Origin: Paucibacter sp. KBW04
GTDB lineage: Bacteria; Pseudomonadota; Gammaproteobacteria; Burkholderiales; Burkholderiaceae_C
Assembly: GCF_003852425.1 (NCBI RefSeq)
Contig: NZ_QAJN01000001.1
Coordinates: 124,001-188,000, forward strand
Direction of reading: 5' to 3'
DNA: 64,000 bases
Below, piece by piece: positions 1 through 64,000 of this stretch. Each line of letters begins with the position of its first letter. Position 1 is the stretch's first letter. A program made the translations under genes and the position numbers. Below the pieces are notes generated by a model that was given only the letters and a program-made list of their open reading frames with translations, was not told the DNA's origin and searched no databases.

Positions 1-260
1 AAGCCGAAGCCGCGCCAGTCCATGGCGATGATGCGGCGTTGGCTTGTCAGGGCATCCACCACGAACTGGAAGGAGGCGCCGACGTCCATCCAACCGTGCA
101 GCAGCACCAGTGGGGGCTGGCTGGCGCTGCCAGGGCTGTCTTCGCCCCAGCGCAGCAGATGGTGGCGCAGACCCCGCAGGCTGATGAACTGGCTGCAGTG
201 GCTGCGGCGCGCCAGATAGGGCTTGTTGGGGCTGGGCTCGATGGGCGTGGGGCTGTTCAT
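1..260 (-). CDS. alpha/beta hydrolase, N-terminal part (cut by window edge)
   Basis: The visible 86 residues carry LVLLHGWMD, the HG-containing oxyanion-hole strand of alpha/beta-hydrolase fold enzymes, followed about 30 residues on by AMDWRGFG, the usual second strand and turn. The nucleophile elbow and catalytic His would lie beyond the left edge of the window, so substrate and reaction cannot be named. The ATG is the first in frame and faces away from the divergent acetyltransferase gene. Confidence 0.75.
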   Translation of the reverse strand, partial: MNSPTPIEPSPNKPYLARRSHCSQFISLRGLRHHLLRWGEDSPGSASQPPLVLLHGWMDVGASFQFVVDALTSQRRIIAMDWRGFG

Positions 261-334
261 GTCGCGCAATATAGGGGCTTGCGGCCGCTGCGGCTGTCGG
301 CCAAGCGACAAGCTTCAGCGTGCAGAATGGCTTG

Positions 335-817
335 ATGAAGACAAACTACTCCCTGCGCCCTGCCCAAGCCCGTGATGTACCGGCCCTGGTTGGACTGATT
401 GAAGAACTGGCCGAGTTCGAGGGCTTGAGCCATATGCTCTCGCTGACGGCTGAAAAGCTGCATCGCCATCTCTTCGGTGACAAACCCGTCGTCGAGGCCT
501 TGATCGGTGAGATCGACGGCGAGGTGGTGGGCTTCGCCCTGTTCTTCACCAACTTCAGCACCTTTCTGGGCAAGCCCGGCCTCTATCTGGAGGATTTGTA
601 TGTGCGCTCCGCGCACCGGGGTTCGGGCCTGGGCAAGGGCTTGCTGACCCGCCTGGCCCAGATCGCCCTGGAGCGCGATTACGGCCGCTTTGAATGGTCG
701 GTGCTGGACTGGAATGAAGACGCCATCGGCTTTTACGAGCGCATGGGCGCCACCGTGCTGCCCGATTGGCGCATCTGCCGTATCAGCGGCGCGGCGCTGG
801 AAAAGTTTCGCGGCTGA
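335..817 (+). CDS. GNAT family N-acetyltransferase
   Basis: A 160-residue single-domain GNAT protein, normal length for the family. The acetyl-CoA binding segment is visible as YLEDLYVRSAHRGSGLGKGL (motif A, R-x-x-G-x-G/A), followed by the late segment WNEDAIGFYERMGA. The pattern ending in a short C-terminal strand resembles the diamine acetyltransferase (SAT1-like) branch, but the acceptor is not evident. A start five codons upstream is possible; MKTNYSLRP matches the usual GNAT N terminus better. The gene converges with the membrane-anchored protein genes to its right. Confidence 0.8.
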   Translation: MKTNYSLRPAQARDVPALVGLIEELAEFEGLSHMLSLTAEKLHRHLFGDKPVVEALIGEIDGEVVGFALFFTNFSTFLGKPGLYLEDLYVRSAHRGSGLGKGLLTRLAQIALERDYGRFEWSVLDWNEDAIGFYERMGATVLPDWRICRISGAALEKFRG

Positions 818-846
818 GTCTGGCTTAGCTCTGTTTTGGCCTTTTC

Positions 847-1521
847 CTAGCCCACTTCCTTGACGCAAATATTGACCGTTGCGATGCCTTTGAACTCGCT
901 GAAGGGGTCGGTGCTTGCGCTGGCGGCCTTGACGGTCTGCCAGCGTCCCGGCCGCCTTTGCACGCTGCCATCCGGCAGCCGCTCGTCCAGAAAACAGCCG
1001 CCGCCGATGGCGGCCGCCAGCTTTTCGTCCAGGCTCAGCCGCGGACTGTTGGCGCGCGGGTCGCGCAGGGCTTGGTCACGTACCGCGGCGGCGCTGCCTT
1101 CGTCCGACCTAGGCTTTAGGTTCAGCGGTATTTGCAAATTCAGGCCTGGCCGTGCGGAGTCCCCAGCCACTTCAGTACTCCTTGGGGCGGCCGGCGTGGG
1201 CGCCTCATTGGACGCCGCCAGAGGGCTGGGCTCAATCGGCTGGGCTGCCGCTCTGGTGGGTCTTGCAGGCGCGGGGGCTTGTGCCCGAACAGGGGGCTGA
1301 GGTTTCTCTTTCAGCAGGCTGAGCACGATATGGCTCCAGGCCTGAGCCGGCAGCGGCCGACGTGCCTCGGCCGGTGAGTGCTGGGCCAGCAAAGCCCAGG
1401 CCAGCAAGAGCAGGTGCAGCAGCAAGACCAGGCCCAAAGCGGGCCAGGATCTGCTTTGAGCAAGGCGGGGTTTCAAGACTGGCTGCTCAGGGGGCCAGGG
1501 CGGAGTCGCTATTTGTCGCAA
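847..1521 (-). CDS. membrane-anchored Pro/Ala-rich protein, paralogue 3 of 3
   Basis: About 224 residues: a single transmembrane segment near the N terminus (ALGLVLLLHLLLLAWALLA), a long Pro/Ala-rich linker, then a C-terminal domain with cysteines in GGGCFLDERL and near the end in NICVKEVG. The layout is that of a TonB-like or periplasmic-domain protein held in the inner membrane, but I do not recognise the C-terminal domain. No ATG lies near the transmembrane segment. I chose a TTG that overlaps the end of the upstream paralogue; the start is uncertain. It belongs to a set of three similar genes transcribed leftward. Confidence 0.6.
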   Translation of the reverse strand: MRQIATPPWPPEQPVLKPRLAQSRSWPALGLVLLLHLLLLAWALLAQHSPAEARRPLPAQAWSHIVLSLLKEKPQPPVRAQAPAPARPTRAAAQPIEPSPLAASNEAPTPAAPRSTEVAGDSARPGLNLQIPLNLKPRSDEGSAAAVRDQALRDPRANSPRLSLDEKLAAAIGGGCFLDERLPDGSVQRRPGRWQTVKAASASTDPFSEFKGIATVNICVKEVG

Positions 1522-2201
1522 AGCTTGTTCAGCGCCGGGGTGGGCATGATGCCTTGATTGAAGGGGTCCAGCCTGGCAATGCGCGCCTCCGCCATGTCCA
1601 CGCAAGTCGAGCCTTGGCGGACCCTGCGCTTGCCGTCGCCCGTGATGGTCTCGACCCGGCTGGGGTCGCTGCCCAAGGCCTGGGCCATGCGTTCACCCAT
1701 GTCTTGGCGCTGGCTATTGCTGCGCGGGTCTTGGGTGGCGGCCCAGGCGGGGTGATTGGCGTTCTGGGCCGCTAGTGCGCGCTCGGCCGCCGTACCCGGC
1801 AGCTGCAAATTGAGCGGGGCTGGGGCCGATGCGCTGGCTTGCGCAGGCATGGCCGAGGCTGCCGCTGCGGCAGGGCCTGGCGCGGGCAAGCTGATGGCCC
1901 CGAGCCGTTCGTCTGGCGAGCCTGGTTTGAGCGGCCGTGCTTCGGATCGCGTCGTCTGGCTGGCCGGCGCGCTGCTGGCCTGGCGTTCGCGACGCTTGGC
2001 CTCAGGGGGTGATGCCTTGCCAGGGTTCAGCCACAAAGGGATCAGCAAGCTCGGCCGGCCAGGGGGCGTCAAGGGCCTGCTGGGTTTGGCACGCAGCTGA
2101 TGAATCATCAAGCCAAGCAGGCCCAGGTGCAGCAGGGCCAGCAGGCCGAGCAGGCCGGCACGGCGCAGATTAAACGACGGCGGACCGGCCTGTTGGTTCA
2201 T
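1509..2201 (-). CDS. membrane-anchored Pro/Ala-rich protein, paralogue 2 of 3
   Basis: 230 residues beginning with a membrane anchor, LRRAGLLGLLALLHLGLL, almost identical to that of the paralogue at 3.2-3.8 kb. An Ala/Pro/Ser-rich linker of roughly 100 residues follows, then a C-terminal domain with Cys in GSTCVDMAEA and a terminal KLCDK. The paired cysteines suggest a periplasmic disulfide. Function unknown. It lies 21 bases downstream of a secreted-protein gene and overlaps the next paralogue, so the group is probably co-transcribed. Confidence 0.7.
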   Translation of the reverse strand: MNQQAGPPSFNLRRAGLLGLLALLHLGLLGLMIHQLRAKPSRPLTPPGRPSLLIPLWLNPGKASPPEAKRRERQASSAPASQTTRSEARPLKPGSPDERLGAISLPAPGPAAAAASAMPAQASASAPAPLNLQLPGTAAERALAAQNANHPAWAATQDPRSNSQRQDMGERMAQALGSDPSRVETITGDGKRRVRQGSTCVDMAEARIARLDPFNQGIMPTPALNKLCDK

Positions 2202-2222
2202 GGGGCCTGAGGAATGAATGGC

Positions 2223-3011
2223 TTAGCGGCTCAGCTGCACGCTCAGCTTGCTGCCTTCGGGCGCGATCAGCTTGGCGGAGTCGGGCCAGCGCTCCTGGCC
2301 GCTGAGCAGGGTGCAGCGATAGTCCGCCAGAACCTTGTCGTCCTTGGGGGCGGGTTGTCGAGCCTTGGCATCCATCTGCAGGGGCAGGCCCATCAGTTGG
2401 CCGTTCTCACGCCAGTTCAGCTCCCACTCGGGGCGGGGGCTGCAGATTTTGATCGCTTCAATCTGCGGCATCAGCCAGCGCAGGTAAAAGGGCAGCATCT
2501 CGGTGCGCAGGCTGTGGCCTATCTTCATCATGCGGCGCACCATCCCCATGTCCAGGTCCTCGGGTTTGACGTTGATCTCCAACTGACCGCTGATGCTCAA
2601 ACTGCCTTTGGGCATATTGGTGGCCAGGTCGGCATTCTTGGCTTCCTCCGGGGGCAGGATGGGCAGGGCAAACTTGCCCTCGCTGTCCATGCGTATGGGC
2701 AGGTAGTTCTCTTCGCTGATCAGGGCCAGCTTGGGGGCGGGCCCGCTGTAGTTCGGGTCCTTGTGCTTGAGCTTGAAGTCCAGGCGGACCAAGCCTTCAC
2801 CGAATTTTTGTAGTTTGCTGAGCACCTTGTTCATCTGCTCGTAGGGCAGTGCGGCGGGGTCCTTCACCATTTGTACTTGGACGGTTTCCAACTGCGTGGG
2901 GGCCGACGCCGCAGGGGCGGGCGGCGTCTGCGCGAAGGCACTGGCGCTCAAGAGCAGGGCGAGGCCCAGCAGTGCAGGGCGCGGGAGGGAGGGGTACACA
3001 GACTTCTTCAT
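2223..3011 (-). CDS. secreted protein of unknown function
   Basis: 262 residues with a clear Sec signal peptide (positive start, PALLGLALLLSASAFA, then cleavage before QTPP). The mature part has mixed alpha/beta character with several charged stretches and two Cys (IKICSPRPEW and DYRCTLLSG). I do not recognise a family. Its place between two related membrane-anchored proteins suggests the group works together at the inner membrane or in the periplasm. The ATG at MKKSVYP is chosen because it begins the signal peptide; the longer reading has no better start. Confidence 0.7.
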   Translation of the reverse strand: MKKSVYPSLPRPALLGLALLLSASAFAQTPPAPAASAPTQLETVQVQMVKDPAALPYEQMNKVLSKLQKFGEGLVRLDFKLKHKDPNYSGPAPKLALISEENYLPIRMDSEGKFALPILPPEEAKNADLATNMPKGSLSISGQLEINVKPEDLDMGMVRRMMKIGHSLRTEMLPFYLRWLMPQIEAIKICSPRPEWELNWRENGQLMGLPLQMDAKARQPAPKDDKVLADYRCTLLSGQERWPDSAKLIAPEGSKLSVQLSR

Positions 3012-3153
3012 ATCGGCAAGGCGACTCTCTTGGAACAAGCGTGAAAGATGGTGGTTGGACGGACCGGGGTGAAGCAGGGGTGGAGCAAGGGTGGAGAAGA
3101 GGGGAAGGGAGTTGCTGAGATCGGGTGAGTGGGCTGCGGCACTGTTTGCTGCA

Positions 3154-3759
3154 CTACTTGCTGCACTTGCCGCGTGCCTCGGCCAGCAGCCAAAAAGGCG
3201 CGCTGAGCAAGCCCATGCCGCCGCCGGCGAACTCGCCTTTGAGGCAATCGCCGTGGCCGGCTTTCTTCATTTCTTGGGCCAGCTTTTGATCGGCGCTGAC
3301 GAAGTCTTCGCCCATGGCGCCTGCCGCCCGCTCGGACAAGAGCGGCGCCTTGGCCGCCATGCGCAGGGCGCGGCGGGTGGCTTCGCTGTCGAGGATGGAG
3401 CCGGTCGGGGGCGCTGCTGTTTCCTGCGGCGCCGAGGCCGCGGGCAGGCTGGTGGCCAAGCTGGAGACGGCCGGGGCTGGGCTCGGCTGTTCGGGCAGCT
3501 CTTGCTTGCGGGGCTGAATCGACTGTGGGGCCTGTGGCCGCCTTGCGCTTGGCGGCTTTGCGGCAGAGGGGCTGGGCTGGCTTGTTTTGACCGGTGTGGG
3601 ACTGTCTAAGAACAAGCTGACGCTGATGCTTTTGCGGGCTGGCGCCGCGCCAGTTGCTTGGCCGCGTAGCTGATGCAGCATCAAGAAAGCCAGGCCCAGA
3701 TGCAGCAGGGCCAGCACAGCGAGCAGGCCGGCACGGCGCAGATCAAGTGGCTTCGCCAT
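3154..3759 (-). CDS. membrane-anchored Pro/Ala-rich protein, paralogue 1 of 3
   Basis: 201 residues starting MAKPLDLRRAGLLAVLALLH, a membrane anchor shared with the paralogue at 1.5-2.2 kb, then a Pro/Ser/Ala-rich linker and a C-terminal domain with Cys in HGDCLKGEF and a terminal GKCSK. The start overlaps the end of the XRE regulator gene by 17 bases, which ties the paralogue set to that regulator and to the DUF2975 gene as one leftward transcript. Function unknown. Confidence 0.7.
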   Translation of the reverse strand: MAKPLDLRRAGLLAVLALLHLGLAFLMLHQLRGQATGAAPARKSISVSLFLDSPTPVKTSQPSPSAAKPPSARRPQAPQSIQPRKQELPEQPSPAPAVSSLATSLPAASAPQETAAPPTGSILDSEATRRALRMAAKAPLLSERAAGAMGEDFVSADQKLAQEMKKAGHGDCLKGEFAGGGMGLLSAPFWLLAEARGKCSK

Positions 3760-3982
3760 CGCCAGCGGCCTCATCCGGCCCATCCACATAACTGAGTAAA
3801 TCACCGGGCTGGCAATCCAGGGCGCGGCAGATGGCGGCCAAGGTGTCGAAGCGCACGCCGCGCACCTTGCCAGATTTGAGCAGGGACAGATTGGCCTCGG
3901 TGATGCCCACCAACTCGGCCAATTCACGTGAGCGCATCTTGCGGCGAGCCAGCATCACGTCGAGGGTGACAAGAATTGGCAT
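3743..3982 (-). CDS. XRE-family transcriptional regulator (YozG-like)
   Basis: A 79-residue protein that is little more than a Cro/C1-type helix-turn-helix: RSRELAELVGITEANLSLLK gives the two DNA-contacting helices, and ALDCQPGDLLSYV is the typical tail of YozG-like single-domain regulators. These are usually paired with DUF2975 membrane proteins, as here, where the two genes overlap as TGATG. The paired palindromic motifs in the AT-rich region upstream of the DUF2975 gene are good candidate binding sites. Confidence 0.85.
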   Translation of the reverse strand: MPILVTLDVMLARRKMRSRELAELVGITEANLSLLKSGKVRGVRFDTLAAICRALDCQPGDLLSYVDGPDEAAGDGEAT

Positions 3983-4563
3983 CAGACGAATTCCGCGTTT
4001 TCTTGGGCGACGCGGCTGGCCTCAAACATGACCCGGGCGATGGCCAGGAAGAGCAGGCCAAAGAAAAGGCTGAAGCCGTGCTCAAACGCGAAGTGCAGGG
4101 TCAGCACCCGGTTGCCCGGCGGGTTGCCCAGGGTGAGAGCCAGCACGGCCAGGGTGTCGCTCAGCGGTGCGGCCAGGGTGTGGGCGGCCAGGGCAAAGGC
4201 GAAGCGGCGCAAGCGGCGCACGGGTTCCACGCCAAACACCTCACCGCGCTGATAGCAGCTGAACAAAACCCAGACCTGCCACAGGGCGAAGAGGCGCAGG
4301 CCGTTCACCAGCCAGCTGCTCAGCCAGCCGTAGAACAGCGATTGGCCGTCGGTTTGCAAGATGACGGCGTCACCCACCAACATCTGGCGCATGGAGCTCT
4401 CCACCCAGTTCGGGTGACTCCAGAACATGGCGGGTGCCACCAGGGTGAACAGGGCGCCAGCCAGGCAAAACAGCTTGATGCTCCAGGCCAGTCGCTTCAT
4501 GGCCACCGAGGAGGGGGCAGAGGGCGCCGCTGGCGTGCGATTCTGGCTTCTGGGCATGTCCAT
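3982..4563 (-). CDS. DUF2975 family membrane protein
   Basis: 193 residues with four predicted transmembrane segments (LAWSIKLFCLAGALFTLVAP; the LRLFALWQVWVLFSCY stretch; the AHTLAAPLSDTLAVLALTL stretch; the C-terminal FSLFFGLLFLAIARVMFEA). The GEVFGVEPVRRLRRFAFALA segment between the second and third is typical of DUF2975. The family is small, of unknown function, and is found next to a YozG-like regulator, as here. The chosen ATG removes an implausible AT-rich extension into the divergent promoter region. Confidence 0.75.
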   Translation of the reverse strand: MDMPRSQNRTPAAPSAPSSVAMKRLAWSIKLFCLAGALFTLVAPAMFWSHPNWVESSMRQMLVGDAVILQTDGQSLFYGWLSSWLVNGLRLFALWQVWVLFSCYQRGEVFGVEPVRRLRRFAFALAAHTLAAPLSDTLAVLALTLGNPPGNRVLTLHFAFEHGFSLFFGLLFLAIARVMFEASRVAQENAEFV

Positions 4564-4568
4564 GTGAC

Positions 4569-4624
4569 TTACTTTGTATTGATAAGAAATTACTGTAAAA
4601 CAATAAAAAATCAATGTAAAGTAA
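4569..4624. promoter_or_regulatory. AT-rich divergent promoter region with paired operator-like palindromes
   Basis: An AT-rich island in GC-rich DNA between two divergent starts. The outer arms TTACTTTGTATTGAT and ATCAATGTAAAGTAA form an inverted repeat with 13 of 15 positions matching. Between them lies the short palindrome TTACTGTAA. The repeated TTAC/GTAA half-sites suggest an operator for the XRE regulator encoded downstream, which would make the unit autoregulated. Binding is inferred. Confidence 0.55.
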
Positions 4625-4629
4625 AAAGC

Positions 4630-4716
4630 ATGAAATGGCTTCAACAATATGCTGGCCTGCTCCTGGCTTTTCTGGCGCTGCTGCTGGCGCTGGGCTTGCT
4701 GCTGAGCCGCAGCTAA
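4630..4716 (+). CDS. 28-residue single-span membrane peptide
   Basis: A short frame running ATG to TAA encodes MKWLQQYAGLLLAFLALLLA plus eight more residues: a charged/aromatic start and one very hydrophobic helix ending in SRS. It begins right after the AT-rich divergent promoter of the DUF2975/XRE unit. Small hydrophobic peptides can be membrane-protein partners or toxins, but nothing here shows which. The Shine-Dalgarno is weak, so this is a possible gene only. Confidence 0.35.
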   Translation: MKWLQQYAGLLLAFLALLLALGLLLSRS

Positions 4717-4746
4717 GACCACGGGTTCCTCGTGGCTGTGCCGATT

Positions 4747-5343
4747 TCAGGGCGGCTGATCGTCCGGCCAATGCGGGTTTAGCAGGGCAAAGACCTCGTG
4801 GTCCCGCCAGGCGCCGTTGATGAAGAGATAGCGGGGGCTCAGGCCTTGGGAAGCAAAGCCCAGGCGGCGCAGCACGGCCAGGCTGGGCCGGTTCGCCGGC
4901 TGCACCGAGGCCTGGATGCGATGCAGGCGCACACGGGGGCCGAACATTTCGGCGATGGCCAGGCTCAGGCCCTCGTTCATCAGGCCTTGGCCCTGCGCCT
5001 GCTCGTCCAGGCTATAGCCCAGCAAGGCGTTCTGAAACGGGCCGCGTGCCACTTGCGAGAAGTGGATGCTGCCGATCATGCGCTCGGGTGCGCTGGCCAG
5101 GCTCAGCCAGAAGCGGTAGGCCGTGCCCTCGACAAAGGCTTCCAGGCCCTGGGCCAGGCGTTGGGCCACGGCCTCGGGCTCGAAAAAGCCGGGCGGGTAA
5201 GTGGGGTCCCAGGGGGCGAAGAAGGCGAGATTGCGTTGGTGGTAGTCCAGCACCTGGGCCTGCATGCTCAGGGCCGGAGCGCGCAGCAGCAGGCGCGGGC
5301 CTTGCAGCACGGTGAGGGCGTGGCCGGGTTTGGTTTGAGGCAT
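4747..5343 (-). CDS. GNAT acetyltransferase, RimJ/RimL-like
   Basis: 198 residues with the RimJ/RimL pattern: early RLLLRAPALS, the central GYSLDEQAQGQGLMNEGLSL (acetyl-CoA binding loop) and LHRIQASVQPANRPSLAVLR followed by RLGFASQG. Proteins of this branch acetylate ribosomal-protein N termini or amino-acid-derived acceptors; the acceptor is not evident. It begins 13 bases after the AhpD-like gene on the same strand, so the two are probably one transcript. Confidence 0.8.
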   Translation of the reverse strand: MPQTKPGHALTVLQGPRLLLRAPALSMQAQVLDYHQRNLAFFAPWDPTYPPGFFEPEAVAQRLAQGLEAFVEGTAYRFWLSLASAPERMIGSIHFSQVARGPFQNALLGYSLDEQAQGQGLMNEGLSLAIAEMFGPRVRLHRIQASVQPANRPSLAVLRRLGFASQGLSPRYLFINGAWRDHEVFALLNPHWPDDQPP

Positions 5344-5356
5344 GGCAGACGGGGGC

Positions 5357-5827
5357 TTAGGCTTGACCCTGAGCCTTGATCGGCGGGGCGAAGCGCAGGA
5401 CCTTGCCGATGCGGTTCCAGGCATTGATATGGGCGACCGAGGCGCTCAGATAGCTCAGGTCGGCCGGGCCGAATTCGGCCAGGGCCTGGGCGAACAAGGC
5501 GTCGTCCACATCGCCTTGGGCGGCCAGCGTCAGGCGCTCGGCGAAGGCCAGGGCGATGCGTTCGCGCGGGCTGTAGACCGGCGCCTCGGCCCAGGTGGCC
5601 AGCAGGTCCAGCTTCTCGGCGGGCACGTGCAGGCTGCGGGCCAGATTGAGGTGGAACTGCAGGCAAAAAGCGCAGCCATTGAGCTGCGAGGCGCGCAGCT
5701 TGATCAGCTCGATCAAGTCCTTGCCGAGGTTTGATCCGGCCACCGCCTTGCCGATGGCGCTCAGGCCTTCGGTGACGCCGGGAGCGAGTTTGGCGAATTC
5801 TGCGTAGTCGATGCGAACGGCGGTCAT
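5357..5827 (-). CDS. carboxymuconolactone decarboxylase / AhpD-like protein
   Basis: 156 residues. The segment IELIKLRASQLNGCAFCLQF followed by H holds the AhpD-type active site: an upstream Glu, the CxxC pair (CAFC) and a His three residues later. Such proteins act as thiol-dependent alkylhydroperoxidases or related enzymes in oxidative stress. The rest (ERIALAFAERLT, SASVAHINAWNRIGKVLRF) fits the family. First gene of a two-gene leftward unit with an acetyltransferase. Confidence 0.85.
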   Translation of the reverse strand: MTAVRIDYAEFAKLAPGVTEGLSAIGKAVAGSNLGKDLIELIKLRASQLNGCAFCLQFHLNLARSLHVPAEKLDLLATWAEAPVYSPRERIALAFAERLTLAAQGDVDDALFAQALAEFGPADLSYLSASVAHINAWNRIGKVLRFAPPIKAQGQA

Positions 5828-5990
5828 GGTGTGTTCACCCCTGTGTTGGCTAAGAAAGATGGCCGCATTATTGACGGCTCTGGGCGCTTCTTTTGTGGCG
5901 GTTGCTGAGTGCTGGGGCTGGCTTGGCTCCGAGTGCCTTGGGGCGGCTGGCGCGCAATCGCCTTGTGTGTAGCTGGGTTTTGTATATCCT

Positions 5991-6016
5991 GAGTTTTCAG
6001 TAATTACTGAAAACTC
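5991..6016. promoter_or_regulatory. perfect 26-bp palindrome upstream of the GbsR-type regulator
   Basis: The arm GAGTTTTCAGTAA is followed directly by its exact reverse complement TTACTGAAAACTC. It lies 83 bases before the ATG of the regulator that heads the cytochrome bd operon. A perfect uninterrupted palindrome of this length is the expected form of an operator for a dimeric winged-helix regulator, so autoregulation and control of the oxidase are likely. The 272-base gap holding it shows no other feature. Confidence 0.7.
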
Positions 6017-6099
6017 GATAAACTTTGTGGCATATCAAGGGCGCGGGCGGCACTGCTTTGCGCCAGTTCAAGTGCCACAAGAAAAGAGAGTGCTAGACC

Positions 6100-6663
6100 A
6101 TGCAGACCATGAGCCCCCTGGTGCGCAGCTTTGTCGCCCATTTTGGTGAGATGGGCAGCCGCTGGGGCATCAACCGAACGGTGGGGCAGATCTATGCCCT
6201 GATCTATGTGTCCCCGCAGGCGCTGAACGCCGACGAGATGGCCGAGGCGCTGGAGTTCAGCCGCTCCAATGTATCCATGGGCCTGAAGGAGTTGCAGGCC
6301 TGGCGCTTGGTCAAGCTGCGCCATCTGCCGGGCGATCGGCGCGAGTACTTCGAGGCGCCCGGTGATGCCTGGGAGATCTTCCGCACCCTGGCCGAGGAGC
6401 GCCGCCGCCGCGAGATCGAACCCACCTTGTCCATGCTGCGCAATGCCTTGCTGGAAGCTCCGCAGACCGAGGAGGACCGGGTGGCGCAGGAGCGCATGCG
6501 CAGCATGCACGACCTGATCGAGCTGATGACGCGCTGGTTCGACGATGTGCAGCGCCTGGACTCGCAAACCCTGGCCCAGCTGATGAAGATGGGCGCCAAG
6601 GTGCAAAAGCTGCTGGAGTTCACCGGCAAGGTCAAGCCCGCGCCCAGTCGGCTGGAGAAGTAA
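6100..6663 (+). CDS. GbsR/MarR-family transcriptional regulator
   Basis: 187 residues with a winged helix near the N terminus (GQIYALIYVSPQALNADEMA, then ALEFSRSNVSMGLKELQAWR as recognition helix and RHLPGDRREYFEAP as the wing) and a long helical dimerisation tail. This is the GbsR-like branch of MarR regulators. It ends three bases before the ATG of the oxidase subunit I gene, so it is probably the local regulator of the oxidase, acting through the upstream palindrome. Confidence 0.8.
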   Translation: MQTMSPLVRSFVAHFGEMGSRWGINRTVGQIYALIYVSPQALNADEMAEALEFSRSNVSMGLKELQAWRLVKLRHLPGDRREYFEAPGDAWEIFRTLAEERRRREIEPTLSMLRNALLEAPQTEEDRVAQERMRSMHDLIELMTRWFDDVQRLDSQTLAQLMKMGAKVQKLLEFTGKVKPAPSRLEK

Positions 6664-6666
6664 GCC

Positions 6667-8034
6667 ATGGACGCCATCGTGCTGGCCCGGATGCAGTTTG
6701 CGGCCAATATCACCTTCCACATCCTCTTCCCCACCATCAATATCGCCCTGGGCTGGATGCTGCTGTTCTTCCGCTGGCGCTGGCTCAAGACCCAGGATCA
6801 GGCCTGGTTGCAGGCCTACCGCTTCTGGACCAAGGTCTTCGCCCTGAGCTTTGCCCTGGGCGTGGTCAGCGGCATCACCATGAGTTTCCAGTTTGGCACC
6901 AACTGGCCAGGCTTCATGGAAAAAGCCGGCAATATCGCCGGCCCCTTGCTGGGCTACGAGGTGTTAACGGCGTTTTTCCTGGAAGCCAGTTTTCTGGGCG
7001 TGATGCTCTTCGGCCATGGCCGGGTGAGCGAGCGGGTGCACGCTTGGGCGACCTTTCTGGTGGCCTTTGGCACGACGCTGAGCGCCTTCTGGATCCTCAG
7101 CCTCAACTCCTGGATGCAGACCCCGCAGGGCCACGAGATCATCAACGGCGAGTTCTTTGCCAAGGACTGGTGGGCCATCATCTTCAATCCCTCCCTGCCT
7201 TACCGCCTCAGCCACAAGCTGCTGGCCTCGGGCCTGACAGTGGCCTTTTTCCTGGCCGGGGTCAGTGCCTGGCAGATGCTCAAGGGCAAGACCCAGGCCA
7301 GCACGGCCAAGGTGATGCGCGTGGGCCTGACGTTGGGCGCGGTGTTGATCCCCGTGCAGATTTTTGTGGGTGATCTTCATGGCCTCAACACCCTGGCTCA
7401 CCAGCCGGCCAAGGTGGCGGCGATGGAGGGCGTGTGGCAGACCGAGAAGGGCGCGCCCCTGCTGCTGTTCGCCTGGCCCAATGAACAGACGCGCAGCAAC
7501 GACTTTGCTCTGGGCATCCCCAAGGCGGCCAGCCTGATCCTCACCCATGACCCCGAGGGTGAGATCCGTGGTCTGAATGAATTCCAGGGGGCTCACCCGC
7601 CGGTGGCGCCGCTGTTCTTTGGCTTTCGCATCATGGTGGGTCTTGGGGTTTTGATGTTGGCCTTCAGCTGGTTGGGCCTGTGGCTGTACCGCCGCTGCGC
7701 CTGGCGCATCGAGGCCTTGCCGCGCTGGCTTTTGTGGGGGCTGACGGGCATGACGTTTTCCGGCTGGCTGGCCACGGTGGCCGGCTGGTATGTGACCGAG
7801 ATCGGCCGCCAGCCCTTCATCGTCTACGGCCTGCTGCGCACCGCGGACGTGGCCTCCAGCACGCCCGCGCCCATGATTGCCGCCACCTTGATGGGTTATG
7901 TGACTCTGTATCTGGGCCTCATCGTGGCCTATATCTCGGTCATCAAATACATGGCCGAGAAGGGCTTGCCGCAAGTGGCGGACGCCGCTTCTCAGGCCAC
8001 CTCTTTGACCTCTCACCGGAGCCCGCAAGCATGA
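6667..8034 (+). CDS. cydA: cytochrome bd ubiquinol oxidase subunit I (CIO-like)
   Basis: 455-residue multi-span inner-membrane protein. Heme ligands expected for CydA are present: His18 in NITFHILFP, His183 in YRLSHKLLAS and a Met in FRIMVGLG (about 323). The conserved acidic pair lies in GYEVLTAFFLEASFLG, and the late GWYVTEIGRQP motif is intact. The protein is shorter than E. coli CydA (522) because the Q-loop lacks the insertion, as in cyanide-insensitive oxidases. It oxidises ubiquinol and reduces oxygen to water. It shares an ATGA overlap with subunit II. Confidence 0.93.
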   Translation: MDAIVLARMQFAANITFHILFPTINIALGWMLLFFRWRWLKTQDQAWLQAYRFWTKVFALSFALGVVSGITMSFQFGTNWPGFMEKAGNIAGPLLGYEVLTAFFLEASFLGVMLFGHGRVSERVHAWATFLVAFGTTLSAFWILSLNSWMQTPQGHEIINGEFFAKDWWAIIFNPSLPYRLSHKLLASGLTVAFFLAGVSAWQMLKGKTQASTAKVMRVGLTLGAVLIPVQIFVGDLHGLNTLAHQPAKVAAMEGVWQTEKGAPLLLFAWPNEQTRSNDFALGIPKAASLILTHDPEGEIRGLNEFQGAHPPVAPLFFGFRIMVGLGVLMLAFSWLGLWLYRRCAWRIEALPRWLLWGLTGMTFSGWLATVAGWYVTEIGRQPFIVYGLLRTADVASSTPAPMIAATLMGYVTLYLGLIVAYISVIKYMAEKGLPQVADAASQATSLTSHRSPQA

Positions 8035-9026
8035 GCGCCGCCGAATGGATGCCCCTGGTTTTCCTGGGCCTGATGGGCCTGGCCCTGTTGATCTATGTGG
8101 TGCTGGACGGCTACGACCTGGGCGTGGGCCTCTTGATGCTGGGTGCCAGCGAGGCCCAGCAGGACCGCATGGTCGCCTCGATCGGCCCTTTTTGGGATGC
8201 CAATGAAACCTGGCTGGTGTTGGGCGTGGGGCTTTTGCTGGTGGCCTTTCCCAAGGCCCATGGCCTGATTCTGCAAGCGCTCTACCTGCCGGTGGCCTTG
8301 ATGCTTTTGGGCCTGATGCTGCGCGGAGTGGCGTTCGACTTCCGCGTCAAAGCGCAAGCGCAGTGGAAGCCTTTGTGGAACGCGGCGTTCATGAGCGGTT
8401 CGGCCCTGGCTGCGGCGGCCCAGGGCTGGATGTTGGCGCGCTACATCAGCGGCTTTGCCGAGGGCTGGGCGTACACCGTTTTTGCTGCTGTGATCGCGCT
8501 GGCGCTGTCGGCCGCCTATGCCTTGCTGGGCGCGGCCTGGCTGATCATGAAGATGGAAGGGGACTTGCAGGCCCTGGCGGTGCGCCGCGCCAAGCTGGCC
8601 TGGCCGGCGGTGGTGCTGGGTTTGCTGCTGGTGTCTCTGATCACGCCCATGGTCAGCCCGTCGGTGGCGGCGCGCTGGTTCAGCCTGCCGGAGTTCATCG
8701 CCTTGCTGCCGATTCCCTTGATGACGGCCCTGTCCTTGCTGGCCTTGCGCGGGCTGCTCAACTCGCACCGGGTGTTGGGCAAGCTCTGTTGGGCGCCTTT
8801 CGCACTGATGGTGGTGGTGATGCTGCTGGGCTTTCTGGGCCTGGCCTACAGTCTGTTTCCCTTTGTCATCATGGATCGCATGACGGTCTGGCAAGCTGCG
8901 GCGGCCATCGACTCCCTGCGCTTCATTCTGTGGGGGGCGGCGCTGACGGTGCCGGCGATTCTGGGCTATACCGTGTTTGCCTATCGGGTGTTTTGGGGCA
9001 AATCGGGGGAGCTGAAGTACGCCTGA
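8031..9026 (+). CDS. cydB: cytochrome bd ubiquinol oxidase subunit II
   Basis: 331 residues, multi-span, with the family signatures YVVLDGYDLGVGLL near the start, IGPFWDANETWLVLGVG, and ALYLPVALMLLGLMLRGVAF. It forms the structural partner of subunit I in the quinol oxidase. ATGA overlap with the upstream gene implies translational coupling. No CydX-like small subunit frame is seen after it. Confidence 0.93.
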   Translation: MSAAEWMPLVFLGLMGLALLIYVVLDGYDLGVGLLMLGASEAQQDRMVASIGPFWDANETWLVLGVGLLLVAFPKAHGLILQALYLPVALMLLGLMLRGVAFDFRVKAQAQWKPLWNAAFMSGSALAAAAQGWMLARYISGFAEGWAYTVFAAVIALALSAAYALLGAAWLIMKMEGDLQALAVRRAKLAWPAVVLGLLLVSLITPMVSPSVAARWFSLPEFIALLPIPLMTALSLLALRGLLNSHRVLGKLCWAPFALMVVVMLLGFLGLAYSLFPFVIMDRMTVWQAAAAIDSLRFILWGAALTVPAILGYTVFAYRVFWGKSGELKYA

Positions 9027-9255
9027 GGCGGGGGATTGGCGGCAGCGGCGGCGGCAAACTGACCCGCCCGGCGCAACTCATCGGCCAGAAACGCAGTTCG
9101 TCGCTTTGCGGTGGAGTCCGGGGGGGCTTGTCTGGATACTGCGAGCATGGATCCAGCCCAAGGCTGGAATGCTTGGGGGCTGGAAAAGAGGGAGGCGTAT
9201 GTTCTGCGGTCAAAACTTGAATTCGATTGCCACACAACACAAAGAAAAAAGCCGG

Positions 9256-9504
9256 GTGAAGCGCTTGGGTTTGAGCCTGAGCCTGGTGCTGGGCATGGGC
9301 TTGTTGATGCCGGTGCAGGCCGCACAAGCCAGTGAGGTGGTCAAGCTGGCGCGTCTGGTGATCACCGGCAAGCGACTGAGCGCGCCGCCAGTGGCCAAGC
9401 CGGTACCGCCCTCCATCAGCAAGGGCGAGGTGCTGAGCCAGCGGGGCGACGATGACGATGGGCGCTTGGGTGAGGCCCGACGCAGCCAGTTTCGCCCCAT
9501 CTAA
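9256..9504 (+). CDS. small secreted protein with signal peptide
   Basis: 82 residues from a GTG start: VKRLGLSLSLVLGMGLLMPV plus QAAQA is a good signal peptide, leaving a mature peptide of under 60 residues containing LARLVITGKRLSAPP and an acidic RGDDDDGR run. Small exported peptides carrying a V-(I/V)-TGKR motif are common in this bacterial group; I know no function. A Met start 20 codons upstream is also open, but the GTG sits exactly at the positive charge of the signal peptide. A strong terminator follows. Confidence 0.55.
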   Translation: MKRLGLSLSLVLGMGLLMPVQAAQASEVVKLARLVITGKRLSAPPVAKPVPPSISKGEVLSQRGDDDDGRLGEARRSQFRPI

Positions 9505-9522
9505 GCGCCGCTAAACACCGCC

Positions 9523-9553
9523 AAAGCCAGGGCATTTACAGCCCTGGCTTTTT
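9523..9553. terminator. rho-independent terminator
   Basis: AAAGCCAGGGC, a seven-base loop, then GCCCTGGCTTT and a T run: an 11-bp stem. It lies between the small secreted protein and the convergent acetyltransferase gene and can serve the plus strand, and with its A-rich left side probably both directions. Confidence 0.9.
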
Positions 9554-9569
9554 TCATTGCGAGCTGCGG

Positions 9570-10097
9570 TCAACGGATTTTGGGCGGCGCGGGGTGCAGG
9601 CGGCCCATGGCCAAGGCCTCCACATACTCTCCGTCTCGTAATGCGAAGGCCGGCATGCGGCCCTCGATCACAAAGCCGTGGCGCTGATAGAGGCGAACAG
9701 CTTTTTCGTTGTCCGCATACACGGTCAACTCCATCCGCAGAATTTGCGCCCAGTTGTCCGCATAGTCCAGCAAGGCCTGCATCAAGGCGCCGCCCACGCC
9801 TTGACCCTGGGCATGGGCGGCCACCGAGATGCCCATGGTCGCCGCATGCCGCCGCCGCAGCACAGGGCTTGCGGCATGCAGGCCGGCGCTGCCCACCAAT
9901 TCATCGCCACGCAGCGCCACCAGAGACAGATCCACCCGCCCATTGCCCGGCTGCGCGCCTTCTTGCAGGCGTTGCCGCCACTGCTCCTCGCTGGGGTAGG
10001 GCAGTTGCAGCAGGCCGCCAAAGACTTCTGGGTGGCTCATCATGCTGACGAAGCCAGGTGCATCGTTCACTTGGGCACGGCGTATCGAGATTTCCAT
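9570..10097 (-). CDS. GNAT N-acetyltransferase, YhhY-like
   Basis: 175 residues with the YhhY pattern: EISIRRAQVNDAPGFVSMMS, the LQLPYPSEEQWRQRL segment, MGISVAAHAQGQGVGGALMQ (acetyl-CoA loop) and RMELTVYADNEKAVRLYQRH followed by GFVIEG. YhhY acetylates free amino acids or modified amino acid antibiotics; that role is carried over by family only. The ATG has AAGGAGA seven bases upstream. Confidence 0.82.
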   Translation of the reverse strand: MEISIRRAQVNDAPGFVSMMSHPEVFGGLLQLPYPSEEQWRQRLQEGAQPGNGRVDLSLVALRGDELVGSAGLHAASPVLRRRHAATMGISVAAHAQGQGVGGALMQALLDYADNWAQILRMELTVYADNEKAVRLYQRHGFVIEGRMPAFALRDGEYVEALAMGRLHPAPPKIR

Positions 10098-10141
10098 CAA
10101 AGACTCTCCTTGTGAGTGGGGCTGATGAGGCGGTGGAAATG

Positions 10142-10171
10142 AAAAAAGCCCGCTGGCTAGCGGGCTTTTTT
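10142..10171. terminator. bidirectional rho-independent terminator
   Basis: AAAAAAGCCCGCT, loop GGCT, AGCGGGCTTTTTT: a 13-bp perfect stem flanked by A and T runs, so it can act on both strands. No convincing gene ends at it. It lies upstream of the YhhY-like gene and would terminate any transcript coming leftward from 10.2-10.4 kb. Confidence 0.85.
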
Positions 10172-10480
10172 CTCTGCGAGCGCCTGAGCTTGGGGGCTCC
10201 GGCTGGCTCTGGGATCAGGGTGAGAGGGATGTCATCGGCCGCTTGCGTGGCATCCCGGGCTTGGCTTGGCTGCGATGCATGGACTGCAGTAGCAGCAGGC
10301 AGCTAGGGCTCACCATCTGCAGGGTGTGCAGAGGGTTGCGGCTCAGATTGAGAGCAGGCGATTGAGCGAGGAGCTGATCAGGGATGCGGCGCGACATGGT
10401 CGAGCCAGTATGCGGGTGAAGCCTTGCAGACGTCAACGCCGAGGCACGGTGAATTATTTGCACACTGCGACAATGCGGCC
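10172..10480. other. 309-base stretch without a convincing gene
   Basis: It holds only a weak minus-strand frame (about 60 codons, starting near 10397, MSRRIPDQLLAQ...) without a Shine-Dalgarno. That frame would end just before the bidirectional terminator, which is the only support for it. The rest probably contains the promoter of the SET-domain gene; I see no clear -10/-35 pair. Confidence 0.4.
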
Positions 10481-10987
10481 ATGCCTCGCCTGACCTCGAT
10501 CCCTCTCGCGCCCGCCCCGGCTGGCAATGCTGTCAACGCTGAACCTGGCCAGCCCAGTGCTCGCGTCAAGGGTCAGGTCTTGCCTGCCGAGCGATTTGCC
10601 CTGCGCGTGGGCCCTAGTCCCATCGATGGTTTGGGGGTGTTCGCAGCCGAGGCCATTCCGGCCAAGCGCAAGATTGGTGAGCTGCGCGGCGAGGCCATCT
10701 CGGTGCGTGAAGCCCGCAAGCGCGCCAAAGGCCGCGAGCGGATTCATATCGTCGAGGTTTCTGAAACTCGTGCGGTGGACGCTACCGAGTCCAAGGACGC
10801 GCTGCGCCACATCAACCACAGCTGCGCGGCCAATGCCAAGCTGCGCATCAATCAGGGCCGGGTGGAGTTTTACGCCTTGCGCGATATCGAGCCGGGCGAA
10901 GAGCTCAGCTGCGACTATGGCGAGAGCCACCACGAAGGCCGGCTGAGCTGCCGCTGCGGGGCGGCGAATTGCGTGGGGCGGCTCTAA
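10481..10987 (+). CDS. SET-domain protein (putative protein lysine methyltransferase)
   Basis: 168 residues. Signature parts appear in order: GLGVFAAEAIPAKRKIGELR (SET N-terminal strand), RHINHSCAANAKLRI (the NHSC pseudoknot motif that binds S-adenosylmethionine), GEELSCDYG (active-site Tyr), then a post-SET zinc cluster CRCGAANCVG. Bacterial SET proteins of this short type methylate protein lysines; the target is unknown. I chose MPRLTSIPL as start because the upstream extension has no family similarity. Confidence 0.85.
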   Translation: MPRLTSIPLAPAPAGNAVNAEPGQPSARVKGQVLPAERFALRVGPSPIDGLGVFAAEAIPAKRKIGELRGEAISVREARKRAKGRERIHIVEVSETRAVDATESKDALRHINHSCAANAKLRINQGRVEFYALRDIEPGEELSCDYGESHHEGRLSCRCGAANCVGRL

Positions 10988-11024
10988 GCAAGGCTCAAAC
11001 GAATCATTGAATTGGCGGGTTCGG

Positions 11025-11120
11025 GCCGAGCGGGGTCTTGCACTCCGCTCATGTCCTCCGGCTCCGGCCTGCGGCCGCCGCCTCCCCCTTTACTTCGCTG
11101 CGTGCAAGGCCCCACTCAGC
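11025..11120. repeat. long imperfect inverted repeat
   Basis: GCCGAGCGGGGTCTTGCA and, 60 bases later, TGCAAGGCCCCACTCAGC match in 15 of 18 positions as an inverted repeat. The stretch lies between convergent genes and looks like an intergenic palindromic unit, but only one copy is present here. Confidence 0.4.
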
Positions 11121-11151
11121 CGGTTCGGCCTGTGGGGCCTACAGGCATGAT

Positions 11152-11853
11152 TCAGGACAAGACCTGACCCTCTTGCGGCTGCAACCAGAACAGGCGCAGA
11201 TCCTGGGCTGAGAACAAGGCGTCGTCGATCAGCACGTCCTGGTCGATCTCGTCCTCGGGCTCGTACTGCTCGGCAATATAGGCTTCGCGTTGTTCACCGG
11301 CAGGCATGGCCACGGCGGCGACGGACATCAGCATGGCGTCCAGCATCTGCCCGGCTTCGCTTTCGCTGTCGTGCACATACCAAACTTGCTCGTTGTCTTC
11401 CACGGCTTGCATAAAGCCTTCCACCCACATCACACCGGGCGCCGGCAGATCGCTGAGTTGGTCGGCCGTCAGCACGCCTTGGGCCAGCAGGTCGGCCTTG
11501 GTGGCTTCGTCGAACTCGGTGATCAGCGGCTCCAGCAGCATGGCTTCGGGGTCGGCCGACAGGGCTTCAGGGTCCAGGCTGTCGGCGATCTCGTTCCAGC
11601 GTGTCATCAGCACGTCCATGAACTCTTCGGTGGCTTCTTGCTCGTCCAGCACCGCCGCCCAGTTGTCGCCAAACAAGGCGTCCATGGCGGCGATGGGGCT
11701 GAGGACCACGGGGCCGCAGATCAGGGCGGTCATATAGCCGTCCAGGGTGTCAATCGGCACGGCATCCGCGTCTTCGGGTGTGGCGGCGGCCAGCATTTGG
11801 AGCAGGGCGGCCAAGCGCTCGGCATTGGCGTGATCGATATTGCTTTGGGTCAT
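11152..11853 (-). CDS. UPF0149 (YgfB/YecA) family protein
   Basis: 233 residues, acidic and helical. PIDTLDGYMTALICGPVVLS near the start and PGVMWVEGFMQAVED in the middle are the typical UPF0149 features (the first, 'LDGFLTAL...GP', is the family hallmark). No C-terminal SEC-C zinc motif is present, unlike YecA itself. Role unknown. It lies downstream of alaS behind an intrinsic terminator. Confidence 0.8.
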   Translation of the reverse strand: MTQSNIDHANAERLAALLQMLAAATPEDADAVPIDTLDGYMTALICGPVVLSPIAAMDALFGDNWAAVLDEQEATEEFMDVLMTRWNEIADSLDPEALSADPEAMLLEPLITEFDEATKADLLAQGVLTADQLSDLPAPGVMWVEGFMQAVEDNEQVWYVHDSESEAGQMLDAMLMSVAAVAMPAGEQREAYIAEQYEPEDEIDQDVLIDDALFSAQDLRLFWLQPQEGQVLS

Positions 11854-11876
11854 GTTTTTACGTCCTTGAAAAAGCA

Positions 11877-11912
11877 ACAAGGGCTCTCGGTCTTTGTTGC
11901 GAGAGCCCTTGT
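11877..11912 (-). terminator. terminator after alaS
   Basis: ACAAGGGCTCTCG and CGAGAGCCCTTGT form a 13-bp perfect stem with a 10-base loop; on the minus strand it is followed after a few bases by a five-T run. It separates alaS from the UPF0149 gene. Confidence 0.8.
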
Positions 11913-11934
11913 CGGTGTCAGATTGAATAAAGAG

Positions 11935-14574
<2,640 letters not shown>

Positions 14575-14613
14575 TCTTGGGCTGCTTTCGGCTTAGGCGC
14601 GGGGGCGTGGCGC

Positions 14614-14637
14614 AAAAAACGCGGGCCGGGCCCGCGT
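14614..14637 (-). terminator. terminator-like hairpin in the alaS leader (candidate attenuator)
   Basis: On the minus strand the leader reads ACGCGGGCC, one base, GGCCCGCGT followed by a run of six T. This 9-bp GC stem plus U tract ends about 40 bases before the alaS ATG and downstream of the TATAAT box. No minus-strand gene lies upstream that it could terminate, because gabD is divergent. Confidence 0.7.
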
Positions 14638-14664
14638 CAGTTCTTGCTACTTCTTCAGTGCTGA

Positions 14665-14670
14665 ATTATA
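14665..14670 (-). promoter_or_regulatory. alaS -10 box
   Basis: Perfect TATAAT on the minus strand, about 90 bases before the alaS ATG. A TTGTCA lies upstream with a 14-base spacer, shorter than ideal, so the -35 is not certain. Confidence 0.55.
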
Positions 14671-14780
14671 GGGCGGCCCAGGGCTGACAAGCCTGTGACA
14701 GCCGGGGCTGCCCGCCTCGGGTAGAGTGTTGCGTCCAACAGCGCTGCGGTGCTTGTTGCGCAAACCTCGGAGACTCCAGC

Positions 14781-16268
14781 ATGAATAGCAAGACTTCCCC
14801 TCTGGCCGCCCTCGACGACGCCAGCCTTTTGCGAACCCAGGCCCTGATCAACGGTGAATGGGTGAGCGGCGCCAGCCAATTCGCCGTCACCGACCCCGGC
14901 ACCGGCGCGCATCTGGCCGATGTGGCCAATCTGGGGGCTAGCGAGGCGGACGCGGCGATTGCCGCCGCCAACAATGCCTGGGGCCCTTGGCGCAGCAAGA
15001 CGGCCAAGGAACGTGCCGCCATCCTGATGCGTTGGTCGCAGCTGCTGCACAAACATGCCGAGGACCTGGCCCGCATCATGACGGCCGAGCAGGGCAAGCC
15101 CCTGGCCGAGGCGCGTGGCGAGGTGGCGTATGGCGCCAGCTTCATCGACTGGTTTGCCGAGGAGGGCAAGCGGGTCTACGGCGAGACCATCCCCACGACA
15201 GACAACAACAAGCGCTATCTGGTCATCAAGCAGCCCATGGGCGTTTGCGCGGCCATCACGCCCTGGAACTTCCCCATTGCCATGATCACCCGCAAGGTGG
15301 CGCCGGCCCTGGCGGCTGGCTGCACCGTGGTGATCAAACCGGCCGAGGCCACGCCGCTGTGCGCGCTGGCCGTGGCCGAATTGGCTCAGCGTGCCGGCAT
15401 GCCGGCCGGTGTGTTGAATGTGTTGACGGCGGATGCCGACAACTCCATCGCCATCGGCCATGTGCTGTGCGATAGCGATGTGGTGCGCCATCTCTCCTTC
15501 ACCGGCTCCACCGAGGTGGGCCGCATTCTGATGCGCCAGTGCGCGGGCACGGTCAAAAAGCTTTCGCTGGAGCTGGGCGGCAATGCGCCCTTCATCGTCT
15601 TCGACGATGCCGATCTGGACAGCGCGGTGGAGGGCGCCATCGCCAGCAAATACCGCAACGCCGGCCAGACCTGTGTGTGTGCCAACCGCCTCTATGTGCA
15701 GGCCGGTGTGTATGAGGCCTTCTTGGAGAAGCTGACCTTGAGAGTCGGCGCACTCAAGCTGGGCAATGGTTTTGAGTCGGGTGTGAATGTGGGCCCGCTG
15801 ATCGACGCGCAAGCCATGGCCAAGGTGCAGTCCCATGTGGACGACGCCCTGGCCCTGGGCGCGCGCCTGCTGGTGGGCGGCAAGGCGGCCACCGAGCTGG
15901 GTGAGCAGTACTTCGAGCCGACCCTGCTGGCCGATGTGACGCCGGCCATGCTCTGCTCGCGCGAGGAGACCTTCGGCCCCTTGGCCCCTGTGTTCAAGTT
16001 CCAGACCGAGGCCGAGGCCATCGCCCTGGCCAATAACACCGAGTTCGGCCTGGCCAGCTATTTCTACAGCCGCGATATCGGCCGCATCTTCCGCGTCGGC
16101 GAGGCGCTGGAGTACGGCATGGTGGGCGTCAACACCGGCCTGATCGCCACGGCCGAGGTGCCGTTTGGCGGCGTCAAGCAAAGCGGCCTGGGCCGCGAGG
16201 GCGCACACCAGGGCATGGACGACTATGTGGAGATCAAATACCTCTGCCTGGGCGATATCCAGAAATAA
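14781..16268 (+). CDS. gabD: NAD(P)-dependent succinate-semialdehyde dehydrogenase
   Basis: 495 residues of the aldehyde dehydrogenase superfamily, GabD type: LINGEWVSGASQFAVTDPGT at the start, ITPWNFPIAMITRKVAPALA, the cofactor loop SFTGSTEVGR, the catalytic Glu in LELGGNAPFIVFDDADLD and the catalytic Cys in NAGQTCVCANR. It oxidises succinate semialdehyde to succinate (4-aminobutyrate breakdown). No aminotransferase gene is next to it here. A GGAGA Shine-Dalgarno precedes the ATG and a strong terminator follows. Confidence 0.92.
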   Translation: MNSKTSPLAALDDASLLRTQALINGEWVSGASQFAVTDPGTGAHLADVANLGASEADAAIAAANNAWGPWRSKTAKERAAILMRWSQLLHKHAEDLARIMTAEQGKPLAEARGEVAYGASFIDWFAEEGKRVYGETIPTTDNNKRYLVIKQPMGVCAAITPWNFPIAMITRKVAPALAAGCTVVIKPAEATPLCALAVAELAQRAGMPAGVLNVLTADADNSIAIGHVLCDSDVVRHLSFTGSTEVGRILMRQCAGTVKKLSLELGGNAPFIVFDDADLDSAVEGAIASKYRNAGQTCVCANRLYVQAGVYEAFLEKLTLRVGALKLGNGFESGVNVGPLIDAQAMAKVQSHVDDALALGARLLVGGKAATELGEQYFEPTLLADVTPAMLCSREETFGPLAPVFKFQTEAEAIALANNTEFGLASYFYSRDIGRIFRVGEALEYGMVGVNTGLIATAEVPFGGVKQSGLGREGAHQGMDDYVEIKYLCLGDIQK

Positions 16269-16303
16269 GACTGGCGAGCGCGGCGCGCGTCGCCGCAATG
16301 TGC

Positions 16304-16329
16304 AAGGGCAGCCGAGGCTGCCCTTTTTT
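16304..16329 (+). terminator. terminator after gabD
   Basis: AAGGGCAGCC, a short loop, GGCTGCCC and six T. It lies between the converging gabD and chemoreceptor genes. Confidence 0.9.
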
Positions 16330-16351
16330 CATCGCCTGGGGCCGATGCCGG

Positions 16352-17899
16352 TCAGGACGCCAGCTTGAACACCGACACCGAGTCGACCAACTGCTGGGCC
16401 TGCAGCTTGAGGCTTTCGGCTGCGGCGGCCGATTGCTCGACCAGGGCGGCGTTTTCCTGCGTGGCCCGGTCCATATGCGCCACGGCGCGGCCGACTTGGG
16501 TGACGCCGGTGCTTTGCTCCTGGCTGGCTGCGCTGATCTCGCCCATGATGTCGGTGACGCGGCGGATGGAGTTGACCACCTCCTGAATGGTGGCGCCTGC
16601 GCCGTCCACCTGGGCGCAGCCCAGTTCTACCCGGTCCACGCTGGCACCGATCAAGCTCTTGATTTCCTTGGCCGCTTCGGCCGAGCGGCCGGCCAGGGTG
16701 CGCACCTCGCTGGCCACCACCGCAAAGCCACGGCCCTGCTCACCGGCGCGGGCAGCTTCCACCGCGGCATTGAGGGCCAGGATATTGGTCTGGAAGGCAA
16801 TGCCGTCGATCACGCCGATGATGTCGGAGATCTTGCGCGAGCTCTCACTGATCTCGCGCATGGTGTTGACCACCTGGCCCACGGCCGCGCCGCCTTGCTG
16901 CGCAATCTGCGAGGCTTGCTGAGCCAGCTGATTGGCCTCGCCGGCGCTGTCGGCATTGCCGCGCACGGTGCTGCCCAGCTGGGTCATGGATGCGGCGGTT
17001 TGCTCCAGTGCCGAGGCCTGCTTCTCGGTGCGCAGGGACAGATCGCTATTGCCCGAGGAGATCTGTGCCGAGGCGGTGGCCACGCCCTCGGCGTTCTCGC
17101 GCACGTCTTGCACGATGGCGGCCAGGCGGCTCTGCATCTCTTGCATGGCGCCCAGCAGCTGGGCAGTTTCGTCGCTGCCTCTGGGGCTGATTCGCATGGC
17201 CAGGTCACCCGCGGCCACACCGCTGGCCACACGGACCGCCTCGGACAGGGGGCCGGTGATGGAACGCACCAACCACCAGCTGGCGGAGCTGCCCAGCAAT
17301 AGGGCCAGACCCACCAGCAGTGCGATCTGCAGCTTGGCTTGGCCGACGTCCTCACTGGCCAGTTGGCCGTCGCGCGCCATCTGGGCTTCGCTGCGCTCGA
17401 CCAAGGCGTCCACCGCCGCCATATAGGCCAGATGCTTGGGCCGCATATCGCGCAGCAGCAGGGTCTTGGCCGCCTCCATATCGCCGGATAGAACGGCCTT
17501 GGCGACCTTGTCGCGTTGCAGGCGGTACTCGCCCCGGGCTTGGTTCAGACGAGCCATGCCGCGCTGGCCTTCGGCGTCGTCCAGCACCTTGCTGAGCTTG
17601 TCCAGCGTGCTGACGGTGGTCTTGGAGATGTCGGCGATTTGCGCCAGCTGGGTCTCGATCTCGGCCTTGTCATTCAGGATGATCAGATCGCGCATGGCCC
17701 GGGCGACCTGGCCATTGGCCTCCTTGACGGAGAGCAGCAACTTCACCGTGGGGTAGCGCTCCTGCATGGTCAGGCGGAACTGCGCGTCGATCTCACTCAA
17801 GCGGCTCCAGGCCAGGCTGCCGAGCAGCAACATCAGCACACTCATGGCGGCGAAGCCAAGGCTCAGGCGGGTGGAAATCTTCATCGATCGGAAGCCCAT
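16352..17899 (-). CDS. methyl-accepting chemotaxis protein
   Basis: 515 residues: TM1 near residues 10-28 ([18 protein letters not shown]), a periplasmic four-helix-bundle sensor, TM2 around 190-210 ([19 protein letters not shown]), a HAMP domain and a long cytoplasmic signalling domain. The hairpin tip is recognisable in [20 protein letters not shown] and [20 protein letters not shown]. It ends VSVFKLAS without a CheR-tethering pentapeptide. The start has GGAGAAG six bases upstream, which rules out the longer reading. Confidence 0.92.
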
Positions 17900-18086
17900 T
17901 TGCGACTTCTCCTTTTCTTGTTTGACGAGGGGAGAAAAGGGCAGAGGGTAAAGATCGGGTCTGCGTCTGACTTGGCTTAGATCAAGGCGAATGGTTTCCA
18001 TGCGCGAAAGCTCGCTTGCAGACTTCAAAAAGTCACGCGGCCGCTGCGAGCTGTCGCCTGGATGCGTCGGTTTGGTTGATTAGTGT

Positions 18087-18112
18087 CTTGGATGGGGTCA
18101 GGTCTTGCTAGT
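18087..18112 (+). repeat. REP-like unit, host copy
   Basis: The core GGGGTCAGGTCTTGCT and its flanks match a stretch inside the prophage ahead of the mor-like gene in 23 of 26 positions. It lies in the 300-base gap between the chemoreceptor and the interrupted receptor gene, which otherwise shows only a terminator. The motif resembles short intergenic units linked with REP-associated transposases; that link is from memory. Confidence 0.4.
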
Positions 18113-18125
18113 GAACCGTGGAACG

Positions 18126-18150
18126 AAAAAAAGGGCACCGAAGTGCCCTT
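18126..18150 (-). terminator. terminator of the oar-type receptor gene
   Basis: On the minus strand: AAGGGCAC, loop TTCG, GTGCCCTT followed by a long T run. It lies about 50 bases beyond the receptor stop codon. A second hairpin (GGCAGGCT/AGCCTGCC) sits between. Confidence 0.9.
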
Positions 18151-18199
18151 TTGAGAGGGGCAGGCTGAGCCTGCCTTGATATTTCCCGAACCCTGAGGC

Positions 18200-20287
18200 T
18201 TAGAACTCGTACTTGGCCGTGACTTGGATGGCCCACTGCGACTCGCCCTTGTTCTGGCGGGTTTCATAGTCGTCCGGGCCGACCACGCTGTAGACGTACT
18301 TGCCGTTCTGGATGCCGGCGAAGTTGACGAAACCGCGACGGTTGCCGCCATTGCCACCACCGGGGTTGAAGCCGATCTCGTCGATGCGGCCCCAGTTCTT
18401 GTTCAGCAGATTGCCAAAGTTCAGGATGTCCAGCGTGATGGAACCCTTGTGGTTGGCGGTGAATCCAGGCACGTCTTGGCTCAGGCGCAGGTCGAAGTTA
18501 TTGGCAAACTTGGACCGAGCCGTATTGCGGCCGACCACGCCACCCTTGGCGGCGCTCAGGTCGGAGTTGCTGTTCACCACTTGCCAGAACAAGTCCTCGG
18601 CAGCCTGGGCGCTCATGCCGCTGGCCTTGGTGCCGCGGAAGATCACTTCGCCCGAACCGGGAGCGGTGGGGATGTACATCAGGTCGTTGCCTGCGTAGCC
18701 GTCACCGTTCATATCGTTCTTGAAGGTCCAGCTATAGGGCTTGCCGGTGCGGCCTTCATAAACGACGCCGACGGTCGTCTTGTACTTGCCCACCCAGGCC
18801 TTGGACCAGTTCACGGCCGCGGTGATGCGGTCTTGAATCAGTGTGGCCGAGGTGGCGTTGATGTCTTCGTTGGGGTTGAAGACCGCGCGGTTGCCGTAGT
18901 TGGAGCTAGAGGTCGAGGAGGTCAGGGGGCTGACTTCCTTGGCGGCCGTGCGGGTGTAAGCGGTAGACCAGGACCAGCCTTGGTTCTGCTGCGAAAGCTG
19001 CAGGGTCAGGGCATTGCCGCCACCTTGGCTGGTGCGCTCGGCGAGCAGCACATTGCCGAAGTTTTTGTCGCGATTGTTCTTGGTCTGCGCGCCGCAACCG
19101 CTGGTGGCGGTGGAGTCGCCATTGACCCAGCAGTTCACGTTTTGGCCCGCGGCGTTGTAGTACATCTCGCGACCGTCAGGTGCAGTATTGACGGGTGCGC
19201 CCAGGTTCAGGTGACGGTAGTAAATGCCGTCCTTGGTCTTGGTGGACAAGAGGTCCACACCCGCGACCAAACCAGCCCAAGGCAGTTCGGTGTCCAGGCC
19301 CAGGTTGAACTTCCAGACCGAAGGCTGCTTCAATCCAGGCGACAGGATGTCGACGTTCAACGCTGGGGGCTGACCCGCCACTTGGGGCTGATTGTTCACA
19401 TCGTTGGTGTACTGAATCGAGGAGCAAGGCGTGGTCGTAGGGCCGCAGTTGAAGGTGGCGGTCGCTACACCCGAGTTCGAGTAGGGGTTGGACAACCACA
19501 CATTGGCCGCCGAGCCTTGGAACAAGCCGAAGCCGCCACGCAGCTGTGCCTTCTTCTGATCCAGGCCCTTGAAGGCATAGTTGAAGCCAAAGCGCGGCTG
19601 CACCAGGGTTTGGCCGTCAATGGTCTGGCTGTTGTCGTAGCCAAATGCGGCCTGCGCCTTGGCGTTGTAGATCGGGGCGTCGGGCGTGCTTGCACGGTCC
19701 AGGCGCAGACCTGCGGTCAAGGTCAGGTTGCGATTGACGGTCCAGGTGTCCTGCACGAACAAGCCCACATTGTTGAGCTTCCACTGGGCCACACCGTCAT
19801 CCAGGGTCTTGCCTGCCAGGGGCAATTGGACGGCATAGCTGGTGGGGATGCCGGCCTTCCACAGGGCGGCAGGGTCGGTGCCGCGGAAGCTGTAGTTGCC
19901 CTTGGTGTTTTGCAAGAAGGCGTTGTAGGTGTCGTTGCTGCTGTAGTCAGCACCGAACTTCAACTCATGGTCGTCCAGATTCCAGGTGCCGGCGAAGTAG
20001 CCGTCCCAGGTCTTGGTACGCAGGATGTTGAACTGGCGGCTGTTTTCGGTTCCGAAGAACAGGGTGCGGTCCGACTTGTAGGTCGCGTCCGAGGGATAGA
20101 CCAATTGGATCTGGGGCAGATCGATATTGTTCTTGGGCACGCTGTCGTAGTCGCGCTTGGACAGCTTGAACTCGGTGGAGAAGTCCGGGGTCCAGTCCGC
20201 GAACCATTGGCCGACGACGGTCTGAATCGTCTTCTTCTGGGTCCACCAGTAGGAGCTCAGCGACAGGGCGGTGGGCGAGAAGCCTGC
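18200..20287 (-). pseudogene. oar: Oar-type TonB-dependent receptor, 3' part (split by the prophage)
   Basis: 695 residues of outer-membrane beta-barrel, from YAGFSPTALSLSSYWWTQKK to a C-terminal aromatic KYEF. It is the continuation of the piece beyond the right end of the prophage: removing the phage and one GTAGG copy joins ACC TAC to GCA GGC in frame and gives one protein of 1093 residues. This part has lost its start, signal peptide and plug domain, so it cannot reach the outer membrane. Oar-type proteins import large ligands with TonB energy; the ligand is unknown. Confidence 0.93.
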
Positions 20288-20292
20288 GTAGG
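20288..20292. repeat. prophage target-site duplication, left copy (GTAGG)
   Basis: GTAGG directly precedes the phage TGTAAAGC end and recurs directly after the ...TTCACA end at the other side. Five bases is the duplication length made by Mu. Confidence 0.93.
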
Positions 20293-20340
20293 TGTAAAGC
20301 GCCAATTGGTTTGAGGCATCACGTCAGTTGAATTGAGGCA
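20293..20340. repeat. prophage left end with transposase-site-like repeats
   Basis: The end TGTAAAGCGCCAATTGGTTT matches the inverted right end TGTGAACCAGCACATGGTCT imperfectly (15 of 24 over the longer alignment). GCCAATTGGTTTGAGGC recurs in inverted form 126 bases inside the right end with two changes. About 25 bases further in, GTTGAATTGAGGCAGC repeats the same pattern. These are the expected places for MuA-like binding sites. Confidence 0.7.
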
Positions 20341-20357
20341 GCAAACCATCTGGCGGA

Positions 20358-21053
20358 TTAAATCTTGATGCAGTACAGCACAGCAACGTTGCGCGGCCGT
20401 GTTTCATTACCAACCACTCCAGCCGGATTGACCTGTCCATCGTAGTCACCGCCGTCATTCGTGTGACCCCAATAGTTGTCATCATCGGTCGAACTGGAGC
20501 CTTGGTGGTGCTGAGTGTTCGTCGCACCAAACGTACTGAAGCCGCCGTAACCATGCTCGCCCCACGGCATGATGTGCTTGTGCTGCTGGACTTGACCGAG
20601 TTGAGTTGAAGCCAGGGACCGGCCCGCATCCACCCCACGCCCGGCATCAACGCCACGCAAGAACTCGCCGCGCAGGTCAGGCAGCGCAAAGGTGTTCACG
20701 CCGTCACCAGCCCCCCAAGCACGCCCAATGGCGTTGAACAAGGCAGGATAGACGGCCTTGCTAACGACGGACCCATCACAAACCAGCCAGCCACTTGGGG
20801 CCGTTGCAGTACCAAAGGCTGAAATCAACCCTGCGGGGATCGACGCTGCAAGCAGGCTTTGAATCGCCTTCAAAAGCTGATCGTTAGACGGCTTACTCAG
20901 CCCAGTGCCAGTGGCTTCGATAACGTTGCAAATCTCATCTTGAACCGCATTCAAGAACGCGGCAGTAACCACTGTCGCAGGCGTTCCAACATTCGGGTCG
21001 CCTTCAGTGAAATGGCCGCCAGGTACTGCCGCTGGGCCGTCAATTCGATGCAT
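20358..21053 (-). CDS. phage tail-collar-domain fibre protein
   Basis: 231 residues. The central part PAGLISAFGTATAPSGWLVC followed by DGS...YPALFNAIGRAWGAGDGVNTF and LPDLRGEFLRG is the phage tail collar domain. The C-terminal part is His/Gly/Asn-rich and ends NVAVLYCIKI, the usual end of such short fibres. CGGAG stands seven bases before the ATG. It is the last gene of the leftward tail operon, 65 bases from the phage end. Confidence 0.88.
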   Translation of the reverse strand: MHRIDGPAAVPGGHFTEGDPNVGTPATVVTAAFLNAVQDEICNVIEATGTGLSKPSNDQLLKAIQSLLAASIPAGLISAFGTATAPSGWLVCDGSVVSKAVYPALFNAIGRAWGAGDGVNTFALPDLRGEFLRGVDAGRGVDAGRSLASTQLGQVQQHKHIMPWGEHGYGGFSTFGATNTQHHQGSSSTDDDNYWGHTNDGGDYDGQVNPAGVVGNETRPRNVAVLYCIKI

Positions 21054-21083
21054 GGTCAAACTCCGTTCAAAGGGCCTGCAAGT

Positions 21084-21707
21084 TCAGGCGTGATAGGCAA
21101 ACAAAACCCGCGTATGGGCTGGCTTATAGCGATTGAATTGGCACTCGATCACCTCGTTACTCCACACGCGCAAAGGTTCACCGGCAGCACCGGCTCCAGC
21201 CCGAAATGGAGTCACAGCAACAGTCGTCGGCACATTGACCCGCCAGATATGCGCCCACTCATCACCTGTGAACACAATGCCCGCAGCAGCTGCAGCTGCA
21301 GCTGACTTGAACTCGTCGATGGTGATGGTGTAGCCAAGCCTCGAAGCCAACTCAATGAAGAAGCGCCGAGACTGACCGCCCACCGCAGTCAATCGCCCCT
21401 CAAGCGCCAGGCGCCGCTCAGCAACAGTCTGAGAGGTAGTCACACAAGGATCGGGCAGCCCAACTACACGCTCCCAATCCGGCAGCATTTCTGCCGTACT
21501 GGCCGGATCAGTTTCAGCGAGCAGCAAAGCCGCGCGGGCGTCCAGCCGCTCAAACTCAGCGGCAAGTCCACCCAAGAACCGCATCAACACCGACTCGGCC
21601 TCGCGGGGCCACGCTAACCCACTTGGAAGAAGCGCAGCCAAGGCCTCCTGGAACTCGGCCTGCGAATGTCGCACCAGCCCAAATTGATCACGCAGTTGCT
21701 GCAGCAT
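21084..21707 (-). CDS. Mu gp48-like baseplate protein (DUF2313)
   Basis: 207 residues. The start FQEALAALLPSGLAWPREAE and the segments RLDARAALLLAETDPASTAE, MLPDWERVVGLPDPC and RLALEGRLTAVGGQSRRFFI are typical of the YmfQ/gp48 family, which closes the baseplate next to gp47. A GTG start 29 codons upstream is open, right after the preceding stop, but the extra residues do not look like the family. In Mu this gene directly follows gp47; here a fibre and its chaperone lie between. Confidence 0.85.
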   Translation of the reverse strand: MLQQLRDQFGLVRHSQAEFQEALAALLPSGLAWPREAESVLMRFLGGLAAEFERLDARAALLLAETDPASTAEMLPDWERVVGLPDPCVTTSQTVAERRLALEGRLTAVGGQSRRFFIELASRLGYTITIDEFKSAAAAAAAGIVFTGDEWAHIWRVNVPTTVAVTPFRAGAGAAGEPLRVWSNEVIECQFNRYKPAHTRVLFAYHA

Positions 21708-21799
21708 GTTTGTTTCCCAGATCAGGTATGCAGAGCCCCACATGAGCGGCAACCCGCTCTCGCTGGTGACATAAAGATAGTCATACTCGCGCACGATAT

Positions 21800-22183
21800 T
21801 CAGAAACTAGGAGCTGCCGGAAAGGCGACATGAGGGAACCCACTTTGCTGCGGAAGATCACGAAGGGCTTGCCTGTAATTAGCCCATGCACTTTTTTGAG
21901 CAGCAGTCAACGCGTTGTCAGGTAGTTGAGTCCAGTCCGATGCCGCAATTGCCGCACTCCGTTGAGCCCTCACTCGCAATGCCAATACCTCGTCTGAAAT
22001 CGGAGCCGAAGGCAATGCTTCAGGAGAAAAAAAGGCGCCTTCCGAGTACATCAAACCGTGCCTAATCTTGCCTTCGTACTCAACCACCTCCAGCCCATCC
22101 AAAGTCGCTGGCAACTCTTCGTCGCATGACTCAATGAACTGTTGAACAACGCCGTCCGGGCGCACAAGTGCATAGGTCTTCAT
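21800..22183 (-). CDS. tail fibre assembly chaperone-like protein
   Basis: 127 residues. The C-terminal part RAQRSAAIAASDWTQLPDNA ... SAWANYRQALRDLPQQ is the common phage tail-assembly chaperone domain, and the N-terminal MKTYALVRPDGVVQQFIES is a short beta region. ATGA overlap with the fibre gene upstream says it serves that fibre. Confidence 0.8.
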   Translation of the reverse strand: MKTYALVRPDGVVQQFIESCDEELPATLDGLEVVEYEGKIRHGLMYSEGAFFSPEALPSAPISDEVLALRVRAQRSAAIAASDWTQLPDNALTAAQKSAWANYRQALRDLPQQSGFPHVAFPAAPSF

Positions 22184-24414
22184 TTCTTCGTTCCGATCAC
22201 CAACATGGAAGTGCCACCGCGTTGATTTGCAAAGGCGGTGAATGAGCCACCATTGCCAGATCCCTGCACCGTCACGACAACGTTGAGCGGCCCACCTCCA
22301 GGCGAAGGCACATACCGACTAACACTGACGGGAATTTGCAAGTAGACCGAGGGCGCCGCTGTTGCGATAGCCTGCGCAACAACGGTGCCGTTCACCTTGA
22401 CCCGGATCGTGAAGTCGGAGCTGAACATCGAGTCGCCAACCGTCTGACATGCACAGTTGAAAAGCACGAAAAGAGGAGCCCCGCCGGTATCGATGTAACC
22501 CGCATTGAGCAAGGTGTACTCACCACTCGAACTAGGAATCACCCAGTCCGAGGAAAGTGATGCGCCAAGAGGCACTGTCACAGCGTTATTTGCAATATGG
22601 AAAGTGTTGACAGCAAGGTCACCAATTCGCGAGGCCGGAACAACCAGCGTAGCGACACCATTCACAGTCCCAAGAACCATCATGTTGACGGGTGGCGCAT
22701 CCGGCTGGCTGCTAGCCACGAACACAATCCGATCAGCCATCAGCAGGACTTCAGAGCTTCCACCGGATGAATCGTTAGGGGCAGTTGATGCAAGACCCAT
22801 TGCACCGAAGATTGACCGGCCGTCTGACCGCGTAGCGACAGTCTTCAGAACAAACTGAGAGGTCACGCCACCCGGCCCGGCTACGACTGTCGACAGCGCG
22901 GAAACCTGCCCGCTCAAAGTCCCTGTCGCGGCCACCGTGTTGCTGTAGTAGGTAGCCGCTGCTGAAGCAGAATTTGCAGCTTCACCAGCCTTGGTTGACG
23001 CAGTCGATGCATAGCCAGAAGCGGCCGTAGCACTACCTGCGGCAGCTGAAGATGAGGTCGCCGCCGCCCCAGCCGCAGTCGACGCAGAAGAAGCCGAACT
23101 AGAGGCGTTTGACGCGCTGGTCGCAGCATCATTGCGATAGCTGAGCGCCTCCCCAGCCTTTGTGGTTGCCGTGTTCGCAGAAGTACTCGCCGACGTGGCG
23201 GAGCTTGACGCCTCCCCAGCTTTCGTTGAAGCAACGCTTGCTGAACTCGCTGCGGCCGTCGCACTTCCTTGAGCAGCGCTAGCCGACGATGCAGCTAGAT
23301 CCGCCTTTGTCGTCGCAGTCGATGCTGAGCCACTCGCACTCGTAGCTGAAGTCGCAGCCTGTGAAGCCGAGGTGCTCGCATTGCTAGCGGCCGTCTCGGC
23401 TGACAGCTTGCTGCTGTTGGCCGCAGTGGCAGAGGTCGCGGCCGCAGTCGCAGACGTCGCAGCACTTGATTGCGAGGAAGCGGCAGCCGTTGCTGAGTTA
23501 CCCGCTGCAGTAGCGCTGTTCGCAGCCAAAGTCGCTTTGGTGGTTGCGGTTGATGCAGACCCACTCGCACTAGTCGCCGAGCTGGCCGCAGAGTCCGCTG
23601 AGAGCGATGCATTGGAGGCGGACGTCGAGGCGGCCAACTTGCTGCTGTTGGCTGCAGCCGCCGAGGTTCCCGCACTCGTCGCTGAACTCGCCGCGCTCGT
23701 CTCGGATGAGGATGCTGCGCTGGCCGAGTTCGCTGCTGACGTGGCGGCTGAAGTCGCAACGGTGGCCTTGTTGGTCGCCGTAGCAGCTGAGCCATTCGCA
23801 CTGGTTGCAGAAGTCGCAGCAGCATCAGCTGAAACCGTTGCGTTGCCCGCAGCGGTCGTCGCTGTCGTGGCGCTATTGGCAGCGGAAGTTTTGCTTTCAA
23901 GGGCCTCGCCAGCTCGAACAGAAGCTTCATTGGCAGCTTGAAGAGCTGCTGCCTGGCTGCTGGCCGCCGCCGCCTGAGCATTGGCCGCGTCGATAGCCGA
24001 CTGAGCTGCAGAGGTTGTCGTCCCAAAGACCTCTTGAAGATCCGAGACTTTCGTCACCAACCCAGTCGCCGGATCGTCAACCAAGGCAATGCGAGCAAGA
24101 AGTTCATTCGTCAGCACGCTCTCGCCCAAGAGCCCCTGCAGATCAAGCAGTAGGGCATTGACGTCAGCCCAGGGCTGGCCTTCCCCAATGCCGGTGATGA
24201 TGGATTTGATCCGCGCCCCAACAGTGCCTGCCGGATAGTTCATCAGCGGGTTGAACGCAACCGATCCTGCAGCCCGGTCAGGCCGCGCCCCATCCAGCAG
24301 GTCACTCAGGTAGGCAACCACGTCGCGCCGAACGCTTGCCGTCAGACGCTGCTGAACCGCATCTTCAACCAGCTGCAGCCCTTGCCCTTCGGTCAGTCGT
24401 CGAACAGCCGTCAT
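22180..24414 (-). CDS. long Ala/Ser-rich tail fibre protein with DUF1983-like region
   Basis: 744 residues. The N-terminal ~130 residues are probably the virion anchor. From about 135 to 490 the chain is almost only Ala, Ser and Thr with regular Lys/Asn, expected to form a long trimeric stalk. Then FVLKTVATRSDGRSIFGAMG and SSEVLLMADRIVFVASSQ resemble the DUF1983 region of lambda-J-like proteins. A beta-rich tip of about 180 residues ends the protein. The gene starts four bases after gp47 and overlaps the chaperone gene. It is probably the main host-recognition fibre. Confidence 0.85.
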   Translation of the reverse strand: MTAVRRLTEGQGLQLVEDAVQQRLTASVRRDVVAYLSDLLDGARPDRAAGSVAFNPLMNYPAGTVGARIKSIITGIGEGQPWADVNALLLDLQGLLGESVLTNELLARIALVDDPATGLVTKVSDLQEVFGTTTSAAQSAIDAANAQAAAASSQAAALQAANEASVRAGEALESKTSAANSATTATTAAGNATVSADAAATSATSANGSAATATNKATVATSAATSAANSASAASSSETSAASSATSAGTSAAAANSSKLAASTSASNASLSADSAASSATSASGSASTATTKATLAANSATAAGNSATAAASSQSSAATSATAAATSATAANSSKLSAETAASNASTSASQAATSATSASGSASTATTKADLAASSASAAQGSATAAASSASVASTKAGEASSSATSASTSANTATTKAGEALSYRNDAATSASNASSSASSASTAAGAAATSSSAAAGSATAASGYASTASTKAGEAANSASAAATYYSNTVAATGTLSGQVSALSTVVAGPGGVTSQFVLKTVATRSDGRSIFGAMGLASTAPNDSSGGSSEVLLMADRIVFVASSQPDAPPVNMMVLGTVNGVATLVVPASRIGDLAVNTFHIANNAVTVPLGASLSSDWVIPSSSGEYTLLNAGYIDTGGAPLFVLFNCACQTVGDSMFSSDFTIRVKVNGTVVAQAIATAAPSVYLQIPVSVSRYVPSPGGGPLNVVVTVQGSGNGGSFTAFANQRGGTSMLVIGTKK
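23119..23811 (-). repeat. three copies of a 77-residue (231-bp) repeat inside the fibre gene
   Basis: The motif SATSAxGSAxTATxKAxxA recurs with its Gly at residues 208, 285 and 362, exactly 77 residues apart. ANSSKL recurs at the same period within the units. Codons have drifted, so this is an old duplication of stalk units and not a slippage tract. Confidence 0.8.
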
Positions 24415-24418
24415 CGCA

Positions 24419-25471
24419 TCAGCTCCAGGTAATCACGCCAAGCACCGGCATTTGGCCCGCGCCATACACCACATCATTTGTAGGTGTCACCAACACATTG
24501 TTGGACTCACCCGCCGCCACGCTGATCGCCTCGCGTAAGTGGCTCAGTAAAATCGTTCCACCCGGCAAGGCCTCGCGCTGCAACACATCAGCCAGCTCTG
24601 CTGTTACAGCTGCGCGTACCGCCGCAGTGTTCGGCGTGAGCGTGATGGTCATATTCAGCGGCACGGCCACAGGCGCCTGCACACTCACTTGCGCGCACAC
24701 CGGCCGCAAGTCGTCAACGTAGGCCTGCACGGCATCCACCTCGCTCGCATCAGGGATCAACGACTCATCGCCGTCACGAACAAATCGGAGCACCACCGTG
24801 CCAGGCCCGTTCTCCAGCGGGTAGCACCAGGCACGCGTCACGCCGGGCACCTGCAAAGCCCAGGCCACATAGTCAGACTTGCTACCGCCCATCGGCGGCT
24901 GCTGGATGCGTTGCAAGATGCGTTGGCGCAGGGCTTCGTCCTGCTCCCGATCAGCGCCTTGAACCAGTCCACCAGCAGCCACGACACCCGCGCTGGCTAC
25001 ACCGCCTACGGGCTGCACAAACCCCATCTGCGTGCCCGCATCGCCGTTCCCATCCGCACCGGCCACCACGGCCGCGACTGGAATCAACGCCACACCGCCC
25101 ACAACAGTCACGTCGGCAGTGCTGGCGTACTGTGCCCCATCGCTACGCTGCAAAACAACGCCAGAAGGCACTACAACGCCGCTGGTTCCTGTAATCGATA
25201 CTGTCCCGGTAGCAAAGCTAGCAGGCACCCGAAAAACGCCCCAGATGCCCGCATAGCGATCCAAGAACACAGTCTCAGCGGTATCCACCATCAACTGGGC
25301 AGCCAGCCAGTCCAAATAGCCATACACGCCGTGAAGCGCGCCCGCATGCATCCGGCTTAGCACCGCCAGGTTGCTGCGCCGCAGTCGGGCGTCAGTGCCC
25401 GGCAAAGCCGCCTCAATATCCGCTGATGCGCGCGCGATCAAGTCGGGCAGTGTTGGTCGTGCAAATGGCAT
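24419..25471 (-). CDS. baseplate J / Mu gp47-like protein
   Basis: 350 residues. Typical gp47/gpJ features: PTLPDLIARASADIEAALPG at the start, HGVYGYLDWLAAQLMVDTAE followed by FLDRYAGIWGV, and the central QDEALRQRILQRIQQPPMGG. It forms the baseplate wedge in contractile tails. It abuts gp46. Confidence 0.92.
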   Translation of the reverse strand: MPFARPTLPDLIARASADIEAALPGTDARLRRSNLAVLSRMHAGALHGVYGYLDWLAAQLMVDTAETVFLDRYAGIWGVFRVPASFATGTVSITGTSGVVVPSGVVLQRSDGAQYASTADVTVVGGVALIPVAAVVAGADGNGDAGTQMGFVQPVGGVASAGVVAAGGLVQGADREQDEALRQRILQRIQQPPMGGSKSDYVAWALQVPGVTRAWCYPLENGPGTVVLRFVRDGDESLIPDASEVDAVQAYVDDLRPVCAQVSVQAPVAVPLNMTITLTPNTAAVRAAVTAELADVLQREALPGGTILLSHLREAISVAAGESNNVLVTPTNDVVYGAGQMPVLGVITWS

Positions 25472-25909
25472 TTATTGCCCCTTCCAAAACGATTCAAAAC
25501 GAAATTGCACAACGGGCTTGGTACTCCGTTTGATGCTGATCGACAGACCCAGAACCACAGTTCCCAGCAGCTCAGCGCTCACATCGACGTCTGAAGCGAT
25601 ACCGTCATCAACCAACCACTGCAAGGCTTCACGCGCATACAGCTCGGCCCGGCCCAAAACTGACGGCAAGCGTTTCTCGCGCGCCAGCTCCCACAGCCGG
25701 GAGCCGATCTTGTCGCCCTCCACCTCGGGGTAAGCGTCACCCCACCAGCCGCGCCAGCTAGTCTGCGCGGTCTCACCGGCAGCAGCCACGCGATCAGTAA
25801 ACAAGCTCAGCACCACAGCGGTCTGCAGCCCATCGTCGTCAGCCAGCGATGGCCCTGAGACCTGCCACTCGCCGCCAAAGTCGCGCCAGGCTGTTCGGAT
25901 ATCACTCAT
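25472..25909 (-). CDS. Mu gp46-like baseplate wedge protein
   Basis: 145 residues. GLQTAVVLSLFTDRVAAAGE followed by RGWWGDAYPEVEGDKIGSRL is the GP46-family hallmark (gpW/gp25-like wedge). The ATG is preceded by the end of the gp45 gene, one base apart. Confidence 0.9.
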   Translation of the reverse strand: MSDIRTAWRDFGGEWQVSGPSLADDDGLQTAVVLSLFTDRVAAAGETAQTSWRGWWGDAYPEVEGDKIGSRLWELAREKRLPSVLGRAELYAREALQWLVDDGIASDVDVSAELLGTVVLGLSISIKRSTKPVVQFRFESFWKGQ

Positions 25910-25910
25910 C

Positions 25911-26492
25911 TCACATGCTCCGATCCGGCCCAGGGCCTGTGCCGTGCTTGTGCGGGTTGAACGCGTCGCGCATGCCGCGCATAGTCTTGGTACCGCCTTG
26001 GTCGCGCACATCGTCCTCGGCGGTGATCGTGGCGCCCGAATCAATATTGCCGTCGACCAGCAGCTTTCCATGCACGGTCATGTCGCCGCTGCACTCCACC
26101 AGCGGCGAGCTGACGTAGACCCGCGTGGCGGCCACCACCTCAATCGTGCCCCCGCGTTTGATGTGGACCTTGTCGCCCTCGTCGGTGTAGATCGCAACCT
26201 CACCTGATGCCAAGCCCTTGAGTCGATAGCGCCGGTCGTCCACCGCGATCACCAGCGCATGGTCTCGATTGCCTGCCACTGCCACCGCAACCGCCTCGGC
26301 GCCCGGCAAAGGCACCGAGGTGAAGCCATAGTTCTGAAACCGCTCCACCTGGTCGCGCAGCTCATCAGCCAAAAGCATGATCTGCACTGACTGCAGCTTG
26401 GTGGAGTCATCCACCAGCTGCAAGACAGCGCGGCCCACCATCAGCTGGATGCGCTGAGTCAATGGCCGCAGCATGCGTTGAAAAGCCTGCAT
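25911..26492 (-). CDS. baseplate spike protein (Mu gp45 / P2 gpV-like)
   Basis: 193 residues. An N-terminal OB-fold-like region carries NYGFTSVPLPGAEAVAVAVA, then come the triplex beta-helix strands GGTIEVVAATRVYVSSPLVE and a C-terminal NPHKHG. The HxH pair near the tip is the iron-binding feature of such spikes. Start and previous stop share TGATG, so translation is coupled to gp44. Confidence 0.9.
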   Translation of the reverse strand: MQAFQRMLRPLTQRIQLMVGRAVLQLVDDSTKLQSVQIMLLADELRDQVERFQNYGFTSVPLPGAEAVAVAVAGNRDHALVIAVDDRRYRLKGLASGEVAIYTDEGDKVHIKRGGTIEVVAATRVYVSSPLVECSGDMTVHGKLLVDGNIDSGATITAEDDVRDQGGTKTMRGMRDAFNPHKHGTGPGPDRSM

Positions 26493-27568
26493 CACTTTGC
26501 TCCCTTGGGTGGGAGCGACCAATAACCAGCGCCCAAGTCGTTGTTCTTGATGGGCAGCACCTTGAATGCATCGGCACGGGTCAACCCCATCTTTGTTGTT
26601 GTGCCACCTTCGTCCGAAAGCGAGTACTCGACGCTTGAGATCAACAAGTCATCCGCCAGATGCAAGGCCTGCGCGTCGACATGCACCAGGCGATTTGGCA
26701 TCCAAAGCCCATCAGCATGCCGCCAACCCTGCACCGTCACCTCAACGGCGAGCGACCTTGCCATCCGCACATTGGCCTCCCAACTGGCTCGCTGAGCCAG
26801 CGTCGCTGCAATGTCGGGGCTATCGGCCGTGATGATCAACGGCCGATATCGACCCACCCCAGGGTCTTTCGCCCGAGCGAAAACATGGGCAGCTGCAGCC
26901 GCATTGAAGAAGTCGCTGCCAGGCGCCTGACCCTTCAGCAGGTATTCGCTATGCCGATCCCGCATGTCAACCTTCACGCTGGCCTTCAGCAAATTGCTAC
27001 CAAGCACAAGCGGGGTCGCAATGCGCTCAGTTCCGGCCCGCGTGATCACCAAGCCTCCCCGACCGTCTGTGACAAGCAGAAGGCCACGAATGCGCGCAGC
27101 ACGGACCATCGCATCAAACACCGTCTCGCCCTCTTGCAGAGCAAAAGAGGTCAGCGGCTTGCCCGTATCCACCTGGGCCGAAACCGACACGCCAAAGGGC
27201 TTGGCCAGCTCGGTCGCAATTTGTTCGATATGCAAGCCGCGCCATTGGCCCGCCTTACGAATCGCACTGCAGTCCACCAGGTCGGCAGTCTTGTCTCGGC
27301 CAGTCAGCTCAACGGCGTGTTCTTCATCACCGATGGTCATCTCGACTTGGTCGACATAACCCGTGATCACCGTCTCACCATCGATCTGCAGCTCGCAACT
27401 CTGGCCGGCCCGGACCTCTTGAACCGGCTCCAGAACATTCCAGCGCTCCGACACACCCAGCCTAAAACTACCTGCGCATTGCTCCATGCTTCGCTGCACG
27501 CTAATGCTCTTCCAGCCCGCATAAGCTCGCGCGCCCACCAGCAGCTCCAGACCCGCACTCTTACTCAT
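26492..27568 (-). CDS. baseplate hub protein (Mu gp44 / P2 gpD-like)
   Basis: 358 residues. It opens LELLVGARAYAGWKSISVQR and continues with QIDGETVITGYVDQVEMTIG and ELTGRDKTADLVDCSAIR, the hub pattern of Mu gp44. It sits between gp43 and the spike, in the Mu order. It overlaps the end of gp43 by eight bases. Confidence 0.92.
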   Translation of the reverse strand: MSKSAGLELLVGARAYAGWKSISVQRSMEQCAGSFRLGVSERWNVLEPVQEVRAGQSCELQIDGETVITGYVDQVEMTIGDEEHAVELTGRDKTADLVDCSAIRKAGQWRGLHIEQIATELAKPFGVSVSAQVDTGKPLTSFALQEGETVFDAMVRAARIRGLLLVTDGRGGLVITRAGTERIATPLVLGSNLLKASVKVDMRDRHSEYLLKGQAPGSDFFNAAAAAHVFARAKDPGVGRYRPLIITADSPDIAATLAQRASWEANVRMARSLAVEVTVQGWRHADGLWMPNRLVHVDAQALHLADDLLISSVEYSLSDEGGTTTKMGLTRADAFKVLPIKNNDLGAGYWSLPPKGAK

Positions 27569-28763
27569 CAGCCAGCACCTCTAGCGGTACAGAGCCAGCC
27601 ACGAACAAAGGGTGACGCACCCGGTTCCGAGCGACCAACTCGCCCTCACGGCGGCCGTCTGCATAAAGCTGCTGAGCCAAGGCCAAAGAAGGGGCGGTGA
27701 CAGCTGGTGTCCAACTGACCACCCGGGCCAAGTTGGCGCCGCGCGTCGTCACATCACGCACGACGGCTGAGCGCAAACCCCGCAAAGCGTCGAACAAGTC
27801 ATCAGGTACGCCGTCAGCCAACAACACGTCGTCCAGCGTTGCGGTGATCTCATCACGGGCCTTGATTGCGTCTTGATAGCTCGCAAAGTCCAGCCCCGCA
27901 GTTGCTCGCGCACCTTCCGCTGCCGCCACGACATGCACCAGGCGCAGCAACTCCAGTTGGTTGTTAGCCTGGGCCTTGCGACTCGTCGTGCTCGGCTTGA
28001 CGTCCGGTAACGTGTCACCGAAGCGATACAGCACACGCGCCAGGGATAGCGAGTCTTCCGGAGTGCTAGCTACCCCCCGCACCAGTTGCTTGATGGCCGC
28101 CAGCAGGGCTTGCGAGGCACTGGCGGGGGCGTAGATCAGGGTGACCCAATCGCGCTTCGCCGCATCCACATCACGTTGCAACGCAGCGACCTGGTCAGCA
28201 GCACCCCTCACAAGGCTCACAGCCGATTGAATGCCTGACAACGCACCTTTGAAGATGCCACCTGAAGCTGCTGCGACGAACGCGGGCTTGCCCGCCACCG
28301 AATGCCGCTTGTTGAAATTTTCCACGGCCGATGTTGAAGCTTGTTCTGCGGTGGCCACGACAGTTGCAGTGGTGCTGGGCGCGGTCGATGGGAAAGCCGC
28401 ATCGCCTGCTTCAACCAGCGTCAGGGCAAACCGAGCCAGGCCGCCCTCGGCAGTGGACTCGGACACCTTGCACTCAAGAACCGTGCATTGCAGCTCACCG
28501 AGATAAGGGTGCACAAGAAGGCCAGGTCCAGACTTCTCAATTGCAGCCACCAGTCGGTCCCGCACCGTCATATAGCTGCTACCCAACACAAACGCTTGGA
28601 TGGTCAGATTGCGCGCCTTACGGCCCAGATCCTCGGCAAATGGCTTGTCCCGCAACGGGAACTCATGCACATGCACGCGGCGGCCCAAATTCGCCTCATG
28701 GCTATCTACAAAAAAAGGCACACCGCGAAACGATGCTGCCTGAAGTTGATCGCGCCAGCTCAT
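27561..28763 (-). CDS. Mu gp43-like tail protein (DNA circularisation N-domain family)
   Basis: 400 residues. SWRDQLQAASFRGVPFFVDS at the start followed by GRRVHVHEFPLRDKPFAEDL is the N-terminal 'DNA circularisation' domain of Mu gp43, which in virions is a tail/baseplate component. The long C-terminal part is helical. The order between tape measure and hub is as in Mu. Confidence 0.9.
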   Translation of the reverse strand: MSWRDQLQAASFRGVPFFVDSHEANLGRRVHVHEFPLRDKPFAEDLGRKARNLTIQAFVLGSSYMTVRDRLVAAIEKSGPGLLVHPYLGELQCTVLECKVSESTAEGGLARFALTLVEAGDAAFPSTAPSTTATVVATAEQASTSAVENFNKRHSVAGKPAFVAAASGGIFKGALSGIQSAVSLVRGAADQVAALQRDVDAAKRDWVTLIYAPASASQALLAAIKQLVRGVASTPEDSLSLARVLYRFGDTLPDVKPSTTSRKAQANNQLELLRLVHVVAAAEGARATAGLDFASYQDAIKARDEITATLDDVLLADGVPDDLFDALRGLRSAVVRDVTTRGANLARVVSWTPAVTAPSLALAQQLYADGRREGELVARNRVRHPLFVAGSVPLEVLADE

Positions 28764-30256
28764 GGGAATGCCAATGATGGCCCGGTGTAGACGTCAAAGT
28801 TCAGCGCGCTGCCCGGGTTCTTCTGCAGCTCGCGAACGCGAGGCTGGCCGTTGGCGTCGAACTCAATACGCAAAGTCCCGCCCAGCTCAGGCCTGAAAGG
28901 TGATGCCCCGGCCGCAGCAGCCGTCTTCGCAGCGTTGCCAGGCACAGCCGAGGCTGCGGCCGCAGCAGCGCTAGGCCCTGCGGGCAGCTGGATATCCGGC
29001 AGCAGCTTGAGCACCAACCAGTTGTCTCGGTCGGTCATCCACTTGGGCATGGCGTCCTTCAACTGGTGCAGCTTCTGCACGACCAGGTCGAAGTTCCTAT
29101 AGAGCTGATACGCCGCCGTTGCAATGGCTGCCACGGCCAGCAAGAACCAACCAAACGGCGTCACCAGCATGGCCCCGCTCAAGATGCCTACCGCCTTCAC
29201 GACCTCGTACACCGCCCAAGCCCCCTTCGCCACCATCACGGAAGAGAAGCCTACGATCAACACATCCCAGCCGCCGAACTTCTGTGCCAGCCAATCCATC
29301 ACGGTGACCAGCATCACCACACCCTTGCTAATCTGACCCAGCGACTGAAGAACCTTGGGCATCTTTTCAATGATGGCGCTGAGCATCTTGCCGATCTTGT
29401 CGCCCAGCTCCTTGCGGCTCTCGACGTTCATGTTGGAGACCTTCTCCAGCATCTTGTCCATGCCAGGCAAGGCCGCTGCTGTAACGGTTGCGAGAAGGCC
29501 CTTCAATGAGGCTTCAAAGCGCTTGAAGTTGTCAGCCGTTTCCTTGAACTCAGCGGCTTGCTTCTCGTTCAATGTGCCGAACTTGTCGGCCTCGTCGTAG
29601 TACTGCTTGAGCGACTTGCTGCCCTGGTTCAGCATCTGGATCTGCTCGGCACCACCACGGCCCATCAGCGCCCGCGTCAGCGCGATCTTCTTCTCAGCGT
29701 TCTGTCCAGCGTCCCCCACCTTCTCGAACTTGTCGGCGATGGCTTCAAACACCTGCACGACATTCATTTTCTTGAGCTGGGCAACAGGTATGCCCACGCG
29801 CGCAAACCACATCGCTGCCTCTTTGCTGCCGCCAATCGCCTCCACCATGTTTTGGCTCAAGAACTGCAGGCTGGTGCCCATGTCTTCTACGCTGCTGCCA
29901 TTCACACTTGCTGCGAAGCCAAGGCGTTGGAACTGCTGGATGGGAATGTTGAGCTTCTTGCTTACGTCGACCGTGCGATCAATCTCTTCAATCGTCTGGT
30001 GCATCACGGCGAATGCACCACCGAGAGAGATGGCGGCCACCATTGGCAGCTTCGTGACCTGCTCTTTCAAACCCTTCCAAGCCGAGCTGACTTTGTCATA
30101 GCCACTCTCGGCGACCATGTTGTTGATGCTGGCGCGCAGCTTGCGGGCCGGGAGCGTGACACGATCCACCGTTGCATCCACCGCCTTGTTGATGGCGCCC
30201 AGCTTGGAGGTGGCCTTGTCAACCGCCTCAATTACAAACTGCAGCTTCATCGTCAT
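28760..30256 (-). CDS. tail tape-measure protein
   Basis: 498 residues, short for a contractile-tail tape measure. N-terminal KLQFVIEAVDKATSKLGAIN and NMVAESGYDKVSSAWKGLKE are typical. Hydrophobic stretches lie near residues 330-390 (VLIVGFSSVMVAKGAWAVYE, MLVTPFGWFLLAVAAIATAA), as expected for the part inserted in the host membrane. It follows the frameshifted chaperone pair. The length sets the tail length, which should be short. Confidence 0.9.
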   Translation of the reverse strand: MTMKLQFVIEAVDKATSKLGAINKAVDATVDRVTLPARKLRASINNMVAESGYDKVSSAWKGLKEQVTKLPMVAAISLGGAFAVMHQTIEEIDRTVDVSKKLNIPIQQFQRLGFAASVNGSSVEDMGTSLQFLSQNMVEAIGGSKEAAMWFARVGIPVAQLKKMNVVQVFEAIADKFEKVGDAGQNAEKKIALTRALMGRGGAEQIQMLNQGSKSLKQYYDEADKFGTLNEKQAAEFKETADNFKRFEASLKGLLATVTAAALPGMDKMLEKVSNMNVESRKELGDKIGKMLSAIIEKMPKVLQSLGQISKGVVMLVTVMDWLAQKFGGWDVLIVGFSSVMVAKGAWAVYEVVKAVGILSGAMLVTPFGWFLLAVAAIATAAYQLYRNFDLVVQKLHQLKDAMPKWMTDRDNWLVLKLLPDIQLPAGPSAAAAAASAVPGNAAKTAAAAGASPFRPELGGTLRIEFDANGQPRVRELQKNPGSALNFDVYTGPSLAFP

Positions 30257-30306
30257 GGGGTCTTGCCTCGCTTGGAGTAAAAAGCGCGCCCAGTCAGCGC
30301 GCTAGC

Positions 30307-30737
30307 TCATGGTGCTTTGTTGAGTTCTCGGTTGATACGCACCGCCTGCTCATGCCACTCCATCAACTCATCCACCTGAAGCATCGCCAGCTCACTGGGT
30401 TGCCAGTGGAATGCATAGGCCAGGTCGGCCATTAGTTCGGTCAGGTTGGCAGGGACAAGCCGAAAAAATCCGAGGCAATGTCCTGGGCCTTGAAGACGTC
30501 CTCGGCGTCCATCTTGTCGAACGTGCTGGGCGGGATGCCAGCGCTGGCGCACACCAGCACCATCACCATTTCGCCCATGCCCTTGTCTTTGGCATTCAGG
30601 GCCTTGCGCGCATCGCCGCCGTTCAATCGCTTGAAGGTCAGCTCAGTCACGGTCTCAACTACCGCACCATCACGGTTCCTCAGTTCCACCGGGTACTTGA
30701 GTGGGTAAACCACCGGTTCTGCTGCAACGCCACTCAT
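30307..30737 (-). CDS. tail assembly chaperone, -1 frameshift fusion product
   Basis: The upstream frame (98 residues from ATG 30737 to the stop at 30441; Mu gp41-like, with KYPVELRNRDGAVVETVTEL) contains the heptamer TTTTTTC near its end. A -1 slip there enters the second frame, which has no good start of its own and carries LTELMADLAYAFHWQPSELA, a GpE-type domain. The fusion is 92 + 51 = 143 residues. Such a pair is made by nearly all long-tailed phages: the short and long forms coat the tape measure during assembly. Confidence 0.88.
30462..30468 (-). other. slippery heptamer for programmed -1 ribosomal frameshift
   Basis: On the minus strand T TTT TTC in the X XXY YYZ register: the zero-frame codons are TTT TTC (Phe91-Phe92 of the short chaperone). 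After slipping, CGG is codon 93. The zero-frame stop follows six codons later, a normal distance. Confidence 0.88.
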
Positions 30738-31102
30738 ACGCCCATCTCCTCGGCCGGATCGCCAGAAAACTTCAGTGCCACCTTGCCACCCTCGCCAGCC
30801 GTGACGCTAAGGGTTTCAGTTACAAACGCGTTGCGAATGACGTAGGTCTGGCCGGTATCGGCTTCATACGTGACCGTAGCGTTGACGATCTTTTGCAACG
30901 CGGCCAAGCTGGTGCCCTGGCTCAGCGATATCTCGCACTCCAGCGAGCTGGGCTTGATCTTCTCGGCATAACCCAAGATGCTATTGCCGCCAATCACCGG
31001 CTCGCGGGTCTTGCCGCCCAGATCCAGCTTGGCACCCGGCATCGAGTTGAGCAGCGCACCATCGGTTTTGATGTACGCCATCGAATGCGTCATTCCGCCC
31101 AT
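30734..31102 (-). CDS. tail tube protein (Mu gpM-like)
   Basis: 122 residues. GGMTHSMAYIKTDGALLNSM and the beta-rich body (ECEISLSQGTSLAALQKIVN; TYVIRNAFVTETLSVTAGEG) match Mu gpM tube proteins. A perfect AGGAGG lies six bases before the ATG, fitting a highly made structural protein. It lies just downstream of the sheath gene, as in Mu. Confidence 0.9.
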   Translation of the reverse strand: MGGMTHSMAYIKTDGALLNSMPGAKLDLGGKTREPVIGGNSILGYAEKIKPSSLECEISLSQGTSLAALQKIVNATVTYEADTGQTYVIRNAFVTETLSVTAGEGGKVALKFSGDPAEEMGV

Positions 31103-31103
31103 C

Positions 31104-31289
31104 TCAGGCCTCCTTGTCGTCAACCATCACAAACTGGCCCTGGCCGACGCTGACTTCAACGCTCTCACCAGGCCCCAGCACGCGCTTTTGCTCGCTCGCA
31201 TCAGCTTCACCCACAGTCACCACCGTCACCGCCAGGCGAGCTGCCTCGCCCGGTGCTTCGTTGTTGCATATGGTCATTCGGATCGCCAT
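31104..31289 (-). CDS. small phage protein between sheath and tube
   Basis: 61 residues, beta-rich, with RVLGPGESVEVSVGQGQFVM. No recognised domain. The stop abuts the tube gene start region. Small proteins at this place occur in many Mu-like tails, but I cannot assign a role. Confidence 0.6.
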   Translation of the reverse strand: MAIRMTICNNEAPGEAARLAVTVVTVGEADASEQKRVLGPGESVEVSVGQGQFVMVDDKEA

Positions 31290-31333
31290 GTCTTGTCCCT
31301 TCGCATCGGTTAGAAAGCCGAAGCCAAATTGAG

Positions 31334-32794
31334 TTAGAGCCTGAACTGAACCTGAGCCGCAAAGACGCGGAACTGGTTGACCACATCAGGGGGGATGATG
31401 GCGTCGACACGGTTCGCATCGGTGCTGCTGCGCTGCACGATCAGGTCGCGCTTGAACTGCTCCAGGTTCTCCGCCAAGCCCGCGTCCATCCAGTCCATGA
31501 ACAGGCTCACAAGCTCAGCGCGAATCACGTTCGGCGTCACGATGGCCTGGCCGTTGCCATAGTTGGTGCCGTCATCAGCCAACTTGTGGCGGGGGAACTT
31601 TTGCGCGATGCGGGCCCGGACGGTGTAGCGCAGGTAGGCAATGGTGCGCAGCGTTTCAATGTCCAGATAGCTCACATCGGCCACGCCGAACGCGTTGCTC
31701 TGGTACGTGGTGATCAGCCGCTCGATCAGCACCTGACCACCCGCATCCACCACCGTTGTGCTGATGCCATCAAACAGCGCCAGGTTGCGCTCGTCGCGCG
31801 TCCAGCGGTCAGCGATCACAGGGGCCAGCAAACCGGGCAAGAGCAGCGTTTGGCGCGGGCGGGCGGGGTCAGGCTCATAGGCGTCCACTGCACCCGCCAC
31901 AGCGGCCCACACATAGCTTGGCGATGGGCTTCGCCCCGCACCCAGGATGCTCACGTGAGGACTGTTGCGCGTGCTGCCCAGCGTGGTGCAAGTGGCATGC
32001 GAGCCGGACACTGCGGTGAAGGCCTGGCCCTCCTTCTGCACCAGCGGCCCAAAGCGTTGGGCCAGCATAGTCTCCAGCTTGCCCAGGTTGGAAGCGTCGG
32101 TATAGGGCTGGATGATGGTGTGGTACTGCTCGTCGCCAATGGCGCTGATCATCGCCTGCAGATCCGGGTTGGCACTGCCGCCACTCATCGGGACCACGGC
32201 CGAAGTCAAGCCCTTGGGCGTGCGCTCGCCGCTGAAGTAGTTCAGCCGCACATCGAGTGCGCTCTGCACCTCGCCCTTGTGCTTGGCAGTCAATGTCACC
32301 ACGCTGCCGACCACGGCGGCCGTCACCGGCAGCGTGGTGTCCGCATTCACAGCTGCACCCAAGGCCGTAGCCAGGCTGCCCGTTGTGGCAGCACTCATCA
32401 CGCCAACCTGTACCAGCTGCCCACCAATGTAGGCGTTCAGCGTGCCCGCCTCAGTAGGGCTACCGCTCAAGGTGATCGTGCCGGTAGCCGCCGCGCCAGC
32501 AGGGTTGTCATCGAGGGCAACTGCCCAGCACTCGGTATAGCTGTTTGCGGCCTTCAGCGCATTGAGCATCGCGGCCAGCATGCTGCCGCGTCCAAAGGCA
32601 TCCTCGCCCTGGGCCGCGCTCAAGATGCGCACCGGCACACCGGCCGCCACGCTGCTGCCGGGCAGGCGCTGGCCCACCACCAGGATCTTGTGGCGGATAG
32701 CGGGCAGGCCCTGCACCGCACGCGAGTTGTCGAACTCGATGTACTGACCCGGTGTGCGGATGTTGATAGGGATCGCGTTGAAGCTGATGGACAT
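31334..32794 (-). CDS. tail sheath protein (Mu gpL-like)
   Basis: 486 residues, the usual length. SISFNAIPINIRTPGQYIEF at the start, the GYRLPGS-like GQRLPGSSVAAGVPVRILSA, and the C-terminal sheath-core region (FPRHKLADDGTNYGNGQAIV; RAELVSLFMDWMDAGLAENL) are those of contractile sheath subunits. It polymerises around the tube and contracts on infection. Confidence 0.93.
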   Translation of the reverse strand: MSISFNAIPINIRTPGQYIEFDNSRAVQGLPAIRHKILVVGQRLPGSSVAAGVPVRILSAAQGEDAFGRGSMLAAMLNALKAANSYTECWAVALDDNPAGAAATGTITLSGSPTEAGTLNAYIGGQLVQVGVMSAATTGSLATALGAAVNADTTLPVTAAVVGSVVTLTAKHKGEVQSALDVRLNYFSGERTPKGLTSAVVPMSGGSANPDLQAMISAIGDEQYHTIIQPYTDASNLGKLETMLAQRFGPLVQKEGQAFTAVSGSHATCTTLGSTRNSPHVSILGAGRSPSPSYVWAAVAGAVDAYEPDPARPRQTLLLPGLLAPVIADRWTRDERNLALFDGISTTVVDAGGQVLIERLITTYQSNAFGVADVSYLDIETLRTIAYLRYTVRARIAQKFPRHKLADDGTNYGNGQAIVTPNVIRAELVSLFMDWMDAGLAENLEQFKRDLIVQRSSTDANRVDAIIPPDVVNQFRVFAAQVQFRL

Positions 32795-32796
32795 GA

Positions 32797-33009
32797 TCAG
32801 GCCTTGTTGTTGGCAGAGGATTTGGGTTGAGCCGGTTCGATGGGAGCCACCAGCACGTCACCGTCCGCCTGGCGGCGGGTCCAGTAAGTGCTCATCGGCT
32901 TCACCTCGCCATCGGCGATCAAAGGTTCGCGGGTAATGGGATCCCGCACGACCAGGCCAGGCACGGCCGGGACGATGCGAAACAGCATGACGTTAGGGTC
33001 GCTTGTCAT
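32797..33009 (-). CDS. DUF2635 family phage protein (Mu gp38 position)
   Basis: 70 residues. VPGLVVRDPITREPLIADGE followed by VKPMSTYWTRRQADGDV is the DUF2635 pattern, small proteins found immediately upstream of Mu-like sheath genes. Role unknown. It lies two bases from the sheath gene. Confidence 0.8.
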   Translation of the reverse strand: MTSDPNVMLFRIVPAVPGLVVRDPITREPLIADGEVKPMSTYWTRRQADGDVLVAPIEPAQPKSSANNKA

Positions 33010-33020
33010 AGTCACTTTCT

Positions 33021-33644
33021 TCAGGGTTGATTTGGCAAAGCAACAGAGTCGGAAGCATCAGGTTTGCTAGAGCTGTAATCGCCATCCAGCCACTTTTGGT
33101 GTTCGGTAGCCGAGTCATGTGCCGGAATGTCGTACTGCGCAACAAGGGTCAGGAAATCGGCCAGGCCTGTCGCTTCACCAGACAAGTCAAACGGCATTGG
33201 CAAGCTGAATGCACAGGCGTAGACCGCCAGTCCTTGCCGCTCAACTGTGCCCGTGAACAGGTTTTCAATCCGGTTCAAAATCAAGGTTCCGATGTTCGGT
33301 ACCGTAAGGCCATGAAGCACAGGTACGACAGTGCGGCAAAGCAGCTCGTAGGCTCCGACCGCCTGCTTATTGCCGCGACGCCGCGCCGCCTGACCGCTAG
33401 GGTGAGAAGTCACTACGTAGACAAGCCATTGGCCATCAATCACCGGCTCAGCCACTCCCACGTTTTTTGCCCCGCCGCCAGCAAAGGCCACCAGGACACA
33501 AGGCGCGATCGACAGCATTCGTTTGAGCATGTCGTCGTCCCAGTCACCCGGCAGGCTATCGGTACGCACCTTGGTGCCTTCCAAGGCCTGAGTCAGCGCT
33601 GCCAGCAGCGCGTCCTCGGTTGCTGAAATGACGTCCTCGGTCAT
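33021..33644 (-). CDS. Mu gp37-like tail completion protein (DUF1834)
   Basis: 207 residues. EDALLAALTQALEGTKVRTD and RRGNKQAVGAYELLCRTVVP resemble DUF1834 proteins, which stand between gp36 and the sheath in Mu-like phages and act in head-tail joining. Overlaps gp36 by four bases (ATGA). Confidence 0.82.
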   Translation of the reverse strand: MTEDVISATEDALLAALTQALEGTKVRTDSLPGDWDDDMLKRMLSIAPCVLVAFAGGGAKNVGVAEPVIDGQWLVYVVTSHPSGQAARRRGNKQAVGAYELLCRTVVPVLHGLTVPNIGTLILNRIENLFTGTVERQGLAVYACAFSLPMPFDLSGEATGLADFLTLVAQYDIPAHDSATEHQKWLDGDYSSSKPDASDSVALPNQP

Positions 33645-34075
33645 GGCGCGTAGTCACTCAAGCTCGTAGCTGTGAACACGGCTTGCGTTGGCGTCGTGAA
33701 CTGAGGACCACCGGTGGTAGGCGTAGGTTGGGCCGAATCGTCCAGGCCCAGGCTCACCTTGCCGTCAGCGATTTGATCCAGCAACTTCATCGCGGCTCGC
33801 TCACGGTCGGCCACATGATCGGTGATGCGGTCTTCGTACAAGCGAGCACGAACCAGGTCGCAAGCGATGTTGCTCAGCACCCGGGGCACGCTGGCAAGCG
33901 GCAAGCTGTAGCGGGGCTGAAGCTTGGCGTCTATCAACGCGTCGATATCCGCAATCGCATCATCGGTGCGGGTGATGTTGACCGCTTCTGCCGTTGGGTC
34001 GGTGGGGTGCGTGATCTGAATCAACTCGTCGAGGCCGAAGCGGTCGATGAGGGATTGAGTGGCGATGTAAGGCAT
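33641..34075 (-). CDS. Mu gp36-like protein (DUF1320), head-tail connector
   Basis: 144 residues. MPYIATQSLIDRFGLDELIQ and the run DAIADIDALIDAKLQPRYSL plus PRVLSNIACDLVRARLYEDR are the DUF1320 hallmarks. It is a head-completion or connector protein by position. Confidence 0.88.
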   Translation of the reverse strand: MPYIATQSLIDRFGLDELIQITHPTDPTAEAVNITRTDDAIADIDALIDAKLQPRYSLPLASVPRVLSNIACDLVRARLYEDRITDHVADRERAAMKLLDQIADGKVSLGLDDSAQPTPTTGGPQFTTPTQAVFTATSLSDYAP

Positions 34076-34090
34076 GGCTTTCGATCCAGA

Positions 34091-35857
34091 TCAGGGAACA
34101 ATTTCGACCTTGGCGTCAGCCCAGTCGAACGTTATTGATCCGGTCGATGCGCAGCCGTACTCAAAGGCGAAGAAAGCGGCAGTCATATCTGCGGGGCACT
34201 GCATAACGTCGCTTGACCAGTACATCGCGCCAGAGTCAGCAAGAGCACCAGAGATCATCCCCGCCGTTCCAGGTAGCGACAGAGCCCGGTTGTAGGCCGT
34301 TCCGTTCGTGCTGCAGGTCAGTTGCACATATGCCTCAAGCCGGTTCACCAAAGTCGCTGACGAAACGCGGCATGTGAAGTGCAACCGGAACTTCACGCCC
34401 GGAGCTAGCCCAGTCAACGGTGTGTAAACCTGGCGTACTGCTGAACCGCCTACCGCATTGGTCGCCACCACCCGATTCCAGTTGCCTGGTAAGCCATCAG
34501 TGCGTGGAATTGGCGACCCTGAATCGGCAGCGGTGTAGACGACCGAAGTGAATGGGAATGCCCCTGAGTTCCCATCAATCCAGCCAGTACCAAGTTGACC
34601 TGTTGGCGCCGGAGTAAGGCCAAAGGTACCGGTAGTACCGGCAAACATGCCCTTGGTGCCCAACAGGTTGCCAGATGGGTTTACTGCGGCGTCATAAACG
34701 TCAAGTGCACTAGAAAGCGCTGGGCGAGTCGGAGGAATAACCCTAGCAATGGCTTGCGTGAGCTTCGGGCCAAGGCCTTGAATGGTGCCCAACAAATTTG
34801 GATGTAGGTAGTCAGTGCGGTAATACGCCGCGTTCACTACACCGTTGCCTATCGCCACGGTCGGGGATGCCATGAGGCTTGCGCCATCAAACACTTGGCA
34901 GCGATACGAGCCGCTGCGCGCCAGGTTTTTAATTGTGGTCACCAGATTGGCGTAGGCCTTGGCCAAGGCCGTTGTCGCAATCGCTGAAGGCAGTGTCGTC
35001 GTGATCAAAACAAACGCGCCCGCAGCATTGAACGCTGCAACGAGATCCAGCACTTCGGCCGGTGCAGTTGGCGAGGAGTAGTTGTTGATGCCAACTAGCA
35101 TCATCACGACATCAGGCGCCCATGCCGTGATCTGAGCAATTCGGTTCTTGACGTCGGTCGTTGTATCGCCCGGAATTCCGTAGTTGCGAATTTGCAGGCT
35201 ATCAAATCCGTTCATTGCCATCGCAGGAGCACACCAAGCGCTGGCATTTAGAAGGGACTTAGTGCGCTGACCGAGGTTGGAGGCAGTGGTGTCGGAAACT
35301 GCGCCGGGACGCGTGCCCGCACGCGGATCCCAACGGACTTGCACGCAAGCGCCCTTGACGCCCCCGCCAGAAACGAGACGGAAGAATCCCCCCCCAGTGA
35401 CGTCTACAGGCAATCCTGCGCCTTCACCGGCGACGTTAACTGTCATGGCCTTGACGCCATCGAATGCCAGAGTCACCGTGTCATTCACCCCGCAGAATCC
35501 ATCTGCAGCGGCACTCATCACAAAGCTGGATGTGGTAGTGGCGTTGAGGTTCGTTGTAACCAGAGGGTTTTGATACAGCCCCAGTTCATATCCAGCAAAC
35601 GGAATGGGATGCAGCAATGCGCCGGCTGCTGAGATGGAGTCAAAGCCGATGGCCATCTTGAGGGGTGCCGTCCGTGCTGACGAGGGAATCCCACTCCCCG
35701 ACACCGAAGACGCGTCCACGACGGCTAGGTTGACAGACGTCGCGCCGCCGCCCTGGCTCGCCAGCGCCTCCACTTCTTTGTCAAGGCCCACAATGGCAAT
35801 GCCCGCCGGGTAGTCCACGCCATTGATCTTCTGCCCACGGTTCAAACGGATTGACAT
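34091..35857 (-). CDS. phage protein with SGNH-hydrolase-like domain, in the head gene cluster
   Basis: 588 residues. The N-terminal LNRGQKINGVDYPAGIAIVG is a short anchor-like element. A GDSL/SGNH-type esterase follows in scattered blocks: AIGFDSIS (candidate nucleophile Ser74), IRNYGIPGDTTTDVKNRI (block II), PDVVMMLVGINN (block III Asn), and TDYLHPN (block V, Asp349 and His352). About 145 residues separate the Ser block from block II, more than usual. A beta-rich C-terminal domain of about 200 residues may bind carbohydrate. It probably removes acyl groups from a surface polysaccharide. Activity is inferred; the Ser block is the weakest match. Confidence 0.7.
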   Translation of the reverse strand: MSIRLNRGQKINGVDYPAGIAIVGLDKEVEALASQGGGATSVNLAVVDASSVSGSGIPSSARTAPLKMAIGFDSISAAGALLHPIPFAGYELGLYQNPLVTTNLNATTTSSFVMSAAADGFCGVNDTVTLAFDGVKAMTVNVAGEGAGLPVDVTGGGFFRLVSGGGVKGACVQVRWDPRAGTRPGAVSDTTASNLGQRTKSLLNASAWCAPAMAMNGFDSLQIRNYGIPGDTTTDVKNRIAQITAWAPDVVMMLVGINNYSSPTAPAEVLDLVAAFNAAGAFVLITTTLPSAIATTALAKAYANLVTTIKNLARSGSYRCQVFDGASLMASPTVAIGNGVVNAAYYRTDYLHPNLLGTIQGLGPKLTQAIARVIPPTRPALSSALDVYDAAVNPSGNLLGTKGMFAGTTGTFGLTPAPTGQLGTGWIDGNSGAFPFTSVVYTAADSGSPIPRTDGLPGNWNRVVATNAVGGSAVRQVYTPLTGLAPGVKFRLHFTCRVSSATLVNRLEAYVQLTCSTNGTAYNRALSLPGTAGMISGALADSGAMYWSSDVMQCPADMTAAFFAFEYGCASTGSITFDWADAKVEIVP

Positions 35858-36049
35858 TGCGGAGTCCTCAAAACAAGTTCAAAACAAAAGGGGCCGGGCT
35901 TTCCGCAAGCAACCGATGCTGCTCGACAGGTCTTGACACGATCCCCGCAAAAGAACCCGGCCTGAGATTTGCGGTTGAGCTGCAGGCCTGGCTCCGAGGC
36001 CTCACTGCAGCATGAGGATCCTCGTCATCGCCTTCGGTGGTGTATTCAG
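35858..36049. other. 192-base gap in the head operon
   Basis: No gene. On the minus strand CCGGGTTC and, after about 65 bases, GAAAGCCCGGCCCCTTTT can pair and end in T-rich sequence, a weak terminator between the capsid genes and the SGNH-like gene. It might lower expression of the downstream genes. Confidence 0.35.
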
Positions 36050-36241
36050 TTAGCCTTCAGAGGACTGGTCTGGCTTCAGAGGCTTCACGGTATGTCCAAG
36101 CAGCGGCTTGGCTTCGCTCTCAGTCAGATCGACCGTTTCACCATCGGCGTAGTCCTCACCGTCGAAGCGCAGCTGTGCCACCACGTCATACGTCTTCCTG
36201 GGCTCGGTGCTAGCAGCGCCTTCTTTTCTCTTCGTTGCCAT
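36050..36241 (-). CDS. small phage head-region protein
   Basis: 63 residues, Lys-rich start then YDVVAQLRFDGEDYADGETV and DLTESEAKPLLGHTVKPL. The layout resembles the gp35-type small proteins found after Mu-like capsid genes. Role unknown. Confidence 0.65.
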   Translation of the reverse strand: MATKRKEGAASTEPRKTYDVVAQLRFDGEDYADGETVDLTESEAKPLLGHTVKPLKPDQSSEG

Positions 36242-36274
36242 GTCGGTTACTCCGATTTAGTTGGGGCCGATGGA

Positions 36275-37228
36275 TCAGGCCACTGCGTTGGAGAATAGGA
36301 AGCCCAGGTCGTTGGCCGTGATCAGCTCTTTGACGGACTCACCGGAGCGCACGCGCTTGCCGCCCTTCATGCCGATATCGCTGTCTTCAATCGTGCCCGC
36401 GACGGCGCCGCCGAACTGAGCCGTCATGCCGAAGGTGATACCGAAGTCAGTGTCGGCCTGCATATTGCGGTGCAGGAACGCTGCCTGCTTGCCCCACAGG
36501 CGTGTCACCACTGCGGGCTGGCCCTTGGCCGCCGTATTGAAGAAGGCGTCGCCCACAATCACTTCGTCCAGCTCGAACAGATCAGCGAATTGCTGTCGGC
36601 TGACCAAGCCCGCGTTGGTGTTGTTATGGAAGATCGCCTGGCACAACTTCGGATGGCGGCTCAGCACCGACCAGGTCGCCCGGCCAAACACCGCAATGTT
36701 GGGGCGCATCACCATGCTGTCGAGTGCCAGGGCGATATCGTTCTGAGGGTTGCTGTTGGTGAAGTCGGACCATTGGCTGGTGCCAGCCAAGCTCAGCTTG
36801 TTGTTGGCGCCATAGTTCGCCGGGTTGAAGACCAAGTTGGCAGCGCGGAACTCACGACGGGTTTGCACCAGTTGAGTAGTCAAGCTGGTGGCACGGAACA
36901 GCGGGTTCGGAGCGCCAGTCATACCAGCGGCGTGAGCGGCCTCCCATTGACTGATATCGTCATTGGGCACGGGCGAATCCAGCGCATGGTCAACAACGGC
37001 GTCGTTAACTTCGGTGCTGGCAAAGTCGATCTGCTGCGGGCTGCCTTTGCGGCCCACCTGGGTTTCGGGCACCGTGAACGCCTCGCCCAAGGCGTACTTT
37101 TGCCAGCGGAAGGCCTTGGTGCCAACGGGCACGCGGGGCAGAACCAGGTCGGCGATGAAATTGGGCTGACGGTAAGCCACCGCAATGGCGGTGAGTTCAG
37201 GGACGATGATGAACGGCGTAGCGGCCAT
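36275..37228 (-). CDS. major capsid protein
   Basis: 317 residues. ELTAIAVAYRQPNFIADLVL followed by PRVPVGTKAFRWQKYALGEA and later ANLVFNPANYG, VMRPNIAVFGRATWSVLSRH, GGAVAGTIEDSDIGMKGGKR fit the HK97-fold capsid proteins of Mu-like phages, in the position of Mu gpT. It follows protease and decoration genes, as expected for a processed capsid. Confidence 0.88.
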   Translation of the reverse strand: MAATPFIIVPELTAIAVAYRQPNFIADLVLPRVPVGTKAFRWQKYALGEAFTVPETQVGRKGSPQQIDFASTEVNDAVVDHALDSPVPNDDISQWEAAHAAGMTGAPNPLFRATSLTTQLVQTRREFRAANLVFNPANYGANNKLSLAGTSQWSDFTNSNPQNDIALALDSMVMRPNIAVFGRATWSVLSRHPKLCQAIFHNNTNAGLVSRQQFADLFELDEVIVGDAFFNTAAKGQPAVVTRLWGKQAAFLHRNMQADTDFGITFGMTAQFGGAVAGTIEDSDIGMKGGKRVRSGESVKELITANDLGFLFSNAVA

Positions 37229-37269
37229 GTCTTTGAATCCTGTTTGGGTTGAGGTTTAGGCGCCGGTGC

Positions 37270-37626
37270 TCAGAGCACGTGCGGCGAGCGGAGGTAGGTG
37301 ATGACGTCATCCGCGACGCCAGACACTTCAGCGAAGCCGATGACGCGGTGGCCGACGGTCGTGGTTGCCACCGCCTTGGCGTTGGCATCGCTGGTGAGTG
37401 CGTCACCCCGCGTAACGGTGCCGCCCAGACGGACTTCATGCACATCGCCCACGCCGCAATCGACCATCTCGCCTGCGACCTTGTCGAGGCTGTCGGCGGT
37501 GCCGATGATCTTGTCAGTGGGGCCAGTGGCCTTGACGACGCTTAGGTCGGTCGTGCCGGGCTTGACGATGCGATAGCCTTCGACGCCGGACTCGGCCCTG
37601 TAGCTGCGAAATTCAGTGATAGCCAT
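37270..37626 (-). CDS. capsid decoration / structural cement protein (DUF2190-like)
   Basis: 118 residues. EGYRIVKPGTTDLSVVKATG, VHEVRLGGTVTRGDALTSDA and GHRVIGFAEVSGVADDVITY give the beta-tulip-like small protein that stands between protease and capsid genes and stabilises capsids. The ATG MAITEF is chosen; the upstream extension is a shadow of the protease end. Confidence 0.75.
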   Translation of the reverse strand: MAITEFRSYRAESGVEGYRIVKPGTTDLSVVKATGPTDKIIGTADSLDKVAGEMVDCGVGDVHEVRLGGTVTRGDALTSDANAKAVATTTVGHRVIGFAEVSGVADDVITYLRSPHVL

Positions 37627-37651
37627 TGCGTGGGTTCCTAGAGTTGCGGCG

Positions 37652-38836
37652 TTAGCCTTGCTTGTGGGTGGTGACGATGTGCTGCACAGCCTGCTCAAAG
37701 CTGACCGTGCGGCCAGCCTTGGATTCAGCTTCGCTAAAGGCCACGGCAGCGGCGGTGATGGCGGCCGGGTCTTTCATGTCGACCTCGGCGGGCTTGGTCT
37801 CATTGCGAACCAGCTCGGCAAATTCGACGCGAGGTGGCAGCGCCTTCATGGCCGCCTGGAAGACCTCAAGGGCGGGGGTTTCGGTCTTGGCATCGCCCTC
37901 GCCGAACTCGATGACCACGGCCGCAGCAGGCAGGGCCTCCATGAACTCCACCCAGCGCTTGCGCTCGGCGGGCAGCCAACGGCCCTCGGCCACCATCGCA
38001 TCGCCAAATGCAGCAATGCCTGCACTGCGCTGCTCCTTCGCGGCGGCGGCCTGGGCGGCCTCTTGTTCGGCCAAGCGCGCTTCGCGAGCATCCAGCTCGG
38101 CGGCACGCGCAGTCAGATCCGGGGTCAGTGTTTTCACTGCTTGCTCTCCTTCGGCATAGGCCGGGGTGGGTTGGGATGGGGTTGCGGTGGCCGTTTCGTC
38201 AGCGTCGGGCTGCTGCGCCAGGCGCTGCAGTTCGTCGACTGCGTAACTCGGGGTGACCTTGTCGGCCTCTTCAATGCCGAACTTGGCGATGAGCCACTCG
38301 CGGAGGCGACGCCACAGGTTGGCGTTCAGTTCATCGTCCCAGTCGGCAAACTCAACCAGGCCCGCCTCGGGCGCGGCAAAGTCGGCGAGGCCCTTCACGG
38401 AGGGCGGCGTGGCGCCCAGCCAGCCGACATGCTTCAGGTAGTACGCGCCGGGCTTGGGATTGCTGGGGTGGTCGGGCGGGTAGAAGCTCGCGCTGCGCTT
38501 CTTGTAGCGGCCCGCGCCGACCAGCTCGGCAAACGCGGGCTCGACCTGGCGGGAGCCAGTGATGCACAAGCGCCCCGCCTCATTGACGCCCAGGCTTTGA
38601 ACCCAGCCATAGGCCGGGCCATCAGTTTTGGGGTGGCCGATGACATGAGGCGCCTCATGCACAGCGGGGTCATAGCTGGCTGCGATGGCGGCCACGTCGG
38701 CCGCTGAAAAGTCAATGACCGCGCCGCTCATGGCCACGTGTCGGCCGGGCCTGAAAATCTCGACCTGGTCGAGGTTCACAACACCGCTCGCAACTTGAGC
38801 TGCAGCGGGATTTGCTTGGGAGGTTTGGGTTGCCAT
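37652..38836 (-). CDS. Mu I-like head maturation protease/scaffold
   Basis: 394 residues. The N-terminal half has the protein I features QVEIFRPGRHVAMSGAVIDF, HEAPHVIGHPKTDGPAYGWV and RYKKRSASFYPPDHPSNPKP (His and Ser of the protease). The C-terminal half is a charged coiled-coil scaffold (AAELDAREARLAEQEAAQAA). In Mu, I/Z scaffolds the prohead and is cleaved. It is the first gene of the leftward structural block. Confidence 0.92.
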   Translation of the reverse strand: MATQTSQANPAAAQVASGVVNLDQVEIFRPGRHVAMSGAVIDFSAADVAAIAASYDPAVHEAPHVIGHPKTDGPAYGWVQSLGVNEAGRLCITGSRQVEPAFAELVGAGRYKKRSASFYPPDHPSNPKPGAYYLKHVGWLGATPPSVKGLADFAAPEAGLVEFADWDDELNANLWRRLREWLIAKFGIEEADKVTPSYAVDELQRLAQQPDADETATATPSQPTPAYAEGEQAVKTLTPDLTARAAELDAREARLAEQEAAQAAAAKEQRSAGIAAFGDAMVAEGRWLPAERKRWVEFMEALPAAAVVIEFGEGDAKTETPALEVFQAAMKALPPRVEFAELVRNETKPAEVDMKDPAAITAAAVAFSEAESKAGRTVSFEQAVQHIVTTHKQG

Positions 38837-39288
38837 GCCGCCACTTTGTCGGGCGGCGGGAGCTGCGGCTATTCGCGGGCGCGAAAACTCAACAAAGGCT
38901 CAGGCAGGCGCTGAAAAGCACTTAAACCGTGGGGCAAGGCCAGCTCGAAGCATTCTAGACGCAGGTTCGCGTGAACAAAAAAGTTCTGAGTTGCACCCTT
39001 CGGTTGCCAACACTTTTACCTAGATTTCGCGCCCGCAATCTCCCAATGTGGATCGGGGCTGGGTTTCGCAGCAACAGCGCGCCAGCCGCACTCGGTGTGC
39101 GTACACCGAGGGGCGATTGAGCCTCGCCCTCTTCGTTTTTGAGCCGCATTGCGACCTCTGCCGGAATTCCTGATCCTCAACGGACTCAAGAAACACCCTG
39201 CTTTGCGTTTAAACGGGCCGACAAGCGTTTAAAAAGTCTCGCCCCGACCCATGCATGGGCTAGGTGAAGAATTTGCGCTAAATCGCGT
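38837..39288. promoter_or_regulatory. 452-base intergenic region ahead of the structural block
   Basis: No gene. It should hold the late promoter for the minus-strand capsid/tail block. Visible: the dyad TTCGC-GGGC-GCGAA at 38872-38885, two further TTTCGC half-sites near 39027 and 39064, and three copies of GCGTTT(A)A near 39205, 39225 and 39285. The first is the palindrome CGTTTAAACG. I see no clear -10/-35. Confidence 0.5.
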
Positions 39289-39870
39289 TTAATTTCCACT
39301 TGAGCTGGGAGTTGCAAGCTTCAACAAGGGGCCGATGGCTGCTCGGTTCACTTGGCCTACCTGTAAAGACAACTCGAAGACAGCCCAATACAACCTCAAG
39401 CGGGTCTCGGCTGGCATGGTGATGTTTCGCGCCCTCAGTTCCTCTGACGTCGCTTTCACAGACTCCTGCAAGAGAAATAGGTCTTGCTCACCGCCCTCCT
39501 GCCCGTGAACGCGCATTGCCTCCACCGTTGGGCATTCGACTCCCGCTGCCTCACGCCTACGGGCAACGATCTCCTGCAAGTTTGCAAATCGGTTGTCTGG
39601 CGGTGGCTCTTCGCCACGCATCGGCAGTTGCCCATTGACCAACCACTCTTGCCGCAATTGCAACTTTTCGCGCAACGCGAACAGTTCGTCCCCGCGCAAA
39701 TGCTTCACCCGGCCGAGCACCAGGCTCTTCACCCGGTCTAGCTTCACGCCCATCAAGTCAGCAAGGGTCTGCTGCTCCAAGTCGCTCTCTCGCAACACAA
39801 ACCGAATGCGATCCGCGAGCGAAGATTCTTCTTGCGGAGGTGAAAAGTTTTCGCTAGGATTCACTTGCAT
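39289..39870 (-). CDS. phage repressor (XRE/lambdoid type)
   Basis: 193 residues. SLADRIRFVLRESDLEQQTL with LADLMGVKLDRVKSLVLGRV is a lambda-repressor-like helix-turn-helix. The C-terminal part is helical, with no S24 peptidase Ser/Lys, so classical RecA cleavage is not expected. It is divergent from the Ner-like gene, 39 bases away, which makes it the immunity repressor by position. Mu's own c repressor is a different winged-helix type; this arrangement resembles BcepMu. Confidence 0.8.
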   Translation of the reverse strand: MQVNPSENFSPPQEESSLADRIRFVLRESDLEQQTLADLMGVKLDRVKSLVLGRVKHLRGDELFALREKLQLRQEWLVNGQLPMRGEEPPPDNRFANLQEIVARRREAAGVECPTVEAMRVHGQEGGEQDLFLLQESVKATSEELRARNITMPAETRLRLYWAVFELSLQVGQVNRAAIGPLLKLATPSSSGN

Positions 39871-39888
39871 TACTTCACTTAGTTTCGC
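39848..39888. promoter_or_regulatory. operator region of the immunity switch
   Basis: Between and at the starts of the divergent regulators: TTTTCGC at 39848-39854, TTCACTT at 39860-39866 and 39874-39880, TTTCGC at 39883-39888. The order TTTCGC, TTCACTT, TTCACTT, TTTCGC looks like paired regulator sites overlapping both promoters. Confidence 0.5.
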
Positions 39889-39909
39889 TTGGCCCCGAGG
39901 ATAACGCTG

Positions 39910-40104
39910 ATGAGGCGCAATAAAACACCTGCTGATGTGAAAAAGGAACTATCACGCAAAGGCGTGTCAGTAGCCGGATGGGCCCGCAAGCACAGCGTGC
40001 CGCAGCAAACGGTCCGTGATTTGCTCAGCGGTAAGGCAAAGGGTCACCGAGGTATCGCCCATCGCGCCGCTGTGCTACTGGGTATCAAGGACGGTGAGCT
40101 ATGA
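39910..40104 (+). CDS. Ner-like regulator, BcepMu gp16 family
   Basis: 64 residues, one small helix-turn-helix: TPADVKKELSRKGVSVAGWA, then KHSVPQQTVRDLLSGKAKGH and RGIAHRAAVLLGIKDGEL. That match to the BcepMu-gp16 family is strong. It stands where ner stands in Mu, first gene of the early transcript, overlapping the transposase start (ATGA). It probably represses the repressor promoter and its own. Confidence 0.85.
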   Translation: MRRNKTPADVKKELSRKGVSVAGWARKHSVPQQTVRDLLSGKAKGHRGIAHRAAVLLGIKDGEL

Positions 40105-42449
40105 GTAGCACCGCCCGAGTCACGGCCGCGCAACTTGCGGGCCTGCCTGAAATGCCTGCAGACAAGTCCGGCGTCATTCGCCGCGCCGCAGCAGCGGGCT
40201 GGTCATATATAGAAGAGCCGGGCCGGGGCGGCATGCGCAAGCTGTATGACGTCGCTCAGCTGCCCGCCGCCACACGAGCAGCGCTGGCCTGGAAGCAACC
40301 CAACGTCTTGGTCGCTGGGCAAGATGCGCTGGCCGCCCAGGTGCAGGTGGCAGCAGCTGGCCGCAGCGAGGGTGCCAGGCTGGCGCTGCGGGGAGGCCTT
40401 GAGGCCCGCGCCGCACAGGCTCGCGCCCAGAGCAGCTTGCGCCAGGCCGCTGAGCTACCTGCAGCCGCTCAGGCCCGGATGGACGCCAAGCTGGCGATCA
40501 TTCGCGCCTTCTCGCTGTATGCAAAAGATGCCGGGCTGCCAACCCACCAGGCGCGAACGGCCTTCACCTTGGCCTACAACGCAGGCGCGATTGAAGTCCC
40601 CCCTAGCGTTCGCTTGGTTGTACCCAGCACGAGCGACAGCAGCATCGAGCGCTGGCAGGCCCAGGTCAAAAAGGGTGGGATCACTGCCTTGGCGGGTGCT
40701 TATGGCAACCGGGCAGGCAGCGGTTTGGTGGACACGCAACCAGCGCTGCAGGAGTTTGTGAAGGCCATGCTGGTGCAGTACCCACATGCGCGAGCGACGC
40801 ATGTCATGCAGGGCCTGAAAGCCCGCTTCAACTCCTCTGAAAACCCCCTGCCAGCCCGGGCTGTGCTGCCCAGCATGCGCACGCTGGAGCGCTGGATGCA
40901 TGAATGGCGTGTGGCGAATGCGGAGGTATTGCAAGCCATTGCGAACCCCGATGCATGGAAGAACAACTACATGCTGGCCCTGGGCTCCAAGAGCGAAGGC
41001 ATCACCGAACTGAACCAGCTGTGGGAGCTGGACAGCAGCCCCGCCGATCTGCTGCTGTCAGATGGCCGCTACAGCCTGATAGGAGGCATCGACGTCGGCA
41101 CCCGCTGGCCTCGTTTGATCGTGAGCCGCACAAGCAAGGCCACGGCCGTGGCCGCCCTGGTACGCCGCATGCTGCTGGACTTCGGCGTGCCACAGCGCGT
41201 GAAGACAGACAACGGCAGTGACTACACCAGCCATCACATCACCCGGGTCTTCAGCGCCCTGAGCGATCCAGGCCGCGAAATGCAGGAGTTGTGCCCACCG
41301 TTCCAGCCCTGGCACAAACCGCACATTGAGCGCTTCTTCGGCAGCTTTACACGCAGCCTGGTCGAGCTTTGCGCGGGATACATCGGGCATAACGTCGCCG
41401 AGCGCAGCGCCATTGAGGCCCGCAAGAGCTTCGCTGACCGGCTGATGAAACGTGGCGAGGTGGTGGAGTTGCGCATGACGGCCGCCGACTTGCAGGCCTT
41501 CTGCGACAACTGGATCAACGACGTCTACATGCACAACCCGCATGAAGGCCTGGGCGGCATTACGCCATTTGAAGCGGCTGCACGAGGCTGCGCTGACCGG
41601 CGCGTGATTGACGACGAACACACGCTGGATGTATTGCTGGCCGAGGCCCCGGAGAACGGCGGCCGCCGCACAGTTGGCAAGAAAGGCATTCGCCTGGACG
41701 GCACCTACTTCATTGCGCCTGAGCTGGAGGCATGGGCGGGCCGCGAGGTGTATGTGCGCTTTGACGCCCTCAAGCATGACTTGGGCACGGTGTATGTGTT
41801 CGGCGGCGACGAGCAGCAATTCATCTGCCTGGCCGAAGCACCCGAGCGCACCGGTATGGACCGCCGCGAAGTCGCCAGCAAGGCCAAGGCGATGCAGACC
41901 AAACGCGTGCAGGATCAGCGCCGCGCGCTCAAGGCTGCAGCCAAGAGGGTGGGCACCGACCAGGTCGTCGATGAGATCCTGCGGGAGCGGGCCACGGCCG
42001 CAGGCAAGCTCAGCTCCCTAGTCCCCAAGCGCGGTACCGCGCACACCAGCCCAGGGCTGGAGGCCGCCGCCAGCGCGGCAGCAGCAGTGACCGCTCCCCG
42101 CCGCAGCACGGCCGACCTGGCCGAGCTGCAGGCGGTGCAAGACGCCCGCCTGCGCATTTCTGCCGAGGAGGTGCCCAAGGGCACACCCAACGAACTGGCT
42201 GCACAACGCCAGGCCCGCGATGGCGGTATTGCCACCCCGATGTTTGAAAGCCTTGCTCAGCGGGTGGATTGGCTGCTGCGCCAAGCCAATGTGCGTGAGC
42301 TGAGCCTGGAGGAGGCCGACTGCCTGGCGCAGTTCAAACGCGCCCAACCCGCCAGCTATCGCCGCTTGACTGAGCTGGTGGCCGAGCAGGCCAAGGCTGA
42401 AAAAGAAAACGCCCCTGACCGCGTTGCAGGCGGTTCAGGAGCGATTTGA
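40101..42449 (+). CDS. A: Mu-type DDE transposase A
   Basis: 782 residues. The N-terminal MuA DNA-binding domain is around residues 8-65 (GWSYIEEPGRGGMRKLYDVA). The RNase-H-fold catalytic core has Asp311 in LWELDSSPADLL, Asp370 in RVKTDNGSDYTS and Glu410 in KPHIERFFGSF. A beta-barrel and a C-terminal tail that would contact B follow. It cuts the phage ends and joins them to target DNA for integration and replicative transposition. All three acidic residues are present, so it should be active. Confidence 0.96.
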   Translation: MSSTARVTAAQLAGLPEMPADKSGVIRRAAAAGWSYIEEPGRGGMRKLYDVAQLPAATRAALAWKQPNVLVAGQDALAAQVQVAAAGRSEGARLALRGGLEARAAQARAQSSLRQAAELPAAAQARMDAKLAIIRAFSLYAKDAGLPTHQARTAFTLAYNAGAIEVPPSVRLVVPSTSDSSIERWQAQVKKGGITALAGAYGNRAGSGLVDTQPALQEFVKAMLVQYPHARATHVMQGLKARFNSSENPLPARAVLPSMRTLERWMHEWRVANAEVLQAIANPDAWKNNYMLALGSKSEGITELNQLWELDSSPADLLLSDGRYSLIGGIDVGTRWPRLIVSRTSKATAVAALVRRMLLDFGVPQRVKTDNGSDYTSHHITRVFSALSDPGREMQELCPPFQPWHKPHIERFFGSFTRSLVELCAGYIGHNVAERSAIEARKSFADRLMKRGEVVELRMTAADLQAFCDNWINDVYMHNPHEGLGGITPFEAAARGCADRRVIDDEHTLDVLLAEAPENGGRRTVGKKGIRLDGTYFIAPELEAWAGREVYVRFDALKHDLGTVYVFGGDEQQFICLAEAPERTGMDRREVASKAKAMQTKRVQDQRRALKAAAKRVGTDQVVDEILRERATAAGKLSSLVPKRGTAHTSPGLEAAASAAAAVTAPRRSTADLAELQAVQDARLRISAEEVPKGTPNELAAQRQARDGGIATPMFESLAQRVDWLLRQANVRELSLEEADCLAQFKRAQPASYRRLTELVAEQAKAEKENAPDRVAGGSGAI

Positions 42450-42495
42450 ACGGGCCACGAAGGCCATTGATTGACACAACAAAGGAGTCCATTTT

Positions 42496-43221
42496 ATGCG
42501 CAACAAACTCGCCCTGGTCAAGAACGTCGCCGCCCTGCAGCTCGCGTATGAGGCCCTGAGTGGCCGCGATGCAGGCATCCCTGGCATGGCGCTGGTGTAC
42601 GGATACACGGGCGCTGGCAAGACCACGGCCATCACCTGGCTGGTGAACAGAACCCGGGGCATCTATGTGCGGGCCGCCGCGACCTGGACGCCCAGCACCA
42701 TGCTGGGCCGAATCATGATTGAGTTGGGCGCGACGCCGCTGAGCAAAAGCGCCGCGATGGTGGACTACATCGTGAGCGCGCTGACCGAGACGCAACGCCC
42801 GCTGTTTGTGGATGAGGCCGACTATCTGCTCGGCAACATCAAGATGATTGAGACGCTGCGCGACATTCACGACCTCAGTGGCGTCCCTGTGGTGCTGATC
42901 GGCATGGAGGGTATTGAACGCCGCCTTGTGCATCGCCCTCAGCTTGCCCGGCGCATCAGCCACTGGGTTGAATTCCTGCAGAGCGATTTGGACGATGCTC
43001 GCACGCTGGCCTCGACGGTGTGTGAGGTGAGCCTGGACGAAGAGCTGCTGCAGCGCCTACACACTGAATCAGCTGGGTCGATGGGACTGATGGCGGTGGG
43101 GCTTGCTCGCATTGAAGCATTTGCGAAAGCCAACGGCTGGGCGGTGGTAACCGGTGAGCAATGGGGTGACCGCAAGCTGCATATGGGCGGCGCACCGAAA
43201 GCCAAGGCGGGAGCACGCTGA
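42496..43221 (+). CDS. B: MuB-like AAA+ ATPase, transposition target protein
   Basis: 241 residues, shorter than MuB (312) because the N-terminal helix-turn-helix appendage is absent. Walker A is GYTGAGKT at 36-43 and Walker B is PLFVDEAD around 102-109. GMEGIERRLVHRPQLARRIS carries the sensor and arginine finger region. It binds target DNA as ATP filaments and gives target immunity with A. AAAGGAG precedes the ATG. Confidence 0.93.
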   Translation: MRNKLALVKNVAALQLAYEALSGRDAGIPGMALVYGYTGAGKTTAITWLVNRTRGIYVRAAATWTPSTMLGRIMIELGATPLSKSAAMVDYIVSALTETQRPLFVDEADYLLGNIKMIETLRDIHDLSGVPVVLIGMEGIERRLVHRPQLARRISHWVEFLQSDLDDARTLASTVCEVSLDEELLQRLHTESAGSMGLMAVGLARIEAFAKANGWAVVTGEQWGDRKLHMGGAPKAKAGAR

Positions 43222-43562
43222 TGACCCGCAAAACCGGAGCCTACAACAAAAGCTCTGTGGCTCCTGGCCTTCAACGCGCTTGGCAAAGTCTGCGCATCTT
43301 GCGCACCTGCACGCGCGGCGATATCAGCGCCACCGCTGAGTTGGCTGACGCCACGGTCCGCGCCTACGTGAGCGCCCTGATCAAAGCGGGCTTCATCAAA
43401 GTGACGCGCCCTCGTACACGGCGCTATGCAGGCGTCCAGGAGGTGATCACGTTGGTTCGAAATACTGGACCAATCGCCCCAATCGCACGCGCTGACGGCA
43501 ATGGTGTCTACGACCGGAACACCGACACCACTTGGAACAACAAGGGCGAGGTGCAGAAATGA
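43221..43562 (+). CDS. early phage winged-helix-like protein
   Basis: 113 residues. SLRILRTCTRGDISATAELA, DATVRAYVSALIKAGFIKVT and RPRTRRYAG look like a winged helix with a basic wing. It is coupled to B (TGATG) and to the next gene (ATGA). Probably a DNA-binding early protein; target unknown. Confidence 0.65.
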   Translation: MTRKTGAYNKSSVAPGLQRAWQSLRILRTCTRGDISATAELADATVRAYVSALIKAGFIKVTRPRTRRYAGVQEVITLVRNTGPIAPIARADGNGVYDRNTDTTWNNKGEVQK

Positions 43563-44140
43563 GCCCCGAAGCAACTCAACCCGCTTGGCTCAAGCACCTG
43601 GCCGACCACTGCCGACAGTACGGCCAGCGCCACGCCGCAAACATGTTGGGTTACAGCGCCACCACGATCAATCAATGCCTGAAGGGGTCTTACATGGCCG
43701 ACACCAAACAGATTGAGCAGCGCGTGCGTGAGCGCCTCACCGACACCTGGCTGCATACCTTGCGCCTGGCCTGCGAACGCGGCACTCAGGCGCAGGCTGC
43801 CCAGCAGATCGGCGTCAGCGAAACCACCGTCAGCCAGGTGCTCTCGGGCAACTACAAGGCCAACACGCTGCGCATTGAACGCCGCGTGCGCGGTGAGCTG
43901 ATGGGCGCTGAGTGCGATTGCCCGGTGATGGGCGATGTGAGCCTGCGCGTCTGCCAAGACGTGCAGGAGCGCCAGCCTGGTAAGTCAGGCACAGGCATCG
44001 GCAACCCGCAACACGCACAGGCCTGGCATGCGTGCCGAGGCAGCGGGCGATTCATTAAGGCGGGCCAGTGCCCGCATTTCAACGGAGCCGGGGCCAAGTC
44101 GGCAACTGCGCTCGCAACACAGGAGGGCAAGCAGACATGA
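43559..44140 (+). CDS. early phage protein with two helix-turn-helix units and a Cys-rich tail
   Basis: 193 residues. Two similar helix-turn-helix units follow each other: GQRHAANMLGYSATTINQCL and AQAAQQIGVSETTVSQVLSG, each followed by a basic helix (KQIEQRVRERL; LRIERRVRGEL). The tail has Cys in ECDCPVMGDVSLRVCQDV and ACRGSGRFIKAGQCPHF, possibly a metal site. The duplication suggests binding to a direct repeat. Function unknown. Confidence 0.65.
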   Translation: MSPEATQPAWLKHLADHCRQYGQRHAANMLGYSATTINQCLKGSYMADTKQIEQRVRERLTDTWLHTLRLACERGTQAQAAQQIGVSETTVSQVLSGNYKANTLRIERRVRGELMGAECDCPVMGDVSLRVCQDVQERQPGKSGTGIGNPQHAQAWHACRGSGRFIKAGQCPHFNGAGAKSATALATQEGKQT

Positions 44141-44286
44141 AACCCGTTCAAGTGATCCGCACGCATCGGTCCGCATGGGCTAAGGCCTGGGACTTCCTCG
44201 CCTCATGGCTCAAGGAGCCGGAGGTGTATGTCTCCCTGACGATGGCAATTTGCGCCGGTTGCTATTTCTTGATGTTCGGAGGCTGA
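44137..44286 (+). CDS. 49-residue single-span membrane protein
   Basis: A basic N terminus (VIRTHRSAWAKAWDF) is followed by one transmembrane segment VYVSLTMAICAGCYFLMFGG at the C-terminal end. ATGA overlap with the preceding gene. Unknown; early position argues against a lysis role. Confidence 0.6.
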   Translation: MKPVQVIRTHRSAWAKAWDFLASWLKEPEVYVSLTMAICAGCYFLMFGG

Positions 44287-44287
44287 C

Positions 44288-44632
44288 ATGCATGAATCCA
44301 GCCCACAGATCGACTACGTCAAGACCAAGCTCCTGCAGGTGCTCGCCGTCCATAACACAGGCGCAGCGAATGGCGTCAGTGCCCGGATCCTGGCCGCCGT
44401 CGTCGGCTGTGACGAGCGCACTTTGCGCAGCGTGATCAGCACCGCGCGCAATGAGGGCATCGCCATCGCGGGCACCCCCAGCACCGGCTACTACATCGCG
44501 GAGACGGCCGAGGAGCTGGAGGCCTGCTGCCAGTTCCTGCGGGCCCGCGCCATGCACAGCCTCGGTATCGAAGCACAGCTGCGCCGCATGCCCCTGGCTG
44601 ATCTGCTGGGCCAGCTGCATTTGCCTACCTAA
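44288..44632 (+). CDS. early phage winged-helix protein
   Basis: 114 residues. KTKLLQVLAVHNTGAANGVS, ARILAAVVGCDERTLRSVIS and the wing GIAIAGTPSTGYYIAETAEE form a winged helix; the tail is helical. Similar small regulators occur in the early region of BcepMu-like phages. Target unknown. Confidence 0.65.
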   Translation: MHESSPQIDYVKTKLLQVLAVHNTGAANGVSARILAAVVGCDERTLRSVISTARNEGIAIAGTPSTGYYIAETAEELEACCQFLRARAMHSLGIEAQLRRMPLADLLGQLHLPT

Positions 44633-44641
44633 AGGACAACC

Positions 44642-44872
44642 ATGCCCAAGCCATCCAGAGAACAAGTCTTGAAGGTCGGGGATCGGATCAACGATCTTCT
44701 CAATTCGCTTGATGTTCCGCATGAGGCAGTCCTATCGGCTCTGCTCAGCATCTACGTCAGCATCGCCGCCGTCCTGCCGTGCTGCCGGGATTCATGCATC
44801 GCCAATCTGGCCCGCGCGAAGAGCATTTTGGAAGCCTCATCCGACGCTCCCATCCATCCAAAACCTCACTGA
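44642..44872 (+). CDS. hypothetical early phage protein
   Basis: 76 residues: SREQVLKVGDRINDLLNSLD then a hydrophobic region with CCRDSCIANLARAKSIL. No recognised family. It lies in the dense early transcript with short spacers on both sides. Confidence 0.55.
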   Translation: MPKPSREQVLKVGDRINDLLNSLDVPHEAVLSALLSIYVSIAAVLPCCRDSCIANLARAKSILEASSDAPIHPKPH

Positions 44873-44883
44873 AAGGAAATCTC

Positions 44884-45507
44884 ATGAGCGAGATCAAAAC
44901 AGACGTCCCCACTGGCTTCATGCGCGACGCGCAAGGCCGACTGGTTCCCGAGAGCATGGTCAAGCCGATTGACAAGCTGCGCGATCAGACCGTGCGCGAC
45001 CTCATCGGCAAAGCCCTTGTGATCAACAAGGCGCTTGCTGAGTACAAAGCCCGCGCCTTCGCAGATATCGCCGCAATGGTGATCACCAGCGCCGAGCAGT
45101 TTGAAGTGAAGCTGGGCGGCGACAAGGGCAACGTCACGCTGTACAGCTTCGACGGCGAGTTCAAAGTCGTGCGCCAGGTGCAAGAGAACATCAAGTTCGA
45201 CGAGCGCCTTAAAGCAGCCAAGGCGCTGATCGATGAGTGCATCACCGAATGGTCTGACGGCAGCTCAGACGAAATCAAGGTGCTGATCAATGACGCCTTC
45301 CAGGTCAATGCCGAGGGCGACGTCAACACCAATCGAGTATTGGGCCTGCGCCGCCTGAACATCCGCGCGCCCAAGTGGCTGCGCGCGATGGATGCGATTG
45401 GCGAGAGCTTCAGCGTGGTGGGCAGCCGCAGCTATGTGCGCCTCTACCGACGCGTCGGGGACACCGACAAATACCAAGCGATCACGCTGGACCTGGCTTC
45501 GGTTTAA
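44884..45507 (+). CDS. DUF3164 family early phage protein
   Basis: 207 residues. GFMRDAQGRLVPESMVKPID, KLGGDKGNVTLYSFDGEFKV and NLRxxLGLRRLNIRAP-like RVLGLRRLNIRAPKWLRAMD are the DUF3164 features, a family common in the early regions of Mu-like phages and often mislabelled as a sulfate transporter. AGGAAATCTC precedes the ATG. Role unknown. Confidence 0.85.
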   Translation: MSEIKTDVPTGFMRDAQGRLVPESMVKPIDKLRDQTVRDLIGKALVINKALAEYKARAFADIAAMVITSAEQFEVKLGGDKGNVTLYSFDGEFKVVRQVQENIKFDERLKAAKALIDECITEWSDGSSDEIKVLINDAFQVNAEGDVNTNRVLGLRRLNIRAPKWLRAMDAIGESFSVVGSRSYVRLYRRVGDTDKYQAITLDLASV

Positions 45508-45534
45508 ACCCTCTTCAAACCATAGGAGACTTCG

Positions 45535-45768
45535 ATGGGAACGCGAACAACGGAGATACGCAGGGCCACGCTGGCGGACTTACAGAACGCAGTTGTTTGG
45601 TCTGATGAATGCCCTGGACGCTTGCAGTTGGAAGATGTGCATCAGCTGGTTGGCATCACAGCTAAGCGCCTCGGCTTCAACGCTCTGGGCCAGGGCCTGG
45701 CCCTGGACCTGGGCAATGGTTTCACCTTGACTTGCACCACCAGCAAAACACCCGAGGTGAAGAAATGA
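45535..45768 (+). CDS. hypothetical early phage protein
   Basis: 77 residues, EIRRATLADLQNAVVWSDEC, QLEDVHQLVGITAKRLGFNA, ending in a beta hairpin. No family recognised. ATGA overlap with the next gene. Confidence 0.5.
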   Translation: MGTRTTEIRRATLADLQNAVVWSDECPGRLQLEDVHQLVGITAKRLGFNALGQGLALDLGNGFTLTCTTSKTPEVKK

Positions 45769-45986
45769 TCGCCACCCTCATGGAACAGGTGCGCGCCGCC
45801 TTCAAGGCCAGGCCGCCGCAGCCTACGCGAGTGGGCCTGCTCAACACGGGCGAGCTGGTGGTGCTGGACGCCAGCGGCGGCACGCTGGTGTTTGCAGCGC
45901 AAACGACACGGCTGATCCGGGAAGCAATCGTCGATTGCGAGTTGGTCCTGGACTTGGACAAAGTGGGGGCTGGCTGCAATGACTAA
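45765..45986 (+). CDS. hypothetical early phage protein
   Basis: 73 residues with a beta-rich body (LNTGELVVLDASGGTLVFAA). No family recognised. Overlaps its neighbours at both ends, which supports it being translated. Confidence 0.5.
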   Translation: MIATLMEQVRAAFKARPPQPTRVGLLNTGELVVLDASGGTLVFAAQTTRLIREAIVDCELVLDLDKVGAGCND

Positions 45987-46419
45987 CACGAATCAATCCA
46001 CTCGCCCTGATTATCGGCTTGAGCTGATCAAATGGATCAGCCCAACAGTCAAGATGCCCCGGCACATGGCGACCGTTGAAATCGCCGTCATGTGCGATGA
46101 CGGCATTCAACGAAAAGACCGAGGCTGGTACGACTCTGACGCGCGTCAGTGGTTTGACTGGAGCGGTTGGCCGCTGCAATACCCGCCGCTTTGGTGGGCT
46201 GATGAGTCCACCGAGCCAGTTTCCTCTGAAGTTCTAAGCGCCCTTGACCAGCTCAAGGTGGCAGTGATTGCCGCAGCGTTTGGTATCAACGCGCTTGATG
46301 AGCGAGCGTTGCTGGAGCGCCTGGAGGGACTCTGCCTAGAGGGCGTCAAGATAGGCGTGGCCGCATCAAACCAAGCGTTCGGAAAGATCCATGCCGCACG
46401 TGCCGAGGTGCCAGCGTGA
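45979..46419 (+). CDS. hypothetical early phage protein
   Basis: 146 residues. The N-terminal half has IAVMCDDGIQRKDRGWYDSD followed by a Trp-rich WFDWSGWPLQYPPLWWADES; the C-terminal half is a helical DQLKVAVIAAAFGINALDER. No family recognised. Confidence 0.5.
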   Translation: MTNTNQSTRPDYRLELIKWISPTVKMPRHMATVEIAVMCDDGIQRKDRGWYDSDARQWFDWSGWPLQYPPLWWADESTEPVSSEVLSALDQLKVAVIAAAFGINALDERALLERLEGLCLEGVKIGVAASNQAFGKIHAARAEVPA

Positions 46420-46658
46420 GCCCCGCTGTACAGGCCACGACGGTGGTCAAAGTGTTCGACCGGTCCGGTGCTTACGTGACGGCCACGGTGCGCGGCAAAC
46501 GGGCCAGCTGCACGGGTGGTGCCGTGGCAGCAGGTATGGCCCTGGCATGCAAGCTCTGGCCCGATCCGGGCAAGCGCCAGGCTGAGGCCCTGCCCGAGCA
46601 CCGCGTGCCCGGCGAAACCCTGGTGCGGCTGACGTATGAGAGCGAGGCCCGCTCATGA
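46416..46658 (+). CDS. hypothetical early phage protein
   Basis: 80 residues from a GTG that overlaps the previous stop (GTGA). VVKVFDRSGAYVTATVRGKR and ASCTGGAVAAGMALACKLWP suggest a small beta-alpha domain. It overlaps gemA by ATGA. No family recognised. Confidence 0.5.
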   Translation: MSPAVQATTVVKVFDRSGAYVTATVRGKRASCTGGAVAAGMALACKLWPDPGKRQAEALPEHRVPGETLVRLTYESEARS

Positions 46659-47104
46659 ATGCCGTGCGCGCCGCAAGGCCAGCGCAAAGCCGCAACAGCG
46701 GCCTGGCGCAAATCCACATTGCCAAGAAGCAGCTGGGCTGGGATGACGACACCTATCGCGCCGTGCTGTGGGCGCAGGCCCGTGTGAAGAGTTCGGCCGA
46801 GCTGGACCACGCGGGTCGCTCCAAGGTGCTGGCCTACATGGCAGCCAGCGGTGCCGTGCTGGGTCATGCCGCAGGCAAGCCAGGCAAGCACCCTGGCCGC
46901 CCCGCAAAGCCGCCTGCTGACCGCGCGGCACAGGTCGGCAAGGTAGAGGCGCTGCTGGCCGACGCAGGCCGCCCCTGGGCCTATGCACATGGCATGTGCA
47001 AACGCATGTTCAAGGTCGACCGAGTGGAGTTCGCCAACGCTGAGCAGCTGCAAAGCCTCATCGCGGCGCTGATGTACGACCAGAAACGGAGGCAAGAGAA
47101 ATGA
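46655..47104 (+). CDS. gemA: GemA-like regulatory protein
   Basis: 149 residues. The N-terminal LAQIHIAKKQLGWDDDTYRA followed by VLW and the C-terminal CKRMFKVDRVEFANAEQLQS are the GemA (Mu gp16) family pattern. In Mu, GemA changes host DNA supercoiling and gene expression. Between the halves is a basic Pro/Lys linker. Coupled to genes on both sides by ATGA overlaps. Confidence 0.88.
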   Translation: MNAVRAARPAQSRNSGLAQIHIAKKQLGWDDDTYRAVLWAQARVKSSAELDHAGRSKVLAYMAASGAVLGHAAGKPGKHPGRPAKPPADRAAQVGKVEALLADAGRPWAYAHGMCKRMFKVDRVEFANAEQLQSLIAALMYDQKRRQEK

Positions 47105-47247
47105 AGCCCCAGCAACCCAGCACCCCAGCACCCCGGCCGCCTGACCCCTCCGACGATGCCTACACCCACGCGGCCGGGGACGCGGCTAACAAGCGGTCGC
47201 AAGAAGATGCGCGCGCCCGTGGCAAGGCCTGGCCCTTTCCTTTTTGA
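47101..47247 (+). CDS. 48-residue early phage protein
   Basis: Pro-rich start (KPQQPSTPAPRPPDPSDDAY) and charged end (RSQEDARARGKAWPFPF). ATGA overlap with gemA and a clean stop 13 bases before the next gene. Found by reading the gap; no family recognised. Confidence 0.5.
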   Translation: MKPQQPSTPAPRPPDPSDDAYTHAAGDAANKRSQEDARARGKAWPFPF

Positions 47248-47260
47248 GCCGAGGAACCAT

Positions 47261-47548
47261 ATGGCAACCCGACAAACCAAACCGCTGTGCTGCCTGACTA
47301 TTGGTGGCATTGACGAATTCATCATGCCCGCCGAACTTGGCATGAAAGTGGCCCAGTTGCTGCAGCAAGCGCAAAAGGCCACCCGTAACTACGCTGGGGC
47401 TGGGGCCTATCTCTACACCTTGACTGGTGAAGTGGAAGTGAGTTGGGCCAGCGTCAAGCCTAGCCAAATTCGAGCCCCTCTCGCCGAGCCTGATGGCAAG
47501 TCCAGCCGTACCAAGCGCGTCGCCTTGACTGCCCCGGAGGCCCCATGA
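47261..47548 (+). CDS. hypothetical early phage protein
   Basis: 95 residues. CLTIGGIDEFIMPAELGMKV, AQLLQQAQKATRNYAGAGAY, then a basic tail. GAGGAA lies five bases before the ATG. ATGA overlap with the next gene. Function unknown. Confidence 0.55.
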   Translation: MATRQTKPLCCLTIGGIDEFIMPAELGMKVAQLLQQAQKATRNYAGAGAYLYTLTGEVEVSWASVKPSQIRAPLAEPDGKSSRTKRVALTAPEAP

Positions 47549-47994
47549 TGCAGCTGACCTGCCCTTGCTGCCATGCCCACCTCCCGCTTGAGGCTGCACT
47601 ACAAGATGATGCCGGTCGCGAACTGATCGGCATGATGGCGGCAATGCCCGCTGAGCTGGCTCGGCCGCTTGTTCATTACTTAGGTTACTTTCGACCGGCG
47701 AAGCAGCAGCTCGGGTGGGGTCGGGCCTTGCGGATGGCCCGTGAAGTACTTGCCCTGGAGTCCGATCAAGGGGCGCTGGCATTCGGCCTGCTCGAAGCTG
47801 CACGGGGCCTAGATGAAAAACGGGCTCAGGCGGGCTGGAAGCCTCTGGGTAACCACAACTACCTGCGCCGTGTTTTGGAGAGCACTGCAGGCCGATTTGA
47901 GGCCATGCCTGCCCCCCAGCAAGCAAAGGTCAGCAAGGTACCTCAAAGCAAGACTGGCAGCGCCCTGGTTGCGCTGGAAGGCATGCGCAAATGA
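47545..47994 (+). CDS. phage protein with N-terminal CPCC motif
   Basis: 149 residues. QLTCPCCHAHLPLEAAL at the start could bind a metal, though only one Cys cluster is seen. HYLGYFRPAKQQLGWGRALR and NHNYLRRVLE are probable nucleic-acid contacts. Similar proteins stand between gemA and mor in BcepMu-like phages. GGAGG precedes the ATG ATG start. Role unknown. Confidence 0.6.
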   Translation: MMQLTCPCCHAHLPLEAALQDDAGRELIGMMAAMPAELARPLVHYLGYFRPAKQQLGWGRALRMAREVLALESDQGALAFGLLEAARGLDEKRAQAGWKPLGNHNYLRRVLESTAGRFEAMPAPQQAKVSKVPQSKTGSALVALEGMRK

Positions 47995-48413
47995 GCAGCT
48001 GCAGCACCGAGGCGCCAGCCTGGTTTCACAACCGCATCGTGGATGGTTTGCAGATGCTTTACGCACTGAGTCTCCAAGGCTGCCCATCTGCTGAGGTGCT
48101 GCCTCTGACCTTCGTGAGCTGGGTTCAGGTTTTGTGGGCTGGTCGGCCCTGGGTTGAGGAGCTTGATAGCGAGAGGCTTCCTGCGGCCTTCATTGAATTG
48201 GCTCGCCGTGCTGAGCGTTGGCCCGCTCCCGGTCAGTTGGTTGGCCATCTTCCGCCCAGACCGCCTGCACTGAAGCTGCCAGAGCCACAGCGAGCCGCAT
48301 CGGCTTCAGTGCGTGCGCCAACGCTGGCGGCGCGCGATCGCATCAAAGCGCGGGCGTGGAACAAAGGCGACAAGTTTCCGATTGCAAAGTCATCGGATGG
48401 CGAAGGAGTTTGA
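47991..48413 (+). CDS. hypothetical phage protein
   Basis: 140 residues. GLQMLYALSLQGCPSAEVLP followed by WVQVLWAGRPWVEELDSERL and ELARRAERWPAPGQLVGHLP. The last part is reminiscent of replication-associated phage proteins that end in a Pro-rich tail, but I cannot name a family. ATGA overlap with the gene before. Confidence 0.55.
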   Translation: MSSCSTEAPAWFHNRIVDGLQMLYALSLQGCPSAEVLPLTFVSWVQVLWAGRPWVEELDSERLPAAFIELARRAERWPAPGQLVGHLPPRPPALKLPEPQRAASASVRAPTLAARDRIKARAWNKGDKFPIAKSSDGEGV

Positions 48414-48414
48414 T

Positions 48415-48561
48415 GTGAAAAACACCAAATCAAAGGTAATAGTCACCATCAGGGATTTGGAAGGGGTCAGGTCTTGCTTGTCCCATTTCAAATCAAACAA
48501 AGGCTGCGTGAAAAGTACCGAGCCAGCCAAAAATAATGTAGGAGGTATAGACCATGAATAA
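48415..48561 (+). CDS. possible 48-residue protein overlapping the mor-like gene
   Basis: GTG start with GAAGGAG about six bases upstream; it runs to a TAA eight bases inside the mor-like gene. The sequence is Lys/Ser/Asn-rich (KNTKSKVIVTIRDLEGVRSC). It fills the only sizeable gap in the early transcript, but its middle is the REP-like repeat, so the frame may be accidental. Confidence 0.35.
   Translation: MKNTKSKVIVTIRDLEGVRSCLSHFKSNKGCVKSTEPAKNNVGGIDHE
48456..48481 (+). repeat. REP-like unit, prophage copy
   Basis: TTTGGAAGGGGTCAGGTCTT and the next six bases match the host stretch at 18087-18112 in 23 of 26 positions. It sits about 75 bases ahead of the mor-like start, where the middle promoter would be expected. 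Confidence 0.4.
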
Positions 48562-48973
48562 GGAGCTGCCGCAAAGCCAGGGGTTGCTTGTGTCCCAATC
48601 GGCAACATCAATCAAACCTTTGAGTTTGGATGCCGACTATCCCCCGCTTTTGCGCGAGCTGGCCGAGGTTGTTGAGGGTGAGCTGAAGAATATCGGTATC
48701 GAACTTAACTACGCCTCTGCAGTCGCGGAAACGGTAGCCGAGCATGTGCGCGAGCGATTTGGCGGCCAACCAAACTACTGGCCCAAGGGCAACACCCTGC
48801 GCCAGCGCCAACGCCGAGCAGCGATGTGGGCCGACTTCACCGGCAACAATCACGTTGAACTCGCAACGAAGTACGGGGTATGCGTTCAGCAGGTTTACCG
48901 GATGCTGGCGACCGCCCGAGCTGAGTCGACCGCCAGAACTCAACGTGGCCTGTTTGAAGACGAGGCGGGCTAG
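48554..48973 (+). CDS. mor: Mor-like middle/late transcription activator
   Basis: 139 residues. The family dimerisation part is YPPLLRELAEVVEGELKNIG with ASAVAETVAEHVRERFGGQP, and the DNA-binding part is NHVELATKYGVCVQQVYRML, a helix-turn-helix. Mor and C of Mu share this architecture; only one such gene is present here, so it may serve both roles. AGGAGG lies upstream of the ATG. Likely target: promoters ahead of the lysis/packaging and capsid/tail blocks. Confidence 0.88.
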   Translation: MNKELPQSQGLLVSQSATSIKPLSLDADYPPLLRELAEVVEGELKNIGIELNYASAVAETVAEHVRERFGGQPNYWPKGNTLRQRQRRAAMWADFTGNNHVELATKYGVCVQQVYRMLATARAESTARTQRGLFEDEAG

Positions 48974-48997
48974 ACTCCTGCTTTGGAGGGCTGCAAC

Positions 48998-49576
48998 ATG
49001 CCGAATCGCTTCATACCGTTTGCTCTAGCCCTGGCTATTGCCGGGCCTGCCTTGGCCGCTGGTGAAGACTTGGCAGCTTGTCGCTGGGCTAACGGCGCAC
49101 CTATAGACCCGGTCGTTTGTGATGGTCTGCGCGAATTAGCCGCCCGGGATGCCGAGAAGGCCAAGCGCGACGCTGACACAAGGGCGAGAGGCGAGCGAGA
49201 CGAGGCTTCACGCGAAGCCCAGCAGCTTGCGCTGAAGGCCGAAGCCGAGGAGCGTATGCAGGCCGCCAAGGCACGCAAAGAAGGTGATGCCTACTGGCTG
49301 CAGCAAGGCAATGAAAAGATGGCTGCAGAGCAAAAGAAGTACGACAGCCAGCTGGCCGAGCAAGCACGGCAAGACAAAACACGGCGCCAGGTGTGCGGCG
49401 CGGACTATGCAAAGCCCACCGTTGGCATGCCGCTCGCCAGGGCGCGCAGCTGTGTGGGTGAGCTGACGCTGGTGAGCCAGGTGAATCGCAATGACGGTGT
49501 GGCCTCGGTCTACCGCGCCGGACGTTTGCAGCTCGTGGTGATGAACGAGAAGGTAGTCGCCTGGCAGCGCTGGTGA
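48998..49576 (+). CDS. secreted phage protein with coiled coil (possible lysogeny cargo)
   Basis: 192 residues. Signal peptide FIPFALALAIAGPALAAGED; a mature N-terminal Cys-bearing part (AACRWANGAPIDPVVCDGLR); a charged coiled coil of about 80 residues; and a C-terminal domain VGMPLARARSCVGELTLVSQ ... QLVVMNEKVVAWQRW that recalls SmpA/OmlA-like small beta domains. It has GGAGGG upstream and its own strong terminator. An exported protein between mor and the lysis genes is unusual for Mu and looks like a moron acting on the lysogen envelope. Function unknown. Confidence 0.7.
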   Translation: MPNRFIPFALALAIAGPALAAGEDLAACRWANGAPIDPVVCDGLRELAARDAEKAKRDADTRARGERDEASREAQQLALKAEAEERMQAAKARKEGDAYWLQQGNEKMAAEQKKYDSQLAEQARQDKTRRQVCGADYAKPTVGMPLARARSCVGELTLVSQVNRNDGVASVYRAGRLQLVVMNEKVVAWQRW

Positions 49577-49630
49577 TCTAATCTCGGGGCGAGCGAATCA
49601 CCCAGATTCAGCCCCTTCAAACGACCTTTG

Positions 49631-49655
49631 AGGCCCACAAATGTGGGCCTTTTTG
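49631..49655 (+). terminator. terminator between early/middle and late transcripts
   Basis: AGGCCCACA, two bases, TGTGGGCCT, then a T-rich run. It separates the secreted-protein gene from the lysis/packaging block. Confidence 0.9.
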
Positions 49656-49673
49656 TTTTCGCACAAGCGAAAA
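49656..49673. promoter_or_regulatory. dyad TTTTCGC-ACAA-GCGAAAA ahead of the lysis/packaging block
   Basis: A perfect 7-bp inverted repeat with a 4-base spacer right after the terminator and 25 bases before the first late start. The same TTCGC-N4-GCGAA core lies ahead of the leftward capsid block. Candidate binding site for the Mor-like activator or the repressor. Confidence 0.55.
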
Positions 49674-49698
49674 GACATTGCAGGGTGCGGCGGCCAAC

Positions 49699-50034
49699 AT
49701 GGCCGACATGAACCGCATCAAGTCATCCCTCGCATTTGTTGTCGCCTCAGCTGGCTTGCTAGGCGCAAGCATCAGCCTACAGGTCGGGAATAGTCTGCAA
49801 AGACTCTCGCACGTTTCTAACGGGCAGGTACTCCCGGCAGACCAGGCTGCAGCGAAGCCGTTCAAAGGCCCAGGCAGCAGCTTTGAAAAGCGTCTCGACC
49901 GCCTGATCGGCGGTGGCGGTGGCTTCAGGCGCAGCTTCAACTACCCCGCACCTGGTTGGTCCGTTGCGCATGACCGGCGCCAGGCCCGCAAGCGGCGCAA
50001 TCAACTGCGCAACAAGCGCGCACATCGGAGCTGA
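49699..50034 (+). CDS. small phage protein with N-terminal hydrophobic segment
   Basis: 111 residues. IKSSLAFVVASAGLLGASIS is a signal peptide or membrane anchor; a Gly-rich hinge (RLIGGGGGFRRS) and a very basic end (RQARKRRNQLRNKRAHRS) follow. It starts the late transcript, next to the holin, so a part in lysis is possible. No Mu counterpart recognised. Confidence 0.5.
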   Translation: MADMNRIKSSLAFVVASAGLLGASISLQVGNSLQRLSHVSNGQVLPADQAAAKPFKGPGSSFEKRLDRLIGGGGGFRRSFNYPAPGWSVAHDRRQARKRRNQLRNKRAHRS

Positions 50035-50037
50035 GCC

Positions 50038-50583
50038 ATGCTGCCCCTACTGCCTATCGTTATGGGCCTGGCCCAGTTTGCGCCGAGCTTGATGCGCTAC
50101 TTCGGCGCAGGTGCAACCAGCACGGCCGTTGCCGAACAAGTGGTGGGCATCGCCCAGGCTGTGTCGGGCGGGAAGACGCCCGAGGAAGCACTGGCCGCGA
50201 TCAGGCAAGACAGCGAAATGCAGCTCGCATTTCAAGCGAAGGTCTTGGCGTCGAACGATGCGATGGAACAGGCCTACCTAGCCGACGTCCAAAACGCCCG
50301 GGCCCGGGATACGGAGTTCATCAAACGCGGCATGCATAACGTTCGCGCTGATGTGATGGTGGCAATGGATGTGGTTGGGCTGATCGCTTGCTTGGCTGTC
50401 CTGACTTTCTTCAGAAAGGACATTCCTGGCGAAGTGGTCGGGCTGCTGTCCACCATTGCCGGGATCTTCGGGCTGTGCCTTCGTGATGCCCACCAGTTTG
50501 AGTTTGGATCCTCTCGCGGTAGCCGCGATAAGGACCAGATCCAGGCAGAGCAGCTGAAGCAGCTGCGTGGCCCTGCAGCATGA
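50038..50583 (+). CDS. holin (3TM family)
   Basis: 181 residues. MLPLLPIVMGLAQFAPSLMR gives a first hydrophobic stretch; EAYLADVQNARARD-like QAYLADVQNARARDTEFIKR is the conserved amphipathic segment of three-TM phage holins; two further spans are VVGLIACLAVLTFF and VVGLLSTIAGIFGLCL. It would open the inner membrane for the endolysin, whose gene lies 7 kb downstream. Confidence 0.8.
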   Translation: MLPLLPIVMGLAQFAPSLMRYFGAGATSTAVAEQVVGIAQAVSGGKTPEEALAAIRQDSEMQLAFQAKVLASNDAMEQAYLADVQNARARDTEFIKRGMHNVRADVMVAMDVVGLIACLAVLTFFRKDIPGEVVGLLSTIAGIFGLCLRDAHQFEFGSSRGSRDKDQIQAEQLKQLRGPAA

Positions 50584-50846
50584 GCGACCTCATCGACCGC
50601 GCCAACGATCAAAGCGAAATGTTGCTGCGCCTCGCCCTCGAACACCAGCGTCGGACTTCTGAGAGAAACCGACGGCCAGCAACTGGGGGCGGACGAATGG
50701 TCAGCGCCGAGACCTGCACAGGCGACCGTTGTGGCGAACAGATACCCGAAGAGCGCCGCCGCCTTTTGCCAGGCGTGCAGCTTTGTGTTGACTGCCAGGC
50801 CCGCCTGGAACTTTTGGAAAAGGGCCAAGGCCATCATGAAGTTTGA
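50580..50846 (+). CDS. TraR/DksA-type zinc finger protein
   Basis: 88 residues with CTGDRCGEQIPEERRRLLPG and VQLCVDCQARLELLE: the TraR/DksA C4-type finger (CxxxxC...CxxC). Short TraR-like proteins bind RNA polymerase and mimic ppGpp/DksA. A copy between holin and gp25 is common in Mu-like phages. ATGA overlap with the holin gene. Confidence 0.85.
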   Translation: MSDLIDRANDQSEMLLRLALEHQRRTSERNRRPATGGGRMVSAETCTGDRCGEQIPEERRRLLPGVQLCVDCQARLELLEKGQGHHEV

Positions 50847-51183
50847 ACTTGACGCATGGCAGCTGGTGCTCATGTTTTCGATGATCTGCGGCGCGTTCTG
50901 GGGCATCGCCAAGATGCTGATGGCCGCGACGCAGAAGAGCATCGACGAGAAGTTCCAGGCTGTCTCGCAGGGGCTGAAAAGCCAAGACGAAACAAACCGG
51001 CGCTTGGAGCGCGACTTGATGGAGTTGAAGGCCGAGCTGCCCCGCGACTACGTGCGGCGCGAGGACTACACGCAGGCCATCGCCACCATCATGACCAAGA
51101 TTGACCACGTGGCGATGCGCATGGAGCAGGCTATTCGTGAGGCCTACACCAGCAGCAATAACAAGGGGAGCAGCAGCAAATGA
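50836..51183 (+). CDS. DUF2730-like membrane protein (Mu gp25 position)
   Basis: 115 residues: one transmembrane segment near the start (LVLMFSMICGAFWGIAKMLM), then a coiled coil (GLKSQDETNRRLERDLMELK; YVRREDYTQAIATIMTKIDH). Mu gp25 has this layout. It could act in lysis in place of a spanin, but that is a guess. Starts inside the TraR-like gene. Confidence 0.72.
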   Translation: MKFELDAWQLVLMFSMICGAFWGIAKMLMAATQKSIDEKFQAVSQGLKSQDETNRRLERDLMELKAELPRDYVRREDYTQAIATIMTKIDHVAMRMEQAIREAYTSSNNKGSSSK

Positions 51184-51503
51184 GCGCTGAGATGGAAATG
51201 CAGATGGCTCGCCTGCGGCGAGAACAAATTCGCTGGTACTTGCTGGTTGCGCTGAACGTGGCCCGGCCTGCTGGGGCAGTGAGCCCAATGCTTTTGTCGG
51301 TGATCCAGGCGACCTATCCTGACGCGACAGAGAAGGAGATTCGGCGCGAGCTGGACTACCTGCTGGACCGCGTTCTGGTGACGATCAGCAAGAGCCCCAC
51401 CGATGTTTGGCACTGCGAGCTAACGCGCTATGGCGTTGACGTCGTTGAGTACACGGTAGACGTTCAGCCTGGCATCGCTCGGCCCAAGTTCTCTGCAGGC
51501 TGA
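51180..51503 (+). CDS. Mu gp26-like protein
   Basis: 107 residues. WYLLVALNVARPAGAVSPML and TEKEIRRELDYLLDRVLVTI form a winged-helix-like domain. It stands between gp25 and gp27 as in Mu. Role unknown. Confidence 0.72.
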   Translation: MSAEMEMQMARLRREQIRWYLLVALNVARPAGAVSPMLLSVIQATYPDATEKEIRRELDYLLDRVLVTISKSPTDVWHCELTRYGVDVVEYTVDVQPGIARPKFSAG

Positions 51504-51511
51504 GCGGACCT

Positions 51512-52036
51512 ATGGGCGAGCGCAGCAAGATTTTGGACTTGCCTGAAAGCACCCGCCAGGCGCTGGACCAGCGCCTGATCCAAGGTGGATTCAGCGGCTA
51601 TGTGGAGCTGGAAGCCTGGCTGCGTGACCAGGGCTATGAGGTGGGCAAGAGCAGCATTCACCGCTACGGCAGCCAAATGGAGCGCCGCCTGGCCGATCTG
51701 CGCCGCAGCACCGAAGAGGCTCGCGCCCTGGTCGCCGCCGCGCCTGATGACACAGACGCGATGGCCAGGGCCACGATGCAGATGCTGCAGCAGCGTCTGT
51801 TTGGCTTGCTGCGGGACATGGACGATATCGACCCGGAGAGCGTCGATATCGCAAAGATTGCCAAGGCGATGGCGCCGCTGGTTCGGGCCAGCATCGCGCA
51901 GCAGCAGTTCATGCGTGAAGTGGCGGAGCGCGCCCAACACGCGGCCGAAGCGGCAGACCGCATCGCACGAACAGGCGGCCTCTCGGCCGACTCAGCGGCT
52001 GAGATTCGCCGGGCTATTTTGGGCATTGCCCAGTAA
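51512..52036 (+). CDS. small terminase subunit (Mu gp27 / DUF3486)
   Basis: 174 residues. SKILDLPESTRQALDQRLIQ, GGFSGYVELEAWLRDQGYEV and GKSSIHRYGSQMERRLADLR are the DUF3486 hallmarks, including the helix-turn-helix that recognises DNA for packaging. A long helical tail follows. Confidence 0.9.
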   Translation: MGERSKILDLPESTRQALDQRLIQGGFSGYVELEAWLRDQGYEVGKSSIHRYGSQMERRLADLRRSTEEARALVAAAPDDTDAMARATMQMLQQRLFGLLRDMDDIDPESVDIAKIAKAMAPLVRASIAQQQFMREVAERAQHAAEAADRIARTGGLSADSAAEIRRAILGIAQ

Positions 52037-52091
52037 TTGATTCGCCCAAATCCCATGCCTTGCCGACGCCCCTCAACCAATAAGGACTGAC

Positions 52092-52559
52092 ATGAACGAC
52101 CAAGCCATTGAACAAGAAATTCAGACCAAGGGCCTGACCGCGCCCCGCGTCACAAAGGAACATATCGACTTCATGATGGGGCGAGTTACCTATGTCGGAG
52201 GCCGTGTGGAGCAGACCACCAGCACCGTCGTGCATGCATTCTTGGACGGTAACTTCCTGCTGGCTAGCGGGCAAAGCGCGTGCGTGAGCCCCGAGAACTT
52301 CAATGCCGAACTGGGCTTCAAGATGGCGCAGGCCCAGGCCGAGGCGAAGGCCCGGGATCAGCTTTGGCTGCTGGAAGGGTATGCCCTGCGCACCCGGCTG
52401 GCTGGCCCTACGCAGGAGCAGGTCAGCCGCTTCCTGACCTGGCCTGTTCCGGCGCATGTCCACCCGGACGGTGCGTCTGGCCAGCCAGGCCGCACGGGCA
52501 CCAACCTGCTGGATGCGCCTACCGCTCAGGCGATGCTGCAGCACGTCCTGCACGGCTGA
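52092..52559 (+). CDS. N4 gp49/Sf6 gp66 family protein
   Basis: 155 residues. TKEHIDFMMGRVTYVGGRVE, NFLLASGQSACVSPENFNAE and LGFKMAQAQAEAKARDQLWL plus LEGYALRTRL follow the N4-gp49/Sf6-gp66 pattern closely. Function unknown. It is inserted between the two terminase genes, a place where Mu has nothing. Confidence 0.8.
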   Translation: MNDQAIEQEIQTKGLTAPRVTKEHIDFMMGRVTYVGGRVEQTTSTVVHAFLDGNFLLASGQSACVSPENFNAELGFKMAQAQAEAKARDQLWLLEGYALRTRLAGPTQEQVSRFLTWPVPAHVHPDGASGQPGRTGTNLLDAPTAQAMLQHVLHG

Positions 52560-52579
52560 TTTCCGAGCCCCTGCTGGTG

Positions 52580-54136
52580 ATGATCGAACTTGCCCCAAAA
52601 ATTCCAAACACAGCGGGCCTGAATGTGCCCGCTGTTTTGCTGCCCTATCAGCAGCGGTGGATTGCCGATCAAAGCGCCTTCAAGGTCGCTGAAAAGAGCC
52701 GCCGCACGGGCCTGACCTGGGCCGAGGCTGCCGACGATATTTTGACGGCGAGCAGCTCGCGTGAAGCGGGCGGCCAAAACGTGTACTACATCGCCTACAA
52801 CCAGGACATGACGATTGAGTACATCCAGGCCTGCGCGATGTGGGCCAAGGCCTTCAATCGGGCGGCGGGTGAGATTGAAGAAGGCTTTTGGGAAGAAGCC
52901 GACGAAGACAAGAACATTAAGACCTACACGATCCGTTTCCCGGGAAGTGGGTTTCGCGTCGTCGCGCTGAGCAGCAGGCCCAGCAATTTACGCGGTCGCC
53001 AGGGCATCATCGTGATTGACGAAGCGGCCTTCCATGATCAGCTGGACGAGTTGCTGAAGGCAGCGATGGCCATGCTGATTTGGGGCGGCAAGGTGCGGGT
53101 GATCAGCACGCACAACGGGGTGGAGAACGCGTTCAACACGCTCAAGACGGATATCGCGGCAGGCACGCGCAGCGGCACGGTGCACCACATCCCCTTCCGC
53201 CAGGCCGTGGCTGAGGGCTTGTATGAGCGGGTGTGCCTGCGGCTGAGCAAGCCTTGGGTGGAGGCCGAGCAGACAGCCTGGGTGGACTCGGTCTATAGCT
53301 TTTACGGCGCGGGGGCGGAAGAAGAGCTGGATTGCGTGCCTGCCAATAGCGGCGGCACCTGGTTGAGCCGGGCCTTGATTGAGGCGCGCATGGTAGACGG
53401 CCAGGTGCTGCGCTGGAAATGCCCCAAGGGATTTGAAACGCTGCCTGATCATATCCGCTGGGCAGACTGCCAAGACTGGATCATTGCGCAATTGGCGCCT
53501 GAGCTGGCGCGGCTAGACCCATCGCTGGAGAGCGGCATGGGTGAAGACTTTGGTCGAACTGGTGACCTGACTGTGCTGAGCCCCTGGCAATTGACTCAGC
53601 AGCTGAAGCGTAGGTTCCCTTTCATGGTAGAGCTGCGTAACGCACCCTTCAAGCAGCAAGAGCAGGTAGTTTTCTATCTGCTGGACCGCCTGCCGCGCTT
53701 CCGCAAAGCAGCCTTTGATGCGCGCGGCAATGGTCAGTACTTGGCCGAGGTAGCGATGCAGCGTTACGGCACCCAGCGCATTGAACAGGTGATGCTGAGC
53801 GAGAGCTGGTACCGCGAGAACACGGCCCCCTTCAAAGCCGCGTTTGAAGACGCCACGATTGAGCTGCCCCGCGATGCCGAGGTGTTAAGCGACCTGCGTG
53901 CGTTTGAGGTGGTCAAGGGTGTACCGCGCATTCCTGACAAGCGCAGTACCGATGCTGAGGGTGAGAAGCGTCACGGTGATGCGGGCGTTAGCTTGCTGCT
54001 AGCCCACTACGCAAGCCGAGCGGACTTCGCGCCCATCGAGTACGAGTCGCTTGGCGTTGAACGTGTGTCATCCGGCCTAGACGGCTGGAGCGGTGACACC
54101 TGGCATGGCCTCAACACCGGCCGCATGGGGTACTGA
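52580..54136 (+). CDS. large terminase subunit (Mu gp28)
   Basis: 518 residues from the ATG at MIELAPKIPN. The ATPase part has EKSRRTGLTWAEA (Walker A variant) and IIVIDEAAFHD (Walker B DE), with GGKVRVISTHNG as the coupling motif. The C-terminal RNase-H-like nuclease has acidic residues in GMGEDFGRTGDLTV and KAAFDARGNGQYLAE. It pumps DNA into the prohead by a headful mechanism. The longer reading frame upstream is a shadow of the gp49-like gene. Confidence 0.93.
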   Translation: MIELAPKIPNTAGLNVPAVLLPYQQRWIADQSAFKVAEKSRRTGLTWAEAADDILTASSSREAGGQNVYYIAYNQDMTIEYIQACAMWAKAFNRAAGEIEEGFWEEADEDKNIKTYTIRFPGSGFRVVALSSRPSNLRGRQGIIVIDEAAFHDQLDELLKAAMAMLIWGGKVRVISTHNGVENAFNTLKTDIAAGTRSGTVHHIPFRQAVAEGLYERVCLRLSKPWVEAEQTAWVDSVYSFYGAGAEEELDCVPANSGGTWLSRALIEARMVDGQVLRWKCPKGFETLPDHIRWADCQDWIIAQLAPELARLDPSLESGMGEDFGRTGDLTVLSPWQLTQQLKRRFPFMVELRNAPFKQQEQVVFYLLDRLPRFRKAAFDARGNGQYLAEVAMQRYGTQRIEQVMLSESWYRENTAPFKAAFEDATIELPRDAEVLSDLRAFEVVKGVPRIPDKRSTDAEGEKRHGDAGVSLLLAHYASRADFAPIEYESLGVERVSSGLDGWSGDTWHGLNTGRMGY

Positions 54137-54138
54137 CA

Positions 54139-55776
54139 ATGATTTTGGATAAAGACGGCGAACCGATGACGCAAGAGATTGCGAGCATCACACGCGACCC
54201 GCACCGCGTCTTCTTTGGTGGCGTGCAGTTCAACGAAGACGACACGATCAAGGCGCGTGGCGGCTCCAAAGGCCTGAAGATTTATCAGGAGCTGAAGCGT
54301 GATGCGCACGCGGGGGCTGTGCTCGCCAAGCGCAAGCTGGCCGTGACCAGTCGCACTTGGGTAGTGAACGCAGCGAGTGAGAAGCCAGCCGATAAGGCGG
54401 CGGCCGAGCTGGTGACCAAGGCACTGCAACACCTCAAGTTCAACAACATTTGCAAGCGCCTGCTGGAAGCAAACCTGAATGGCTTTCAACCCAGCGAGAT
54501 TTTGTGGGAGGTACGTGACGGCCTGGTATTGCCCAAGACGATCAAGGCGCGCGACCCACGCCGCTTCACCTTCGGCCTGCAGGATGAGCTGCGCCTGCTG
54601 ACCCGAGAGAACCTGCTGCAAGGCGAGGTGATGCCTGCACGCAAGTTCATCGTGCATCGCAGGGGTGCCGACGATGACAGCCCCTTTGGCGCAGGGCTGG
54701 GCTCCATGCTGTATTGGCCCGTGTTCTTCAAGCGCAATGGCATCACGTTCTGGCTGACCTTCGCCGATAAATTCGGTGCCCCAACAGCCCTGGGCAAGTA
54801 TCCGGCTGGCGCGCAGAAGGATGAGCAGAAGAAGCTGCTGGGGGCTCTTGCTGCGATCAGCCGGGATGCGGGCGTGATCATTCCCGAAGGGATGGCGATT
54901 GAACTGATTGAAGCCTCGCGCAGTGGCTCGGTGGATACCTATGAAAAGCTGGTCCGCTATATGGACGAGCAGATCAGCAAGGCCGTGCTGGGCGAGACGA
55001 TGAGTACCACGGCCGCGAGCGCGGGCTTGGGCTCTAACCAAGCCAACGTGCAGAACGATGTGCGGCTTGAAGTGGCGATGGATGACGCCAATGAGCTGGA
55101 CGAGACGCTGAACGACACCTTGGTTCGTTGGATCGTTGAATACAACATGCCGGGCGCTGGCCTGCCCAAGTTGGAGCATGTGTTTGATGAGCCCGAAGAC
55201 ACGGCCAAGCTGGCCGAGCGGGATTCAAAGCTATTTCAAATGGGCTTTGAGCCCAGCGAGCAGTACATCACCGAGACCTATGGCGAGGGATGGACGCGCA
55301 AGGCACCGCCATCTGTGTTAACTGCGCCTGTTCAGACCCAGGGTTACGCCGTTGACGCAGCGTTGGAAGCGGGCGCGGAAGACGAAGACACCAGGGGCGC
55401 CCGAGCCGATGACCCGGCAACCGCAGGTTTCGCTGAAGGATTGCCGCTTGGCAAGGCCTCCGCTCAACGGGCATTCAACCAGGCCCGGCAGGAAGCGATC
55501 CAAAGCGGTGCCGAGGAGCTGGCGGCCCAGTGGCAAGCGCTGATGCGAAAGCCGATGGAGGACTTGGTGAACCTGCTGGATGAAACGGGCGACCTGGTGC
55601 AGTTCCGTGAGCGACTCACTGGCCTGCTGCATGCCAAGCCTGATCCGGCCACGGTGGAGACGATTGCGCGGGCAACGTTTGCCGGGCATGTGATGGGGCG
55701 AGGGTTGGCGAAGCCGGTGGCAAAGAAGCCGGGCTTGATGGCCCGAGCCGTGAAAAAGCTGCTTGGAGACCAATAA
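54139..55776 (+). CDS. portal protein (Mu gp29, DUF935)
   Basis: 545 residues. It begins DKDGEPMTQEIASITRDPHR; the body has KRKLAVTSRTWVVNAASEKP, FKRNGITFWLTFADKFGAPT and KAVLGETMSTTAASAGLGSN, the DUF935 pattern. It forms the dodecameric DNA gate at the capsid vertex. It starts three bases after the terminase stop. Confidence 0.93.
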   Translation: MILDKDGEPMTQEIASITRDPHRVFFGGVQFNEDDTIKARGGSKGLKIYQELKRDAHAGAVLAKRKLAVTSRTWVVNAASEKPADKAAAELVTKALQHLKFNNICKRLLEANLNGFQPSEILWEVRDGLVLPKTIKARDPRRFTFGLQDELRLLTRENLLQGEVMPARKFIVHRRGADDDSPFGAGLGSMLYWPVFFKRNGITFWLTFADKFGAPTALGKYPAGAQKDEQKKLLGALAAISRDAGVIIPEGMAIELIEASRSGSVDTYEKLVRYMDEQISKAVLGETMSTTAASAGLGSNQANVQNDVRLEVAMDDANELDETLNDTLVRWIVEYNMPGAGLPKLEHVFDEPEDTAKLAERDSKLFQMGFEPSEQYITETYGEGWTRKAPPSVLTAPVQTQGYAVDAALEAGAEDEDTRGARADDPATAGFAEGLPLGKASAQRAFNQARQEAIQSGAEELAAQWQALMRKPMEDLVNLLDETGDLVQFRERLTGLLHAKPDPATVETIARATFAGHVMGRGLAKPVAKKPGLMARAVKKLLGDQ

Positions 55777-55778
55777 GC

Positions 55779-55964
55779 ATGAGCTATCGAGAAACCGACG
55801 AAGAGTGTCCAGGATGTGGAGCCAGTTCGGCTGACCGAAAGGGTAACAAGCCAGACGCTCCCCAAGGCCTGAGCGAGTGTCCTTGGTGTGGCGTTGAAAA
55901 GTGCTGCATGTGCGACATGGGCGATGACGTGGAGTGCGGGTCTTGCGACCTGGACGACGCATAG
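55779..55964 (+). CDS. 61-residue zinc-ribbon-like protein
   Basis: Nine Cys in 61 residues: CPGCG, CPWC, CCMCDMG and CGSC clusters suggest one or two zinc ribbons. It sits two bases after the portal gene. No Mu counterpart; role unknown. Confidence 0.65.
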   Translation: MSYRETDEECPGCGASSADRKGNKPDAPQGLSECPWCGVEKCCMCDMGDDVECGSCDLDDA

Positions 55965-55995
55965 CGCCGAACGACTTGAACAAAGGATCCTCTTG

Positions 55996-56286
55996 ATGCT
56001 ATTCCGAATGAAACCAATCACCGTTGAGGCTGTACGCATCGCAGATGCGATGCAGCACTCACGAGTTAGTTGGAGCAAGCTGCCCGGCTGGGTGCGTAAA
56101 GCCTATGAGGCGGGCAAGATTATTTTTGCGTCCAATGCCATCTCTATCGCGACGCCGCAAGGTCGCCTGGTGGGCCTGCGAAACGATTGGCTGATTCGGG
56201 GTATTGAAGGCGAGCTGTACCCTTGCAGCGCCGAAGTGTTCGCTCAAACATATGAGCCGGTCGAAGCCGAGGCCAGCGAGGTTTGA
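55996..56286 (+). CDS. small phage protein of the 'GELYPC' type
   Basis: 96 residues. FRMKPITVEAVRIADAMQHS, ending WLIRGIEGELYPCSAEVFAQ and TYEPVE, is a frequent small phage protein (PGDYG-like). Role unknown. It is inserted between portal and gp30, where Mu has none. Confidence 0.7.
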   Translation: MLFRMKPITVEAVRIADAMQHSRVSWSKLPGWVRKAYEAGKIIFASNAISIATPQGRLVGLRNDWLIRGIEGELYPCSAEVFAQTYEPVEAEASEV

Positions 56287-56289
56287 CGC

Positions 56290-57069
56290 ATGAGTGCCGA
56301 GCTGCGCTTTGACCTGGACCCGAAGAAGGCGATCGCCTTCTTTCGTGGCAAGGGTTACAGCACCTCGTTTGCCTGGCAGGAAATCTGGCAGTACGAGCAC
56401 GACGCCGCCTTCACGGTCGCCAAGATGATGAACGTCGACTTGCTACGCGATGTGCGAGCAGCGGTAGACAAGGCATTGGCCGAGGGCCAGACGTTTCATC
56501 AGTTCAAAGACGCTTTACAGCCCCGCATGCTGGAGGCCGGATGGTGGGGCCGAGCTGAGATGCCCGACCCGGCAACGGGTGAACTTAAAGAAGTGGAGCT
56601 GGGCAGCCCGCGCCGCCTGCGCACGATCTTTGAGACCAACATTCAAACCAGTTATGCGGCAGGTCAGTGGGCAGAGATTCAGCAGACAAAGGCAGATGCG
56701 CCCTACCTGATGTATGACGCCGTTCATGACGCACACACACGGCCAGAGCATGCGGCCTGGGACGGCACGGTGTTGCCTGCGGATGACCCGTGGTGGGAGA
56801 CGCACTACCCACCGAACGACTGGGGTTGCCGTTGCGGTGTGATCCAGCTGAGCGGCGATCAGGTCAAAGCGTTGGGCAAAGAGGTGGCTGACAAGGCCCC
56901 GCCGATGAAGATGCGTGAGTACACGAATCCGGCCACTGGTGAAGTGAGCCAGGTGCCACAAGGCATTGGCCCAGGTTGGGGTTATGCGCCCGGCTCAAGT
57001 CGAACGGATCTGGACCGCGACCGCGAGCTGCTGGTGCAGAAAGAAAAGGCCTTCCGCGATGGCAAGTAG
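56290..57069 (+). CDS. head morphogenesis protein (Mu gp30/F-like)
   Basis: 259 residues. SPRRLRTIFETNIQTSYAAG, AVHDAHTRPEHAAWDGTVLP and WWETHYPPNDWGCRCGVIQL are the hallmarks of the Mu F / SPP1 gp7 family. A minor head protein needed in prohead assembly. Confidence 0.92.
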   Translation: MSAELRFDLDPKKAIAFFRGKGYSTSFAWQEIWQYEHDAAFTVAKMMNVDLLRDVRAAVDKALAEGQTFHQFKDALQPRMLEAGWWGRAEMPDPATGELKEVELGSPRRLRTIFETNIQTSYAAGQWAEIQQTKADAPYLMYDAVHDAHTRPEHAAWDGTVLPADDPWWETHYPPNDWGCRCGVIQLSGDQVKALGKEVADKAPPMKMREYTNPATGEVSQVPQGIGPGWGYAPGSSRTDLDRDRELLVQKEKAFRDGK

Positions 57070-57658
57070 CGATGGCGTGAAGGTGGTCGACTCCGGCGTG
57101 CAGGCGGCGCTTGAAAAGCTGCGTCTGGGCCTGCCCTTGGGTGGGCGAATGAAGCCCACGTTTGAAGCAATGGGGCGTGTTCTGAAGACGGGTGCCCAGC
57201 TGCGGTTTCGGACTGCGACCGGGCCGGACGGAAAGGCCTGGGAGAAGAGCTGGCGGGCGAAGAACGAAGGTGGGCAAACGCTGAGTTTGACCAGGCGTCT
57301 TCGCAACTCGCTGGCCTATCAAGCGACCGAGAGCAGCGTGGCCGTTGGAACGAATGTGATCTATGCCGCGATCCACCAATTTGGTGGCGTGATTCGGGCC
57401 AAGGCTGGACCGTTCTTGTCGATCCCGGTGACGCCTGCGGCGCGGGCTGCTGGGAGCCCGCGAAACATGACAGGCCTGCACGTCGTTCAGTCGCTCAAAG
57501 GTCAGTTCATGTTGGTGGATGACAAGGGTGTAACGCAGTACCTGCTCAAGAAGCAGGTGACGATTCCGGCACGGCCATTTTTGGGCGTGTCGGATGGCGA
57601 TCAGAAAGAGCTACTCAGCATCGCTGAGAAGCACTTGCAAGCAACCTGGAAAAGATAA
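57059..57658 (+). CDS. virion morphogenesis protein (Mu gpG-like)
   Basis: 199 residues. GRVLKTGAQLRFRTATGPDG, WEKSWRAKNEGGQTLSLTRR followed by LRNSLAY, NVIYAAIHQFGGVI and TIPARPFLGVSDGDQKEL fit the phage virion morphogenesis (gpG) family. Overlaps the preceding gene by 11 bases. Confidence 0.9.
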   Translation: MASSDGVKVVDSGVQAALEKLRLGLPLGGRMKPTFEAMGRVLKTGAQLRFRTATGPDGKAWEKSWRAKNEGGQTLSLTRRLRNSLAYQATESSVAVGTNVIYAAIHQFGGVIRAKAGPFLSIPVTPAARAAGSPRNMTGLHVVQSLKGQFMLVDDKGVTQYLLKKQVTIPARPFLGVSDGDQKELLSIAEKHLQATWKR

Positions 57659-58290
57659 TGCCTGACGTTGTTATTTCTGCTGAAAAGCTGCTGAAGTTTG
57701 CGCCTCGAATTCGGAATCCTTCGCTGCACGCGCAGGCACTGGAATCGGCACGGCTGGCAAGTTCGGTGACGACACCCAGGCGGCTGTGGCACTTGATGGG
57801 CCAAGTGTTTGTGGAGACAGCTGGCTTTACATCCTTTGAAGAAGACCTCAACTACAAGACACCGCAGCGCCTGCTGGAAATGTTCCGTGCTGTGCGTGAT
57901 TTGAAGGATGCCGAGGCTCTGATCGCGCGCGGGCCTGAGGCGATTGCTAACCGGGTCTATGCCAACCGCCTGGGCAACGGCCCGGAGGACAGCGGTGATG
58001 GTTGGTGGTATCGCGGATCAGGCTATCTGCAGCTGACCGGCCAGGACAATTTCTGGGCGATTGGTTTGGCCGTTGGTATGCCACTGGTGGAGAAGCCTGA
58101 TCTGGCGCGCGATCCTCCAACGGCTGCTGTAGTCGCGCTTAGGTTTTGGGACAGCAAACGGTGTTCGGCATTGGCTGACCGAGATGACTCGGCTGGGATC
58201 ACACGCTTGATCAATGGTCCCAAGATGGTGGGCGCCAAGGAACGCCGGGCAGCAACGCTGCGGGCGATGGAGGTGTGGCTAACCCAATAA
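57658..58290 (+). CDS. GH19-type endolysin
   Basis: 210 residues of the glycoside hydrolase 19 (class I chitinase-like) fold: LWHLMGQVFVETAGFTSFEE holds the catalytic Glu (Glu53), DLNYKTPQRLLEMF follows, and ANRVYANRLGNG with WWYRGSGYLQLTGQDNF is the substrate groove. It cleaves the glycan strands of peptidoglycan. In Mu the lysozyme gene is next to the start of the late region; here it closes the packaging block, far from the holin. No signal peptide. Confidence 0.9.
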   Translation: MPDVVISAEKLLKFAPRIRNPSLHAQALESARLASSVTTPRRLWHLMGQVFVETAGFTSFEEDLNYKTPQRLLEMFRAVRDLKDAEALIARGPEAIANRVYANRLGNGPEDSGDGWWYRGSGYLQLTGQDNFWAIGLAVGMPLVEKPDLARDPPTAAVVALRFWDSKRCSALADRDDSAGITRLINGPKMVGAKERRAATLRAMEVWLTQ

Positions 58291-58298
58291 AAAAACAG

Positions 58299-58338
58299 GG
58301 CGACTTGCAAGGATGCGCTAACACCCTTGCAAGCCGCC
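58299..58338. repeat. inverted repeat between endolysin and methylase genes
   Basis: GGCGACTTGCAAGG and CCTTGCAAGCCGCC pair over 13 positions with one bulge-like mismatch. No T run on either side, so it is more likely an mRNA structure or protein site than a terminator. Confidence 0.5.
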
Positions 58339-58423
58339 AATCCGCTGATTGCGCAGCGAACCAACCAAGGCCCTGCTACCTCCCGGGAGGCGGGGCGAGT
58401 CTAACCGGATTGAGTTCGTGCAA

Positions 58424-59197
58424 ATGGCAAACCCAGTAATTCCTTGGATTGGTGGCAAGCGCCGCCTGGCAGACAAGATCCTGCCGCTGCTCGGTCAGGC
58501 CGAGCACAGTTGCTACGTTGAGCCCTTCTGTGGCGCAGCAGCTTTGTTCTTTATGAGAGAGCACCGCGTGAAGGTCGAGGTGCTCAATGACATCAATGGC
58601 GATCTGGTGAACTTGTATCGCGTGGTTCAGCACCACTTGGACGAGTTTGTGAGGCAGTTCAAATGGGCGTTGTCGAGCCGCCAGCTCTACGAGTGGGCGC
58701 AGATGACGAACCCCGAGACGCTGACCGATATCCAAAGGGCCGCACGGTTCTTCTACCTACAGAAGCTTGGCTTCGGTGGCAAGGTGCAGGGCCGAACGTT
58801 TGGCACGGCGACCACAACACCGGCCAGGCTGAACTTGCTGCGGATCGAGGAGGATCTGAGTGAGGTGCATCTGAGGCTTAACGGTGTCTTTGTGGAACAC
58901 CGAGCCTGGGACAAATGCGTGGTGCAGTACGACCGGCCGCACACATTCTTCTTCATGGATCCGCCTTACTTCGGCACCGAAGGTTATGGCGTGGAATTTG
59001 GCTTGGAGCAGTACGACCGAATGGCCGAGCTGATGCGCACGATGAAGGGCCGGGCTGTGGTGACCGTCAACGACGTGCCGGAGATGCGGGCGGCATTCAA
59101 GGGTTTTGTGATGCAGAGGGTGGGGATCACCTACTCGGTCGGCCAGGCCGCCAAGCGCAAGCCAACCGGGGAACTCATCATTCAGAACTGGCGCTGA
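58424..59197 (+). CDS. DNA adenine methylase (D12 class)
   Basis: 257 residues. PWIGGKRRLADKILPLLG and YVEPFCGAAALFF give the S-adenosylmethionine site, and FFMDPPYFGTEGY (residues 179-182 DPPY) the catalytic motif of N6-adenine methyltransferases. It lies at the right end, where Mu carries mom, and probably protects phage DNA from restriction or marks it. The motif methylated cannot be read from the sequence; whether it is GATC is unknown. Confidence 0.88.
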   Translation: MANPVIPWIGGKRRLADKILPLLGQAEHSCYVEPFCGAAALFFMREHRVKVEVLNDINGDLVNLYRVVQHHLDEFVRQFKWALSSRQLYEWAQMTNPETLTDIQRAARFFYLQKLGFGGKVQGRTFGTATTTPARLNLLRIEEDLSEVHLRLNGVFVEHRAWDKCVVQYDRPHTFFFMDPPYFGTEGYGVEFGLEQYDRMAELMRTMKGRAVVTVNDVPEMRAAFKGFVMQRVGITYSVGQAAKRKPTGELIIQNWR

Positions 59198-59307
59198 TCG
59201 GCGGGAAATTCGCCCCGTGGCGCGTCGAAAGCGGGGGGTAGCACCTCCTGCCTTGCCAGGGTGAAAAAATTGCCCTGGTGGGCGTTCTAAGAGGTCGCCC
59301 TTGGCAC

Positions 59308-59354
59308 CTGAACCGTTGCGACGCGCCACAGTTGGCGCAACGGTTCAGTTTTTT
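59308..59354 (+). terminator. terminator at the end of the rightward phage transcript
   Basis: CTGAACCGTTGCG and CGCAACGGTTCAG form a perfect 13-bp stem, followed by six T. It keeps phage transcription from running into the host gene fragment. Confidence 0.93.
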
Positions 59355-59404
59355 GCTGGTTTGGCCTCTTCATGGGCAGCCATACGCCTTGGGCATCTAA
59401 AACA

Positions 59405-59685
59405 GCAACACTTCGTCGCAACACTTCAGCGGCAACTGTCCTGAGGTGACAAACTCGCTGCAAATCGCCATTCATGGCGATTCGTTGGGGCTTTGGGGCT
59501 GGTTTGAACCTCGCAACAGTTACCGCATCGGTGCCGAAGTGTTGCGTCAGACCAATTGGCGGCGAAGTGTTGCGCTTTACTTCACCTCTAATCCTGCTAA
59601 GTCCCTGATTCTTTTGGCCTTCCCGGGCCTTCCCACCTTTTCCCGGCCCTTCCCATATCCCCCCTAGACCATGTGCTGGTTCACA
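59405..59685. repeat. prophage right end with transposase-site-like repeats
   Basis: Four copies of CGAAGTGTTGCG or close relatives: two as GCAACACTTC(G) at 59405-59415 and 59418-59428, two as CGAAGTGTTGCG at 59534-59546 and 59562-59574 (28 bases apart). Between the last two lies the inverted copy of the left-end 17-mer (59544-59560). The last 100 bases are a pyrimidine-rich tract with repeated CCTTCCC and CCGGGCC, ending TTCACA. No gene is present in this 490-base stretch beyond the methylase. Confidence 0.7.
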
Positions 59686-59690
59686 GTAGG
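59686..59690. repeat. prophage target-site duplication, right copy (GTAGG)
   Basis: Directly follows the phage ...TTCACA end and equals the five bases before the left end. Confidence 0.93.
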
Positions 59691-60879
59691 TGGGCTCGGC
59701 CTGCTCAGTCTTGGCGATACGCAGATTGGCGCGGTGCTGGCTGTTGATGTTCCAGTCCAACTTCAGCAGGTAGTCCTTCACCGTCACTTCGGTGCCGGTG
59801 GCCTCGGAGTTGCCGATGTCGATGCCGTAGCCTTTGGCCACGGCCTGGGCCGCAGCGATCTGGGCGGGGGTGATGCCCACATTGGTCATGGCGCTGCCGA
59901 CAGGGCCGAAGGTGGGGGCCGCGCGGGTGCTCTTGAAGTCTTCGTAGGAAGCGAAGAAGAACAGCTTGTCCTTGATGATGGGGCCGCCCAGGGTGAAGCC
60001 CTTGGTGTCTTCCTTGAACGCCGGTGCGTCGTAGTAGCTTTCGTCGGTGCGATTGAAACGCTTGCCCGAGAGCTTGTCGTCACGGTAGACGTAGTAAACA
60101 CTGCCCTTGATCTCGTTGGTACCCGACTTGGTCACGGCGTTGATATTGGCGCCGGTATAGCCTTGTTGGGTGACGTCGAAGTTAGACAGGTTCACCTGCA
60201 CGGCTTCGATGGCATCGATGGAGATCGGCTGCTTGATGGTGGGCAGGTTGTTGCCCTCCAGGCCGAAGGTGTCGTTGGTACGCACACCGTCGATCGTGAT
60301 GGTGTTGAAGCGAGCGTTCTGGCCCAAGGCCGAAATCTCGCCGCGTTCCTTGTCGGTCTGCGCCAGGCGGGGGTCGATACGAGCGTAGTCTTGCAGGCTG
60401 CGGGCAATCGAAGCGTAGGCGTCCAGCTCCTTGCGGCTGACCGCCGTGTTGGCACCCATATTGCCGTTATTGATCTTCAAGCCTGCCGAGTTGGTGCCGG
60501 TCACCACCACGGTAGACAGCACATTGGCGCCCAGGGTGATGTCCAGGCTGAGGCTTTCTGCCAGCTGCAAATAGATGTCGTTGCGCACATCCTTTTCTGC
60601 GCCCTTGCTCACCGTGACGGTGTAGGGGCCGCCCACGCGCAGGCCGCGGGTGGAGTAACGGCCTTCGTTGTCCGTCACCAGATTGTTCACCGAGCCCGAC
60701 TCGCGGTGCAGGATGGTGACGCTAGCGCCAGCCACCGGCTTGCCCTCGGCCGTCAACACGCGGCCGCCGATGGCGGCCGTGGTGTTCTGTGCCATCGCGG
60801 GTGCGGCCGCAACAATGGCGACCGCCACGCTGAGCGCGGTTCTAGAAAAAATTGAAAACCCTGAATCGTGCCTGTTCAT
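59686..60879 (-). pseudogene. oar: Oar-type TonB-dependent receptor, 5' part (split by the prophage)
   Basis: 398 codons: signal peptide (TALSVAVAIVAAAPAMA, then QNTTA), a carboxypeptidase-like regulatory domain (AIGGRVLTAEGKPVAGASVT), then the plug (ALGQNARFNTITIDGVRTND; NAVTKSGTNEIKGSVYYVYR) and the first barrel strands up to KTEQAEPTY. GAGGAG lies seven bases before the ATG. Beyond the junction the frame stays open for 132 phage-derived codons, so a truncated receptor with a foreign tail may be made. It has no complete barrel. Confidence 0.93.
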
Positions 60880-61471
60880 GTCGAATGCTCCTCAAAGCGA
60901 ACACGTAAAAACGCCAAAACCAAAACTTCTGATCCCAGCGCAAGGGGCAAACGTTTGCCGTCCGCCATCTCTGCGCTGAAAACCTACAAACTGCGCTGCG
61001 CTCAAATTGCCAAGCGCGCTCTCGATGTTTTTGTCGAAACTCTTCAAAAGCACTCTCCACCCCTGGCGCCAACGTTTGCGGGCGTTGGCTTCAAGGCAAA
61101 AACAGGTGCGAATCTCGGGAGTTTTTTGTCTCAGGTCGCCGGGCGGGGCAGGTGAGCAGGGCATTTTTTGACTGGCTCGCCTGTTGTTTCGCTCGACTTC
61201 CACTGGCTTACTTTAGGGCGGGGGTCAATCTTTCTGACCCCGTGCTTTACCCAAGCGACACCAAATGAAATCTGGACATTTGTAATTTTCATTTAGGAAT
61301 ATGCAAGTTCGGTGACACATTCGAGGCCGGATGAGGGTTGTCGCGCCAAGGCGACAGTCAAGCCCTGAGCACGGGCTTGAGGGCTTGGCAAGGCGGGCGA
61401 CAGGTGCTTTCTGCCAGCGTTAAGATCCGCCGCCCCTTGCCATCGTCGGCCCCAGCCCCTCGGAGATTTCT
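60880..61471. promoter_or_regulatory. 592-base upstream region with two LacI-type operators
   Basis: Divergent region between the receptor gene and the nucleotidase gene. GGCAAACGTTTGCC at 60946-60959 is a perfect 14-bp palindrome; CGCCAACGTTTGCG at 61067-61080 is a near match, with centres 121 bases apart. Both centre on the CG of AACGTT, the form bound by LacI-family regulators. A hairpin GGGGTCA/TGACCCC lies at 61221-61241. No gene is seen here. Confidence 0.6.
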
Positions 61472-63190
61472 GTGTCGCAACTGCCGAAAAACCGCCCGTT
61501 CCCGCGCGTCCAAACCCTCTTCAGCCTCGCCTTGCTGTCCTTGTTGGCCGCTTGTGCCAGCCGCCCCGAAGCCACGGGTGCGAGCAGCGCACCCGCCGTG
61601 GCGCGTGAGCTGAGCATTTTTTCGATCAATGATTTCCACGGCCATATCCAGCCCAAATCGCCCACGCCCCTGATGCCCCGCCTGCCGGATGCGCAGACTG
61701 GCGAAATCAAGCCTCAGGCCGCCGGCGGTGTGGCCTATCTCGCCAGCGCCATGCAAAAGCTGCGTGCGGGGCGTGAGAACTCGGTGTTTGTGGCGGCGGG
61801 TGATTTGATCGGCGCCTCGCCCCAGCTCTCATCGCTGCTGCGCGATGAGCCCACCTTGTCCGCCATCGGCGAGCTGGATCTGGTGGCCAGTGCGCTGGGC
61901 AACCATGAGTTGGACTCCGGCCTGCCGGAGTTGCTGCGCAAGGCGCGCGGCGAATGCCCGAGCGAGGGCTGCGCCTGGCCTGGCTTCAAGGGCCCAGGCT
62001 TTCCCTATCTGGCCGCCAATCTGCTCGATGCCAATACCGGCAAGCCCTTGCTGGCCACCCATGTGATCAAGGAGGTGGGGGGTGTCAAAGTCGCTTTTGT
62101 GGGCGCCATCACCCGTGACACGCCCTCGGTGGTGGTGCCTCGCAGCATCCAGGGCCTGCGCTTTGCCGACGAGGCCAACACCCTCAACGCCTTGATTCCC
62201 CAGCTGCGCGCCCAAGGTGCCCAGCTGCTGGTGGCGGTGATGCACGAGGGCGCCACCCACCAGGGTGCGGCCAACGATCCCAGCTATGCCTGCCCCGGCC
62301 TGCAAGGCCGTGGTGTGGACATCGCCAAGCGGCTGGACCCCGCTTACGCACTCATCATCAGCGGCCATACCCACCAGGCCTATACCTGCAAGATCAATGG
62401 CCGCTTGCTGGTGCAGGCCGGCAGCTATGGCGGCTGGGTAACCGAAAGCCGCCTGAAGTTGGACGCCAGCAATCAGGTGATCTCCGCCGAGGCTGTGAAC
62501 CACCCGGTGCTGCAATCGGCCTATGCCCCCAACCCGGCTTTTGTGGCCTTGGTGCAGCGCGCTGCGGACTTGACAGCCGCGGTGCGCAACAAGCCCGTGG
62601 CCCAGCTCAGCCAGGGGGCAGTGCGCGGTGCCAAGGCGCCGTTCGGCGATTCGACCATGGGCAATCTGATTGCCGACTCCCAACTCGCCTACGCCAAAAA
62701 GCGCGGCCAGGCCGATCTCGCCTTGATGAACCCCGGCGGCATCCGGGCAGACCTGGTGGTGGAGGCCGACCGCCCGGTGACGATGAGCGACCTCTTCGCC
62801 ATCCAGCCCTTTGCCAATGAGCTGGTGGTGATGACGCTCAGCGGTGCCCAACTGCGTGAGTTGCTGCAGCGTCAACTGCCCAAGGGCGATGCGCCGCCGC
62901 GCTTTTTGCAGGTTTCCAGCAGCTTGCGCTATCGCTGGCAAATTGGCCCCGAAGGCGTGGCCCAGCTGCAAGACGTCAAGATCGACGGTCAGCCCTTGGA
63001 CGACGCCAAGACCTACCGCCTGGTGGTCAATAACTTCATGGCCGATGGCGGCGATGGCCACAGCGTGCTGCGCCAAGGCCGCGACCGCGTCAGCCTGGGT
63101 GTGGACATCGACGCCATGGCCGAATGGCTGACGGACAACCCGGCCGCGGTGAAGCAAATTCAGCCGGGGCGGATTCAACAACTGCCTTGA
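61472..63190 (+). CDS. UshA-family 5'-nucleotidase / metallophosphoesterase lipoprotein
   Basis: 572 residues from a GTG with CGGAG upstream. A lipoprotein signal ends in LLAAC. The N-terminal dinuclear metallophosphatase has FSINDFHGH, AAGDLIGASP, ALGNHELDSG, VMHEGA and ISGHTHQAY. The C-terminal nucleotidase domain has GDSTMGNLIADSQ, ALMNPGGIRADL and NNFMADGGDGH. It hydrolyses extracellular nucleotides or nucleotide sugars at the cell surface or in the periplasm. Confidence 0.92.
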   Translation: MSQLPKNRPFPRVQTLFSLALLSLLAACASRPEATGASSAPAVARELSIFSINDFHGHIQPKSPTPLMPRLPDAQTGEIKPQAAGGVAYLASAMQKLRAGRENSVFVAAGDLIGASPQLSSLLRDEPTLSAIGELDLVASALGNHELDSGLPELLRKARGECPSEGCAWPGFKGPGFPYLAANLLDANTGKPLLATHVIKEVGGVKVAFVGAITRDTPSVVVPRSIQGLRFADEANTLNALIPQLRAQGAQLLVAVMHEGATHQGAANDPSYACPGLQGRGVDIAKRLDPAYALIISGHTHQAYTCKINGRLLVQAGSYGGWVTESRLKLDASNQVISAEAVNHPVLQSAYAPNPAFVALVQRAADLTAAVRNKPVAQLSQGAVRGAKAPFGDSTMGNLIADSQLAYAKKRGQADLALMNPGGIRADLVVEADRPVTMSDLFAIQPFANELVVMTLSGAQLRELLQRQLPKGDAPPRFLQVSSSLRYRWQIGPEGVAQLQDVKIDGQPLDDAKTYRLVVNNFMADGGDGHSVLRQGRDRVSLGVDIDAMAEWLTDNPAAVKQIQPGRIQQLP

Positions 63191-63209
63191 GTCTGCTGTA
63201 AGGCCTTAG

Positions 63210-63272
63210 CCAAACAGCAACGCCTCCTGACCTTGCGGCCAGGAGGCGTTTTCGATTGGAGCGGGTGATGGG
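63210..63272. repeat. duplicated tRNA-Gly 3' end plus terminator, copy 1
   Basis: Sixty-three bases, starting CCAAACAGCAACGCCTCC and ending GATTGGAGCGGGTGATGGG, match the stretch at 63405-63467 with few changes, including compensatory changes in the hairpin. The end is the 3' terminal part of tRNA-Gly without the rest of the gene. Confidence 0.8.
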
Positions 63273-63404
63273 GATGCTCGCTACAGGCTCTGGCCTGTTG
63301 CTCGGCCTCGGGGCTAGCCCTCGGCCCGCTGCTGCGCAGCGTCCAAGACATGCCACTGGCATGTCTTGAGCGAACCCAGGTGGGTCTCTACCCAAACACC
63401 CGCT

Positions 63405-63467
63405 CCAAACGGCGACGCCCCCCGACCTTGCGGTCAGGGGGCGTCTTCGATTGGAGCGGGTGATGGG
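63405..63467. repeat. duplicated tRNA-Gly 3' end plus terminator, copy 2 (at the intact tRNA)
   Basis: The same unit next to the intact tRNA gene. On the minus strand it reads tRNA 3' end, then the hairpin GACGCCCCCTGACC/GGTCGGGGGGCGTC, which acts as its terminator. Confidence 0.8.
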
Positions 63468-63525
63468 AATCGAACCCACGTTATTTGCTTGGGAAGCAAG
63501 AGTCCTACCATTGAACGACACCCGC
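63455..63525 (-). tRNA. tRNA-Gly (anticodon CCC)
   Basis: On the minus strand: acceptor stem GCGGGTG...CACCCGC, D arm with AATGGTAG, anticodon loop TTCCCAA (CCC at 63491-63493), variable loop and T arm TGGGTTCGAATCCCA. No CCA is encoded; the discriminator base is T. It reads glycine codon GGG. Confidence 0.93.
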
Positions 63526-63537
63526 GTTTGGCGCGGA

Positions 63538-64000
63538 TTATAGGGCGCGCTCCTCGGCTTGCTGCAGTGCCAAACTCAGGCGCTGGGCCAGGGGGCCGAA
63601 GGCGTAGGCGTCCATGGCCAGTGAAGCAAAGGTAAGGCTGGCGTGCAGGCGCTCGGCAGGCTCGCTGCGACCACCCGCACCGGCGGCGATGAAGAAGGGC
63701 AGCAGGTGCTCGTCGCTGGGGTGCATGTCTGCACCGTGCGGCGCCAGGCTTCGGTAAGCCTGCAGGCTTTGCCAGTCGCCGGCAGCGGCGCGGGCCCGCA
63801 TCCATTCGCGGAATTGTGCGGAGGCCGGGATCTCCGCAGCGTCGATGGCGGGCGGCCGACCCTGGCCGAAGACCAGGCCCAGATTGTGGGTGAGGCTGCC
63901 GCTGCCCATGATGAGCACGCCTTGCCGAGCCAGGGGCGCCAGCAACTCGCCCAGGGCGTATTGCTCGGCCGGGCCTTGTTTGGGGCTGAAGGCCAGGGGC
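63538..64000 (-). CDS. ygiD: extradiol ring-cleavage dioxygenase, YgiD (4,5-DOPA dioxygenase) family, C-terminal part
   Basis: The visible 153 residues include LAPLARQGVLIMGSGSLTHN, the LigB-type strand with the conserved SGSLTHNL, and APHGADMHPSDEHLLPFFIA with the His/Asp/Glu active-site segment. The family opens the ring of catechol compounds with iron or zinc. The N-terminal part lies beyond the window. The tRNA-Gly gene follows 12 bases after the stop on the same strand. Confidence 0.85.
   Translation of the reverse strand, partial: PLAFSPKQGPAEQYALGELLAPLARQGVLIMGSGSLTHNLGLVFGQGRPPAIDAAEIPASAQFREWMRARAAAGDWQSLQAYRSLAPHGADMHPSDEHLLPFFIAAGAGGRSEPAERLHASLTFASLAMDAYAFGPLAQRLSLALQQAEERAL

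What the first reader, a model, noticed from the sequence alone, without database searches (positions are those of the whole stretch)
20293..59685. Module order differs from Mu: head-tail block inverted and moved to the left of the immunity switch
In Mu the order from one end is c, ner, A, B ... lysis, 27-30, G, I, T, tail. Here everything from I to the tail fibres runs leftward on one side, and ner-like, A, B ... 27-30, G runs rightward on the other. The break falls exactly between G and I. As a result the transposase gene and the operator region, which in Mu doubles as a transposition enhancer near one end, lie about 20 kb from both ends. Either the enhancer is not used or it works at long range. 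The packaging start must also be somewhere new.
Basis: partly seen in the sequence, partly recalled or inferred. Interest (0 to 1): 0.72.

Follow-up and report, generated by a model that had tools for sequence, protein, structure and literature searches.

The report
Mu-like prophage with one half flipped
This is a Mu-type transposable virus lodged in the chromosome of a bacterium related to Rubrivivax, in which the half that carries the control, transposition and packaging genes is reversed compared with phage Mu; related viruses share the layout, so it is a stable genome type and not a sequencing error.

Summary
The gene order is real. A 39,393-bp prophage (20293-59685) has TG...CA ends and a 5-bp duplication (GTAGG). 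I-to-fibres run left, ner-A-B...27-28-29-30-G run right, and the G|I junction is broken. Four phages whose ends I hold (window, Rubrivivax pictus, Pelomonas aquatica, one metagenome contig) share the order, each with its own 5-bp duplication, so misassembly is excluded; the P. aquatica copy has lost B to endolysin.

Two similar sites exactly 22 bp apart mark the tail end in all four phages and in Mu, RcapMu, B3 and KS10 (8 of 10 genomes tested; not D3112 or MuM16-1), and the other end in 0 of 10. So the tail block still sits beside an attR-type end, and one inversion of the attL half [c...G] explains the order. KS10 is the same flip of B3 order.

The pivot G|I is where Mu carries its central gyrase site; a gyrase pivot is attractive but no such site was shown. 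In the four closest phages a shared dyad (TTCGC-N4-GCGAA) precedes both late operons. The immunity operator lies within 140 bp of mid-genome, so an operator-linked enhancer would act over about 19.5 kb. New variant of a known kind.

The parts
20288..20292 (.). target duplication, left copy GTAGG
20293..59685 (.). whole prophage, 39,393 bp, TG...CA ends
   Evidence: same end sequences in three relatives
20302..20353 (.). attR-type end: transposase-site candidates 20302 (+), 20324 (+, 22 bp on), 20339 (inverted)
   Evidence: same spacing in R. pictus, G059, P. aquatica
20358..38836 (-). late arm 1: fibres/collar, gp48, J, gp46, gp44/P, N, tape, tube, sheath, gp37, gp36, major head protein, cement, protease I (37652-38836)
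   Evidence: Pfam/PHROG
38837..39288 (.). I-rep gap, the pivot; the place that corresponds to Mu's G|I gap with its gyrase cut site; holds extra ORFs in relatives
   Evidence: no gyrase site shown
38872..38885 (.). late dyad copy 1, TTCGC-N4-GCGAA, 36 bp upstream of the I ORF
39289..39870 (-). repressor gene, same direction as I
   Evidence: PHROG transcriptional repressor
39850..39889 (+). operator-like array TTC(G/A)CT, spacing 10-14-10, at mid-genome (it overlaps the 5' end of the annotated repressor ORF, whose start is uncertain)
   Evidence: same spacing in R. pictus, G059/L059, L060
39910..40104 (+). ner-like HTH ORF (64 aa)
   Evidence: weak HTH hits below Pfam cut-off
40101..42449 (+). 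transposase A with PF02316, rve and Mu-transpos_C matches
42496..43221 (+). transposition ATPase B
46655..47104 (+). GemA
   Evidence: PF06252
48554..48973 (+). Mor-family late activator
   Evidence: PF08765, phrog_532
49658..49671 (.). late dyad copy 2, before the right-arm late genes
51512..57658 (+). late arm 2: gp27, terL, portal, ORF 55888, F, G
57658..59197 (+). endolysin and D12-class adenine methyltransferase
59405..59573 (.). four exact GCAACACTTC copies (59405+, 59418+, 59536-, 59564-), function unknown; candidate packaging or end-linked control sites
   Evidence: also only near this end, as exact copies, in R. pictus (5), P. aquatica (3) and G059 (1)
59545..59676 (-). attL-type end: sites 59662 and 59545, 117 bp apart
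59686..59690 (.). target duplication, right copy GTAGG

Best explanation
A Mu-type transposable myophage whose attL half, the whole block c-ner-A-B-...-lysis/terminase-portal-F-G, is inverted relative to Mu between a point just inside attL and the G|I junction. The tail block kept its place beside an attR-type end. As a result the repressor lies next to I and points the same way, the immunity switch sits at mid-genome, early genes are read from the centre towards attL, and the late genes form two diverging operons. Inferred working: it replicates by MuA/MuB transposition from ends that keep attL and attR site layouts; packaging would start at the attL-type end (59685); a shared dyad in front of both late operons, most likely a Mor-family site, would coordinate the two halves of the capsid gene set. 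Shown: order, ends, duplications, end layouts, dyads, kinship. Inferred: the inversion itself, the packaging end, what binds the dyad.
For: Exact ends and 5-bp duplications in 4 of 4 phages with ends held. Tail-end sites 10 dir, 32-33 dir, 47-48 inv in all four, as Mu attR 6 dir, 28 dir, 56 inv; other end 10 and 127 (138 in P. aquatica), plus 160 in R. pictus, against Mu 6, 111 (weak), 151. The 22-bp repeat at the tail end is the top lag (of 15-40) in 8 of 10 genomes, including Mu and RcapMu (Mu order), B3 and KS10; at the other end in 0 of 10. RcapMu's own record marks attR1/attR2 22 bp apart and one attL1. A single inversion also predicts the repressor next to I and in the same direction, as found. 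KS10's order equals B3's order with the same attL..G flip (G apart). Dyad at both late operons in window, R. pictus, G059 and L060; in the window 3 exact copies against 0.16 expected, 0 of 100 shuffles with 3.
Against: D3112 and MuM16-1 lack the 22-bp repeat at the tail end, so the signature is not universal. The Mu site consensus I used is recalled, and L2 of Mu matches it weakly (8 mismatches of 22). No phage was found that is nearly identical to the window except for the flip, so the event itself is not seen. The third window dyad (26868) lies inside the tail arm. The dyad is absent as an exact copy at I in P. aquatica, L062, L065, L067, L074 and L121, so it holds only for the nearest relatives. 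Mosaic assembly of two halves would give the same map.
Confidence: 0.8

Rival explanations
1. One reading: the I-to-fibre block was inverted and moved to the left of the immunity switch, leaving the right half as it was.
For: Gives the same gene map seen from the Mu order.
Against: It needs a cut and reinsertion instead of one inversion, and it would leave attL beside the fibres; the fibre end has the attR-type layout in 4 of 4 phages.
Confidence: 0.08
2. Mosaic assembly: two half-genomes from different phages were joined at the I flank in opposite directions, with no inversion of one ancestor.
For: Phage modules are mosaic; the MuA tree needs 3 changes of the order label and the I tree 6 (2 forced in each), so halves may have been exchanged.
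Against: Within the main group both arms diverge together (for example R. pictus MuA 70-71%, I 66%, sheath 80%, portal 70%, terL 77%), and both arms keep full Mu-type gene content with no duplication or loss at the join.
Confidence: 0.12
3. The break recurs at G|I only because that is an operon boundary with its own late promoter, not because of a gyrase site.
For: A dyad lies right before I in the nearest phages, and three of four have a terminator-like hairpin just before it on the I strand (none in the window). The gap sequence away from I is not conserved.
Against: Does not explain why the I flank stays near mid-genome.
Confidence: 0.5
4. The dyads are operators of the immunity repressor and silence both late operons in the lysogen, rather than Mor-type activator sites.
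For: The half-site TTCGC also makes up the operator array (TTCGCT) in window, R. pictus, G059/L059 and L060; P. aquatica, with another repressor region, lacks the exact dyad at I.
Against: L151 has the dyad upstream of I but no such array in the 11.3 kb held and no repressor hit.
Confidence: 0.3
5. Assembly error or chimera.
For: None found.
Against: Same order in independently sequenced genomes with different insertion sites.
Confidence: 0.01

Closest known systems
Phage Mu (NC_000929)
   Same: Gene set of both arms, TG...CA ends, 5-bp duplication, site layout at both ends, I at about half-genome
   Different: c-to-G half runs the other way relative to the ends; the switch is central, not beside attL; the transposase catalytic domain matches rve, not PF02914
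Burkholderia phage KS10 (NC_011216; PMC2628397, passages and section 14 read)
   Same: Capsid genes split at F|I, with F-portal-terminase at the end opposite the tails and read towards that end
   Different: In KS10 repressor-ner-A-B-Mor keep the direction of the tail block and lie next to I through Mor; its G is in the tail arm; no PF02316 match in its transposase
Pseudomonas phage B3 (NC_006548) and B3-like two-arm order; PhiKM (Bcepmuvirus, partial record)
   Same: Two diverging arms with a regulatory gene between; 22-bp repeat at the tail end of B3
   Different: Only c-to-Mor is inverted; terminase-to-tail stay together in one arm
Leptospira transposable prophages, group TG1 (PMC8705779, passages and section 14 read)
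   Same: Two arms; TerS-TerL-portal block apart from the other structural genes
   Different: Exact order of TG1 is in a figure I could not see; it may or may not equal the order here

Membership tests
Mu-like transposable phages (proposed Saltoviridae) | DDE transposase A and ATPase B | tested here: met
Mu-like transposable phages (proposed Saltoviridae) | TG...CA ends with 5-bp target duplication | tested here: met
Mu-like transposable phages (proposed Saltoviridae) | GemA and Mor/C | tested here: met
Mu-like transposable phages (proposed Saltoviridae) | Replication by transposition; host DNA packaged at both ends | not testable with these tools
   needs induction and sequencing of packaged DNA
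Mu gene order | repressor-A-B...G-I-tail in one run from attL | tested here: not met
KS10 gene order | terminase-to-F inverted, A-B-Mor in line with I-tail | tested here: not met
B3 gene order | only c-to-Mor inverted, terminase-to-tail in one arm | tested here: not met
Leptospira TG1 order | TerS-TerL-portal apart from the rest | tested here: inconclusive
   text of section 14 only; no TG1 genome examined
Central strong gyrase site | gyrase cleavage at mid-genome | not testable with these tools
   only position and lack of conserved sequence in the gap
Mu enhancer use | Enhancer-binding N-terminal domain in A (PF02316) | tested here: met
   31.1 bits against cut-off 23.3, profile positions 2-60 of 134; use of an enhancer itself not testable

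The most novel reading that the evidence does not exclude
Transposable phage genomes are rearranged by half-genome flips that pivot on the central gyrase-site position next to I: Mu order flipped gives this lineage, B3 order flipped gives KS10. The tail half stays fixed to attR, the pivot stays near mid-genome because end synapsis needs a central gyrase site, and the pivot doubles as the landing place for extra genes (anti-CRISPR in D3112, reverse transcriptase in MuM16-1, a superinfection-exclusion-like gene in P. aquatica). In this lineage the transposition enhancer has either been given up, works from the apex of the supercoiled loop, or has been replaced by sites near the attL-type end.
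Probability: 0.33. Interest if true: 0.75.

Novelty: new variant of a known kind. Interest (0 to 1): 0.58.

Why it matters
It supplies an order that makes sense of KS10, whose authors wrote that it is unknown why its genome is arranged that way, and it turns the scattered two-arm orders into a small set of flips on the attL side. It also gives natural test cases for two open questions: whether phages other than Mu depend on a central gyrase site (PMC8705779 says this is not clear), and whether a Mu-type enhancer must lie near an end.

Tried and rejected
Assembly error: rejected. PF02914 search of the own genome: no match, but the controls rang in 0, and the transposase matches rve instead, so it says nothing.

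Tail block moved (reader): disfavoured by the end layouts.

Number of origins: unsettled. The MuA tree (44 rows: 12 divergent, 32 standard; rows with less than 5 kb upstream, short or low-scoring ORFs, and the duplicates L063, L013, L004, L003 left out) needs 3 changes, 2 forced by starred branches. The I tree (59 rows, quick method, long KS10 branch) needs 6 for the divergent label, 2 forced. HS6 and L074 were left out of the I search alignment as too distant (16% and 21%).

Of the 7, one is the window's own contig, one R. pictus, one has the same I as G059; L158 and L179 I no longer count, as no Portal_Mu was found in their records, and L158 is a near sister of a standard-order row, so it may be a B3-type prophage that lost its terminase block.

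Mid-genome position is not tight: in 18 standard-order IMG/VR contigs picked by hand for near-complete length the I start lies at 0.355-0.544 of the length from the tail end (median 0.468); L159 0.403, L158 0.64 (contig ends not exact).

Gyrase site by sequence: no conserved block in the I-rep gap beyond the stretch next to I. Repressor versus A domain kinship: no significant match. Link between dyad and immunity type: inconclusive. Sequence-wide repeat search gave the first hint of the end repeats, the rest was background. No structure prediction was run.

Print search: the flip as such was looked for in five searches of the open-access library; nearest are KS10 and the Leptospira paper. Subscription papers, among them those on B3 and BcepMu, were not seen. 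Papers: PMC2628397 and PMC8705779 passages and section 14; PMC10052514, PMC5977238 and PMC3820752 passages only; other titles in listings only.
Full report
What is there. The element runs from 20293 to 59685 (39,393 bp). It starts TGTAAAGCGCC, ends GGTTCACA, is flanked by GTAGG, and interrupts a TonB-type receptor gene. Left-arm genes, from the centre outwards, are protease I, cement, major head protein, a GDSL hydrolase, gp36, gp37, sheath, tube, tape measure, N, P, gp45, gp46, J, fibre, gp48 and collar, all on -. Right-arm genes are a ner-like ORF, A, B, GemA, Mor, gp27, terL, portal, F, G, endolysin and methyltransferase, all on +. The repressor lies between, on -, the same direction as I.

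Not an artefact. Rubrivivax pictus, in the window's family, has the same order with 65-80% identity in most shared genes and its own duplication, CGTCC. A metagenome contig (G059) has it with CCAAC, and Pelomonas aquatica with GCTTG, although that copy is deleted from inside B to inside the endolysin. G061, G062 and G063 show the same split without exact ends: F lies at the end opposite the tails in all three, and in G063 G follows F. Of 118 MuA-anchored loci, 51 had more than 3 kb upstream of A and 12 of these show I upstream on the other strand; in the other 39 no I was found in the 3-10 kb held. In the MuA tree ten of the 12 divergent rows form one supported clade, with L121 and L074 outside.

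What moved. In Mu the attR end, beside the tail genes, has two transposase sites in direct orientation 22 bp apart and a third inverted; the attL end has spaced direct sites. The fibre end of all four phages here has sites at 10 direct, 32-33 direct and 47-48 inverted, and the other end at 10 and 127 (138 in P. aquatica). RcapMu's record annotates attR1 and attR2 22 bp apart. So the tail block has stayed with attR. One inversion of [c...G], from inside attL to the I flank, turns Mu order into this order and also puts the repressor next to I in the same direction, as seen.

Relation to other orders. Write E for c-to-Mor and T for lysis-to-G. From attL, Mu is E T, B3 is -E T, this lineage is -T -E and KS10 is -T E. 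Flipping the whole E T block turns Mu into this order and B3 into KS10 (with KS10's G gone elsewhere). The KS10 paper calls the divided capsid module unique to KS10 and its reason unknown; the Leptospira paper describes two arms and a separate TerS-TerL-portal block in TG1.

Why there. Mu's record marks a gyrase cut site at 17879-17880, between G and I, and the literature says the central place of that site matters for end synapsis and replication (passages). The I start lies at 0.471, 0.461 and 0.472 of the length from the tail end in window, R. pictus and G059, 0.508 in Mu, 0.519 in KS10 and 0.483 in B3. A whole-half flip about that point keeps it central. This fits a gyrase pivot, and PMC8705779 reports Pato's view that the D3112 anti-CRISPR genes sit where such a site would be; D3112 has AcrF2 and MuM16-1 a reverse transcriptase in that gap, and P. 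aquatica a superinfection-exclusion-like gene in its I-repressor gap. Against it: IMG/VR contigs scatter from 0.355 to 0.64, P. aquatica is now at 0.761 through its deletion, and the gap sequence is not conserved. I rate it as possible, not shown.

How it may be run. The dyad TTCGC-N4-GCGAA stands 28-36 bp before the I ORF and again before the first right-arm late genes in window, R. pictus, G059 and L060; the window holds 3 exact copies against 0.16 expected, the third inside a tail gene region. It is missing as an exact copy at I in the more distant members and in P. aquatica. I favour a Mor-family activator site; a repressor site is possible because the operator array is made of TTCGCT units. 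In three of four phages a terminator-like hairpin precedes I, which would shield the late operon from repressor transcription; the window shows none.

Enhancer and packaging. A carries a match to PF02316, the family that Mu A and Mu c share, above the cut-off; B3 and KS10 transposases do not. The operator array is at mid-genome, so an operator-linked enhancer would act from the far point of the loop. At the attL-type end four exact GCAACACTTC copies (five in R. pictus, three in P. aquatica, one in G059) have no exact copies elsewhere in the stretches scanned. They are candidates for packaging or end-linked control, untested.

Verdict. A stable, previously unlisted order, as far as my five literature searches reach, in a known kind of phage.

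Noticed in passing
L021/L148 (P. aquatica contig 48421-75045): Prophage of the same order with B and the endolysin cut short and everything between them gone, leaving both ends, I-tail arm, A and the methyltransferase.
   Followed up: partly
window 34091-35857: GDSL-type hydrolase gene between the major head protein and gp36; relatives have about 3-4 kb of other sequence in that slot, so it looks like a cargo place.
   Followed up: no
window about 59610-59670: TTCCC tracts at about 10-bp spacing between the two outer sites of the attL-type end, kept in all four phages (top lag 20, alignment); could be a bending region.
   Followed up: no
L021 8108-8584 (-): Superinfection-exclusion-like gene (phrog_8545) in the I-repressor gap; R. 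pictus and L067 have unmatched ORFs there.
   Followed up: partly
L159, L170, L185, L226: IMG/VR loci with Mor or GemA directly upstream of I as in KS10; in L159 the portal lies on the opposite strand to I, so the KS10 order is not unique.
   Followed up: partly
L020 (Candidatus Muproteobacteria MAG): Tail genes upstream of A on the other strand but in an unusual order with two Mor-like hits.
   Followed up: no
window 22976-23820: Four 68-nt repeats (68-72% alike to the reference copy) inside the fibre gene.
   Followed up: no
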